NCBI GenBank assembly: GCA_902762355.1 | Contig: CACWNR010000016.1 | Coordinates: forward strand, 1 to 40,846 | DNA from: an uncultured Bacteroidales bacterium | GTDB lineage: Bacteria > Bacteroidota > Bacteroidia > Bacteroidales > Paludibacteraceae | Direction: 5' to 3' | Length of the DNA: 40,846 nucleotides | Shown: positions 1-40,846 of the stretch, in pieces | Layout: every line of letters begins with the position of its first letter | Numbering within the stretch: the first letter of the stretch is position 1 | Notes under the pieces: model-generated | What the model was told of the DNA's origin: nothing | The model's input: only the letters and a program-made list of their open reading frames with translations | Database searches by the model: none | Position numbers and translations under genes: made by a program

Positions 1-609
1 TACGGCGGACTCGACCACGTCATCGCTTCCGGCGAAGATGTCAACATCCTCGTGCTCGATACCGAGGTGTACTCCAACACCGGTGGTCAGGCATCCAAGG
101 CAACGCCGCTCGGCGCTATCGCTAAGTTCGCTGCTATGGGTAAACGCGTTCGTAAGAAAGACCTCGGTATGATTGCTACCACGTACGGATATGTTTACGT
201 AGCACAGATCGCTATGGGCGCTGACCAGGCACAGACGCTCAAGGCTATCCGCGAGGCAGAGGCTTATCCCGGACCGTCGCTCATCATCGCTTATGCTCCG
301 TGTATCAACCACGGTCTGAAAGCAGGTATGGGCAAGTCCCAGGCTGAGGAGGCAAAGGCTGTTGAGTGCGGTTACTGGCACCTCTGGCGTTACAACCCGC
401 AGCTCGAGGCAGAAGGTAAGAACCCGTTCTCGCTCGACTCCAAAGAGCCGCAGTGGGATAAGTTCCAGGATTACCTGAAGGGTGAGGTTCGTTTCGCTTC
501 TGTAGCAAAACAATTCCCCAACGAAGCTGAGGAACTGTTCAAGGCTGCTCAGGAGAATGCGCAGTGGCGTTACAAGAGTTACTTACGTATGTTAGGTACC
601 GCTTGGTAA
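1..609 (+). CDS. nifJ: Pyruvate:ferredoxin (flavodoxin) oxidoreductase, C-terminal part
   Basis: The reading frame is open from base 1 to the stop at 607-609, so only the last 202 residues are in the window. This cytoplasmic enzyme oxidatively decarboxylates pyruvate to acetyl-CoA and reduces ferredoxin or flavodoxin, a central step in anaerobes. The visible part is the end of the thiamine-diphosphate domain. The stretch YGGLDHVIASGEDVN is followed by DTEVYSNTGGQASKATP, a hallmark of single-chain PFOR, and then by IAYAPCINHGL. The protein ends in the usual helical tail, finishing with YLRMLGTAW. The 3' end overlaps the convergent Nudix gene by 31 bp. No damage is visible in the part seen. The Fe-S domains and the start lie outside the window. 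Confidence 0.97.
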   Translation, partial: YGGLDHVIASGEDVNILVLDTEVYSNTGGQASKATPLGAIAKFAAMGKRVRKKDLGMIATTYGYVYVAQIAMGADQAQTLKAIREAEAYPGPSLIIAYAPCINHGLKAGMGKSQAEEAKAVECGYWHLWRYNPQLEAEGKNPFSLDSKEPQWDKFQDYLKGEVRFASVAKQFPNEAEELFKAAQENAQWRYKSYLRMLGTAW

Positions 610-1160
610 TCTGCGAAATAGCGCCAGAGAGGCGCTGCATGAAGGGCTTGAATGATTTCGCCGTCGCGGAGCATCTCAAGCACTTGTGAAGGATCGAGGA
701 CGTCTACATGGATGTCCTCGGTTTCTTCTAAGTGCTGGTCACGCACTTTCTCCACGCCGGTGGCAAGAAACGTATAAGAGAGGTTATTATGGTTCGTGGG
801 GTTGGGCGAAAGGGTCATGAACAGTTGCCACTCGCCGCCTTCATAACCGGTCTCTTCGCTCAGTTCGCGTTGAGCGGCTTGTAGCGGTGTCTCTCCCGGA
901 TCAACCACACCGGCCACGAGCTCGTAATGGGTCTCACCGAGGGCATGGCGGTACTGGTCTTCCATGACCATCTTACCGTCCTTGGTGATGGCGATGACGT
1001 TGATCCAATCGGGAAATTCCATGATATACCACGTCGGGATCTGTTTACCGGATGGCAGTTCTACACACTCCTGCCGCACGGACAGCCACGGTCCGAGACG
1101 CAGGATATTTTCACTTTTCAGCACTTTCCAAGCGCGGTTGATTAACTTAGGATAAGCCAT
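579..1160 (-). CDS. Nudix hydrolase, ADP-ribose pyrophosphatase-like
   Basis: A 193-residue cytoplasmic hydrolase. The Nudix box is complete at about residues 84-106 (G, then E90, R98-E99, E102-E103, G105). It supplies the metal-binding glutamates that cleave nucleoside diphosphates linked to another group. The fold and length (about 190 residues, an N-terminal strand domain before the box) are those of ADP-sugar pyrophosphatases, but the substrate cannot be read from sequence. The ATG at 1160 lies inside the end of the upstream hemolysin III gene (19-bp overlap), so the two are probably translated together. The 3' end overlaps the convergent nifJ end by 31 bp. Confidence 0.9.
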   Translation of the reverse strand: MAYPKLINRAWKVLKSENILRLGPWLSVRQECVELPSGKQIPTWYIMEFPDWINVIAITKDGKMVMEDQYRHALGETHYELVAGVVDPGETPLQAAQRELSEETGYEGGEWQLFMTLSPNPTNHNNLSYTFLATGVEKVRDQHLEETEDIHVDVLDPSQVLEMLRDGEIIQALHAAPLWRYFADYQAVPNIRK

Positions 1161-1771
1161 GTAGCAATCGTATGAGACGCGGCGCCGAGCGTGATGAACA
1201 CATGCCAGATGGCGTGGTAATACGCGTGCTCCTCGTCTTGGTTAAAGAAATACGAACCGATCGTATAGAAAACGCCCTCCGCGATGATCCAGAAGAACGC
1301 CGCGTGGGGCATATGAAGCCACATGGGATAGATAATAAGCAGCGCCACCCAACCCATGGCCAGGTAGAGCGCAAGCGAGAGTTTAGGGTGTTTGCCGAGG
1401 GCGATGAACTTACCAATCGCGCCCGCGAGCACGCACGCCCACAGGAAAATAAATAAGGAGGGTCCGATCCAACCGCCCACCACCGATAGACAGATGAGCG
1501 AGTACGAACCCGCAATCATGACGTAGATTGATATATGATCGAAGATCCGCAGGCGGGCTTTATGTGCAGGGGCAGAAACGGCGTGGTAAAGGGTAGAGGA
1601 GAGGAACATCAGCACCATACCAAATAGGAACAAGGCTGTTCCTATTATTTGTGATTTGTGATTTGTGATTTGTGATTGGTAGGCTAACGCCATCAGCGGC
1701 CAAGCGATCGCGAGTGTCGCAATAAGCGGCACCAGATGTGTCCATGTGTTAGCTCTTTCCTCCTTACTCAT
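1142..1771 (-). CDS. Hemolysin III / PAQR-family membrane protein
   Basis: A 209-residue inner-membrane protein with about seven hydrophobic segments. The family's metal-site residues are present: S59 with H63 in the SSTLYHAV motif, D78 in FDHISIY, and H186/H190 in YYHAIWH. Despite the name, bacterial YqfA/HlyIII proteins have no settled function and relate to eukaryotic PAQR receptors. The oddity is the loop after the first membrane segment (residues about 31-43, SQITNHKSQII). It is encoded by four tandem copies of a 7-bp unit (1647-1674). Because 7 is not a multiple of 3, gain or loss of one unit would shift the frame. The gene starts 6 bp after the stop of the LuxR-type regulator and overlaps the Nudix gene, suggesting one operon. 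Confidence 0.9.
   Translation of the reverse strand: MSKEERANTWTHLVPLIATLAIAWPLMALAYQSQITNHKSQIIGTALFLFGMVLMFLSSTLYHAVSAPAHKARLRIFDHISIYVMIAGSYSLICLSVVGGWIGPSLFIFLWACVLAGAIGKFIALGKHPKLSLALYLAMGWVALLIIYPMWLHMPHAAFFWIIAEGVFYTIGSYFFNQDEEHAYYHAIWHVFITLGAASHTIATWLILS
1647..1674. repeat. Four-copy heptamer inside the hemolysin III gene
   Basis: ATTTGTG four times exactly (plus strand), coding for part of the loop after the first membrane helix. The only clear heptamer array lying wholly inside a coding region here. Confidence 0.93.
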
Positions 1772-1777
1772 TCCTTG

Positions 1778-2644
1778 TTATTCGAGTGTATTGATATCCA
1801 CGAGTTTGTTGACAATCGCGTAAATGGTCAGGCCGGCGGTGGAGTGTATATTGAGTTTGCGGGCGATGTTCTTGCGATGGGAGATAACGGTGTGAGTCGA
1901 GATAAAGAGCACGTCTGCGATCTCTTTGTTGCTCAGACCACGTACCACTTGCACGAGTACATCTTTCTCGCGGTCGGACAGTTCCTCGGTCTCCTGCTGC
2001 AAGTGCCGACGATGGCTGTGCGACTGCTCTTTGGTGAGCGCCGGACGCAAGATATCATCCTCTATCGCACAATGGTCCGCAAAATCCTGCTCCGTGTGCC
2101 ATAGATCGGACATAACACTTATCAAAAGATAAGTGATGGCTGATTGATTATTGGCGCTCGGGTAGTACTTGATAATCAAATTCTTAATCTCGGTCAACTT
2201 GCCGGTGATACGCTCGTCGTCATGCTCATGCTCCTCGAAGAGGCCTTGGTTCTCATGCTCGATATGCGTACGGATCTCCTCCACAAACTCATCGTAGCAG
2301 CGCAGGATGAGTCCCGGGATCTTGGTGGTAGGATCTGCAGGAATGATGGCTTCGATAAGAGCTCGACGCAATCTTGGCAGACGGAAATCAAGGAAATACG
2401 CGTGGGCGTTATGCAGATAGCGCTGCAGCGTCGGAATATCGATCTCTTCGGGGATTGCACGTTGATGAAAAACCTTGTAATTGACGATCGCAAGGAAGGT
2501 AGGCGTATGTACGCCATGCGCCTCGCAGACCTGTTCTATAGTCTGTTCGCCTACACCCATCTCCAACCCGAAACGGCTGATGATCTGGATGGCATCTTCT
2601 TCGTGCGCCATCAGGTCGCAAATCTTATCGGTAGCCTTGTACAT
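1778..2644 (-). CDS. LuxR-type regulator with hemerythrin-like domain and RIC-like N-terminus
   Basis: A 288-residue predicted cytoplasmic sensor-regulator. The first ~55 residues (RFGLEMGVGEQTIEQVCEAH) resemble the small N-terminal domain of RIC/ScdA iron-centre repair proteins, but the usual adjacent cysteines are replaced by M-G-V. The middle (about 120-215) carries spaced His/Glu pairs typical of hemerythrin (HIEHENQGLFEEHEHDDE; DLWHTEQDFADHCAIEDD). These could hold a di-iron site sensing O2 or NO. The end (about 225-285) is a LuxR helix-turn-helix (LSDREKDVL...GLSNKEIAD...STHTVISHRKNI). Start choice: the same frame extends 18 codons upstream, but a good promoter (2667-2698) lies inside that extension, so ATG 2644 is the likely start. 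The ligand and targets are inferred. Confidence 0.85.
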   Translation of the reverse strand: MYKATDKICDLMAHEEDAIQIISRFGLEMGVGEQTIEQVCEAHGVHTPTFLAIVNYKVFHQRAIPEEIDIPTLQRYLHNAHAYFLDFRLPRLRRALIEAIIPADPTTKIPGLILRCYDEFVEEIRTHIEHENQGLFEEHEHDDERITGKLTEIKNLIIKYYPSANNQSAITYLLISVMSDLWHTEQDFADHCAIEDDILRPALTKEQSHSHRRHLQQETEELSDREKDVLVQVVRGLSNKEIADVLFISTHTVISHRKNIARKLNIHSTAGLTIYAIVNKLVDINTLE

Positions 2645-2666
2645 GATCGTTGCATCAAAATCGGCT

Positions 2667-2698
2667 GCAAAATTACTGCTTTTTTTTGACATAAGCAA
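2667..2698 (-). promoter_or_regulatory. Bacteroidota vegetative promoter for the LuxR/hemerythrin gene
   Basis: Reading on the minus strand: TTG at 2698-2696, a 20-nt spacer, then TAATTTTGC at 2675-2667. This matches the Bacteroidota -33/-7 consensus. It places the transcript start just upstream of ATG 2644 and rules out the longer reading frame. Confidence 0.75.
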
Positions 2699-2718
2699 GA
2701 ACGGAATGAATTATTATG

Positions 2719-3723
2719 TTAATTTGCGTACGAATGCAGTCCTCCCAACAGGTATGACACCCCGAAATAAGTGAAGAGGACAAAGGCAAAAGCTATCACA
2801 CAGAGAATATGATAAACCGCAGGCCTCCGCCACGGGAAGTGGAGTAGGGCGGCATAGACGAGCATGGTGATCAGTGCCCAGGTCTCTTTCGGATCCCAAC
2901 CCCAATACCGTCCCCAGGACATGTTCGCCCACACGGCGCCGATGAAGATTCCGGCGGTGAGGCAGAAGAGCGCGGGATACAAAAGCACTTGCGACAGATG
3001 CATCAGGTTCTCCCGTTTGGCAGGCATGCAGAGACCCAATATGCCGTTGATCATCATAACCGCAAAGAGCGTGTATGCCAGCATGATGACCGACACGTGG
3101 ATACCCAGCAGGGGCGTCTGCAGAACGGGTTGCAGAGGTGGTTTGGGCGTAACGACCTTTGTCATAACGACCGCCAGAACAACGGCTGCGATACCGAGTC
3201 CCACCATCAGCCACGTGTGCTGTTTTTTAATGAGCGCACGGAAATACGTGCGGGGTTGGAAGAAGAACACAATCATTCCGAGTAGCAACAGCGCATAACC
3301 GGCATAGGTGATGCCGATACCCCACGGGTCGTGGTTATAGGCCAGCACCACGCCCGCTTGGTCGCTGTCATAATCCGATTGACAGAAACGCCAACCGTGG
3401 TACTTGAGCGGTTTGTTCATCCGTACGGTGCCCTCGTCCACGATCAGTCCCTGTCCTTTGCTCTGTGCGCCTCGATCCAACATCCTCAACTCGGAGATGA
3501 AATCAACGGGATTACCCTGCTCATCGCTCACAATCTGAAAGTCCCAGAGGAACAAGGAGATCTGCGAATGCGGCACAACAATGGCTTGGTCTGCGCGCAA
3601 GTGTATCTCTCCCTGTTCCCCGAAGAAATGCGTCATACAAGCCCCCACGACGATGGTCGCGAGGGCGATGTGCAACAACAATGTCGCGGGCTTAGATAGC
3701 ATTGATGAAAGCCACGATTGCAT
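2719..3723 (-). CDS. Compact fused ResB/CcsA-type cytochrome c maturation protein
   Basis: A 334-residue inner-membrane protein that attaches haem to CxxCH sites of c-type cytochromes outside the cytoplasm (Ccs, system II). The first ~160 residues look like a shortened ResB: one membrane segment, a periplasmic part, then MNKPLKYHGWRFCQSDYDS and a second membrane segment. The rest is CcsA-like. It has several membrane helices, a probable haem-ligand histidine in LLGIHVSVIML, the WWD haem-handling motif (WANMSWGRYWGWDPKETW), and a second ligand histidine in VYAALLHF. Full ResB-CcsA fusions are usually far longer. It overlaps the di-haem oxidoreductase by 32 bp, so its obvious client is encoded directly upstream. 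An internal ATG at 3702 is an alternative start. Confidence 0.88.
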   Translation of the reverse strand: MQSWLSSMLSKPATLLLHIALATIVVGACMTHFFGEQGEIHLRADQAIVVPHSQISLFLWDFQIVSDEQGNPVDFISELRMLDRGAQSKGQGLIVDEGTVRMNKPLKYHGWRFCQSDYDSDQAGVVLAYNHDPWGIGITYAGYALLLLGMIVFFFQPRTYFRALIKKQHTWLMVGLGIAAVVLAVVMTKVVTPKPPLQPVLQTPLLGIHVSVIMLAYTLFAVMMINGILGLCMPAKRENLMHLSQVLLYPALFCLTAGIFIGAVWANMSWGRYWGWDPKETWALITMLVYAALLHFPWRRPAVYHILCVIAFAFVLFTYFGVSYLLGGLHSYAN

Positions 3724-5293
3724 CTCTATCCTCCTTATTCAGTTTATAGAACTGCTGGGTCGGCCAATAAGCATCCGATTGGTTGCTGTAACCGTGCCAC
3801 ATGATGGCCTCGATGACATTGCGTGCACGGGTATCGTGCATACGTGCCTCGTACGCGTCACCGGTTGCTTTTCTATGCAAACCACGTCCCCACAGCGGCG
3901 TCGTGCGGCACCAACCGGTACGGATATCGTTCTCCATGCACAGCTTATGCTGAACCATATCGGTGTACGGCCAGATCTTCTGGTTCGGGTAACGCGGCAT
4001 CTGTGCTGTAACAGGGAAATGATTCGGGTCACGTACCTCGTCGGAACCGGTTGTCCAGGTCGGACGGTGGCAGTAATCGCAGCCGATCTGCGTGAACAGT
4101 TCCTTACCCTTCAGCACTTTCTCGTCGGTCACGTTACGGGCTGCCGGAACAGCCAGACCACGGTGCCAAACCATCACCTGCGTGAACTCTTCGTCGGTCA
4201 TCTCTGCCGGCAGTTCTTTGCTCGTCAGGTAGTTGTATATCTCAGCCTCGGTACCGAAAGCCTGTTGAACCTCCGGATCCTTGGATGCGTACTCGGCGTA
4301 GATCGTGCCGGCGAGATCCAGATAGTGGTACTTGCGGTTGGAACGGGTCACGTTGGTGATGTTCCAGATCGCGTTCGCGCCCGCGGCATCCATAATAGGA
4401 CCGCGCGTGAGGGCGTACGTGAAGCGTTTGGGGCCCCACTGCGGATCGTTCTTGTAGTAACCCGAAGTCTGGAAACCACCGTTCCAGAAAGCCGGGTTCA
4501 GACCGTTCTTGAGTCTCGGTTCACCATTCGGTAACTTGTCATTAGCCTCTTTCTCGTACTGAGCGATGATGTCTTCGTCAGGGATGGCATCGAGCAGACC
4601 GGAACCATACACACCGATCGTGTTCTCCAGCTTGACCTCGTATCCCTCGCTCTCGAGCAATCCGTCCGGATCGCGGTAACCTTGGTTATACACATAAACC
4701 GCCGTGTTAGGCATGTGAACCTCCGGATAGCGTAACTCGTACGCCTCGCCGTCGGCGAACTTATTCCCATGCTCGTCGGTTGCGGTCTTCCACTCTACGG
4801 TGATCTGATCGGGATCCAGCGGAGCGGGGAAGGGGTCGGCACCGAACAGTTGCGGCATACCGGCTAACCATTTTACATAGCTCTGGTCGGCAGGGTTGAT
4901 GACTACGAGCAGCGTTCCGTTACCTACATCTTTCGCATTGTACTTGCCGGCCGGAACGGACGTTCCGTGCGAGTAATTAGGGTGACAATGCTGGCAGGAG
5001 GAACGCACATAAACAGGACCCAAACCGTGTTGACGACCGGTCTCATTGGTCACGAAAGGTTTCTCGGCAATCTGGTCGCCTTGAGCGAATAAGGTTCCGA
5101 GTCCGGCTTCTTCGGTCGCAGGCGTCGGTTGACGGAAGGTCATGGAACTGAGGTTCTCCGTTGTACCTAACTTACCACCGGTGTAGTACCAATCGGGTTT
5201 GTCCGTCGGCGTGTCCGGATCGGTGGTCGCCTCTTTCTTACAGCCTACCAATGCAACGGCAGCCAATGCCATCAATAAGAATTCTTTTTTCAT
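3692..5293 (-). CDS. Di-haem oxidoreductase-like lipoprotein (DHOR / thiol oxidoreductase family)
   Basis: A 533-residue exported lipoprotein. The lipobox is at the N-terminus (ALVGC, Cys18). Two c-type haem sites are visible: CQHCH near residue 103 and CDYCH near residue 409. The order (an N-terminal haem site, the GSGLLDAIPDEDI segment, a C-terminal haem site, and an ending with QFYKLNKEDRDAIVAFINAI) matches the di-haem oxidoreductase family related to cytochrome c peroxidases (MauG-like fold). Genes of this family are commonly found next to imelysins, as here. Maturation needs a Ccs protein, which is the next gene. The redox partner and substrate are unknown; a role in iron or other metal handling is inferred from neighbours. 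Confidence 0.9.
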   Translation of the reverse strand: MKKEFLLMALAAVALVGCKKEATTDPDTPTDKPDWYYTGGKLGTTENLSSMTFRQPTPATEEAGLGTLFAQGDQIAEKPFVTNETGRQHGLGPVYVRSSCQHCHPNYSHGTSVPAGKYNAKDVGNGTLLVVINPADQSYVKWLAGMPQLFGADPFPAPLDPDQITVEWKTATDEHGNKFADGEAYELRYPEVHMPNTAVYVYNQGYRDPDGLLESEGYEVKLENTIGVYGSGLLDAIPDEDIIAQYEKEANDKLPNGEPRLKNGLNPAFWNGGFQTSGYYKNDPQWGPKRFTYALTRGPIMDAAGANAIWNITNVTRSNRKYHYLDLAGTIYAEYASKDPEVQQAFGTEAEIYNYLTSKELPAEMTDEEFTQVMVWHRGLAVPAARNVTDEKVLKGKELFTQIGCDYCHRPTWTTGSDEVRDPNHFPVTAQMPRYPNQKIWPYTDMVQHKLCMENDIRTGWCRTTPLWGRGLHRKATGDAYEARMHDTRARNVIEAIMWHGYSNQSDAYWPTQQFYKLNKEDRDAIVAFINAI

Positions 5294-5298
5294 AAAAT

Positions 5299-5326
5299 AT
5301 TAAATTTTAAATTTGCAATCTTCAAT
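5299..5326. repeat. Heptamer junction repeat, imelysin / di-haem gene gap
   Basis: Four tandem degenerate heptamers, consensus nTTnAAT on the plus strand. They fill the 32-bp gap between the imelysin stop codon (5326-5328, whose first base is in the last unit) and the ATG of the next gene (5293). The fit is periodic but not exact. Confidence 0.6.
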
Positions 5327-6495
5327 CACTTCGACAGAAGTGGCAATACTTCATCGTCTAATAATCCTTCGAGGGCTTGCACTTTCTCCATCGCCGCTTT
5401 CACTTTCGGGTTACCCTGCGCGGTGTTCTCGAAGTCCTCAATTGCCTCAATAGCGGCGATCGCATCCTCTATCGCTTTGCGCACTTCGGCATCGAGTTCG
5501 GCGTCCTGGCGATAGATATAATTGGAGATCGAGTAGTCACCGGTTTGCGCACCGCAATAAGCGTGTTGGATCGAGCGGATGTTATCCGCAAAATCGATGG
5601 TGGAGGTACAGCTGTACGGGCTCTCGATATAATCGCGCTGCTCGGCAGTACTGCTGATATACGGGTTACCCATCTTCAGGTCGGCTACTTCACCGGCGAT
5701 GTCGATCGCACCGGCGATGATCTCTTCGGCTACATCCTGATAGCTCACATAGATCGAACCCGCTTTACCGGCGTTGATCATCTGCTCTCCGTAGTGATCT
5801 TCAAACGGCTCTATTTCTGCCTCTTCGAGCAGCGCCATCTTAGCCTCGCTGATCTCACCTGCCCACGCATACTCCAGCAGGATGGCCTGTTGAACGAGGT
5901 CCTCCACGATAGCATTCAGATAGACTGCTTCAGCGTGGGTGAGGTTGGTGGCATGGGGCTTGCCCGTACCTACCGCACGACCGTCTTGCATAACCGACTC
6001 AAACAGCAGGAACTCGCAGGCATGGAAGCCCTTGAGGGCATAGCCGAGCACATCGCCGACATAACGACCGCCATCCTCTTCCAACTGCGCCATGCGGACG
6101 GGGTCGTTGAGCAGCGCATTCATCTGGTTGAAATCCAACGGCCAACTGTCGATATGCGGGTCGATAGAGTGGTGAAAAGCCGGACCATAGAGGAAAGCCT
6201 CACTCTGCTCCCAGTACTTGCGCATCAGACGCCACGAAGCGTCCGCCTCCTTCATCAGATCCGTGTAGTCTTCACTCTTCTCCACTTTCTCGAGGATAGC
6301 GTTGGTCTGCTCCAAGAGCACCATTCCGGCATCTGCCATCGCGCTGTAGGTCGCTACAACCGTGTGATGTACATAAGGCGTTACCGCTTGTTGTAACGCC
6401 GCTTCTTTGTCCGTGGTGACATCAGTGCCACCTTTCTTCTCGCAGGCTACTAACGTCAGGGCAGCCAGCGCAACAAATAAAATCTTCTTTTTCAT
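5326..6495 (-). CDS. Imelysin-family lipoprotein (M75-like)
   Basis: A 389-residue lipoprotein with a lipobox at VAC (Cys18), probably facing the periplasm or surface. The imelysin signature GxHxxE appears as GFHACEFLLF near residue 160, and the helical composition fits the two four-helix bundles of the family. Family members (IrpA, ICMP and relatives) are linked to iron uptake; the old peptidase label M75 is doubtful because they lack a convincing catalytic site. It sits between an outer-membrane barrel gene and the di-haem lipoprotein, the classic imelysin/DHOR pairing. The gap to the downstream gene is filled by 7-bp repeats. Confidence 0.9.
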   Translation of the reverse strand: MKKKILFVALAALTLVACEKKGGTDVTTDKEAALQQAVTPYVHHTVVATYSAMADAGMVLLEQTNAILEKVEKSEDYTDLMKEADASWRLMRKYWEQSEAFLYGPAFHHSIDPHIDSWPLDFNQMNALLNDPVRMAQLEEDGGRYVGDVLGYALKGFHACEFLLFESVMQDGRAVGTGKPHATNLTHAEAVYLNAIVEDLVQQAILLEYAWAGEISEAKMALLEEAEIEPFEDHYGEQMINAGKAGSIYVSYQDVAEEIIAGAIDIAGEVADLKMGNPYISSTAEQRDYIESPYSCTSTIDFADNIRSIQHAYCGAQTGDYSISNYIYRQDAELDAEVRKAIEDAIAAIEAIEDFENTAQGNPKVKAAMEKVQALEGLLDDEVLPLLSK

Positions 6496-6510
6496 AATTC
6501 TTATTTTTTT

Positions 6511-6524
6511 ATTTATAATTTATA
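6511..6524. repeat. Short heptamer pair at the barrel / imelysin junction
   Basis: Two tandem copies of ATTTATA at the end of the barrel gene, covering its stop codon (6513-6515). They are followed by A+T-rich sequence up to the imelysin ATG (6495). Only two copies exist, so on its own this would be weak; it is listed because it fits the pattern at other junctions. Confidence 0.4.
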
Positions 6525-7970
6525 AAATCCAGCATAAACGATGCCCACTGCAAATTGCGGTTCGTCGTTATAGAGTTTGCCTTTCGTGCCGTCCGCGCGC
6601 GTACCTTGTTTCAAAATCCCGTACGAGAACTCGGCTTTCACACCGATCTGCTTGATGGGGAAGTAATTGATGCCCACTGCCGCCCGATGGCGACCGCACC
6701 AAGCGTACATATCTGTCGGTTGGTTGTCGTACAGGAACATCGAGTCGTAGTAATCGTACCGCGCGAAGAGATAAAACGCCTGTTTCTTCTCGACTAATTT
6801 CTTATTGAGCGAGAAGAAATCATAGCCCGCTTCAATACCTGCTGCAAGGGCATCGGATGCCACCCATTGTTTGCTACTCACCGAACCCTTACGCATGGAG
6901 ATGTTATACTGCGTGATCGCGGCGGCATCGCTCAAATGGCCGTATAGGAACGAACCGCGGGTAACGAAACCGTGTCCCTTGTACGCGAAGTCAAACCCAC
7001 TGATCGTGACCGTTCCTTTGACGTCTTTGTACGCACTCGCATCCAGTTCGGCGTTGGTCTTGCTCAGTGTGTTACGGAATGAATTGCCGCAATACCCGCT
7101 GAGGCTCAGCCGCAAACCCGGAACACCCGTGTAATCGACCCGTGCTGCACCGGCGAAGACGTTCGCCAACTTGAACTCGTACGGACTGCCCGCACCGGGT
7201 TTGATCCAGTTCTTACGATTGAAGCGGTCGCTGTCCAGACCGGGCAGGAACATCGCCTGGTAGTGCCAACCGTTGGGCGTCGAACCCATAAACGTGAGCG
7301 CCACCTCGTGCCAGGTGCTCGGGATAATAGTGAACTCACCTTCGTTACGATAGACCCCGAAATACTCTGTCGATTCGTGGTGAGCATTGAGGCCACCGAC
7401 GGGGATAACCTGCATGCCCGCGCGGATGATCGCATAGCGGTTGAACGCTTTCTGCAACCAGAACTGCTCCAGCGCCACTTCACCACCGCGTTCCACTTCC
7501 TGCTCGTACTCACCGCCTTCTTCTTCCTCTATCTCGATGGCCGATTCCGTACCGCCGTGCTCGAACTCGATCTCCGTGCCTACACTCCAGCCTTTGCCGA
7601 AGTCATAACCCATGTAGATCACCACATGCGGCAGGTCGAACTCACCGTAATGATCGTTCGCGTATTTCTCGGGGTTCTTGCCGTAACGAAGGTAGTTATT
7701 GGAGTACCAACAGTGCTTGGCCGTCACCTCGCCGTACCCGCCGATCGTGAATCGTCCACGTCTTGGCTCTTGTCTCTCGGCATTTGTCGGAGTGCTCGTA
7801 AGCACCTCTTGACTCCCAACTTGTTGGGATAGGCTGTCTTTTTGCTCCAACCGCTCCACGCGTTGTATAAGCGCCTGCAGATCCGCCGCGCTCACCTTAA
7901 TACTATCCTCTGCGCGTGCGCCTAATACGCATAAAATCAGCGAAATAGCTATGATTGTTTGTCTATACAT
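6513..7970 (-). CDS. Outer-membrane beta-barrel protein, porin-like
   Basis: A 485-residue exported protein with a signal peptide ending near ARAED. A short coiled-coil (about 27-55, ALIQRVERLEQKDSLSQQ) follows, then a barrel with alternating strands starting at RFTIGGYGEVTAKH. It resembles trimeric porins of the phosphate-selective/OprP type in layout (N-terminal coil plus barrel), but I cannot assign a substrate. An acidic loop lies near residues 150-165 (EIEEEEGGEYEQEVERGG), a plausible cation-attracting surface. ATG 7970 is preferred over a longer frame to 8033 because the promoter at 8002-8033 lies inside that extension. First gene of the imelysin / di-haem / Ccs run, divergent from the TonB receptor. 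Confidence 0.8.
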   Translation of the reverse strand: MYRQTIIAISLILCVLGARAEDSIKVSAADLQALIQRVERLEQKDSLSQQVGSQEVLTSTPTNAERQEPRRGRFTIGGYGEVTAKHCWYSNNYLRYGKNPEKYANDHYGEFDLPHVVIYMGYDFGKGWSVGTEIEFEHGGTESAIEIEEEEGGEYEQEVERGGEVALEQFWLQKAFNRYAIIRAGMQVIPVGGLNAHHESTEYFGVYRNEGEFTIIPSTWHEVALTFMGSTPNGWHYQAMFLPGLDSDRFNRKNWIKPGAGSPYEFKLANVFAGAARVDYTGVPGLRLSLSGYCGNSFRNTLSKTNAELDASAYKDVKGTVTISGFDFAYKGHGFVTRGSFLYGHLSDAAAITQYNISMRKGSVSSKQWVASDALAAGIEAGYDFFSLNKKLVEKKQAFYLFARYDYYDSMFLYDNQPTDMYAWCGRHRAAVGINYFPIKQIGVKAEFSYGILKQGTRADGTKGKLYNDEPQFAVGIVYAGFYKL

Positions 7971-8001
7971 ACTCGGTCTATACTCCTTTTTCAAACACAA
8001 C

Positions 8002-8033
8002 GCAAAATTACTATTTTTTCTTCTCCTGCACAA
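8002..8033 (-). promoter_or_regulatory. Promoter of the barrel-imelysin-di-haem-Ccs operon
   Basis: On the minus strand, TTG (8033-8031), a 20-nt spacer, then TAATTTTGC (8010-8002). It sets ATG 7970 as the start of the barrel gene. No separate regulator operator could be recognised here. Confidence 0.75.
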
Positions 8034-8064
8034 TACCCAATTTTAGGTAAAAATGACGAGATAT

Positions 8065-8096
8065 TTGCATATGTCGTAAAAAAACAGTACCTTTGC
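8065..8096 (+). promoter_or_regulatory. Promoter of the TonB receptor gene
   Basis: TTG (8065-8067), a 20-nt spacer, TACCTTTGC (8088-8096). The -33 region reads TTTGCATATGTCG, one of the CATATG-bearing -33 elements found across the window. The leader to ATG 8120 would be only about 20 nt. It lies 32 bp from the opposite-facing promoter, so the two divergent units could be co-controlled. Confidence 0.75.
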
Positions 8097-8119
8097 ACGC
8101 TTTTTCGAAGAAAAAAGGT

Positions 8120-10399
8120 ATGAAAAGATATATAAAGGTATTAGTTTTGGCGCTATTATGCGCTGTGCCGGTATGGGCGCAGGAGGAGTATGATGCCCAC
8201 TTGGTGGGGCACGTGTTGGATGAGAAAACAGGTGAGCACCTGCCGTTCGTTAACGTACAACTGAAGGGCACGAACATAGGCACCGTGACCGATGAATCGG
8301 GTCACTTCTTTATAAAGAACCTGCCGCTCGGCAGGCAGACGATCGTCTTTTCGTATGTGGGGTATGAGAACCTGGAGTTGCCGGTGAAGATCGAGGAGCA
8401 TAAGACCACGGAGTTGAAAGCTGCTATCCATGAGGTGTCGCAGTTGCTCAACAGCGTGGTGGTGACGGCGAACCGCTATGAGACCAAGCGTCAGGAAGCG
8501 GCTACGATAGTGAACGTGCTGTCGCCGAAGCTGTTCGAGACAACGGCGGTGGCGTGCGTGGCGGACGTGCTTAATTTTCAACCGGGTCTGCGGGTAGAGA
8601 ACACGTGTTCTAACTGCGGCAAGACGGAGCTGCGTATTAACGGTCTGCAAGGCCAGTACACGCAGATTCTGATGGACAGCCGTCCTGTGTTCTCATCGAT
8701 GGCGTCAGTCTATGGTCTGGAGCAAGTGCCGTCGGCAATGATTGACCGGATCGAGGTCATCCGCGGTGGCGGTTCGGCTATGTACGGCGCGAACGCGATC
8801 GCCGGCGTGGTGAACATCATCACCAAGGAACCGGTGCGTAACTTCGTGAACATCGCCAACACGAGCATGGTCAACGAGCATGCAGGCTACGATATCCATA
8901 CCGACCTCAACGCGTCGGTGATGAGCGAGAACCGTAAGATCGGAGCGTATATCTTCGCGAGCCACCGCACCCGCAGTGCGTACGACCGCGACAAGGACGG
9001 CTTCAGCGAGGTGCCCAAACTGCGCGCCACGACCGCCGGCACACGCGTGTTCTTCAAGACCAGCGCGTACAGCAAGATCACCGCTTCGTACCACCATACC
9101 ACGGACTTCCGTCGGGGTGGTAACCGCTTTGATTTCGAGCCCCATCAGGCTGATATAGCCGAGCAGTTACGGCATAATATCGATGCCGGACAGTTGGCGT
9201 TCGATTGGTTCTCGCCGGACAACAGACATTTCGTGTCGGCCTATTCGGCGCTGCAACATATCGGTCGTGAGAGTTATTTCGGTGCAGGCCGAGACACGGC
9301 GGCGTATGGTCGCAGTACGGACTTGACCTCTATCACGGGTCTCCAGTACCGTTTCTCTTATCCCTGCGGACGTGCGAAAGGCGACTTGACGGCCGGTGCG
9401 GAATACACCTACAACGGTCTGCACGACCGCATGGTGGGCTATAACCGCAATATCGCGCAGGACGTGCATGTGGTGGGAATCTATGCCCAGAACGAGTGGA
9501 AACAAGAGGCCTGGAGTGTGCTCGTCGGTGCACGTATGGAGAAGCATAACATGCTGAAGAACGTGGTGGTCAATCCGCGTGCTACCTTCCGTTATACGCC
9601 GATAGAAGGACTGGTGCTCCGTGCCGGTTACAGCAGCGGTTATCGCGCGCCGCAGACCTATGACGAAGACCTGCACGTAGCCGCTGTGGGCGGTAATGTG
9701 TCGCTGATCCGTTTGGATCCGAACCTCAAACCCGAGTACTCGCACAGCGCGACGATGAGTGTCGATTGGTACCGTCAGTTCGGTAAATGGGAAGTGAACC
9801 TGACAGCCGAAGGTTTCTATACCTATCTGCAGGACGTGTTCTTCCTGCGTGAGGACGGCAAAGACCCGGCGGGCAATATCCTGTTCACCCGCACGAACGC
9901 CAAGGCAGCGTGGGTAGGGGGTATCAACCTCGAGGGAAAGGTCAATTACAGCACGATCTTCACGCTCCAGATCGGTTATACCTACCAGCAGAGCCGTTAT
10001 ACGGAGCCGCAGGCTTGGAGTCAGGACGTGCCGGCAGACGTGCGTATGCAACACACGCCGGATAACTACGGTTACGTGCTGATCGATGTGCAACCGGTGC
10101 ATGATTTCACGATCTCTATCAACGGTAAGGCCACGGGCTCGATGCTCGTGCCGCACTTGGCGGGTTATATCCCGCAAGACCGTCTGGAGAAGACCCCCGC
10201 GTTCTGGGACCTCGGTTTCCGTCTGGCGTACGATATCCACCTGTACAAGCACTACTGCCTGGAGATCAGTTGCGGAATCAAGAACGTGCTCGATCAGTTC
10301 CAGCGCGATATCGACAAGGGCGAGTTCCGCGATGCCAATTATATCTATGGCCCGACCATCCCACGTACCTATTTCGCAGGCCTGAGCCTAAAACTATAG
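8120..10399 (+). CDS. TonB-dependent outer-membrane receptor with CxxC plug motif
   Basis: A 759-residue receptor. The signal peptide ends at VPVWAQ. A carboxypeptidase-regulatory-like beta domain spans about 28-105 (GHVLDEKTGEHLPFVNVQLKG), followed by a TonB-box-like VVVTANR and a plug to about 245 (IRGGGSAMYGANAIAGVVNI). The rest is the 22-strand barrel, ending in the Bacteroidota-typical YFAGLSLKL. The plug carries ENTCSNCGKTELRINGLQG, a CxxC seen in a distinct subfamily of these receptors. The substrate is not readable; divergence from the imelysin/di-haem operon suggests iron, haem or another metal complex. ATG 8120 fits the promoter at 8065-8096; the frame upstream begins only with a TTG inside the promoter. 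Confidence 0.93.
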   Translation: MKRYIKVLVLALLCAVPVWAQEEYDAHLVGHVLDEKTGEHLPFVNVQLKGTNIGTVTDESGHFFIKNLPLGRQTIVFSYVGYENLELPVKIEEHKTTELKAAIHEVSQLLNSVVVTANRYETKRQEAATIVNVLSPKLFETTAVACVADVLNFQPGLRVENTCSNCGKTELRINGLQGQYTQILMDSRPVFSSMASVYGLEQVPSAMIDRIEVIRGGGSAMYGANAIAGVVNIITKEPVRNFVNIANTSMVNEHAGYDIHTDLNASVMSENRKIGAYIFASHRTRSAYDRDKDGFSEVPKLRATTAGTRVFFKTSAYSKITASYHHTTDFRRGGNRFDFEPHQADIAEQLRHNIDAGQLAFDWFSPDNRHFVSAYSALQHIGRESYFGAGRDTAAYGRSTDLTSITGLQYRFSYPCGRAKGDLTAGAEYTYNGLHDRMVGYNRNIAQDVHVVGIYAQNEWKQEAWSVLVGARMEKHNMLKNVVVNPRATFRYTPIEGLVLRAGYSSGYRAPQTYDEDLHVAAVGGNVSLIRLDPNLKPEYSHSATMSVDWYRQFGKWEVNLTAEGFYTYLQDVFFLREDGKDPAGNILFTRTNAKAAWVGGINLEGKVNYSTIFTLQIGYTYQQSRYTEPQAWSQDVPADVRMQHTPDNYGYVLIDVQPVHDFTISINGKATGSMLVPHLAGYIPQDRLEKTPAFWDLGFRLAYDIHLYKHYCLEISCGIKNVLDQFQRDIDKGEFRDANYIYGPTIPRTYFAGLSLKL

Positions 10400-10418
10400 A
10401 CTTTTTTTGCTCAAAAAC

Positions 10419-10450
10419 TTGCATATATGCAATTTTTGTATTATCTTTGC
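10419..10450 (+). promoter_or_regulatory. Promoter of ffh
   Basis: TTG (10419-10421), a 20-nt spacer, TATCTTTGC (10442-10450). The -33 element is embedded in the palindrome TTGCATATATGCAA (10419-10432). No terminator hairpin was seen between the TonB receptor stop (10399) and this promoter. Confidence 0.78.
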
Positions 10451-10475
10451 ACGCAAATTGTAAATTAGGTGAAGT

Positions 10476-11780
10476 ATGTTTGATAACTTAAGCGAACGAT
10501 TAGAACGAAGTTTTAAGATTCTGAAAGGTGAAGGCCGTATCACCGAGATCAATATCGCGGAGACCGTGAAGGATATCCGCAAAGCCTTGTTGGAGGCGGA
10601 TGTCAACTACAAGACGGCCAAGCAATTCACCGACCAGGTGAAGGAGAAAGCGCTGGGTCAGAACGTGATGACCAGTGTCCGTCCGGGGCAGTTGATGGTC
10701 AAGATCACGCACGATGAGTTGGCGGCCTTGATGGGCGGTGAAGCGCAGGAGATCAACCTGAAAGGCAACCCGGCAGTCATCCTGATGGCCGGTCTGCAAG
10801 GTTCGGGTAAAACCACTTTCGCTTCCAAACTCGCTAATTTCCTGCAAACGAAGAAGAACAAGAAAGTGATGCTGGTAGCCTGCGACGTGTATCGTCCGGC
10901 GGCTATCGAGCAGTTACGTGTGCTCGGTGAGCAGATCAACGCCAAGGTCTATACGGGTGAGAACGAGTCGAACCCCGTTAAGAAAGCGCAGGATGCGATT
11001 GCCGAGGCGAAGAAATACGGTTATGACGTCGTGATCGTCGATACAGCCGGTCGTCTGGCGGTCGATGAGCAGATGATGCAGGAGATAGCAGCCATCAAGC
11101 AGGCTATCGAACCGAGCGAGACCCTCTTCGTGGTAGATGCCATGACCGGTCAGGACGCTGTCAATACGGCGAAGGAGTTCAACGACCGTCTGGATTTCGA
11201 TGGTGTGGTACTGACCAAACTGGACGGCGATGCCCGCGGCGGTGCGGCACTCTCCATCCGCTCGGTGGTTAACAAACCGATCAAGTTCATCGGTACGGGC
11301 GAGAAGATGGAAGCGCTCGATGTGTTCCATCCGAGTCGTATGGCCGACCGCATACTCGGTATGGGTGACGTGGTGAGCCTCGTGGAGCGTGCGCAAGAGC
11401 AGTACGACGAACAGGAGGCACGCCGTATCAGCAAGAAGATTGCGAAGAACCAATTCGATTTCAATGACTTCATCGGGCAACTCAACCAGATCAAGAAAAT
11501 GGGTTCGATGAAGGAACTGATGGGTATGATCCCCGGCATGGACAAAGCGCTCAAGGGTGTGGAGGTCAGCGATGATGCGTTCAAACCTATCGAAGCGATG
11601 ATCAACTCTATGACGCCGCAGGAACGTGCTAACCCGAGCCTGCTGAACGGTAGCCGTAAGAACCGTATCGCCAAAGGAGCCGGTGTCGATATCGTGGCGC
11701 TCAACCGCTTCCTCAAGCAGTTCGAGCAGACCTCGAAGATGATGCGTAAAGTGCAACAGATGAGTGGAAAAAGACGATAA
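10476..11780 (+). CDS. ffh: Signal recognition particle protein Ffh
   Basis: A 434-residue GTPase that binds signal sequences of nascent membrane and exported proteins with 4.5S RNA, then docks on FtsY. An N-terminal helical domain precedes the G domain: P-loop GLQGSGKTT (about 108-116), DVYRPAAIEQL, DTAGR, and TKLDGDARGG. The C-terminal M domain is methionine-rich (MGSMKELMGMIPGM) and ends with the helices that bind RNA. The length is normal. Its receptor FtsY is also in this window. It opens a chain of overlapping genes: 17 bp with the next frame, then ATGA-type overlaps through folD, prfA, rsmE and the PAP2 gene. Confidence 0.98.
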   Translation: MFDNLSERLERSFKILKGEGRITEINIAETVKDIRKALLEADVNYKTAKQFTDQVKEKALGQNVMTSVRPGQLMVKITHDELAALMGGEAQEINLKGNPAVILMAGLQGSGKTTFASKLANFLQTKKNKKVMLVACDVYRPAAIEQLRVLGEQINAKVYTGENESNPVKKAQDAIAEAKKYGYDVVIVDTAGRLAVDEQMMQEIAAIKQAIEPSETLFVVDAMTGQDAVNTAKEFNDRLDFDGVVLTKLDGDARGGAALSIRSVVNKPIKFIGTGEKMEALDVFHPSRMADRILGMGDVVSLVERAQEQYDEQEARRISKKIAKNQFDFNDFIGQLNQIKKMGSMKELMGMIPGMDKALKGVEVSDDAFKPIEAMINSMTPQERANPSLLNGSRKNRIAKGAGVDIVALNRFLKQFEQTSKMMRKVQQMSGKRR

Positions 11781-12258
11781 GACATATCAGCCGGGATGGG
11801 GTGAGAAACATCATCATCACCACCATCACTATGCAGGTCCCAACGAGAAGAACAGAGGTCTCGGTGGGGCTTTGCGTATGCGCGACAAGCAGGCGTACTA
11901 CGGACTGCTGTGTGTGTTGATCGCCGGACTCGCTTTCGGGGCATACAAACTGATTGGTATGTTCGCCGCTGAGTTACGCGCCATGCCGAACGATGACCCG
12001 ACCACAGAGATGACGGTGGACGAGTTGCGAATACACAAAGCCGACGAACAGGACGCTATTCTTATGGGGGACAGCCTCGCGCAGGAGTATAACGTGGATT
12101 CGATGAGACATCAGGTACAGATAGAAACCCGACCGGTCTATCGTCCGCCAAGACGCGAAGATAAATGGTACATCACGCAGTCTGAATGGAAGAAGATCTG
12201 GAAGAGTTATAAGATCTGGCGGTGGGAAAAGAAACGAGAAAAAGAGGAGCAGCAATGA
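11764..12258 (+). CDS. Small single-pass membrane protein with natural poly-histidine stretch
   Basis: Not recognised as a named family. The frame starts at GTG 11764, overlaps the end of ffh by 17 bp, and runs 164 residues to a stop that overlaps the folD ATG. Visible parts: a hydrophilic N-terminus with seven consecutive histidines at about residues 16-22 (GEKHHHHHHHYAG), one membrane helix (about 45-68, AYYGLLCVLIAGLAFGAYKL), an acidic stretch, and a very basic, tryptophan-rich end (WKKIWKSYKIWRWEKKREKE). The His stretch could bind metal; that is only inference. Its placement between ffh and folD argues for a real, translated gene. Confidence 0.7.
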   Translation: MEKDDKTYQPGWGEKHHHHHHHYAGPNEKNRGLGGALRMRDKQAYYGLLCVLIAGLAFGAYKLIGMFAAELRAMPNDDPTTEMTVDELRIHKADEQDAILMGDSLAQEYNVDSMRHQVQIETRPVYRPPRREDKWYITQSEWKKIWKSYKIWRWEKKREKEEQQ

Positions 12259-13163
12259 TATTAGACGGAAAAAAGATAGCTACGGAGATACGTGGCGAAC
12301 TGCGTACGCAGGTAGAAGCGCTCAAAGCAGCCGACAAGCGCGTGCCCAAATTAGGCATCGTGATCGTGGGCAATAACCCTGCGAGTGAGACGTATGTGAA
12401 CAACAAGATGAAGGCCTGTGCGGAAGTGGGTATCGAAGCGGTGAAGATCGCTTATCCGGCGGAGATCACCGAGCAGACCCTGCTCACAGAGGTGCATAAA
12501 CTCAATAACGACCCGTCTATTGACGGCTTCATCGTGCAACTGCCCCTGCCCGAACATATATCCGAGACCACTATCCTCTCGGCTATCGATCATCGCAAGG
12601 ATGTTGATGGTCTGACGCCGGAGAACGTGGGACGAACGGTACAGGGACTGCCTTCTATCATCAGCGCGACCCCGCGTGGTATACGTGAGTTGCTGGCGCG
12701 CTATAACATACAGACGGAAGGCAAACATGTGGTGGTGATCGGTCGGTCGAATATCGTCGGCAAACCGATGGCGATCCTGCTGATGCAGCGTCCGTACCTG
12801 AGTCTGCCGGGCATGAGTGCCGCTTCGTTGGGTGACGCGACGGTGACGATCTGTCATTCCAAGACGCGTGATCTGAAGTCCATCTGCCTGACGGCTGATA
12901 TCATCATCGTAGCTGCCGGCAGTCCGAATCTGCTGACGGCAGAGATGGTGCGCGAAGGCGCAACGGTTATCGATGTGGGTATCAACCGAATCGACGATCC
13001 CACATCACCACGCGGATACCGCTTGGTGGGCGACGTGGACTTCGAGCATGTGGCACCCAAAGCGGCGTATATCACGCCTGTGCCGGGTGGAGTAGGTCCG
13101 ATGACGATTGTAAGCCTTTTGCAGAATACACTGCAGGCTTACCAATTGAAGATTGAAGAATGA
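12255..13163 (+). CDS. folD: Methylene-THF dehydrogenase / methenyl-THF cyclohydrolase
   Basis: A 302-residue bifunctional cytoplasmic enzyme interconverting 5,10-methylene- and 10-formyl-tetrahydrofolate with NADP. Family features visible: SETYVNNKMKACAEVGI (catalytic Lys region), GFIVQLPLPEHI, KDVDGLTPENVG, the nucleotide-binding VVIGRSNIVGKPMAILL, and the closing TPVPGGVGPMTI. The start is ATG 12255, preceded by AGAGGAG and overlapping the upstream stop (ATGA); an in-frame extension to 12222 lies in the previous gene and is unlikely. Its last codons are part of a heptamer repeat that runs into prfA. Confidence 0.97.
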   Translation: MILDGKKIATEIRGELRTQVEALKAADKRVPKLGIVIVGNNPASETYVNNKMKACAEVGIEAVKIAYPAEITEQTLLTEVHKLNNDPSIDGFIVQLPLPEHISETTILSAIDHRKDVDGLTPENVGRTVQGLPSIISATPRGIRELLARYNIQTEGKHVVVIGRSNIVGKPMAILLMQRPYLSLPGMSAASLGDATVTICHSKTRDLKSICLTADIIIVAAGSPNLLTAEMVREGATVIDVGINRIDDPTSPRGYRLVGDVDFEHVAPKAAYITPVPGGVGPMTIVSLLQNTLQAYQLKIEE

Positions 13164-13165
13164 AT
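13145..13165. repeat. Heptamer repeat across the folD / prfA junction
   Basis: ATTGAAG twice, then the related AATGAAT, tandem. It codes for the last residues of FolD and contains the prfA ATG (13160-13162). An ATGA overlap and a heptamer repeat coincide here. Confidence 0.5.
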
Positions 13166-14227
13166 ATTTTAGATAAGATAGACGGATTAGAGGCGAAGTT
13201 CCATGAGGTGAGTCTGCTCATCACCGACCCGGCAGTCATTGCCGATCAGGCGCGGTACGTGCGGCTCAATCGGGAGTACCACGATCTGGAGCGCGTGCTC
13301 GTGGTGGCACGCAAGTACCGCCAGGCACTCGAGGATCTCAAAGAAGCCAAAGAGATCAATTACAAAGAGGCGATTGACGAACTCGAACCGCAGATTCCCA
13401 AGTTAGAGGAAGAACTGAAGCTGCAGATGCTGCCCCAAGATCCCGAGGACGGCAAGAACGTCGTCATGGAGATCCGTGGCGGTACAGGTGGTGACGAGGC
13501 GGCTATCTTCGCCGGCGATCTGTTCCGTATGTACACCAAGTATTTCGAACTCAAGGGCTTCAAATATTCCGTTTCTTCGTTCAATGAAGGTGCAGCCGGC
13601 GGTTATAAGGAGATCATCTTCAACGTGACCGGTCAGAACGTCTATGGTACGCTCAAATACGAATCGGGTGTGCACCGTGTGCAGCGTGTGCCGGTGACGG
13701 AGACGCAAGGACGTGTCCATACCTCGGCGGCAACCGTGGCTGTTCTGCCCGAAGCGGATGAGTTCGAGGTGCATATCAACGAAGGCGAGATCAAGTGGGA
13801 GACCTTCCGTTCGGGTGGTGCAGGCGGACAGAACGTGAACAAAGTAGAGTCGGGTGTACGGCTTCGTTATAACTGGAAGAACCCTAATACGGGTGAGGTG
13901 CAGGAGATATTGATTGAGTGTACGGAGACGCGTGACCAGCCAAAGAACAAAGAGCGTGCTCTCTCGCGCCTGCGTACGCAGATCTATGATAAGGAGCACC
14001 AGAAATATATCGACGACATCGCGGCACGCCGTAAAACCATGGTCTCGACGGGTGACCGCAGTGCGAAGATACGTACCTACAACTACCCGCAGGGACGTAT
14101 CACCGACCATCGTATCGGATATACCGTCTATAACCTCGCGGCGTTCATGGACGGCGATATACAAGGAGTCATCGATGCGCTGCAAGTAGCAGAGAACGCA
14201 GAGCGACTCAAAGAATCGGAACTATAA
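13160..14227 (+). CDS. prfA: Peptide chain release factor 1
   Basis: A 355-residue cytoplasmic factor that reads UAA/UAG and triggers peptide release. The tripeptide anticodon region is of the RF1 kind (RVPVTETQGRVHTS, the PxT motif), not the SPF of RF2. The catalytic GGQ lies in FRSGGAGGQNVNKVESGVRL, and the C-terminal half matches the family closely. The length is normal. Its ATG overlaps the folD stop and its TAA overlaps the rsmE ATG (TAATG), so expression is probably coupled along the chain. Confidence 0.97.
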   Translation: MNILDKIDGLEAKFHEVSLLITDPAVIADQARYVRLNREYHDLERVLVVARKYRQALEDLKEAKEINYKEAIDELEPQIPKLEEELKLQMLPQDPEDGKNVVMEIRGGTGGDEAAIFAGDLFRMYTKYFELKGFKYSVSSFNEGAAGGYKEIIFNVTGQNVYGTLKYESGVHRVQRVPVTETQGRVHTSAATVAVLPEADEFEVHINEGEIKWETFRSGGAGGQNVNKVESGVRLRYNWKNPNTGEVQEILIECTETRDQPKNKERALSRLRTQIYDKEHQKYIDDIAARRKTMVSTGDRSAKIRTYNYPQGRITDHRIGYTVYNLAAFMDGDIQGVIDALQVAENAERLKESEL

Positions 14228-14931
14228 TGTATTTATTCTACGCGCCAAATATTGCTATAGAACCGGTTCTCCCCGAAGAGGAGAGCAATCACTGTGTGCA
14301 GGTGCTCCGCCGCACGGCAGGGGATGAGGTGCTTGTGACGGACGGAGTAGGGAAGCTCTATCATTGCGTGGTGACCAATCCGCATCGCAAGCATTGTGAG
14401 GTGCGTATAGAATCGGTCGAGACACCTGAGGCCTTACACGAGGGATGGATTCATATTTGTATCGCACCCACCAAGAATATCGACCGCACGGAATGGTCGA
14501 TTGAGAAATGTGTGGAGATGGGAGCCGATGAGATCACGCTGTTGCTCTGCGAGCACTCGGAGCGTAAGACGGTGAACATAGACCGACTGCAGAAGATCGT
14601 GGTATCCGCTGCCAAGCAAAGTCTGAAGACCTGTTTCCCGATCCTTCATCCGCTTACGAAGATGACGGACTTGGCGGTGGAGGGTGATAAGTTCATTGCG
14701 CATTGTATTGAAGGCTACAAGGCCACGGACGATAAGCGGGCACTCAAAGATAAGATCGTGCGCGGGCATAAGACCACCGTACTGATCGGCCCCGAAGGTG
14801 ATTTCTCACCCGAAGAGGTTAAATGGGCGTTAGCGCAAGGCTATGAACCGGTTAGTCTGGGTGCAGCACGGCTGCGTACGGAGACTGCAGCAATCGTGGC
14901 GTGTCATACCGCCGTGTTAATGAACGAATGA
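14227..14931 (+). CDS. rsmE: 16S rRNA (uracil-1498-N3)-methyltransferase
   Basis: A 234-residue SPOUT-class enzyme methylating U1498 of 16S rRNA near the decoding centre. An N-terminal PUA-like part (SNHCVQVLRRTAGDEV) precedes the knotted SAM-binding part (CIAPTKNIDRTEWSIEKCVE, LIGPEGDFSPEEV, SLGAARLRTETAAIVA). Length and motif order are normal. It overlaps prfA by one base and the PAP2 gene by an ATGA. The pairing with prfA suggests co-expression of translation functions. Confidence 0.96.
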   Translation: MYLFYAPNIAIEPVLPEEESNHCVQVLRRTAGDEVLVTDGVGKLYHCVVTNPHRKHCEVRIESVETPEALHEGWIHICIAPTKNIDRTEWSIEKCVEMGADEITLLLCEHSERKTVNIDRLQKIVVSAAKQSLKTCFPILHPLTKMTDLAVEGDKFIAHCIEGYKATDDKRALKDKIVRGHKTTVLIGPEGDFSPEEVKWALAQGYEPVSLGAARLRTETAAIVACHTAVLMNE

Positions 14932-15503
14932 GTTGGGATTTTGATATATTGCTCTGGATCAACGGCCATTATGCGGAATGGTTGGATCAGGTGATGTGGG
15001 TCATCAGCCGAGCGAACACATGGATCGCGTTGTACGTACTGCTCGTGGGACTGATCATCTATCGTTACCGCAATTGGAAATCCGTGCTGTTCATCCTCAT
15101 CGGCTTCGGTATAGCAGTCGGACTGAGCGATTACCTATGCAGCGGCATCCTCAAACCGATCGTCTGCAGGCCGCGTCCTACGCATGAACCCGCTTTGGAA
15201 GGAATGCTGCATATAGTGAACGGATATACGGGTGGATTATACGGATTCTGCAGTTCCCACGCGGCGAACACAATGGCGGTGGGCTTGCTGTTCAGTCTGC
15301 TCTACCGCAATAAAATAGCCACCGCAGGTCTGATGACTTGGGTGGCACTCAATTGCTATAGTCGCATGTACCTCGGGGCACATTACCCCACGGATATCAT
15401 TTGTGGTCTGCTGATTGGTGCTGCGTGGGCGGTCCTTGTTTGGCTGGCGCTAACACGCCTGCTCCACGTGGACGACGCGGTTGCTCAGCGGGGTGATTCA
15501 TAA
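14928..15503 (+). CDS. PAP2-family membrane phosphatase
   Basis: A 191-residue membrane protein with about five or six hydrophobic segments. The three PAP2 phosphatase motifs are present: KPIVCRPRP, a CSSHAAN version of PSGH, and SRMYLGAHYPTD with the catalytic His. Family members remove phosphate from undecaprenyl pyrophosphate, phosphatidylglycerophosphate or lipid A; which applies is not clear. ATG 14928 overlaps the rsmE stop and is chosen over an upstream frame inside rsmE. The last 107 bp are antisense to the end of the Spy-like gene, an unusually long convergent overlap. Confidence 0.92.
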   Translation: MSWDFDILLWINGHYAEWLDQVMWVISRANTWIALYVLLVGLIIYRYRNWKSVLFILIGFGIAVGLSDYLCSGILKPIVCRPRPTHEPALEGMLHIVNGYTGGLYGFCSSHAANTMAVGLLFSLLYRNKIATAGLMTWVALNCYSRMYLGAHYPTDIICGLLIGAAWAVLVWLALTRLLHVDDAVAQRGDS

Positions 15504-15795
15504 ACCGCTCGAACTCCTCCGGCGTCAACAAGACCTTGAGTTCATTGTAGATAGCCTGCATCCGCTGCATGTTTTCCGCACGTGTCAGCCCTTTCTGACG
15601 AACGAGCGCGTACTTGAGATGCATGCGATAGAGGGTATCAAATCGAACGGAGTCCCGGATGCCTAACTCGCGCACCAGACGCATGGTCTGCTTAAGCGCT
15701 TCCTCCTCCGGGGTACGTTGAGGACGAACAGGCTCCTGAGCCCACAGACTGCCCGCTAAAAGGGCCATCCAAAGAAAAGAGATAAGTTGTTTCAT
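15397..15795 (-). CDS. Small exported protein, Spy/CpxP-like
   Basis: A 132-residue protein with a clear signal peptide (MKQLISFLWMALLAGSLWAQ), so periplasmic. The mature part is helical and charged (RTPEEEALKQTMRLVRELGI, LTRAENMQRMQAIYNELKVLLTPEEFERF), like the helix-rich Spy/CpxP chaperone-type proteins common in Bacteroidota. The final ~30 residues are Pro/Arg/Gln-rich and lie opposite the end of the PAP2 gene. The start is set at ATG 15795 because it opens the signal peptide; 12 more in-frame codons upstream would overlap the divergent gene at 15821. The assignment to Spy/CpxP is by composition and layout, not by clear motif. Confidence 0.75.
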   Translation of the reverse strand: MKQLISFLWMALLAGSLWAQEPVRPQRTPEEEALKQTMRLVRELGIRDSVRFDTLYRMHLKYALVRQKGLTRAENMQRMQAIYNELKVLLTPEEFERFMNHPAEQPRRPRGAGVLAPAKQGPPTQHQSADHK

Positions 15796-15820
15796 AACTA
15801 AAAAATATACTACAAAAATC

Positions 15821-17053
15821 GTGCCGAACAACGCCGAATTGAAAATAGCAACGAAACTTTATTTCTCCCAAGAGGGAGAAGCGCGTCATGCACGACCGGC
15901 TATCCGGGTGGCGTTGGCGGGTATGATCGTGGGCGTGATGGTGATGATCCTGACCATCTGTATTGTGGTGGGATTCAAGCAAACCGTCACGCAGCAGGTC
16001 GCCGGTTTCGGGGCACATATACAGTTGGTTTCGTTCGATAACAACAACACCTACGACATGCAACCTATTCCGGTTTCGGATTCGTTGCTAGCGCGTCTGG
16101 AGGCGTACGAACACGTGGTGTCTGCCGCACCGTTCATCACCAAACCCGGAATGCTCAAGACCGAAACGGCTTTTCAGGGCATCGTACTGAAAGGAACGGA
16201 GTATTGGGACTTTTTTGCCAAGAACATTGTGGAAGGACAACTGCCGCAATCACCCCAAGAGGTGCTGATTTCTCGCATGGCAGCGCAGCAGATGGGGCTG
16301 TCGGTGGGGGACGGCGTGAACGCGTATTTCGTGGACGAGAGCGATGTACGGGCACGACGCTTGAAGATAGTGGGCATCTATAACACCGGATTTGAGCAGT
16401 TTGATGAACTGTTTGTGGTGACCCCTCTGGAGACCGTACGGCGTTTGCAAGGATGGGAAACGAATGTGTATTCGGGTGTGGAGATATTGGTGGACGATAT
16501 CGCGATGATTGACGAGGTGGCGGATAAGATCTATTTTGCAACGGTCAATCATCTGGACGAGGACGGTTATCACGTGTATTACGTGCAGACGCTGAGAGAA
16601 CAGAATCCTGCTATCTTTGCTTGGCTCGATCTGCTCGATATGAACGTCATTGTGATTATCGTGCTGATGCTCCTCGTGGCAGGCTTCAATATCGTAAGTG
16701 GCCTGATCATCCTGATTCTGGATGGCGTCCAACTGATCGGAACATTGAAAGCCTTAGGTGCAGATAATCGGTTCGTACAGCGTATCTTCCTCGCGCAAGC
16801 CGCGCTGCTGATCGGCAAAGGTGTGCTGTGGGGCAATATACTCGGTTTAGGGCTGGCAACGTTGCAATATTTCACGCATCTGGTGCCCCTCGAGGCGGCC
16901 ACTTATTACGTGGATCATGTACCGGTAGCTTTTGCCTGGGGATGGATCGTGGCGCTGAATATACTGACCATCGGCATCTCGCTGCTGATTCTGTTGTTGC
17001 CGTCGATGATCATCACCAAGATCAGTCCGGCGAAAGTAATGCATTTTGAGTAA
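15821..17053 (+). CDS. ABC transporter permease, LolC/LolE-like (FtsX domain)
   Basis: A 410-residue inner-membrane protein in the layout of lipoprotein-release permeases: one N-terminal helix (about 29-52), a large periplasmic domain, then three C-terminal helices (about 268-300, 320-345, 370-395) of the FtsX domain. The motif between them (ILDGVQLIGTLKALGADNRFVQRIFLAQ) is the typical coupling region that meets the ATPase. No ATP-binding subunit is encoded nearby, so it must come from elsewhere. The start appears to be GTG 15821, since the next ATG falls inside the first helix. I found no consensus promoter in the 25-bp gap to the divergent Spy-like gene. Confidence 0.88.
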   Translation: MPNNAELKIATKLYFSQEGEARHARPAIRVALAGMIVGVMVMILTICIVVGFKQTVTQQVAGFGAHIQLVSFDNNNTYDMQPIPVSDSLLARLEAYEHVVSAAPFITKPGMLKTETAFQGIVLKGTEYWDFFAKNIVEGQLPQSPQEVLISRMAAQQMGLSVGDGVNAYFVDESDVRARRLKIVGIYNTGFEQFDELFVVTPLETVRRLQGWETNVYSGVEILVDDIAMIDEVADKIYFATVNHLDEDGYHVYYVQTLREQNPAIFAWLDLLDMNVIVIIVLMLLVAGFNIVSGLIILILDGVQLIGTLKALGADNRFVQRIFLAQAALLIGKGVLWGNILGLGLATLQYFTHLVPLEAATYYVDHVPVAFAWGWIVALNILTIGISLLILLLPSMIITKISPAKVMHFE

Positions 17054-17054
17054 G

Positions 17055-17861
17055 ATGAAGCTACAGACGATCGTGGACATAGCGCCTTCCGCATGGAAGA
17101 TCGGGTACGAGGATAAAATCCTCATGCTGGGTTCGTGTTTCTCGGACGAGATAGGCGAACAGATGCAGCAACGCTACCTGAACGTCACCTGCAATCCTTT
17201 CGGTACACTCTATAACCCGCTCTCTATTGCACAAGCGCTACAAATGACCGAAGTTCCGGAGCTTATCGAACACGAGGGTTTATGGCACTCGATGGCGCAT
17301 CATGGTGCTTTCTCGCGGGCATCTCGCGAAGAGGCAGAGCAAGCGGTGCGTGGCTCAATAGAGACGATGCAGCAGGCCATCCAAGAGGCAACGGTCGTTA
17401 TTGTCACCTTCGGTACGGCCTGGGTGTATGAGCAAGACGGCGCGGTTGTGGGCAACTGTCATAAACTGCCGGAGAGTTGTTTTACGCGAAGACGTCTGAC
17501 GGTAGAAGAGATAGTGGCTGCATGGCAACCGATTCTGGCGCAGTATCCTGATAAACACTGGCTCTTTACTGTCTCGCCTATTCGTCATATACGGGACGGA
17601 TTGCATGAGAACCAGTTGAGCAAAGCGACCTTGCTGCAGGCCGTGGAGCAGTTAGGCGATTACTTCCCAAGCTATGAAATCGTCTTGGACGAGTTGCGTG
17701 ATTATCGTTTTTATGCGGATGATCTGGTGCATCCGTCGTCTATGGCGGTCAATTATATATGGGAGCGGTTTGTGGATTGTTTCTGTACGAATCAGACAAA
17801 AAATGAACTCGTGCTCCAACATAAGCGTTGGAAACACGAGCATCATCGATTATTGCACTAA
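17055..17861 (+). CDS. GSCFA domain protein, SGNH-like
   Basis: A 268-residue protein of the GSCFA family, named for the motif seen here as LGSCFSDEIG. Further family blocks: CNPFGTLYNPLSIAQAL, TFGTAWVYE, NCHKLP, SPIRHIRDG and DDLVHPS. The first Ser and the last Asp/His fit an SGNH-hydrolase-type triad, so an esterase or acyl/acetyl hydrolase activity is plausible, but the family's substrate is not established. No signal peptide, so probably cytoplasmic. ATG 17055 begins one base after the stop of the LolE-like gene; a TTG three codons upstream is a weaker choice. Convergent with valS, with an 18-bp gap made of heptamer repeats. Confidence 0.9.
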   Translation: MKLQTIVDIAPSAWKIGYEDKILMLGSCFSDEIGEQMQQRYLNVTCNPFGTLYNPLSIAQALQMTEVPELIEHEGLWHSMAHHGAFSRASREEAEQAVRGSIETMQQAIQEATVVIVTFGTAWVYEQDGAVVGNCHKLPESCFTRRRLTVEEIVAAWQPILAQYPDKHWLFTVSPIRHIRDGLHENQLSKATLLQAVEQLGDYFPSYEIVLDELRDYRFYADDLVHPSSMAVNYIWERFVDCFCTNQTKNELVLQHKRWKHEHHRLLH

Positions 17862-17889
17862 GAATTCAGAATTCAGATTTCAGACTTTT
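17862..17889. repeat. Heptamer repeat between GSCFA gene and valS (convergent)
   Basis: GAATTCA twice, GATTTCA, then GACTTTT, in tandem from the base after the GSCFA stop into the end of valS. The valS stop (17880-17882) is made from the repeat. This is the only clear heptamer junction between convergent genes. Confidence 0.6.
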
Positions 17890-20501
17890 AATGCTTTTAT
17901 TGCTTCTTCGAGTGCGGCGATGCGGGCTTCGGCGTCCGCTTTCTTTTTGCGCTCTAACTCTACGATCTCCGGTTTGGCGTTCTGTACGAAACGCTCATTG
18001 CTCAGTTTAGCCATCACGCCACGCAGGAATCCTTGCTGGTGTGCCAGATCCGCCTCGAGTTTTTTGAGTTCTTCCTCGACGTTGATGAACTGATCCATCG
18101 GAATAGCGAACTCGGTGGTGCCGACAATGAACTTGGACGCGTTACCACTTACTTCGCCGTTCACCTTTACCTCTATATTAGCGAGTTTATCCACGAGCGC
18201 GTTCAAAGCGACCGGACTAATCAAGGTCAGACGCTCTTTCTGCGGGATGTTCTTCGATGCACGCACGGCACGGATGTTCGTGATGATCTGCTTGAGTGTC
18301 TCAACCTCATTGAGAATCTCATCATTGAGCGGAGCGCTCAATCCATCATTGAGCGAAGCGATCATTATACTCTCGCCGGCTTTGCGCTCGTAGAGGTTCT
18401 GCCATAACTCCTCCGTGATGAACGGCATGAACGGATGGAGTACGCGGAGCAGGCGATCGAAGAACGCGAGCGTTGCCTCGTAGGTGGCCTTGTCGATCGG
18501 TTGCTGATATGCCGGTTTGATCATCTCCAGATACCAACCGCTGAACTCGTCGCAATAGAGTTTGTACACCTCCATGAGGGCTTCCGACAAACGATATTTG
18601 CTGAACAGATCGGCAATATTGGCTTCGGTTTGCGCCAGGTGGGCAGCAAACCAGTCGATGGCGTACTTGCTGGTCTCCGGCTGCGGGATGTCCGCTACTT
18701 CCAGACCCTTCACCATACGGAAGCAGTTCCAGATCTTGTTGCAGAAGTTACGTCCCTGCTCGCAGAGCGAATCATCGTAGAGGATGTCGTTGCCGGCCGG
18801 TGCAGAGAGCAAAATACCCATACGTACACCATCCGCGCCGAAACGCTCGATCAGATCCAGCGGATCGGGTGAGTTGCCCAGCGATTTGGACATCTTACGA
18901 CCTAATTTATCGCGTACGATACCGGTGAAATAGACATGCTTGAACGGCATCTTGCCTACGTACTCGTAACCCGCCATGATCATACGTGCTACCCAAAAGA
19001 AGATGATATCCGGACCCGTTACGAGGTCAGCGGTGGGGTAGTAGTAATTGATCTCTTTGTTGCCGGGGTTCTCGATGCCGTCGAAGAGGCTGATCGGCCA
19101 AAGCCATGACGAGAACCATGTATCCAGTGCACCTTCGTCCTGTACGTAATTGCCTTCCGGTTTGGTCTCGGAAACGATGATCTTATCGTCCGGATAGTTC
19201 TCCAGACCGGTTTGTGCCAGCAGGTCGGCATCGTAATATGCCGGAATACGGTGACCCCACCAGAGTTGGCGGCTGATACACCAGTCTTTGATGTTCTCCA
19301 ACCAGTTACGGTAGGTGTTCTTATATTTAGCGGGGTAGAAAACGATGTCGTCGTTCATAACCGGCGGCAGGGCGATGTCCGCGAAGTGCTTCATCTTCAC
19401 GAACCACTGGAGCGACAACCGCGGCTCGATAGGTACGTTCGTACGCTCCGAGTAACCCACTTTATTGTCATAATCCTCGATCTTCTCCACGAGGCCGAGC
19501 GCCTGCAGGTCTTCAACGATAGCTTTGCGGCAATCGAAACGATCCATTCCGTGGTACTTACGTACGTTAGGCTGCAGTTCGGGCTCCACCGTGTCCATAT
19601 TCAGGTGGGCATCCGGCGTGAAGATATCGATGGTCTTGAGGTTGTATTTTTGACCTAAGGCATAGTCGTTCACGTCATGCGCAGGCGTCACTTTGAGGCA
19701 TCCCGTACCGAAACCGATCTCTACGTAACGGTCCTCGATGATAGGAATGACACGACCCACACCCGGCACGATCACATGCTTACCCTTGAGCCATTGGTTT
19801 TTCTCTTCCTTGGGGTTGATACAAACGGCTATATCGCCGAAGATGGTCTCCGGACGGGTGGTTGCCACAATGGCGTACTTGCCCGGCTCTTCCGCTACTT
19901 TGTAGCGCAGGTAGTAGAACTTGTTATGCTCGTCGTGGTAGATCACCTCCTCGTCGGAGAGAGCAGTCTGGCGCTCGGGGTCCCAGTTCACCATTCTGAG
20001 ACCACGGTAGATGAGGCCTTTGTTATAGAGGTCGCAGAATACCTTAATGACCGCTTTGGAACGGGTCTCGTCCATCGTAAAGGCGGTACGCTGCCAATCG
20101 CAGGAACAACCGAGTTTACGGAGCTGCTTGAGAATGATACCTCCGTGCTCATCTGTCCAGTCCCATGCATGTTTGAGGAACTGCTCGCGGGTGAGGTCGG
20201 ACTTATTGATACCTTGCTCTTTGAGGCGCTTGATAACTTTGGCTTCGGTAGCGATCGACGCATGGTCGGTGCCCGGTACCCAGCAGGCGTTCTTACCCTC
20301 CAAGCGCGCACGGCGCACGAGGATATCCTGTATGGTCTCGTTGAGCACGTGACCCATATGAAGCACGCCCGTTACGTTGGGCGGCGGGATAACGATAGTG
20401 AACGGCTCACGGCCATCGGGTTCCGAATGAAAGAGTTTGTTGTCGAGCCAGTATTGGTACCAGCGGGCTTCAATGTCAGTAGGATTGTACTTAGATTCCA
20501 T
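17880..20501 (-). CDS. valS: Valyl-tRNA synthetase
   Basis: An 873-residue class I synthetase charging tRNA-Val. The HIGH motif is [16 protein letters not shown] near residue 40 and KMSKS is [10 protein letters not shown] near 530; the editing domain lies between. The C-terminal coiled coil ([20 protein letters not shown] ... [20 protein letters not shown]) is complete. The oddity is a short stretch near residue 710-725 ([13 protein letters not shown]) encoded by two copies of a 16-bp repeat (18324-18363) that belongs to a family found elsewhere in the window. ATG 20501 is the right start because the promoter (20533-20564) lies inside the 21-codon upstream extension of the frame. Confidence 0.97.
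18324..18363. repeat. 16-mer repeat pair inside valS
   Basis: ATTGAGCGGAGCGCTC (18324-18339) and ATTGAGCGAAGCGATC (18348-18363), 24 bp apart, in frame. They share the core AGCGnAGCGnTC with the intergenic 16-mers at 36787-36850 and the copies at 32896-32966. Confidence 0.6.
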
Positions 20502-20532
20502 ATATCGTATTGTTATTTTCGCAAAAACGGCT

Positions 20533-20564
20533 GCAAAGGTACGATTTTTTTTGCATATATGCAA
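20533..20564 (-). promoter_or_regulatory. Promoter of valS
   Basis: Minus strand: TTG (20564-20562), 20 nt, TACCTTTGC (20541-20533). The -33 element is one arm of the palindrome TTTGCATATATGCAAA (20550-20565), whose other arm is the -33 element of cdd. Confidence 0.8.
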
Positions 20565-20582
20565 ATTTTTTTGTATCTTTGC
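20551..20582 (+). promoter_or_regulatory. Promoter of cdd (shares its -33 palindrome with valS)
   Basis: TTG (20551-20553), 20 nt, TATCTTTGC (20574-20582). It uses the opposite arm of the same 16-bp palindrome as the valS promoter, so the two -33 elements cannot easily be occupied at once. Confidence 0.8.
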
Positions 20583-20625
20583 CGCCGATTTTATTTAAAA
20601 TGCCAAATTTAACCAAATCAATAGT

Positions 20626-21108
20626 ATGAAAGAGTACAATTTAACAGCCAAGATGCGGGCCTATCAGTGGAACGAGTTAACGGACGAACAGCGTAAGGTG
20701 GTTCAGATCGCCAAAGATCAGACGCAGAACAGTTATTGTCCGTACAGCGGATTCCATGTGGGCGCAGGTGCATTGTTGGCCAACGGAACCATCATGCGTG
20801 GTGCTAATCAGGAGAATGCCGCTTATCCGAGTGGTTTGTGTGCCGAGCGTACGGCTTTGTTTGCTGCGGGTGCGCAGTATCCGGATCAGCCGGTGACCAA
20901 ACTGGCGATCGCTTGCTTCACGGACGGTCATTTTACCAAAGAACCCGGTTCTCCTTGCGGCGCATGTCGTCAGGTGATGTTAGAGACCGAGCACCGTTAT
21001 GGCGGTAAGATGGAGGTATTGTTGTATGGCGAGGACGCAACGTATGTGTTCGAGTCCGCAGCGGATCTGTTGCCGTTGATATTTGTGAAAGAGAACCTGA
21101 AGGGCTAG
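20626..21108 (+). CDS. cdd: Cytidine deaminase
   Basis: A 160-residue cytoplasmic enzyme deaminating cytidine and deoxycytidine to uridine forms for pyrimidine salvage. The zinc site is complete: the catalytic Glu in CAERTAL (about residue 74) and the two cysteines in PCGACRQV (about 110). SYCPYSGFHVGAGALL is the usual N-terminal substrate block. The length (about 130-160) fits the homotetrameric type. Its stop sits within a small inverted repeat (AGGGCTAGAGCCCT), which lacks a T-run and is not a convincing terminator. lptF/G starts 15 bp later. Confidence 0.95.
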   Translation: MKEYNLTAKMRAYQWNELTDEQRKVVQIAKDQTQNSYCPYSGFHVGAGALLANGTIMRGANQENAAYPSGLCAERTALFAAGAQYPDQPVTKLAIACFTDGHFTKEPGSPCGACRQVMLETEHRYGGKMEVLLYGEDATYVFESAADLLPLIFVKENLKG

Positions 21109-21122
21109 AGCCCTGAAGGGAC

Positions 21123-21150
21123 ATTGGATATTGGAGATTTGAGATTTATA
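21123..21150. repeat. Heptamer repeat over the lptF/G start
   Basis: Four tandem heptamers, consensus ATTnGAn, from just after cdd into the first codons of the permease gene. The likely TTG start (21124) lies inside the first unit. Confidence 0.6.
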
Positions 21151-22671
21151 AAGAAAATAGACATTTACCTGCTCCGCAATTTTGTGGGGCTCTTTTTGGC
21201 TACTTTCTTTATTTGTATCTTCATCCTGCTGATGCAGTTCATGTGGATGCACGTGAACGATCTGGTGGGAAAGGGTATCGGTATCGGCGTCCTGGCAGAG
21301 TTCTTTATCTATGCCGTCGCGTCGGTAGTGCCGTTGGCCTTGCCGCTGGCGATCTTGCTCAGTTCGTTGATCTCGTTCGGTAACTTAGCAGAGAAATTCG
21401 AGTTGACGGCGATGAAGGCGGCGGGTATATCGTTGTTCCGTATCCTGCGTCCTTTGGCTTTGGCGATCGCGTTGCTGAGTGTGGGCGCGTTCTTCTTTAG
21501 CAATAATGTGCTGCCCAAATCGCAGATGAAACTCTGGGCGCTCATCTTCTCGTTGCGTCAGAAGAGTCCGGAATTGCAGATACCGGTGGGTGAGTTCTAC
21601 GATGAGATCAGCGGCTATCATATCTACGTGCGGGAGAAGACACGTAAGGGCGATTTGCTGAACCTCATGATCTACGACTACTCCGACGGTTTTGAGAACG
21701 CGACGGTGACTGTGGCGGATACGGGACGGCTGACGTCCAGTGCTGACAAGCGGTTCCTGATGTTGGATCTGATCAACGGCGAGTCGTTTGAGAACCTGGA
21801 CAAGAAGCAACAACGCGCTACGGGCAGTACCAAGAGTATTCCGTACCGCCGTGAGACCTTTGCTCATAAACGGGTGGTGATTGATTTTGCTACGGATTTC
21901 AGCCGCTATGACGAGTCGTTGTTACAGGATCAGCATGTGAGTAAGAACCTGTCTCAGTTACAGGAGTCGATTGACTCGATGCGTATGGTGTCCCAGACGC
22001 GCTTTACGGAGCAGAGTTCGGATCTGATACAAAACCGTTATTTCGGGCGTGACAACACGCATCAGCCGGCTATGATTCCGGAGACCTTAACGCCGGAGGA
22101 GGAGCAGGCGTATGACTTGGACTCGCTGTGGGCAACGGTGACGGTAGATCAACTATGGGAGATCATCCGTTCAGCGCAGGCGAAGGCAACCAATTATCGC
22201 GATCAGATAGAGTACAACGCTATTATGTTGGACGATGCCGACCGGTATATCCGTCGACATGCGATAGAGATGCATCGTAAGTTCACACTGGCGTTTGCGT
22301 GCTTGGTGTTCTTCTTCATTGGTGCACCGCTGGGAACGATCATCCGCAAGGGCGGTCTGGGAGCACCGGTGGTGATCTCCGTCATTTTGTTTATCATCTA
22401 TTACATCATCGATAATACGGGTTATAAGATGGCGCGTGAGGCCTTGTGGCCGGTGTGGGCAGGCATGTGGCTCAGTTCGTTTGTGCTGTTGCCGACGGGT
22501 ATCTTCCTTACCTACAAAGCTGCTACCGATTCGCCGCTCTTTAACCCCGAAGCATGGACTATCAAAGCGAAGAGGTTCTTCGTACGAATTAAGAATTATG
22601 AGAATCAATACAATATCAGAAGCTTTAGAAGATTTTCGCCAAGGCAAATTCGTCATCGTAGTGGACGATGA
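21124..22671 (+). CDS. LptF/LptG-family permease (YjgP/YjgQ)
   Basis: A 515-residue inner-membrane protein of the lipopolysaccharide export ABC transporter. Six membrane segments in the usual pattern: three at the start ([20 protein letters not shown]; about 55-80; about 105-125), a periplasmic domain of about 230 residues, and three at the end ([20 protein letters not shown] and onward). The motif [19 protein letters not shown] after the second helix couples to the LptB ATPase. There is no ATG near the N-terminus; TTG 21124 (or TTG 21139) in a heptamer repeat is the likely start. The last 74 bp overlap the start of ribBA in another frame, and the tail there is basic and unlike a conserved domain. 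I cannot tell LptF from LptG. Confidence 0.9.
22586..22606. repeat. Heptamer repeat at the ribBA start, inside lptF/G
   Basis: GAATTAA, GAATTAT and a degenerate third unit in tandem. The ribBA ATG (22598-22600) spans the second and third units. At the same time the sequence codes for the lptF/G tail. Confidence 0.45.
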
Positions 22672-23851
22672 GGATCGCGAGAACGAAGGTGATTTCATCA
22701 TCGCTGCGGAGAAGATCACACCGGAGAAAGTCAATTTCATGCTCCAACACGGGCGTGGTGTGTTGTGCTGTCCGATCACGGAGACACGCTGTGCGCAGTT
22801 GGATCTGATGCATCAGGTGACGAACAACACCTCGATGCTCGGTACGCCGTTCACGGTGACGGTCGATAAGCTCGAGGGCTGTACCACCGGTGTCTCGGCA
22901 GCCGATCGTGCGGCTACGATCCTGGCGCTGGCTGACCCGAACTCTAAACCGGAGACTTTTGGTCGTCCGGGACATATCAACCCGCTCTATGCGCGCTCAG
23001 GAGGTGTGCTCCAGCGGGCAGGACACACCGAGGCTGGTGTGGACTTGGCACGTTTGGCAGGTTTTCAACCGGCAGCAGCACTCATTGAAATCATGAATGA
23101 GGACGGCACGATGGCGCGTATGCCGCAGTTACAACAGGTGGCGCAGGAGTTTGACCTCAAGATCATCACCATCAAAGACTTGATAGCTTACCGGCTGGAG
23201 AAAGGGGATAGGGCAGAGGACGCTTCGCTACAGGACGGCATTCTGCCTATAGGTCATAGCCTTATTGAGAAAGGCGAAACGGTCTTTCTGCCCACGCAGA
23301 ACGGGGAGTTTATGTTGACACCCTTCCGTGATCTGACGACGGGTCTGGAGCATGTGGTGTTGACCAAAGGTGAATGGAAAGAAGACGAACCCATCCTCTG
23401 TCGGGTGCACTCCAGTTGTATGACGGGCGATATCTTCGGATCCAAGCGCTGCGAGTGCGGCGAGCAGTTGAACAAAGCCATGCAGATGATCGAGGCCGAG
23501 GGCAAGGGTATCATCGTTTATATGAATCAGGAGGGTCGCGGGATTGGTTTGATGAATAAGATACGCGCGTATAAGCTCCAGGAGCAGGGCGATGACACGG
23601 TGGAGGCGAATATTCATTTAGGTTTCCGTCCGGACGAACGTGACTATGGCGTGGGCGCACAGATACTTCGCGAGATGGGGGCACTCAAACTACGTTTGAT
23701 GACCAATAATCCCGTCAAGCGGGTAGGCTTGGAGAGTTACGGTATAGAGATCGTGGAGAACGTACCGATTGAGATCCAACCGAACCGTTGGAACGAACGC
23801 TACATGCGCACCAAAAAAGAAAAAATGCACCATGATCTGAAACTCGTATAG
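22598..23851 (+). CDS. ribBA: Bifunctional DHBP synthase / GTP cyclohydrolase II
   Basis: A 417-residue cytoplasmic enzyme supplying both precursors of riboflavin. The N-terminal half (1-200) is 3,4-dihydroxy-2-butanone-4-phosphate synthase: [18 protein letters not shown] acidic loop and [14 protein letters not shown]. The C-terminal half is GTP cyclohydrolase II: zinc cysteines in [18 protein letters not shown], the catalytic [13 protein letters not shown] block, and [16 protein letters not shown]. The start is ATG 22598, where [13 protein letters not shown] begins family homology. No FMN riboswitch was seen upstream, which is expected inside an operon. ribF for the last steps lies about 7 kb away. 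Confidence 0.97.
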
Positions 23852-23855
23852 TCTT

Positions 23856-23871
23856 TGGCACGGTATTTGAA
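23856..23871 (+). promoter_or_regulatory. Possible sigma-54 type promoter
   Basis: TGGCACGGTATTTGAA matches the sigma-54 -24/-12 consensus (TGGCAC, 5 nt, TTGCA/T) with one mismatch at the -12 GC. It lies 35 bp before the ATG of the Ser/Thr/Arg-rich secreted protein, just after the ribBA stop, and no standard TAnnTTTG promoter is visible there. A single motif match; tentative. Confidence 0.3.
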
Positions 23872-23905
23872 TGATCTTTGGTGAACCCTTTAAAATTAAA
23901 TTGTT

Positions 23906-25222
23906 ATGAAAAAATTAACTACACTTCTGATGACGCTGATGCTGATGGCGACGGCGTTGTGGGCGGAAGAGACCATAACGGTTTCCGCTAAGAGTACTGA
24001 CATCTCGGAAGGACTCGATCTGAAGGTGGTAGCTAAACTGTTCGCAGAGGCTAAGAACCTGGAAGAGTTCGAGACGATGCTCAACAATCCGGACAGCGCG
24101 TTCTGTAACTTAGACTTGAACGGCGACGGACAAGTAGATTACCTGCGTGTCGTAGAGACGGGCGAAGGCAACAAGCGTCTGATCGTATTACAAGCGGTTC
24201 TGGCGAAGGATATCTTCCAAGATGTGGCCTCGATATATGTCGAGAAAGACGAGAACAACGAGGTTTCTGTTCAGGTAGTCGGCGACGAGTATGTGTACGG
24301 TGAGAACTACGTAATAGAGCCGGTATATGTTTTCAGACCTGTTATCTACGATTGGTTCTGGAGCGACGCATGGTATGCTTGGACGAGTCCTTGGTACTGG
24401 GGATACTACCCCGGTTGGTGGTACGCACACAGTTGCTGGGCACATGACTGGTATTGGCATCACTGCTATGCCTATCATCACCACCACTACTGCTGCTCTT
24501 TCCGCCACGGACATCATCCCCGTAACGGATACCACGAGATGCATCAGAGTGTAGCGCGTAGGGACTACGCCGTAGCTTATCCCGATCGTTCGTTCACACG
24601 CCGTAACAGCGGCATGACCAACGCACGCGAGATACGCGGTACAACCCGTACAACCGCTACAGCACGCGTAGCAGGCGAAGCCACACGTAGTACGACACGC
24701 AGCACGTTCGGTAGCACGACACGTACAGCGAGTCCTACAGCAGCGACAGCAACCCGCTCTACGGGTTCGACTAGAACAACGGCGACGACAACCAGACCGA
24801 CCAGTACGGCAACTACCACCCGTTCAACCGGTAGCACACGCTCTACAAGCAGTACCACCGCAAGCACAACGCGTAGCACGGGTACATCAACGCGCAGCAC
24901 GGGTACATCAACGCGCAGCACAAGTACAACCACCCGTTCAACCGGTAGCACGCGCTCTACGAGTACGACGACAGCTAGTTCTTCCAGATCAACCGGTTCG
25001 ACCCGTTCAACGGGCAGCACCTATAGCAGCGGTTCCCGCACGAGTAGCTCGAGTAGCACCCGCAGCAGCGGAAGTACGTATAGCGGTGGCGGTCGTAGCA
25101 GCGGAAGTACCTATAGCGGAGGCGGTCGCAGTAGCGGAGGTGGCACATACAGCGGCGGCGGTGGCCGTAGCAGCGGAGGTTCAGCTCCTTCCGGTGGTGG
25201 AGGCGGCGGAAGACGCAGATAA
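23906..25222 (+). CDS. Secreted protein with Ser/Thr/Arg-repeat and Gly-rich tail
   Basis: 438 residues, function unknown. A signal peptide (ending TALWAEE) is followed by a folded-looking domain to about 155 with an EF-hand-like DLNGDGQVDYLRVVE. A very aromatic, His-rich patch (about 150-205, WTSPWYWGYYPGWWYAHSCW) follows, then about 180 residues of low-complexity repeats of the type TRSTGSTRST, and a final Ser/Gly-rich tail (YSGGGRSSGG) ending in arginines. The repeat DNA contains recent duplications, including an exact 21-bp one (24880-24921). The basic Ser/Thr region suggests a surface- or wall-interacting stalk; this is inference. The gene ends in a strong terminator shared with aspA. 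Confidence 0.85.
   Translation: MKKLTTLLMTLMLMATALWAEETITVSAKSTDISEGLDLKVVAKLFAEAKNLEEFETMLNNPDSAFCNLDLNGDGQVDYLRVVETGEGNKRLIVLQAVLAKDIFQDVASIYVEKDENNEVSVQVVGDEYVYGENYVIEPVYVFRPVIYDWFWSDAWYAWTSPWYWGYYPGWWYAHSCWAHDWYWHHCYAYHHHHYCCSFRHGHHPRNGYHEMHQSVARRDYAVAYPDRSFTRRNSGMTNAREIRGTTRTTATARVAGEATRSTTRSTFGSTTRTASPTAATATRSTGSTRTTATTTRPTSTATTTRSTGSTRSTSSTTASTTRSTGTSTRSTGTSTRSTSTTTRSTGSTRSTSTTTASSSRSTGSTRSTGSTYSSGSRTSSSSSTRSSGSTYSGGGRSSGSTYSGGGRSSGGGTYSGGGGRSSGGSAPSGGGGGGRRR
24880..24921 (+). repeat. Exact 21-bp tandem duplication in the STR-rich gene
   Basis: Two identical 21-bp units (24880-24900 and 24901-24921) encoding GTSTRST twice. The unit is a multiple of three, so copy changes keep the frame. 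Flanking sequence (about 24815-24845 and 24930-24960) is a second, longer near-copy. Confidence 0.85.
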
Positions 25223-25250
25223 AAAAAAGAGGCACGCGCCTCTTTTTTTT
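25221..25250. terminator. Bidirectional rho-independent terminator
   Basis: A perfect 13-bp stem (AAAAAAAAGAGGC / GCCTCTTTTTTTT) with the loop ACGC. The A-run begins in the stop codon of the plus-strand gene and the T-run enters the stop codon of aspA, so one 30-bp element ends both convergent genes. Confidence 0.92.
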
Positions 25251-26643
25251 AGTGTGCTGCAAGCATGTTCTTTGGATCGAGCAGTTGGTCTAACTGCTCT
25301 TTGCTCAGCAGTTCATGCTCCAAGACGAGGTTATACACGCTCTTACCGGTCTCCAGTGCCTCTTTGGCAATCTTGGTCGATGCCTTGTAACCGATAACCG
25401 GGTTCAGCGCCGTCACGATACCTATCGAGTGCTTAACGGTCTCAAGGTTATGCTCGCGGTTGATGGTGATGCCGTCGATACATCTCTTGCGGAGGATCTT
25501 CATCACGTTGCGCAGCCAGGTGATCGACTCGAAGATACACTCGGTGATGATCGGTTCCATGACATTCAACTGCAGCTGTCCTGCCTCGGCAGCGAAGGTC
25601 ACTGCGGTGTCGTTACCGATCACTTTGAAGCATACTTGGTTGGTTACCTCCGGGATAACCGGATTGACCTTACCCGGCATAATAGACGAACCCGGTGCCA
25701 TTGGCGGCAGGTTGATCTCGTGCAGACCGCAACGTGGACCACTAGCCATCAGACGCAGGTCATTACAGGTCTTACTCAACTTGACAGCCAGACGTTTGAG
25801 TGCCGCCGAGTAGCTGACATATGCACCTGTATCCGGGGTGGCTTCCACAAGGTCACTCGCCAGCGAGAAGGGTTCGCCTGTGAGTTCGCACATTTTCTTG
25901 ATGCACAACTCGGCGTATCCTGCCGTAGCGTTCAGACCGGTACCAATCGCCGTACCACCCATATTGATCTCGTAAAGCAGTTTAATATTACGGTCGAGGT
26001 TAGCGACTTCCTCTTCGAGGTTGTTGGCAAACGCGTGGAACTCCTGTCCGCTCGTCATCGGAACGGCGTCTTGCAGCTGCGTACGACCCATCTTGATCGA
26101 GTCATTGAACTCATCGCCCTTACGACGAAGCGACTCGATGAGCAGTTGTAGTTCGCTCACCAGCCCTTTGTTCATGCGGATGAACGCATAACGGAAAGCA
26201 GAGGGGTAGGCATCGTTGGTTGATTGTGCGCAGTTGACGTGGTCGTTCGGCGAACAGAACTGATACTCGCCGCGTTGGTGACCCATGATCTCCAGCGCAC
26301 GGTTGGCGATAACTTCATTGGCGTTCATGTTCACCGTTGTACCGGCACCGCCCTGTACCATGTCGGTAGGGAACTGATCGTGCATCTTGCCGTCGATGAT
26401 CTCGTGACACGCCTGTGCGATGGCATGGTAGATCTCATCGTTGATGACGCCCAAGTCATGGTTCGCCTCCACAGCGGCTAACTTGATGTACGCCATGGCG
26501 ATGATGTACTCCGGGAAATCGGACATCTTCAGATTCGACACTTTGTAGTTGTCGATACCGCGTTGGGTCTGTACGCCGTAGTAGGCCTTCTCCGGCACTT
26601 GCAGCTCACCCAACAAATCGGATTCAATACGATATTTTTCCAT
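25249..26643 (-). CDS. aspA: Aspartate ammonia-lyase
   Basis: A 464-residue cytoplasmic enzyme, aspartate to fumarate and ammonia, feeding fumarate respiration in many anaerobic Bacteroidota. The superfamily signature is GSSIMPGKVNPVIPEV, with the aspartase-type GAGTTVNMNANEVIANRALE and HVNCAQSTNDAYPSA. The length is normal. The related fumarase C differs in the substrate loop; the match here is clearly to the aspartase side, but motif reading alone leaves slight doubt. It lies downstream of ftsY with a 9-bp gap and ends in the shared terminator. Confidence 0.94.
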   Translation of the reverse strand: MEKYRIESDLLGELQVPEKAYYGVQTQRGIDNYKVSNLKMSDFPEYIIAMAYIKLAAVEANHDLGVINDEIYHAIAQACHEIIDGKMHDQFPTDMVQGGAGTTVNMNANEVIANRALEIMGHQRGEYQFCSPNDHVNCAQSTNDAYPSAFRYAFIRMNKGLVSELQLLIESLRRKGDEFNDSIKMGRTQLQDAVPMTSGQEFHAFANNLEEEVANLDRNIKLLYEINMGGTAIGTGLNATAGYAELCIKKMCELTGEPFSLASDLVEATPDTGAYVSYSAALKRLAVKLSKTCNDLRLMASGPRCGLHEINLPPMAPGSSIMPGKVNPVIPEVTNQVCFKVIGNDTAVTFAAEAGQLQLNVMEPIITECIFESITWLRNVMKILRKRCIDGITINREHNLETVKHSIGIVTALNPVIGYKASTKIAKEALETGKSVYNLVLEHELLSKEQLDQLLDPKNMLAAH

Positions 26644-26652
26644 AGTATATGA

Positions 26653-27612
26653 TTAATTGATAGTTCCTAATAATGATTTGACAAACTCTACGCGATTGAA
26701 CACCTGCAGATCAGTCATCTGCTCGCCCAGACCGATATAACGCACAGGTATCTTGAACTGATCGCTGATGCCGATTACCACGCCACCTTTGGCCGTGCCA
26801 TCCAACTTCGTGATAGCGAGGGACGTCACTTGCGTAGCGGCCGTGAACTGGCGTGCCTGCTCGAAGGCGTTCTGTCCGGTGGAGCCGTCCAAAACGAGCA
26901 ACACATCGTGCGGTGCATCGGGCACCACTTTCTGCATCACGTTCTTGATCTTCGTGAGCTCGTTCATGAGGTTGATCTTGTTATGCAGACGACCGGCGGT
27001 GTCGATCAGTACGACATCCGCGTCATTGGCTTTGGCGCTCTGCAGCGTGTCGTATGCTACCGAGGCGGGGTCTGAACCCTGTTGCTGTTTGATAACGGGT
27101 ACACCCACGCGTTCACCCCATATACAGAGCTGCTCTACAGCCGCCGCACGGAAGGTGTCTGCCGCACCGAGATACACTTTCTTACCGGCTGCTTTGTATT
27201 GGTGGGCTAACTTACCGATAGTTGTGGTCTTACCCACGCCGTTCACGCCAACTACCATCACCACGTAGGGCTTGGCGGGCAGCGGAGCCTCAAAATCCGG
27301 CACGTCCGCTACGTTGTTCTCCTGCAGCAGTTGGGAGATCTCGTCCACCAGCAACTTGTTCAACTCCTCCGTACCGATGTATTTATCGCGTTTGACGCGT
27401 TCTTGCACGCGCTCGATGATGCGTAAGGTGGTCTCCACGCCAACATCCGACGTGATGAGGGCTTCCTCCAGGTTGTCCAGTACGTCATCATCAATAGTGG
27501 ACTTACCCGCTATCGCGTGACCTATCTTACTGAGCACCGACTCCTTGCTCTTCTCAAGACCTTTGTCGAGTGTCTCTTTCTTCTCTCTGTTAAATAATCC
27601 GAAAAATGCCAT
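26653..27612 (-). CDS. ftsY: Signal recognition particle receptor FtsY
   Basis: A 319-residue GTPase on the inner face of the membrane that receives Ffh-bound ribosomes. The short N-terminal part lacks the long acidic A domain of enterobacteria, as is usual in Bacteroidota. NG domain: GVNGVGKTTTIGKLA (P-loop, about 123), ADTFRAAAVEQL, DTAGRLHNKINLM, TKLDGTAKGG and GLGEQMTDLQVF. The ATG at 27612 directly follows a run of nine heptamer units that occupies its whole leader from the stop of the glycosyltransferase gene. Its partner ffh is at 10.5 kb. Confidence 0.97.
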   Translation of the reverse strand: MAFFGLFNREKKETLDKGLEKSKESVLSKIGHAIAGKSTIDDDVLDNLEEALITSDVGVETTLRIIERVQERVKRDKYIGTEELNKLLVDEISQLLQENNVADVPDFEAPLPAKPYVVMVVGVNGVGKTTTIGKLAHQYKAAGKKVYLGAADTFRAAAVEQLCIWGERVGVPVIKQQQGSDPASVAYDTLQSAKANDADVVLIDTAGRLHNKINLMNELTKIKNVMQKVVPDAPHDVLLVLDGSTGQNAFEQARQFTAATQVTSLAITKLDGTAKGGVVIGISDQFKIPVRYIGLGEQMTDLQVFNRVEFVKSLLGTIN

Positions 27613-27680
27613 ATCTATAATCTATCATCTATCATCTATAATCTATCATCTATAATCTATAATCTATAATCTATAATCTT
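27613..27680. repeat. Nine-copy heptamer repeat, glycosyltransferase / ftsY junction
   Basis: Nine tandem units of ATCTAT(A/C) plus a partial tenth. They begin directly next to the ftsY ATG (27612) and reach into the end of the glycosyltransferase gene, where they supply its last codons and TAG stop (27664-27666). The most regular of the junction repeats. Confidence 0.95.
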
Positions 27681-28554
27681 TCCGCATCTTGCGGTAATCT
27701 CTGCGTGCTTCTATAACTGCTTTCGCGCTGCCTTTCTTGCCGGTTACGAGGAACATACATGCAGCGGCATAATCCAGGAAGAATCGAAGTCCTAACACAC
27801 CCCACCGGCACCGGCTGTTCTTGTAGATCATCAGCAGATTGTTGCGGAAATTGAGGTAAGTCTTGCGCGGGTTGTCATAACTGAGTGCACCGCCGCCCAA
27901 GTGATACACCATGCTCTGCGGTACACAGGCCAATATCCATCCTTGGTTGCGCATACGCCAGCAGAGGTCGATCTCTTCCTGATGGGCGAAGAACGCCGCG
28001 TCCAGTCCGCCTAACTCCTTATATACTTTCGTGCGCACGCACATGCATGCGCCGGTTGTCCAATCGACGTTCACCACCGTGTTGTACTGCCCTTTGTCCT
28101 CTTCCACCTTCCCGAAGCGTCTTCCGCGGCAGTAGGGGTAACCGAGCTTGTCCAGATACCCGCCGGCAGCGCCTGCGTGCTCAAAGAGCGCTTTGTTGCG
28201 CCAACTGCGTATCTTCGGTTGCACGGCCGCTACGTCCGGATGTGCGTTCATATAATCGAGTAGGGGCTCTAACCAGTTCTCTGTCACTTCGACATCCGAG
28301 TTGAGCAGCACCACGTACTCGCTGTCCACTTGCTCGATCGCTTTGTTGTATCCCTCCGCAAAACCGAAGTTCTTGTCCAGTACGATCGTTTGAACGGAGG
28401 GGAACTTCTTGCGCAATACCTCCAGACTCTCGTCCGTACTGCCGTTATCCGCCACGATGATCTCCGCGTCCGTCGTATGGGCTACTACGGAAGGCAGGTA
28501 CGTCCGGAGCATCTGTGCTCCGTTCCAATTCAATATAATGACACTGCATTTCAT
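27664..28554 (-). CDS. Family 2 glycosyltransferase
   Basis: A 296-residue GT-A fold enzyme, cytoplasmic or membrane-bound. Visible motifs: SVIILNWNG at the N-terminus, ADNGSTDESLEVL, VVLLNSDVEV (the metal/nucleotide-sugar DxD-like site) and the acceptor-side FAHQEEIDLCWRMRNQGW, as in rhamnosyl- and related transferases. A hydrophobic segment near the end (WGVLGLRFFLDYAAACMFLV) may anchor it. ATG 28554 overlaps the acyltransferase stop (ATGA), preferred to an in-frame extension to 28578. The context of lipid genes suggests a role in surface polysaccharide or lipopolysaccharide. The final residues DYRL and stop come from the heptamer repeat. Confidence 0.92.
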   Translation of the reverse strand: MKCSVIILNWNGAQMLRTYLPSVVAHTTDAEIIVADNGSTDESLEVLRKKFPSVQTIVLDKNFGFAEGYNKAIEQVDSEYVVLLNSDVEVTENWLEPLLDYMNAHPDVAAVQPKIRSWRNKALFEHAGAAGGYLDKLGYPYCRGRRFGKVEEDKGQYNTVVNVDWTTGACMCVRTKVYKELGGLDAAFFAHQEEIDLCWRMRNQGWILACVPQSMVYHLGGGALSYDNPRKTYLNFRNNLLMIYKNSRCRWGVLGLRFFLDYAAACMFLVTGKKGSAKAVIEARRDYRKMRKDYRL

Positions 28555-29417
28555 TGTTGCGGTCTTCCCCATTTCCAACGATTATGTGTCCAGAGCCAGA
28601 GTTCCGGTTGCTCTTTGATATTTTGCTCTAACAGACGAGCATATTTCTCGGTGATCTCGCCTTCGGCGGTGTTCTTCGGATCGGCGGCGATGGTCTGCAT
28701 CTCTGCCAGATAGTAGCCCCGTTTCACACGGATGATGTGGAGATAGAAAACAGGGTAACCGAATTTCTTACCGAGTACTTCTCCTCCATCCAAGAATCCC
28801 GTCTCCTGATTAAGGAATGTCGTCCAGGTGCGTGTCACTTGCGGACGGGGTTTCTGGTCACTGAGCAGCCCCACCGTCACGGGTTGTTTCTCCGCACGAT
28901 AGCGTACCAGTTCCCGCAGGATACGTTGTTTCTCTACGCATGCACCGCCGCGTTTGGCGCGGATAGCGAGCATCAACTTGTCCATCGCTTCGCTGTTGAG
29001 TTTACGATAGACGTTCAGTTCTTTGACGCCCGGACTATTCCATTGTTGCACCGATGCCATCCATTCCCAGTTGCCGAAATGCGCCAACATATACAGTCCT
29101 CCGCCGGCTGCTTCCACAAGGCGGTTGGTCTCCTCCATGTTTTTGAACACCACGCGCTGCTTCATCTCTTCGTCCGAACAACGGTAACCGTATATCGTCT
29201 CTGCGGTCGTATAGCAGAACTGATGATAGAAATCGCGGGCGATCTGCTTACGCTCTGCATCGGTCTTCTCCGGGAAAGAGAGGCGCAGGTTCTTCGCTAC
29301 CAACCGCCGACGGTAACGTACCACGTAGTACATCAGCGGATAGATCAGGTAGTCCGCAAACCAATAATGTACGCCGAGCGGCAAATAGGATAATATCGAA
29401 ACGAGTGCTTTTAGCAT
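28551..29417 (-). CDS. Lysophospholipid / lipid A acyltransferase (LpxL/LpxM-like)
   Basis: A 288-residue membrane-associated acyltransferase. The catalytic HxxxxE is in LAHFGNWEWMASV near residue 115, after a hydrophobic N-terminus (LVSILSYLPLGVHYWFADYL). VGLLSDQKPRP and a C-terminal EITEKYARLLEQNIKEQPEL match the lipid A late acyltransferase family, which adds secondary acyl chains to lipid A. Which acyl-ACP is used cannot be read. It overlaps cdsA by 7 bp and the glycosyltransferase by 4 bp. Confidence 0.93.
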   Translation of the reverse strand: MLKALVSILSYLPLGVHYWFADYLIYPLMYYVVRYRRRLVAKNLRLSFPEKTDAERKQIARDFYHQFCYTTAETIYGYRCSDEEMKQRVVFKNMEETNRLVEAAGGGLYMLAHFGNWEWMASVQQWNSPGVKELNVYRKLNSEAMDKLMLAIRAKRGGACVEKQRILRELVRYRAEKQPVTVGLLSDQKPRPQVTRTWTTFLNQETGFLDGGEVLGKKFGYPVFYLHIIRVKRGYYLAEMQTIAADPKNTAEGEITEKYARLLEQNIKEQPELWLWTHNRWKWGRPQQ

Positions 29418-30250
29418 TGCATCATCATAAAGACGAACAGTAAGGCCAGCGGAGCGGCCAAAAGGATCGAGTCAAAACGGTCTAAAACCCCACCGTGACC
29501 AGGAAGGAACTTACCGGAGTCTTTCACACCGATCGAGCGTTTGAACAGGCTCTCCATCAGGTCGCCTAAGGTACCGGCAGCACTGACGATGAACGCGAAT
29601 GCACCGGCTATCAGCAGTTCGTAGCCCTCTTTGGTGATGGCATCGAACCAACCGAAACGGTTCAGTATGAACGCCGCACCGATGGTAGCCGCCAGACCAC
29701 CGAACAAACCTTCCCAACTCTTCTTCGGGCTTACGCGAGGGAACATCTTATGATTGCCGCCCGGCATTTTCTTGGCTGTCAACACGCCTACGCAGTACGC
29801 CAGCGAGTCATTGACCCAGATCAACACGAACACGGCCAGCAACAGATATGAATCGATATGATTCAGTGCGTTCATCAGCGCGAAAGGCAGCGCGATCATC
29901 ATCTGACCGACGAGGAAATGTCCCCAGTTCTGTATCGGAGTCTCCTCTTTGTTCCATAACTCGGCAATGAGCACGGCTATCGGCAATAAGACCGTCAGCA
30001 AAATCCACGGGCTCCACGGCTGCGGATACAGCAGCGCGATCGTGCAGGGGAAGATGCAGAAGACCGCACTCAACTCCGCGAACAAGTCCATCAGACAGCG
30101 CGGGTGGGTGAGGGTGTTATACTCCCTAACAGCCAAGAGCGCTAAGCACATCGACAAGGTCAAAAAGAGTACTTCGTGATACAGAATACTACCGATCACC
30201 ACTCCTACATATACCGCCCCGCTAAGGGTTCGTTTCCAAAATTCACTCAT
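29411..30250 (-). CDS. cdsA: Phosphatidate cytidylyltransferase
   Basis: A 279-residue inner-membrane enzyme making CDP-diacylglycerol for all phospholipids. The C-terminal family signature is complete (SLFKRSIGVKDSGKFLPGHG followed by GVLDRFDS), with SPKKSWEGLFGG upstream and about seven membrane helices. ATG 30250 opens the homology. A longer frame reaches 30409, but the promoter (30270-30301) lies inside it. First gene of a minus-strand run: cdsA, acyltransferase, glycosyltransferase, ftsY, aspA. Confidence 0.96.
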   Translation of the reverse strand: MSEFWKRTLSGAVYVGVVIGSILYHEVLFLTLSMCLALLAVREYNTLTHPRCLMDLFAELSAVFCIFPCTIALLYPQPWSPWILLTVLLPIAVLIAELWNKEETPIQNWGHFLVGQMMIALPFALMNALNHIDSYLLLAVFVLIWVNDSLAYCVGVLTAKKMPGGNHKMFPRVSPKKSWEGLFGGLAATIGAAFILNRFGWFDAITKEGYELLIAGAFAFIVSAAGTLGDLMESLFKRSIGVKDSGKFLPGHGGVLDRFDSILLAAPLALLFVFMMMQC

Positions 30251-30269
30251 ATTCAAACAATTTTGCGGT

Positions 30270-30301
30270 GCAAAATTACAAAAATATTTTGACATATGCA
30301 A
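30270..30301 (-). promoter_or_regulatory. Promoter of cdsA
   Basis: Minus strand: TTG (30301-30299), 20 nt, TAATTTTGC (30278-30270). The -33 element lies in TTTGCATATGTCAAAA, a near-palindrome shared with the opposite promoter. Confidence 0.78.
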
Positions 30302-30319
30302 AAAAATGTGTATCTTTGC
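30289..30319 (+). promoter_or_regulatory. Promoter of the small acidic protein / ribF pair
   Basis: TTG (30289-30291), 19 nt, TATCTTTGC (30311-30319). The -33 region TTGACATATGCAA is the other arm of the cdsA -33 near-palindrome, the second such shared arrangement in the window. Confidence 0.75.
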
Positions 30320-30338
30320 AGCGTTTTTTGGAATGATT

Positions 30339-30692
30339 ATGGAAAATAATTCAATTGAGATGGCTCTCTTGGAGCCCGAAGAGCGTGAATTAGTGCAGTT
30401 TATCTTCAAAGCGATCCCTGCCGAAGACCGTAGTAACCTGACGCCGGACGATATCTTGTTCGTCTTGGACGCGATGGACGATTTCCTGGAGGAACAGGGA
30501 CTCGTGGAGATCGATGAAGAGACCGGTGAGATGGAGTACTTGGACGGTGAGGTCGATGAGACCGAGCAGTTGAATTACGTGCTCAAGGCCGCGCAGGAAG
30601 ACCACCGCGCTATCACCGGTGTACAGATTCAACTCATTCAGGATGCCGAACTCCAATACGGCATCGAGCACGGCTATTATTCCGAAGAATGA
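30339..30692 (+). CDS. Small acidic protein of unknown function
   Basis: 117 residues, highly acidic, no signal peptide or membrane segment, predicted helical (LEPEERELVQFIFKAIPAED, LTPDDILFVLDAMDDFLEEQ). I do not recognise the family. The central stretch EIDEETGEMEYLDGEVDET looks like a flexible loop. The stop overlaps the ribF ATG (ATGA), so the two are probably co-translated. The start is ATG 30339; ATG 30333 two codons earlier is possible, but the predicted transcript start is only a few bases further upstream. Confidence 0.8.
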   Translation: MENNSIEMALLEPEERELVQFIFKAIPAEDRSNLTPDDILFVLDAMDDFLEEQGLVEIDEETGEMEYLDGEVDETEQLNYVLKAAQEDHRAITGVQIQLIQDAELQYGIEHGYYSEE

Positions 30693-31540
30693 GCCGCATC
30701 GCCACCATAGGTTTTTTTGACGGTGTCCATCGCGGGCACCAGTTCTTGTTCGAGCACCTGCGTGCGTTGGCCAACGAGCGGGGACTGGAACCGCTCATCG
30801 TCACCTTTGAGCAGCACCCGCGTGCGGTGCTCGACGCCGATTATATCCCGCATTTGTTGACGAGTGTAGAGGAGCGCCGCACCATGCTGAGCAAGTATGG
30901 CGAAGTGTTGATACTGCCTTTTGAGCAGATCCAACCGCTCACGGCGGCTCAGTTCATGACGCGTCTGAAAACGCAGCACGACGTCACGACACTGCTCATG
31001 GGCTACGACCATCGTTTCGGTTCTGACCGTCTCAAGCACCCGCAGGACTACCGCCGTGCAGGCGAAGCCTGTGGCATTGAGGTCTTGACGCTCAGCGAGT
31101 ATATTGAGGGTGAATGGCATGTGTCCTCTACTGAGATCCGCGCGGCGCTGGAGAAAGGTAACATAGCCATGGCGAACGAACTGTTAGGACGCCCTTATAC
31201 CTTACGCGGACAGGTGGTGCACGGCAAAGCCATCGGTCGCACACTCGGTTTCCCGACGGCGAATATTGCGCCGCTCGATCCGCTTAAGATCATTCCGAAA
31301 GCAGGCGTCTATGTAGCGCAGATCAATACGCCTACCATGGACAATGCCCCGGCGTTCGTCAATATAGACCAACAAGGTCTCATCGAGGCCCATATACCGT
31401 CCTTCAAGGGAGATCTGTATGATCAGGTGCTGAAGATTCGTTTCCTGCGCTTCTTGCGCGAAGAAAAACATTTCGATAGTCTGGAAGAGTTACGGACGCA
31501 GATCAAGGCTGATATTGATAGCACCCTGCGTCTGGCTTAA
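30689..31540 (+). CDS. ribF: Bifunctional riboflavin kinase / FMN adenylyltransferase
   Basis: A 283-residue cytoplasmic enzyme converting riboflavin to FMN and FAD. The N-terminal adenylyltransferase part has TIGFFDGVHRGHQFLFEHL, MGYDHRFGSDR and SSTEIRAAL. The C-terminal kinase part has GRTLGFPTANI. The N-terminus is trimmed to begin almost at the catalytic block. In the kinase half the usual NIGxRPT segment is not clear (AFVNIDQQGLIEAHIPSF stands in its place), a shortening worth checking. The 3' end overlaps the convergent lipoprotein gene by 38 bp. Confidence 0.93.
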   Translation: MSRIATIGFFDGVHRGHQFLFEHLRALANERGLEPLIVTFEQHPRAVLDADYIPHLLTSVEERRTMLSKYGEVLILPFEQIQPLTAAQFMTRLKTQHDVTTLLMGYDHRFGSDRLKHPQDYRRAGEACGIEVLTLSEYIEGEWHVSSTEIRAALEKGNIAMANELLGRPYTLRGQVVHGKAIGRTLGFPTANIAPLDPLKIIPKAGVYVAQINTPTMDNAPAFVNIDQQGLIEAHIPSFKGDLYDQVLKIRFLRFLREEKHFDSLEELRTQIKADIDSTLRLA

Positions 31541-32972
31541 TTCCTTCTCCCACGCGCTTAATGCCGTTCCGATCTGTATCATAAGGTACAGCCACGAGAC
31601 TGTCACCTATACCCCGCGCCGGACTCAAACTGTCCAGCCGGAAATCGTAATACACGTATTCCTTGTACTTATAGTAGTTATTGACGAAGATCTTCGCCGT
31701 GTCTTGACTGATATAATTGCCCACAAACTCACCCGGGTAGTATTTCTCCAGCGGCGTAGCGACCACCAGTTGGTCGGACAGATAGCCGGTGATGATGCAG
31801 TTGTAGAACGAGGTTTGGGTGGTGGGTTCTTTCTTGCTGAGGTTATTGATATACACCGCCGCCACGTTCTCTTTGCTCACGGACTGAATGCGGATGTTCG
31901 TGAAGCCGAAATAGGAGGCCACCGTCGTGTGCACGAAGTCATGCTTACCGCCGTCGCAATACACGCAGTACGACGCGCAGTTACTGATCTCGGTGTTGGT
32001 CACGAGGGCATCGATATGATTGAGAACCAACCCGTAGAGCGTGTGGTTATGAATACGGCAACCGTCCATGCGCAGGGTCGGCAGCACGTCCGTGCCCTCG
32101 CTGTAGCACGACAGTCCCACGTTTCCCGACAGGATGTCCACGTACTCCAGCTGATAGGTCTGCGGTTTCTCGGCTTGCAGATAGATGCCGTTCCAGCTAC
32201 CGCCGGCATAGGCGTAAGGTACGGAGTCGAAGAGTCGGTCTAAGCGGTCACCGCGGATGATGATCGGTTGTGCCGGCGTACCGATGGCGGTGAGGTCACC
32301 TAAGGCCACTATGCATGCACCTTGGTGCATGAACAGCCGTGCACCGGCATTGATCGTGACGGCATCGCCGAAGATAAGGGTATCGAAGATAATATACGGT
32401 AGGTCAGCCGTGAAGGTGTAAGGAGTGGTGATCTCCGTGCGTTGACACCCTACGTGTCCAATCCGAACAGCGTTCTGCGCATAGGCTTCCAAGACTACGT
32501 CTTGATTCGCTCCGTTGGCCAGATGGAAAGACAGTATATCGTCCGTCAACACGGCATCGTTACCGCCCACCTTTCCGAAATCCGTCACGCGCACGAAGAC
32601 TTGCATACTGTCCCCGCCGTAGATCGTGAGGTCGTGCAGTCTGGATAGATCCGCTTCGCCATCGATATTCACCTTAAACACCGCCCCCTTGGCCAGCGAG
32701 ACGTTTTGAATCACCAGCGCCTGTTTATTGCGGTTATAGACCTTCAGTTGCATCGTAGCACTACCTTGCTCGCTGAACACTGTATCGAAGCGTAGGGTGT
32801 CCACGGAGAACGATAACCGCATCGACGGATCGTCACTCACTTGGTACTCGCGACAAGTTGAAAGACCAAGTACTAAGAACAAAAGACCAATCGTCTTACA
32901 GCGAAGCGATCTTACAGCGTAAGCGGTCTTGGTCAGACCTGAAAGCGGTCTTTCAGCGAAGCGGTCTTTCAT
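31503..32972 (-). CDS. Lipoprotein with right-handed beta-helix-like repeats
   Basis: A 489-residue exported lipoprotein; hydrophobic LLFLVLGLSTC gives the lipobox. An immunoglobulin-like N-terminal region (LRFDTVFSEQGSATMQLKVYNRNKQALVIQN, in two blocks) precedes a right-handed parallel beta-helix of stacked turns (MDGCRIHNHTLYGLVLNHID, NTEISNCASYCVYCDG) and the common ending KPDAGCYQYQP. Function unknown; such proteins often bind polysaccharide. The remarkable part is the first ~25 residues (KDRFAERPLSGL onward): they are the translation of four 16-mer repeats (32896-32966). ATG 32972 is the only good start before the signal core, starting 1 bp after the upstream stop. Confidence 0.85.
   Translation of the reverse strand: MKDRFAERPLSGLTKTAYAVRSLRCKTIGLLFLVLGLSTCREYQVSDDPSMRLSFSVDTLRFDTVFSEQGSATMQLKVYNRNKQALVIQNVSLAKGAVFKVNIDGEADLSRLHDLTIYGGDSMQVFVRVTDFGKVGGNDAVLTDDILSFHLANGANQDVVLEAYAQNAVRIGHVGCQRTEITTPYTFTADLPYIIFDTLIFGDAVTINAGARLFMHQGACIVALGDLTAIGTPAQPIIIRGDRLDRLFDSVPYAYAGGSWNGIYLQAEKPQTYQLEYVDILSGNVGLSCYSEGTDVLPTLRMDGCRIHNHTLYGLVLNHIDALVTNTEISNCASYCVYCDGGKHDFVHTTVASYFGFTNIRIQSVSKENVAAVYINNLSKKEPTTQTSFYNCIITGYLSDQLVVATPLEKYYPGEFVGNYISQDTAKIFVNNYYKYKEYVYYDFRLDSLSPARGIGDSLVAVPYDTDRNGIKRVGEGIKPDAGCYQYQP
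32896..32966. repeat. 16-mer repeat array encoding a signal-peptide n-region
   Basis: Four tandem units of 16, 17, 22 and 16 bp based on TTACAGCGAAGCGGTC (plus strand), lying just downstream of the lipoprotein ATG and translated. The third unit carries an inserted GGTCAGACC-type inverted repeat. Confidence 0.85.
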
Positions 32973-32973
32973 T

Positions 32974-33720
32974 TTATTCAAAGTTAAACGTGAGGCAGAT
33001 ACTATGATTGGTGAGCCGCGAAATGGAGTTCGAATAGAACGCATCTTGCGGGGCTAACTCCATCCGCTTGTCGGCAGGGTAGAGTTGGTTCGCAAAACCG
33101 ATGCGGTACGTGATCTCCGGACAGAACTTAAACCACCGGAAATAGAGGTCCACACCAAAGCCCACTTCGGCGAAATAGTCCATCAGATTCATCAGCACGG
33201 GTTTCTCGCGGTCACGACTCACATTGAAGCTCGCACCGCCACCGGCAATCACGTACGGACGGTAATTCCCCTCGCGCATCGCGGAGAATTTCAGATAGAG
33301 CGGCAGATAAACCGGCATCGCCAGCACATCGACCGATGCTCCTTTGCCCATCGAGCCCTTCACGGGGTTACCGCTCTCGGTCTTGTAACTGAGGGTGCGG
33401 CTGGTGAACTGCATACCCGGACAGAAACGCAGATTGAGGTATTTGCACAGACGCAGGTCGGTGATGAAGCCTACATGAAAACCCGGCAGCACACTGCTCA
33501 CGCGGGAGTGATAGATCTCTTTGATGCCCGTGATCGGATCCTCGATCTCTAACTCACTGTCCGTCACACCGAAACTGGAGAAGTTCACACCCAACTGAAA
33601 GCCGAAGTGGAAGAGTTTATCGTCCACGTACGGCCTGTTCTGCGACTCCTGTGCCATTACCGGAACAAAGAGCAAGGAACAAAGCGCAAGGGTTAATATG
33701 ATCCTATAACCTTTCACCAT
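32974..33720 (-). CDS. PorT-like outer-membrane beta-barrel protein
   Basis: A 248-residue exported barrel. A signal peptide (ending VPVMAQ) is followed by DDKLFHFGFQLGVNFSSFGV, an opening typical of PorT/SprT, an outer-membrane accessory of the type IX secretion system. Regular strands follow, ending in an aromatic-terminated CLTFNFE. Generic Bacteroidota porin-like barrels look similar, and no other type IX genes are in the window, so the specific role is uncertain. The ATG (33720) lies inside a heptamer repeat with several overlapping ATG-GTG possibilities. Downstream the lipoprotein gene begins 1 bp after the stop. Confidence 0.75.
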   Translation of the reverse strand: MVKGYRIILTLALCSLLFVPVMAQESQNRPYVDDKLFHFGFQLGVNFSSFGVTDSELEIEDPITGIKEIYHSRVSSVLPGFHVGFITDLRLCKYLNLRFCPGMQFTSRTLSYKTESGNPVKGSMGKGASVDVLAMPVYLPLYLKFSAMREGNYRPYVIAGGGASFNVSRDREKPVLMNLMDYFAEVGFGVDLYFRWFKFCPEITYRIGFANQLYPADKRMELAPQDAFYSNSISRLTNHSICLTFNFE

Positions 33721-33754
33721 TCACCATTCACCTTTCACCATTCACCATTCACCT
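33713..33754. repeat. Six-copy heptamer repeat forming the leader and start of the PorT-like gene
   Basis: Six tandem units TTCACC(A/T). On the coding strand these read GGTGAA(T/A), so they repeatedly present an AAAGGTGA ribosome-binding-like stretch and an ATG. The true ATG (33720-33718) is inside. The array begins directly next to the stop of the upstream gene (33755-33757). Confidence 0.92.
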
Positions 33755-36304
33755 TTAATAGTCCGTATTACTGTTTCCACTATCGTCGAAGTCATCGCTA
33801 CCGCCACTCATGTCGCCATCCTGACGACCGCGACGACGACCTTGCTGGTTACCGAAGTTATAGGTGACTGTGAAACTGATGCTACGGCTGTGCCATCTGT
33901 TCTCGCTGAACTGCCAGAAACCGTCACCCCAGGTGGTGTTACGCCGTGCGCGCGAATCCAAAATATCGCGTACATTAAGCGCCAGCGCGAGCTGTTTGTT
34001 GAGCAGCGTATAACGCAGACCGATATCGATCGAGTAGCTATGACTCGTCGTTCCTTGCGCTACCACACGCGGTGAACGGTACGCACCGGTGAGCTGACCG
34101 CTGAAGTTCTTCGTGAACAGGAACTGCGCGTTGATACGCACCGAACCCGCGAAGATATTCTGTCCCGCCAGATGAACGGGGATCGTGTCGCCTAAGTGGT
34201 AGATGTCTTCGTCCACCTTGGAGATGTTGTTCCAATAGAAATTAGCACTGGTCGTCAGCTGAAGCAACTCGCCGAACAGGCGGTTCTTAGCCACCACTTC
34301 CACACCTAACTCCTGACGCGTTGAGACGTTGAGGTAGGTGTTCTTCATCACGTTGCCGTCCATGTACTTGACGTTCTGCACCGCTCCCTCGTTGTACTTC
34401 CAGAACACACCGGCACTCAGCGTATGACGCTCCCAGGTCTTGAGGTAATTCAACTCGAGGTTATTGGAGTAGGAGGGCAGCAAGTCCACGTTACCGTAAC
34501 TGATGTTCGTGCTATCGGAAAAGTCCATACGCGGGTTGATCTGGTGTCCCCACGGACGACGAACGCGGCGTGTGTAGTTGAGTTGTAACTCATGGCCGTT
34601 ACCGAAGTCATAACTGATATACGCACTCGGGTAGATCTGGAAATACGCCGTGTCTTTCTTGTGCTCCATGCCGGCGTAGGAGTCTTGGATAGCGCCTGTG
34701 CCGTCTTTGTAGTACGAGTTCAGATGGCGCATGTAGTACTCGCCGCGCAGACCGACTTGGATGGATAACTTATTCCAGAAACGGTTACCGTACGTGATAT
34801 AAAGCGCGTGGTTCTGGTTGAGTCCGTCGAACTGCGCGAAGTACTCATTCAGTTCGCTTAGATGATTACCGTCAGCATCGGTGTTGAACGCGTTGGCCGA
34901 ACTGGTGTTCCAGTTGCGTGTGTAGTCATATCCGGCTTCCAGACGACTCTGCTGCGTCGGTTTCCACTCGTAGTCGGCTTTGATCTCGATGCCCTGATCC
35001 TTGCTCTCGCTGTTCTGGTTCTGATAGAGCGTCGTCTTGCCGATCTCCGTCTGCGTGTAGTCGGTGTACATATTAAAACCGAAGTGGTTGTACGTACCGC
35101 TCACATACAACTTATGATCGTCCATCTCGAAGGTGTAATCGAGTGTCGCATTACCGCCCGGGTGACTGCCTGTAGCGGACTGATCACGCGTGTAGGTGCG
35201 GTTATTGGCGCTGTTCAGATAGTCGGAGAAGGTGTAGGTGCGTTGGGTAGAGTTACTCATCTTGAATACCTTCGGATCGCTCACCATACCAAAACCGGAG
35301 ATACCGATCGTGTGACCTTGTGCTACATGGAAATTGAGTCCGCCACGACCAAACATACCACCGCCGCGGTGGTTCTGCTGACCTTCTTGGATCAAGTGAC
35401 TCATGATAAGACTCGAGTCCAGTTTCTCGCTTCCCATGCCACTCAGGTTATAACGGTTCGTCTCGCTACCACCGTTGCTCACGTGATAACGATAACCGAG
35501 GTTGAAATAACCATCTACGATGCCGGCATTGAAATTGATGCTGAAGCTCGCATTGGCTCCGGGCGGTACGTTCCATGGCTTCGCCAAAGAGTAGTTGATA
35601 CCGGCTTGAACGGAACCGTAATAACCCGCCTGACGGTCTTTTTTCATCACGAGGTTGATGATACCGGACGTTCCTTCGGGAGAGAATTTCGCACTCGGGT
35701 TCGTGATCAGCTCGATTTTCTCGATCGTGCCCGCAGGCATCTGTTGCAGCACCTGTGCGCGGTTCTCGCTGTTCAGACCCGCAGGCTTGCCGTTGATCCA
35801 GATCTCCACATCGTCGCTGTTACGTAAAGAGATATTACCTTCCTGATCCACATCGACGGACGGGATATTCTCCAACACATCGGTCACACTCGCACCGGCA
35901 GATGCGATGTTCTGATCCACCGTGAACACTTTCTTGTCCAACTCAAAACGCATGGACGAGCCTTGACCGACTACCTCCACGTCTTGCAGCATCTTGGAGT
36001 CTTCTCGCAGCGCGATACGGCCGACGTTCACCGGTTTACCGGCTACGGTCAGTTCTTTTCTCACATCCGTATAGCCCATGAACGAAACAGCAAGCGTGTA
36101 CTTGCCGTCCTTGACTTCCAGACGGAACTCACCTTTCTCGTCGGTCACCACGCCCGTGATGACTTGGTCACCGGCCATGACGCTCACGTTCGCAAAATCA
36201 ATCGCTTGCTTCGTTCCCGCGTCAATAACCTTTCCTGTCACCTCTGCCGCAAATGAACTAATCGTTATCGCTAACAGTGCAACGATGGAGAATATTCGCC
36301 TCAT
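33755..36304 (-). CDS. TonB receptor-like outer-membrane beta-barrel protein
   Basis: An 849-residue outer-membrane protein. A signal peptide (ending SFAAE) is followed by a carboxypeptidase-regulatory-like domain (about 20-95, GKVIDAGTKQAIDFANVSVM), a plug-like part (about 110-225, DVLENIPSVDVDQEGNISLR and IELITNPSAKFSPEGTSGII) and a long barrel. It belongs to the Bacteroidota outer-membrane barrel family related to TonB receptors, with no SusD partner nearby. It ends in YNFGNQQ and then an unusual charged tail (RRRGRQDGDMSGGSDDFDD) beyond the barrel. Substrate unknown. Gaps on both sides are heptamer repeats. Confidence 0.9.
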   Translation of the reverse strand: MRRIFSIVALLAITISSFAAEVTGKVIDAGTKQAIDFANVSVMAGDQVITGVVTDEKGEFRLEVKDGKYTLAVSFMGYTDVRKELTVAGKPVNVGRIALREDSKMLQDVEVVGQGSSMRFELDKKVFTVDQNIASAGASVTDVLENIPSVDVDQEGNISLRNSDDVEIWINGKPAGLNSENRAQVLQQMPAGTIEKIELITNPSAKFSPEGTSGIINLVMKKDRQAGYYGSVQAGINYSLAKPWNVPPGANASFSINFNAGIVDGYFNLGYRYHVSNGGSETNRYNLSGMGSEKLDSSLIMSHLIQEGQQNHRGGGMFGRGGLNFHVAQGHTIGISGFGMVSDPKVFKMSNSTQRTYTFSDYLNSANNRTYTRDQSATGSHPGGNATLDYTFEMDDHKLYVSGTYNHFGFNMYTDYTQTEIGKTTLYQNQNSESKDQGIEIKADYEWKPTQQSRLEAGYDYTRNWNTSSANAFNTDADGNHLSELNEYFAQFDGLNQNHALYITYGNRFWNKLSIQVGLRGEYYMRHLNSYYKDGTGAIQDSYAGMEHKKDTAYFQIYPSAYISYDFGNGHELQLNYTRRVRRPWGHQINPRMDFSDSTNISYGNVDLLPSYSNNLELNYLKTWERHTLSAGVFWKYNEGAVQNVKYMDGNVMKNTYLNVSTRQELGVEVVAKNRLFGELLQLTTSANFYWNNISKVDEDIYHLGDTIPVHLAGQNIFAGSVRINAQFLFTKNFSGQLTGAYRSPRVVAQGTTSHSYSIDIGLRYTLLNKQLALALNVRDILDSRARRNTTWGDGFWQFSENRWHSRSISFTVTYNFGNQQGRRRGRQDGDMSGGSDDFDDSGNSNTDY

Positions 36305-36307
36305 AAA

Positions 36308-36342
36308 AAATCTAAAATCTTAAATCTAAAATCATCAATTAT
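36308..36342. repeat. Heptamer repeat, aroQ / outer-membrane gene junction
   Basis: Three AAATCT(A/T) units, then AAATCAT and CAATTAT, in tandem. They fill the gap from the receptor ATG (36304) into the aroQ stop (36335-36337) and its last codons. Confidence 0.8.
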
Positions 36343-36781
36343 TTAAAAGCCACTCCACGGCTTTTAAATAACCGTCCGTACCTTTTCCTATTATACTATG
36401 CGCGCACACGTCCGTGAGCAGACTCGTCTGCCGGAACGGCTCCCGCTTCGTGATATCGCTTATATGTACCTCCACCACCGGCACCTCGCATTCCTCTACC
36501 GCATCGCGCAGCGCCACACTCGTGTGACTATACCCGCCCGCGTTGAGGACTATCCCTTGTACCTGTAGGTTCGAAGAACCGTCCTGTAGCGGCTTCGCCG
36601 CGTCCTGAATCCAATCAATCAAATCACCCTCGTGATTGGATTGTTGGTACACAAAGTGGACGTCCGGCCACATCTGCTGTATCTCCAGCAAAATCTGTGC
36701 CATGCTCTTTGAACCATATATCTCCGGCTTCCGTGTGCCCAAACGGTTCAAATTCGGTCCGTTTAAAATTAAAATCTTCAT
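36335..36781 (-). CDS. aroQ: 3-dehydroquinate dehydratase, type II
   Basis: A 148-residue cytoplasmic enzyme of the shikimate pathway, dehydroquinate to dehydroshikimate. Type II motifs: ILILNGPNLNRLGTRKPEIYG with the active-site Tyr/Arg region, YQQSNHEGDLIDWI, VLNAGGYSHTSVALRDA, and VEVHISDITKREPFRQTSLL with the catalytic His. The length is typical of the dodecameric enzyme. The ATG (36781) is separated from the rho stop by four 16-mer repeats and a few bases. Confidence 0.96.
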   Translation of the reverse strand: MKILILNGPNLNRLGTRKPEIYGSKSMAQILLEIQQMWPDVHFVYQQSNHEGDLIDWIQDAAKPLQDGSSNLQVQGIVLNAGGYSHTSVALRDAVEECEVPVVEVHISDITKREPFRQTSLLTDVCAHSIIGKGTDGYLKAVEWLLNN

Positions 36782-36786
36782 AAATC

Positions 36787-36850
36787 CTACAGCGAAGCGG
36801 TCTTACAACGAAGTGGTCTTACAGTGTAACGGTCCTACAGCGCAGCGGTC
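36787..36850. repeat. Four-copy 16-mer repeat filling the rho / aroQ gap
   Basis: Exactly four 16-bp units of (C/T)TACAGCGAAGCGGTC with scattered changes, from 5 bp before the aroQ ATG to 1 bp from the rho stop codon. No spacer remains between units. Confidence 0.95.
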
Positions 36851-36851
36851 A

Positions 36852-38624
36852 TTAGCGGGCACCATTGACCGCTAATAAGAATTCGTCGTTATCCTCCGTG
36901 CGCTCCATATACGCCTTAAGCTTCTCCATCGCTTCCTGCCCGCTCATGTCGCTGAGCATCTTACGGATCTGCCACATGCGGCTCAGCACGTCAGCCGGCA
37001 ACAACAGGTCGTCGCGACGCGTGCTCGATGCCGGTATATCGACTGCCGGGAAGATACGCTTGTTAGCGAGCTTGCGGTCGAGCTGCAGCTCCATGTTACC
37101 TGTTCCCTTGAACTCCTCGAAGATCAGGTCGTCCATCTTACTTCCGGTCTCGGTCAGCGCCGTGGCGATGATGGTCAACGAACCGCCGTTCTCGATGTTA
37201 CGAGCCGCACCGAAGAAACGTTTGGGCTTGTGCAGCGCTTGTGCCTCGACACCACCGGACAGTACCTTACCGCTACTCGGAGCAACGGTGTTGTATGCAC
37301 GTGCCAGACGCGTGATCGAGTCGAGCAATATCACTACATCGTGACCGCTCTCCACGAGGCGTTTGGCTTTCTCATGCACGATGTTCGCTACGCGAACGTG
37401 GTTATCTGCCGGCTCGTCAAACGTGCTGGCAATCACCTCCGCGTTCACGCTGCGTTGCATGTCGGTCACCTCTTCCGGACGCTCGTCGATGAGCAGCACG
37501 ATCATATACACCTCGGGGTTGTTGTTCAAAATCGCATTCGCCAACTCCTTCAGCAGCACCGTCTTACCGGTCTTCGGCTGGGCAACGATCAGACCACGCT
37601 GACCCTTACCGATCGGCGAGAACAGATCGATCATACGCACGCTCAGACTGTCGTGGTGGTTGCCCACGCAGAGCTTGAACTTCTGATCCGGGAACAACGG
37701 CGTCAGGTTCTCGAACGCCACACGTTTCTTGGCTAACTCCGGATCGAGACCGTTGATGCGGATCACCTTGTCCATCGGGAAGAACTTATCCGGCTGCGGG
37801 TTCACGCGAATCGTGCACTCCACCGTGTCACCCGGCTTCAGACCGTACTGACGTACCTGGTCTTTGCTCACATACACATCGTCCGGACTCGGTAAATAGT
37901 TATAATCCGCCGAACGCAGGAAGCCGTATCCGTCCGGTGCGCACTCCAGTGTACCCATCGCCAGTACGTTCTCGCCCAGATCGGGGAGAGTAGGCTGCTC
38001 TACTGCGGGTTCCTCTTTCCCTGTAGCTGCTTTAGCAGCGTCCTGTAGCGTAGCGTCCTCCTTCTCTGTAGCTGCTTTAGCAGCGTCCTGTAGCGGAGCG
38101 TCCTTCTTTCCTGTAGCGGCTTTAGCAGCGTCCTGTAGCGGAGCGTCCTCTTTCACTTCCGCTTTCTTCGGACGACCACGTTTTTTCTTCGGTGCTTCTA
38201 CTACCGGTTTCTCCTCTACTTTCGGCTCTTCTTTCCCTGTAGCTGCTTTAGCAGCGTCCTGTAGCGGAGCGTCCTTCACCCTTTCATCCTTCGAAGCCTC
38301 AGGCTTCTCTCCCTTCATCTGCGCCATCTGCTCTTTCTCTGTACCTACCGTACCGATCTCTTTCTTGGCGATAGCGATCTCGATCTTCTTGGCGGTAGCC
38401 TTCACGCCACGCTTACGCTCGCGTTTGGCCGGTTGACCGGCGGCTGCACGGGCATCTTCCTTAGCCTGCACCACAGCTGCACGTTTGTCAGCCTGCGCAT
38501 CCAAAATAGCGTAACTGATCTCGCGGATGGACTGGCTACGACGGGGATTCAGACCCATCTCTTGCGCAATCTCGCGCACTTGGTCGAGCGTCATGCGCTC
38601 GAGTTTTTGTAAATCGTATTGCAT
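36852..38624 (-). CDS. rho: Transcription termination factor Rho with repeat-expanded N-terminal linker
   Basis: A 590-residue hexameric RNA helicase. The N-terminal SAP-like part is [21 protein letters not shown] basic and low-complexity linker spans about 70-245. The cold-shock-like RNA site is [20 protein letters not shown]. The ATPase has Walker [11 protein letters not shown], Walker [18 protein letters not shown] and the Q/R-loop regions up to [12 protein letters not shown]. The linker holds four copies of a 15-residue unit ([15 protein letters not shown]-type) and an RGRPKK AT-hook-like segment. Long linkers are usual in Bacteroidota Rho, but this repeat DNA resembles the 16-mer family next to the gene. 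ATG 38624 is right because the promoter lies inside the upstream extension. Confidence 0.97.
38020..38275. repeat. Repeats encoding the Rho linker
   Basis: Four copies of a 42-45-bp composite unit, each holding CTGTAGCTGCTTTAGCAGC (itself an inverted repeat) and CTGTAGCGGAGCGTC. Three are adjacent (about 38020-38151) and one is separated (about 38236-38275). All keep the reading frame. CTGTAGCGGAGCGTC differs little from the 16-mer TTACAGCGAAGCGGTC. Confidence 0.85.
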
Positions 38625-38687
38625 AAACAAAATAAAATATATTCTTGGAAAAATTTGATAAATGAGACCCCATTTCTCAAATCCGCT

Positions 38688-38719
38688 GCAAAGGTACAAC
38701 AAATTTTTCAATTTTGCAA
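38688..38719 (-). promoter_or_regulatory. Promoter of rho
   Basis: Minus strand: TTG (38719-38717), 20 nt, TACCTTTGC (38696-38688). The spacer ends in AAATTTGTTGTACC, which is repeated at a second, degenerate promoter about 157 bp upstream. The leader to ATG 38624 is about 55-60 nt. Confidence 0.78.
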
Positions 38720-38784
38720 GATTTAGCCGCAAAAAAAATCAAAAATGCTCGCATAATTTGTGTTTTTGCGGTTAAAGCTTGTAG

Positions 38785-38854
38785 TTTGCACGAAAGTGCG
38801 AACGTACCTTCGGAGGGAACCCGCCCCATAGGGGAAGGGGCGTGCCGAAGGTAC
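38785..38854. repeat. Stem-loop cluster upstream of rho
   Basis: First a 7-bp stem (TTTGCAC / GTGCGAA, one G-T pair) closed by GAAA. Then GTACCTTCGG (38804-38813) pairs with CCGAAGGTAC (38845-38854), enclosing CGCCCC (38822-38827) and GGGGCG (38837-38842). As RNA on either strand this would fold strongly. Confidence 0.75.
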
Positions 38855-38876
38855 AACAAATTTTTTATATATGCAA
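38845..38876 (-). promoter_or_regulatory. Degenerate second copy of the rho promoter
   Basis: Minus strand: TTG (38876-38874) within TTTGCATATATAA, 20 nt ending AAATTTGTTG, then TACCTTCGG (38853-38845). Spacing and spacer match the rho promoter, but the -7 TTTGC is changed to TTCGG, which is also one arm of the inverted repeat. Probably weak or dead. Confidence 0.4.
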
Positions 38877-39105
38877 ATTTTTGAGCATTTTTTCCTTTTT
38901 CTTTGCTGTTGTATGGCTCGGGCATAGGCAGATTAGCCCATCGCCGGTCGCTCTATTTGAGCGGCCGATTTCTATCATCATCCGTCTCGCTCTCGCTTCG
39001 CCTGCCCGGATGACGATAGGCAAGTACCTGCGGTGCCGTCTCGTTTTTTTTGTTAGGGGGGGGTACCTCCGGTGCCGCGCCCGCTGCGTTTTTTTCTCTT
39101 TTTTC

Positions 39106-39137
39106 TTGCATATATCAAAAAAATGCAGTACCTTTGC
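39106..39137 (+). promoter_or_regulatory. Promoter of the 39172 gene
   Basis: TTG (39106-39108) within TTGCATATATCAA, a 20-nt spacer, TACCTTTGC (39129-39137). The leader to ATG 39172 is about 30 nt. Confidence 0.75.
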
Positions 39138-39171
39138 AACCCATTTTGGGACAATGAGATTCACACCTTAA

Positions 39172-40089
39172 ATGCACCATATACCGCATAGCACATATTA
39201 CCGCGATAGAGACTCTGAATACGAGCTCTGCAACGACTTCCCCGGTGATGAGATCCTCATCGACGGCTTGCACGCTATGCAGATGCATTTCCTCAATAAT
39301 AACGTAGCGGTCGATATCCCCGTCGTGCGGCTCATGAACACCGTCCATTACATCGCCGCTTATATGTTCGTCACCGAGTGCTCCGGCGATCAGATGGAGT
39401 ACGACGTGCTCGCGTATGACAGCCTCAGTCGGGACAAACAGTTAGTCCCGCTCACGATGATCGTCCTTGCCGCTATGCTCAAACGCACGGAAGGTTTCCG
39501 TGCCCGGCAGTGCCGCAATGTGATCCTCGATAATCGTGATCCGGATTTCGAGGAAGGGGTCTTGTTATATGACCAATTCCTCCGCTCTGCGGAGAAACAT
39601 TTCTCCGAGGAAGATTTTCTTATCGACACCCACCAACAAATCGTGCAACTTCGAGAAGAAAACACCCGCCTCACATCCGAAAACATTCAACTCAAATATA
39701 CAATCACCACTATGGAAGAGAAATATCAGCAAATCAACATCGGTACGCAGAACAATAACTGTACTATCCATAATTACTTCGGTTATGGCCCGACATCTGC
39801 ATCCGTGCCTACAGACGAACCGAAGCAAGAGACATCATCCATACCGCCTGATTTCTTCTGTATTTCGTCCCGTTTCTCCGAGGAGAACATTCGTGAACGT
39901 CTTGACGCAGAACTTGCGCAAGCCGCGTCCAAAGTCGATTACTGCCGTTCTTTGTATCGTTTACAACGCATCGGTTGTATCAACATTCAGCAATACGCGT
40001 CAGACGCTCAAAGAGCCATTGTATTTAATCGTTTTCAGTCCAAATTTAACCTTTCTCCTGATGATTTTTGTCGGGCTAGAATGAAATAA
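39172..40089 (+). CDS. Coiled-coil protein of unknown function
   Basis: 305 residues, not recognised. No signal peptide or membrane segment. The N-terminal ~140 residues look like a folded domain (GDEILIDGLHAMQMHFLNNN, VPLTMIVLAAMLKRTEGFR). A coiled coil covers about 155-190 (QIVQLREENTRLTSENIQLK). An Asn-rich linker (NIGTQNNNCTIHNYFGYG) follows, then a C-terminal helical domain (SRFSEENIRERLDAELAQAA ... FNLSPDDFCRARMK). The domain-coil-domain layout suggests an oligomeric adaptor or regulator; that is inference. It has its own promoter and is followed by the GCGGA array and a terminator, so it is a single-gene unit. Confidence 0.8.
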   Translation: MHHIPHSTYYRDRDSEYELCNDFPGDEILIDGLHAMQMHFLNNNVAVDIPVVRLMNTVHYIAAYMFVTECSGDQMEYDVLAYDSLSRDKQLVPLTMIVLAAMLKRTEGFRARQCRNVILDNRDPDFEEGVLLYDQFLRSAEKHFSEEDFLIDTHQQIVQLREENTRLTSENIQLKYTITTMEEKYQQINIGTQNNNCTIHNYFGYGPTSASVPTDEPKQETSSIPPDFFCISSRFSEENIRERLDAELAQAASKVDYCRSLYRLQRIGCINIQQYASDAQRAIVFNRFQSKFNLSPDDFCRARMK

Positions 40090-40094
40090 ATAAC

Positions 40095-40171
40095 GCGGAA
40101 TTTCTGCGGTCTCCGCGGAGCATTTGCGGAGAATCTGCGGAATATATGCGGAATCTGCGGAGTTATTGCGC
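40095..40171. repeat. Helically phased GCGGA array
   Basis: GCGGA-type words begin at 40095, 40106, 40115, 40126, 40137, 40148, 40157 and (as GCGCC) 40168, that is at steps of 11, 9, 11, 11, 11, 9 and 11 bp. The average is close to one DNA turn. It fills the space between the stop of the 39172 gene and the terminator stem. Confidence 0.85.
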
Positions 40172-40194
40172 CCCTCTTCAGGGGTGCTTTTTTT
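40168..40194 (+). terminator. Rho-independent terminator after the 39172 gene
   Basis: An 8-bp stem GCGCCCCT / AGGGGTGC (one G-T pair) with the loop CTTC, followed by seven T. Oriented for the plus strand. The next promoter's -7 element starts 6 bp later. Confidence 0.88.
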
Positions 40195-40208
40195 ATACCT
40201 ACCTTTGC
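40177..40208 (+). promoter_or_regulatory. Promoter of the HNH-type gene
   Basis: TACCTTTGC (40200-40208) with TTC instead of TTG at the matching -33 position (40177-40179, 20-nt spacer). The -33 region falls inside the preceding terminator stem-loop. Confidence 0.55.
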
Positions 40209-40209
40209 A

Positions 40210-40253
40210 CTCGGATTTGAGCTGTAGCAACGTCGCTGCACTAAAGATCCGAG
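40210..40253 (+). promoter_or_regulatory. Structured 5' leader of the HNH-type gene
   Basis: CTCGGAT (40210-40216) pairs with ATCCGAG (40247-40253), enclosing TGTAGC (40223-40228) and GCTGCA (40235-40240), which form a 6-bp stem with the loop AACGTC. The outer stem begins at about the predicted transcript start and ends 4 bp before the ATG, so the whole leader would fold. No known riboswitch class is recognised. Confidence 0.55.
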
Positions 40254-40257
40254 CACT

Positions 40258-40846
40258 ATGATTCCTATTCAAACAAAACCAACACGCCTCTGGTTTCTCA
40301 ATCAAGGCTGTCACCAAGTGCCGATGGAGCACTCTAAGAACAAAGTCCGTTGGGGACATCCCGATGGCTATTTTCTAAATGAGAAAGGGATGAAAATGTC
40401 CCTTCGGCATACACCGTCAAAGCCGAGTCTTAAAAATGGCAAATCGCATTCAGACTATCCGAAAATTGACGACAACAAACTTTGTCACATTTTCATGGCT
40501 CTTGCTTTCTACGGCGAACGACCGACTTTCACCGACCGCAAAGGCAAATCCCACGTCGGTATCTGTCATCATCTCATTCCAGACCTGCTCGACTATCGTC
40601 CTGCTAATCTCCTCTGCTGGCTCACCCGCGAGCAACATCGTATCGCCGACGACCGCCAAAAAGCCCTCAAGACCGTCGTCCCCGATGGAGACCTCCATCT
40701 CTTCTCCTACGAGCGACTATGCGAGCTCCAAGACCCGCGCGTCACATCCGACGAACAGTTCCAACGCGAACTCGACCTCCTCCGCAAAGATGGTTTCCAC
40801 CGTGACCCTCGTTCCTCCGACGAAATCATGCTCGCCGAAATGACCC
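40258..40846 (+). CDS. HNH-type nuclease-like protein, 5' part
   Basis: A frame open from ATG 40258 to the window end (196 complete codons, no stop), so the gene is truncated by the window. Around residue 112 the stretch ICHHLIPDLLDYRP continues with ANLLCWLTREQH. This has the spacing of the HNH fold seen in homing and restriction nucleases and phage-type HNH proteins (HH, then N in the NLxxLT helix, then a final H). The N-terminal ~100 residues (TRLWFLNQGCHQVPMEHSKN) are not recognised. A shorter frame at 40436-40843 overlaps it and is not convincing. It sits in the accessory-looking end of the window with its own promoter and folded leader. DNA cleavage is inferred only from the motif. Confidence 0.7.
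   Translation, partial: MIPIQTKPTRLWFLNQGCHQVPMEHSKNKVRWGHPDGYFLNEKGMKMSLRHTPSKPSLKNGKSHSDYPKIDDNKLCHIFMALAFYGERPTFTDRKGKSHVGICHHLIPDLLDYRPANLLCWLTREQHRIADDRQKALKTVVPDGDLHLFSYERLCELQDPRVTSDEQFQRELDLLRKDGFHRDPRSSDEIMLAEMT

Follow-up and report, generated by a model that had tools for sequence, protein, structure and literature searches.

Heptamer arrays at gene junctions of a gut-bacterial group look less like a genetic switch than like a habit of DNA copying

Heptamer arrays in the window

The window analyzed here is the 40,846-nt contig CACWNR010000016.1 of an uncultured Bacteroidales MAG (GCA_902762355.1), which lies near Paludibacteraceae. The first-pass annotation of this stretch had described tandem heptamers filling nine operon-internal gene junctions. 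We scored each junction at lag 7 against dinucleotide shuffles, with a second P value allowing any lag from 4 to 10. Heptamers were present at all nine sites, and the lag-7 P was ≤0.004 at eight of them; the junction 6496-6512 was weak (P=0.031 at lag 7 and 0.216 with any lag 4-10). A tenth array, within an HlyIII-family gene, had been overlooked. The arrays are the following.

1647..1677, minus strand: ATTTGTG array of 4.4 copies, in frame within the HlyIII-family gene 1142-1771, encoding the loop SQITNHKSQI
5295..5314, minus strand: heptamers in the gap that separates the imelysin gene (5326-6495) from the DHOR gene (3692-5293); 0 of 1000 shuffles reached its score
6511..6525, minus strand: weak two-copy heptamer covering the 3' end of the ORF 6513-8033
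13145..13168, plus strand: ATTGAAG array in coding DNA, spanning the 4 bases shared by the tetrahydrofolate dehydrogenase/cyclohydrolase gene (12222-13163) and the PCRF/RF-1 release factor gene (13160-14227)
17861..17884, no strand assigned: GAATTCA array in the gap where the GSCFA gene (17046-17861, plus) and the class I (valyl-type) tRNA synthetase gene (17880-20564, minus) converge
21121..21148, plus strand: ATTGGAT/ATTGGAG/ATTTGAG array at the junction from the cytidine deaminase gene to the lptF/G-like gene; common to locus L052
22586..22600, plus strand: two GAATTAN units reaching the ribBA start within the still-open lptF/G-like ORF; marginal
27613..27679, minus strand: ATCTATA/ATCTATC array of 9.6 units, extending from within the 3' end of the glycosyltransferase gene up to the ftsY ATG
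33709..33756, minus strand: TTCACCA/TTCACCT array at the junction of the TonB-dependent-receptor-like gene (33755-36304) with the OMP_b-brl_2 gene
36307..36333, minus strand: AAAATCT array separating the dehydroquinase gene (36335-36781) from the TonB-dependent-receptor-like gene; common to L052, one base apart

Several of these sites depart from the picture of filled gaps inside operons. The array at 13145 is not a gap array, since the genes around it overlap, and the array at 17862 lies between convergent genes. The array at 22586 is short (P=0.004 at lag 7, 0.020 for any lag), and the TAA found there is not the stop codon of the lptF/G-like gene because that ORF stays open to 22671. At 33709..33756, the listed ATG of the OMP_b-brl_2 ORF (32974-33720) falls inside the array.

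Period, place and turnover of the arrays

We sampled 840,846 bases of this genome, 43% of its 1.94 Mb. Lag 7 gave 71 runs, compared with 0-9 at lags 4-6 and 8-10 and 10 at lag 11, confirming the lag-7 excess beyond the window. The outcome that the first-pass annotation had named as refuting, absence of such an excess, was therefore not seen in this share of the genome. In a larger set, co-directional and convergent gaps totaling 219 kb, arrays were counted in classes of about two, three and more copies and compared with a Markov null. Unit 7 gave 135/107/40 (null 37/0.6/0), unit 8 gave 44/15/3 (null 10/0.4/0), unit 11 gave 17/11/2 (null 1/0/0) and unit 9 gave 14/5/0; units 4-6 did not exceed the null in these gaps. 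Within genes, the two longer classes held 72+23 arrays of unit 7 (null 1), 29+0 of unit 6 (null 12), 4+1 of unit 9 and 0+1 of unit 12. Units 9 and 12 could arise in genes by slippage without a frameshift, yet they are few. The preference for 7 is strong, with weaker peaks at 8, 11 and 9. These lag tests and gap counts support the earlier proposal of a process keyed to the period and not to one sequence.

The 117 arrays comprised 66 in co-directional gaps, 13 in convergent gaps, 1 in a divergent gap, 29 in coding sequence and 8 at ends; 7 of the 66 co-directional arrays lay deep within a called gene. On these crude gene calls, the density per base was about 35-fold higher in co-directional gaps than in genes. 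Divergent gaps, said to lack arrays, were depleted but not empty: 1 array in 30,313 bases compared with 66 in 77,242 co-directional bases (25-fold, p=1e-8), and in the larger set 8 in 60,879 compared with 147 in 218,962 co-directional and convergent bases (5-fold, p=1e-8). The convergent density (13 in 17,695 bases) equaled the co-directional one (p=0.77), which removes the restriction to operon interiors. Arrays had also been said to start typically within the upstream stop codon. Among the 62 of 66 co-directional arrays for which this stop was located, 20 overlapped the gene end, 22 began 1-21 bases past it and 20 began farther away. At least 29 of the 117 arrays lay in frame inside genes, besides the HlyIII array of the window, and several coding arrays sat in genes that, judged by eye from their sequence, look like housekeeping genes (PrmC-, RibBA-, RibD- and UvrA-like). 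The distribution is selection-like: arrays abound in co-directional and convergent gaps, are depleted in divergent gaps, which bear promoters, and within genes are rare and keep the frame. Because convergent gaps are no poorer than co-directional ones and genes carry in-frame arrays, the process does not appear to act on the place as such, and the place looks like what selection tolerates.

We compared orthologous gaps at nine non-divergent junctions. Arrays were found in 37 of 160 gaps, with 31 junction-specific units. Control lags 5, 6, 9 and 10 reached the score in 3 of the same gaps and lag 8 in 20, 11 of these at one junction. None of six orthologous gaps at two divergent junctions carried an array. 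Congeners mostly had other units or none, so that the alignment of orthologous junctions proposed in the first-pass annotation reveals fast turnover. Adjacent arrays were in phase in 59 of 67 cases, but this test carries little weight because mutated units of one array largely give the same result.

Arrays of different units also occur in the PrmC and HlyIII loops with loop length unchanged. In PrmC, arrays were found at a loop length of 13 aa in 7 of the 11 array-bearing orthologs, and position-wise identity between species averaged 0.64 and fell to 0.33. In HlyIII, 10 of 30 orthologs carried lag-7 arrays, compared with 0 of 30 at lags 5, 6 and 8-11. Control lags also reached the score in 4 of 30 PrmC loops and 4 of 24 TrmH loops. 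Concerted change at fixed length was clear only for PrmC (10 of 21 pairs), with 2 of 10 pairs in HlyIII and 0 of 1 in TrmH, two genes in which the anchors recovered part of the loops only.

Twenty-two other Bacteroidales-type loci (327 kb) gave 7 runs at lag 7, 5 at lag 6 and 8 at lag 9, and 12 other families of the order (395 kb) gave 8 lag-7 runs, 5 of them in one genome. An exact 20-mer of GGTGATT (2.9 copies) occurred in 4 of 395 Bacteroidota genomes. Of 122 genomes in the genus, 109 matched a degenerate heptamer pattern; the pattern gauges one unit style only, because in a few genomes high scores also came from its backward control (13 vs 99 hits in G139, 102 vs 98 in G091). The units do have a real common core, TGA/GATT/GGTGA. 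Avoidance of hairpins was rejected as a constraint on them, the folding energy of the repeats (-4.40) being equal to that of letter-shuffled units (-4.35).

Explanations for the arrays

We consider it most probable, at about 60%, that the arrays are heptameric tandem repeats left by a habit of copying at the DNA level, with steps preferably of about 7 nt; a replication or repair habit, one of the options in the first-pass annotation, fits best. They are probably filtered by selection and, we infer, carry no function. As a strand is extended in replication or repair, it would re-pair about 7 bases away and copy the adjoining unit, often adding units. Sometimes the strand may copy and then return, and a stretch would turn periodic at constant length because of this return. 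A bolder form of this idea is tentative: a length-neutral out-and-back reaction with a reach of 7 nt might keep rewriting tolerant DNA, including enzyme loops, and swap units in place. If so, protein loops of fixed length would be overwritten with new sequence again and again.

Slippage alone leaves shared units and genome-level unit preferences unexplained. The arrays do not represent one mobile sequence, in line with the first-pass annotation, but units are shared above chance within and between genomes (119 identical-unit pairs among the 117 arrays, 10.6 expected). A possible though doubtful account is that units of a dispersed family are passed on in trans, through ectopic gene conversion or array-to-array template switching, and give each genome a dialect. 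It would accommodate the length-neutral replacement of units. Across six species, 232 same-species pairs were identical (permutation mean 104, maximum 147 of 3000), with three of the six sampled around matches to a degenerate pattern; blind, de-clustered samples of three species still gave 127 vs 88 (p=0.0002). Matches to TTTCAAC and CAAATTT, several per array, numbered 32 vs 0 in G087, 21 vs 0 in G111, 5 vs 16 in G033 and 12 vs 26 in G073. Against trans-spread, 37 small congener loci had no same-species excess (5/225 vs 168/6704, p=0.58). The HlyIII-loop unit of G025, CAAATTT, likewise had no match outside the loop, which held both matches, in this 83% complete genome; the notion that the loop unit follows the genome dialect thus failed for G025, and the 11 TTTCAAC matches in G126 are merely consistent with it. 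The dialects are partial, and this partial sharing of units within genomes points to some arrays being templated on others elsewhere as well.

Tuning of translation or coupling between neighboring operon genes, for instance by stop and start codons in all frames, had also been proposed and is unlikely. Proximity to the upstream stop (42 of 62 arrays over it or within 21 bases) and the frequency of stops in units (40/66, compared with 0.335 of gap 7-mers) would suit it. However, antisense units contain stops nearly as often (33/66), units have no G/C polarity (G>C in 32 of the 66 arrays, C>G in 26, equal in 8), arrays also occur where nothing is coupled, namely in convergent gaps and within genes, and 123 of 160 orthologous junctions have none. 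An RNA-templated or transposase-like writer (reverse transcriptase, RAYT), which species-specific units would fit, is very unlikely: among 18 incomplete genomes, RVT_1 was found in one (one of nine array-rich) and Y1_Tnp in four (two array-rich, two poor), which largely refutes these two families. Loss of mismatch repair, with more slippage as its effect, would fit tandem repeats in general, and in array-rich G069 the MutS_V match was partial and weaker. It is nevertheless highly improbable here, as MutS_V matched in 18 of 18 genomes (271-281 bits in 17) and at full strength in 8 of 9 array-rich ones, gaps had no excess of 4-6 nt units, and the listing of 33 rows for the window includes no array of period 1-6. 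Chance or low-complexity composition could account for 6496-6512, but as a general cause it is ruled out by shuffles and neighboring lags and is hardly credible.

Comparison with known heptamer systems

The STRR heptamers of heterocystous cyanobacteria comprise several heptamer units, and the likeness to the present arrays is one of description. Three heptamer units are mentioned in Calothrix (PMC4692102). Heptamers are the commonest tandem repeats of prokaryotes and mainly intergenic (Mrazek 2007, via PMC4679880 and PMC4692102; SPADE survey, PMC6344855); an earlier proposal invokes slippage at a polymerase contact of 7 nt (PMC4679880, PMC4692102, PMC6344855), and their prevalence is on record as unexplained and their function as unknown (PMC6344855). 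The present arrays belong with these heptameric long simple sequence repeats in the over-representation of period 7 relative to other periods and in their mostly intergenic location. They differ in being traced across congeners at orthologous sites with unit turnover, and in the in-frame length-neutral arrays and side peaks at 8 and 11.

The Xanthomonas and Nostoc repeats GGGAATC / GGGGA(C/T)T have a G-rich, quadruplex-forming unit (PMC4692102). As described there, they share with our arrays the period of 7, a genome-wide spread near ORFs, scarcity between divergent genes, random gene classes and variation among close relatives. Our units, unlike theirs, are many and mostly A+T-rich; only 9 of 313 arrays have a main unit with GGG or CCC, and the run of at least three G per unit that marks G-quadruplex heptamers is thus not a feature of them. 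The first-pass annotation knew of no such form in Bacteroidales; heptamers are reported for marine Beggiatoaceae, Cyanobacteria and five Bacteroidetes including Paludibacter, in that case for the one unit TAACTGA (PMC4679880). Those repeats likewise have period 7 and sit in short gaps, often directly upstream of start codons, but with one favored unit that in BOGUAY mostly reads forward before starts (PMC4679880). Here, TAACTGA was the unit of 0 of 313 arrays, polarity and a forward orientation before start codons were absent, and convergent gaps and genes also carried arrays. MITE- or REP-type elements do not match either, as there is no conserved sequence and Y1_Tnp, the sole transposase family examined, was not associated. 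Phase-variation contingency loci are defined by a tract whose length switches surface-gene expression within a population; several coding arrays here lie in genes of housekeeping look, as noted above. The tandem repeats of Borg elements, huge archaeal extrachromosomal elements, are alike by description: fast-evolving, independently formed, and both intergenic and in ORFs (PMC9879509).

What is new here is that arrays turn over across a genus with no fixed unit, that arrays within genes keep both frame and length, and that genomes have partial dialects. The result cautions against taking such gap repeats for regulatory signals. In a genus with more than 100 genomes of different species, the unit is free, the period is nearly fixed, and turnover between congeners occurs at junctions and in enzyme loops. 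Period can thereby be told apart from sequence, and a change of length from a change of sequence, so that the question of why seven becomes testable.

Period and extent of the heptamer arrays

Heptamers were found at all nine gene junctions named by the first-pass annotation. Against dinucleotide shuffles, the lag-7 signal (repeat period of 7 nt) was retained at eight of the nine (P<=0.004) and was unconvincing at 6496-6512 (0.031; 0.216 when any lag was allowed). Junction 22586, where the upstream ORF remains open, became marginal in these shuffles once any lag was allowed (0.020). The description of all nine as operon-internal failed at junction 17862, which is convergent. The array at junction 13145 lies within overlapping coding sequence, and a tenth array (ATTTGTG, 4.4 copies) lies within the HlyIII gene. 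The arrays are flanked by commonplace genes: HlyIII, imelysin, release factor, class I tRNA synthetase, LptF/G, RibBA, FtsY, dehydroquinase, Rho, and TonB-dependent receptor.

The host genome, of which the window is one contig, comprises 1.94 Mb in 36 contigs (~76% complete); its closest named FtsY loci belong to uncultured Bacteroidales and Paludibacteraceae MAGs, many of them named for ruminant gut sites. We counted exact lag runs of at least 10 in 840,846 bases of this genome (the window and a further 40 segments of 20 kb each). There were 71 at lag 7, compared with 0, 0, 9, 5, 7, 0, and 10 at lags 4, 5, 6, 8, 9, 10, and 11. In 400 kb of the congener G005, the counts were 62 at lag 7 and 1, 1, 0, 2, 7, 2, and 8 at the same other lags. 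The lag-7 excess beyond the window, on which the first-pass annotation had staked its proposal, was therefore present in both samples. Measured against a first-order Markov null, the co-directional and convergent gaps (219 kb) had an excess at unit 7, followed by 8, 11, and 9, and none at units of 4-6 nt (at or below chance). The phenomenon is real, genus-wide, and strongly 7-specific. Period 7 is not universal, since at junction 23851-23906 the signal was at lag 8 in 11 of the 28 orthologous gaps and at lag 7 in 2. Units of 11 nt formed a second, smaller excess in the gaps of the host genome and congeners.

Placement and turnover at gene junctions

A census of 1.43 Mb (441 kb of the host genome and 58 congener loci) yielded 117 arrays. 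Of these, 66 were classed as co-directional, 13 as convergent, and 1 as divergent; 29, with coding sequence to either side, counted as coding, and 8 at ends were left unclassified. Class boundaries are approximate because the genes were called by our own simple caller. Seven of the 66 co-directional arrays, including the HlyIII one, lie deep inside a called gene, and the coding share is therefore understated. Array density did not differ between co-directional and convergent gaps (p=0.77), and divergent gaps were 25-fold poorer (p=1e-8). In a larger set, adding five congeners and more of the host genome, the divergent depletion was 5-fold (longer arrays: 8 in 60.9 kb vs. 147 in 219 kb, p=1e-8). 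The earlier statement that divergent gaps lack arrays thus holds as a depletion, not as an absence. The rule is accordingly "fewer in promoter gaps" rather than "operon-internal", and the phenomenon is broader than the first-pass annotation had it, extending to convergent gaps and genes. With the depletion placed at 5- to 25-fold, the overall reading stands as before, since its support comes from period, turnover, and polarity. The 11-nt units had no divergent depletion (30 in 219 kb vs. 9 in 61 kb). The 66 co-directional arrays showed no strand bias relative to transcription (G>C in 32, C>G in 26, equal in 8), and their units contained a stop codon in 40 of 66 on the sense and 33 of 66 on the antisense strand. 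The arrays are probably without function.

Turnover was assessed at nine junctions around ftsY and ribBA, none of them divergent, with the window counted in. A lag-7 array was present in 37 of 160 orthologous gaps, and the units mostly differed; two divergent gaps, one represented by the window alone, had an array in 0 of 6. The locus L052, ~89-91% identical to the window, has the same arrays at 21121 and 36307. Those at 27613 and 33709 are missing from it, and it carries one at 36770 that is absent from the window.

Arrays and other repeats within genes

Coding arrays encode short peptides (e.g. SPITNHQ, KVKGER, SNIKYQISN) and look to be sited in loops or linkers of conserved enzymes. HlyIII matches were present in 57 of 121 genomes, and we compared 30 of these loci. 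Ten of the 30 loops carried lag-7 arrays, and none carried arrays at lags 5, 6, or 8-11. Loop length was constant in 23 loci measured directly and in 3 with an anchor match ten residues upstream; two others were 4 residues shorter, one was 6 residues shorter, and one was mis-anchored. PrmC matches were present in 80 of 81 genomes, and 30 of these loci were compared; 11 loops carried arrays, of 7 units, and 7 of these 11 shared a common length of 13 residues. Between species, these seven loops agreed at a mean of 64% (minimum 33%), compared with 75% within arrays at lag 7; those of the host genome and G005 were identical. Among 24 of 30 TrmH-like orthologs that could be anchored, 9 had arrays, of 9 units; four of the array loops had 18 residues and that of the window genome 25, the length expected after a gain of three units. 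At control lags, the score was also reached by 4/30 PrmC and 4/24 TrmH-like loci.

In the RibBA linker, the units differ between species, and repeats seem to collect there as at a landing site. Across RibBA (22598-23851) and its orthologs, this inter-domain linker varies by species from 24 to 38 residues and is occupied by arrays of heptamers, by 16-bp repeats, or by further repeat-like sequence. The 16-bp repeat is a second filler family next to the heptamers:

36788-36851 and 32897-32967: 16-bp repeat TACAGCGAAGCGGTCT, 5 matches at <=3 mismatches (0.33 expected)

Similar text occurs in the RibBA linkers of other species (loci L057 and L074), and its core of 14 bases recurs in 6 of 335 loci. 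The window also holds a 45-bp repeat (3.2 copies) in rho at 38011-38154, and internal 33/36-bp repeats at 25061-25177 in the ORF 23906-25222.

Origin of the arrays and comparison with known repeats

Identical-unit pairs numbered 119 among the 117 arrays, orthologous arrays left in, against 10.6 expected from gap 7-mers; the host genome alone (37 arrays) had 18 against 1.3. Units without C or G on one strand were enriched (88/117 vs. 62 expected at that G+C), as were the cores TGATT, GGTGA, GATTT, and TGAAA. Six species, three of them sampled around pattern hits, gave 232 within-species identical pairs vs. a mean of 104 under label permutation; three blindly sampled species gave 127 vs. 88. Counts of two units across 122 genomes agree with a genome-level unit preference. 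Given these preferences, set against the lack of a within-species sharing effect in 37 small loci and an HlyIII-loop unit with no match elsewhere in its own genome, units likely spread in trans for some arrays but not in general. The longest of the listed arrays is a 271-base mixture of TGAAAGG and TGAAAAC at 9697-9967 of the congener locus L078.

We searched for a cause of the arrays in nine array-rich and nine array-poor genomes, picked by degenerate heptamer pattern counts. Reverse transcriptase was rejected, being found in just 1 of the 18, as was Y1 transposase, found in 4 and unrelated to array richness. A MutS_V match was present in all 18, at full strength in 17 and only partial in the array-rich G069. 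By elimination, we infer a cause in the common machinery of replication and repair. Plain slippage could add 9- and 12-nt units to genes without a frameshift. Within genes, compared with a Markov null of one replicate, longer 7-nt arrays exceeded 9- and 12-nt arrays; unit 6 was raised too, mainly as doublets (919 vs. 498). Because of this in-gene excess of 7-nt arrays, and of differing units at fixed loop length, we favor a mechanism in which plain slippage would be joined by a second component that rewrites sequence at unchanged length.

In the open-licence literature, no match was obtained for tandem repeats in Paludibacteraceae, and the junction-filling form in Bacteroidales is undescribed in the titles and abstract openings among the matches listed. 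In extracts of the papers cited here, heptamers are the most abundant intergenic tandem repeats of prokaryotes, without known function (PMC6344855), and 7-nt polymerase contact slippage is credited to Mrazek 2007 (PMC4679880, PMC4692102). Both the scarcity of such repeats between divergent genes and their variability among relatives are already on record (PMC4692102), and Paludibacter propionicigenes has two TAACTGA sets (PMC4679880). Species-specific satellite families, including Chloroflexus heptamers, are also described, with a possible transposition mechanism suggested (PMC6749651).
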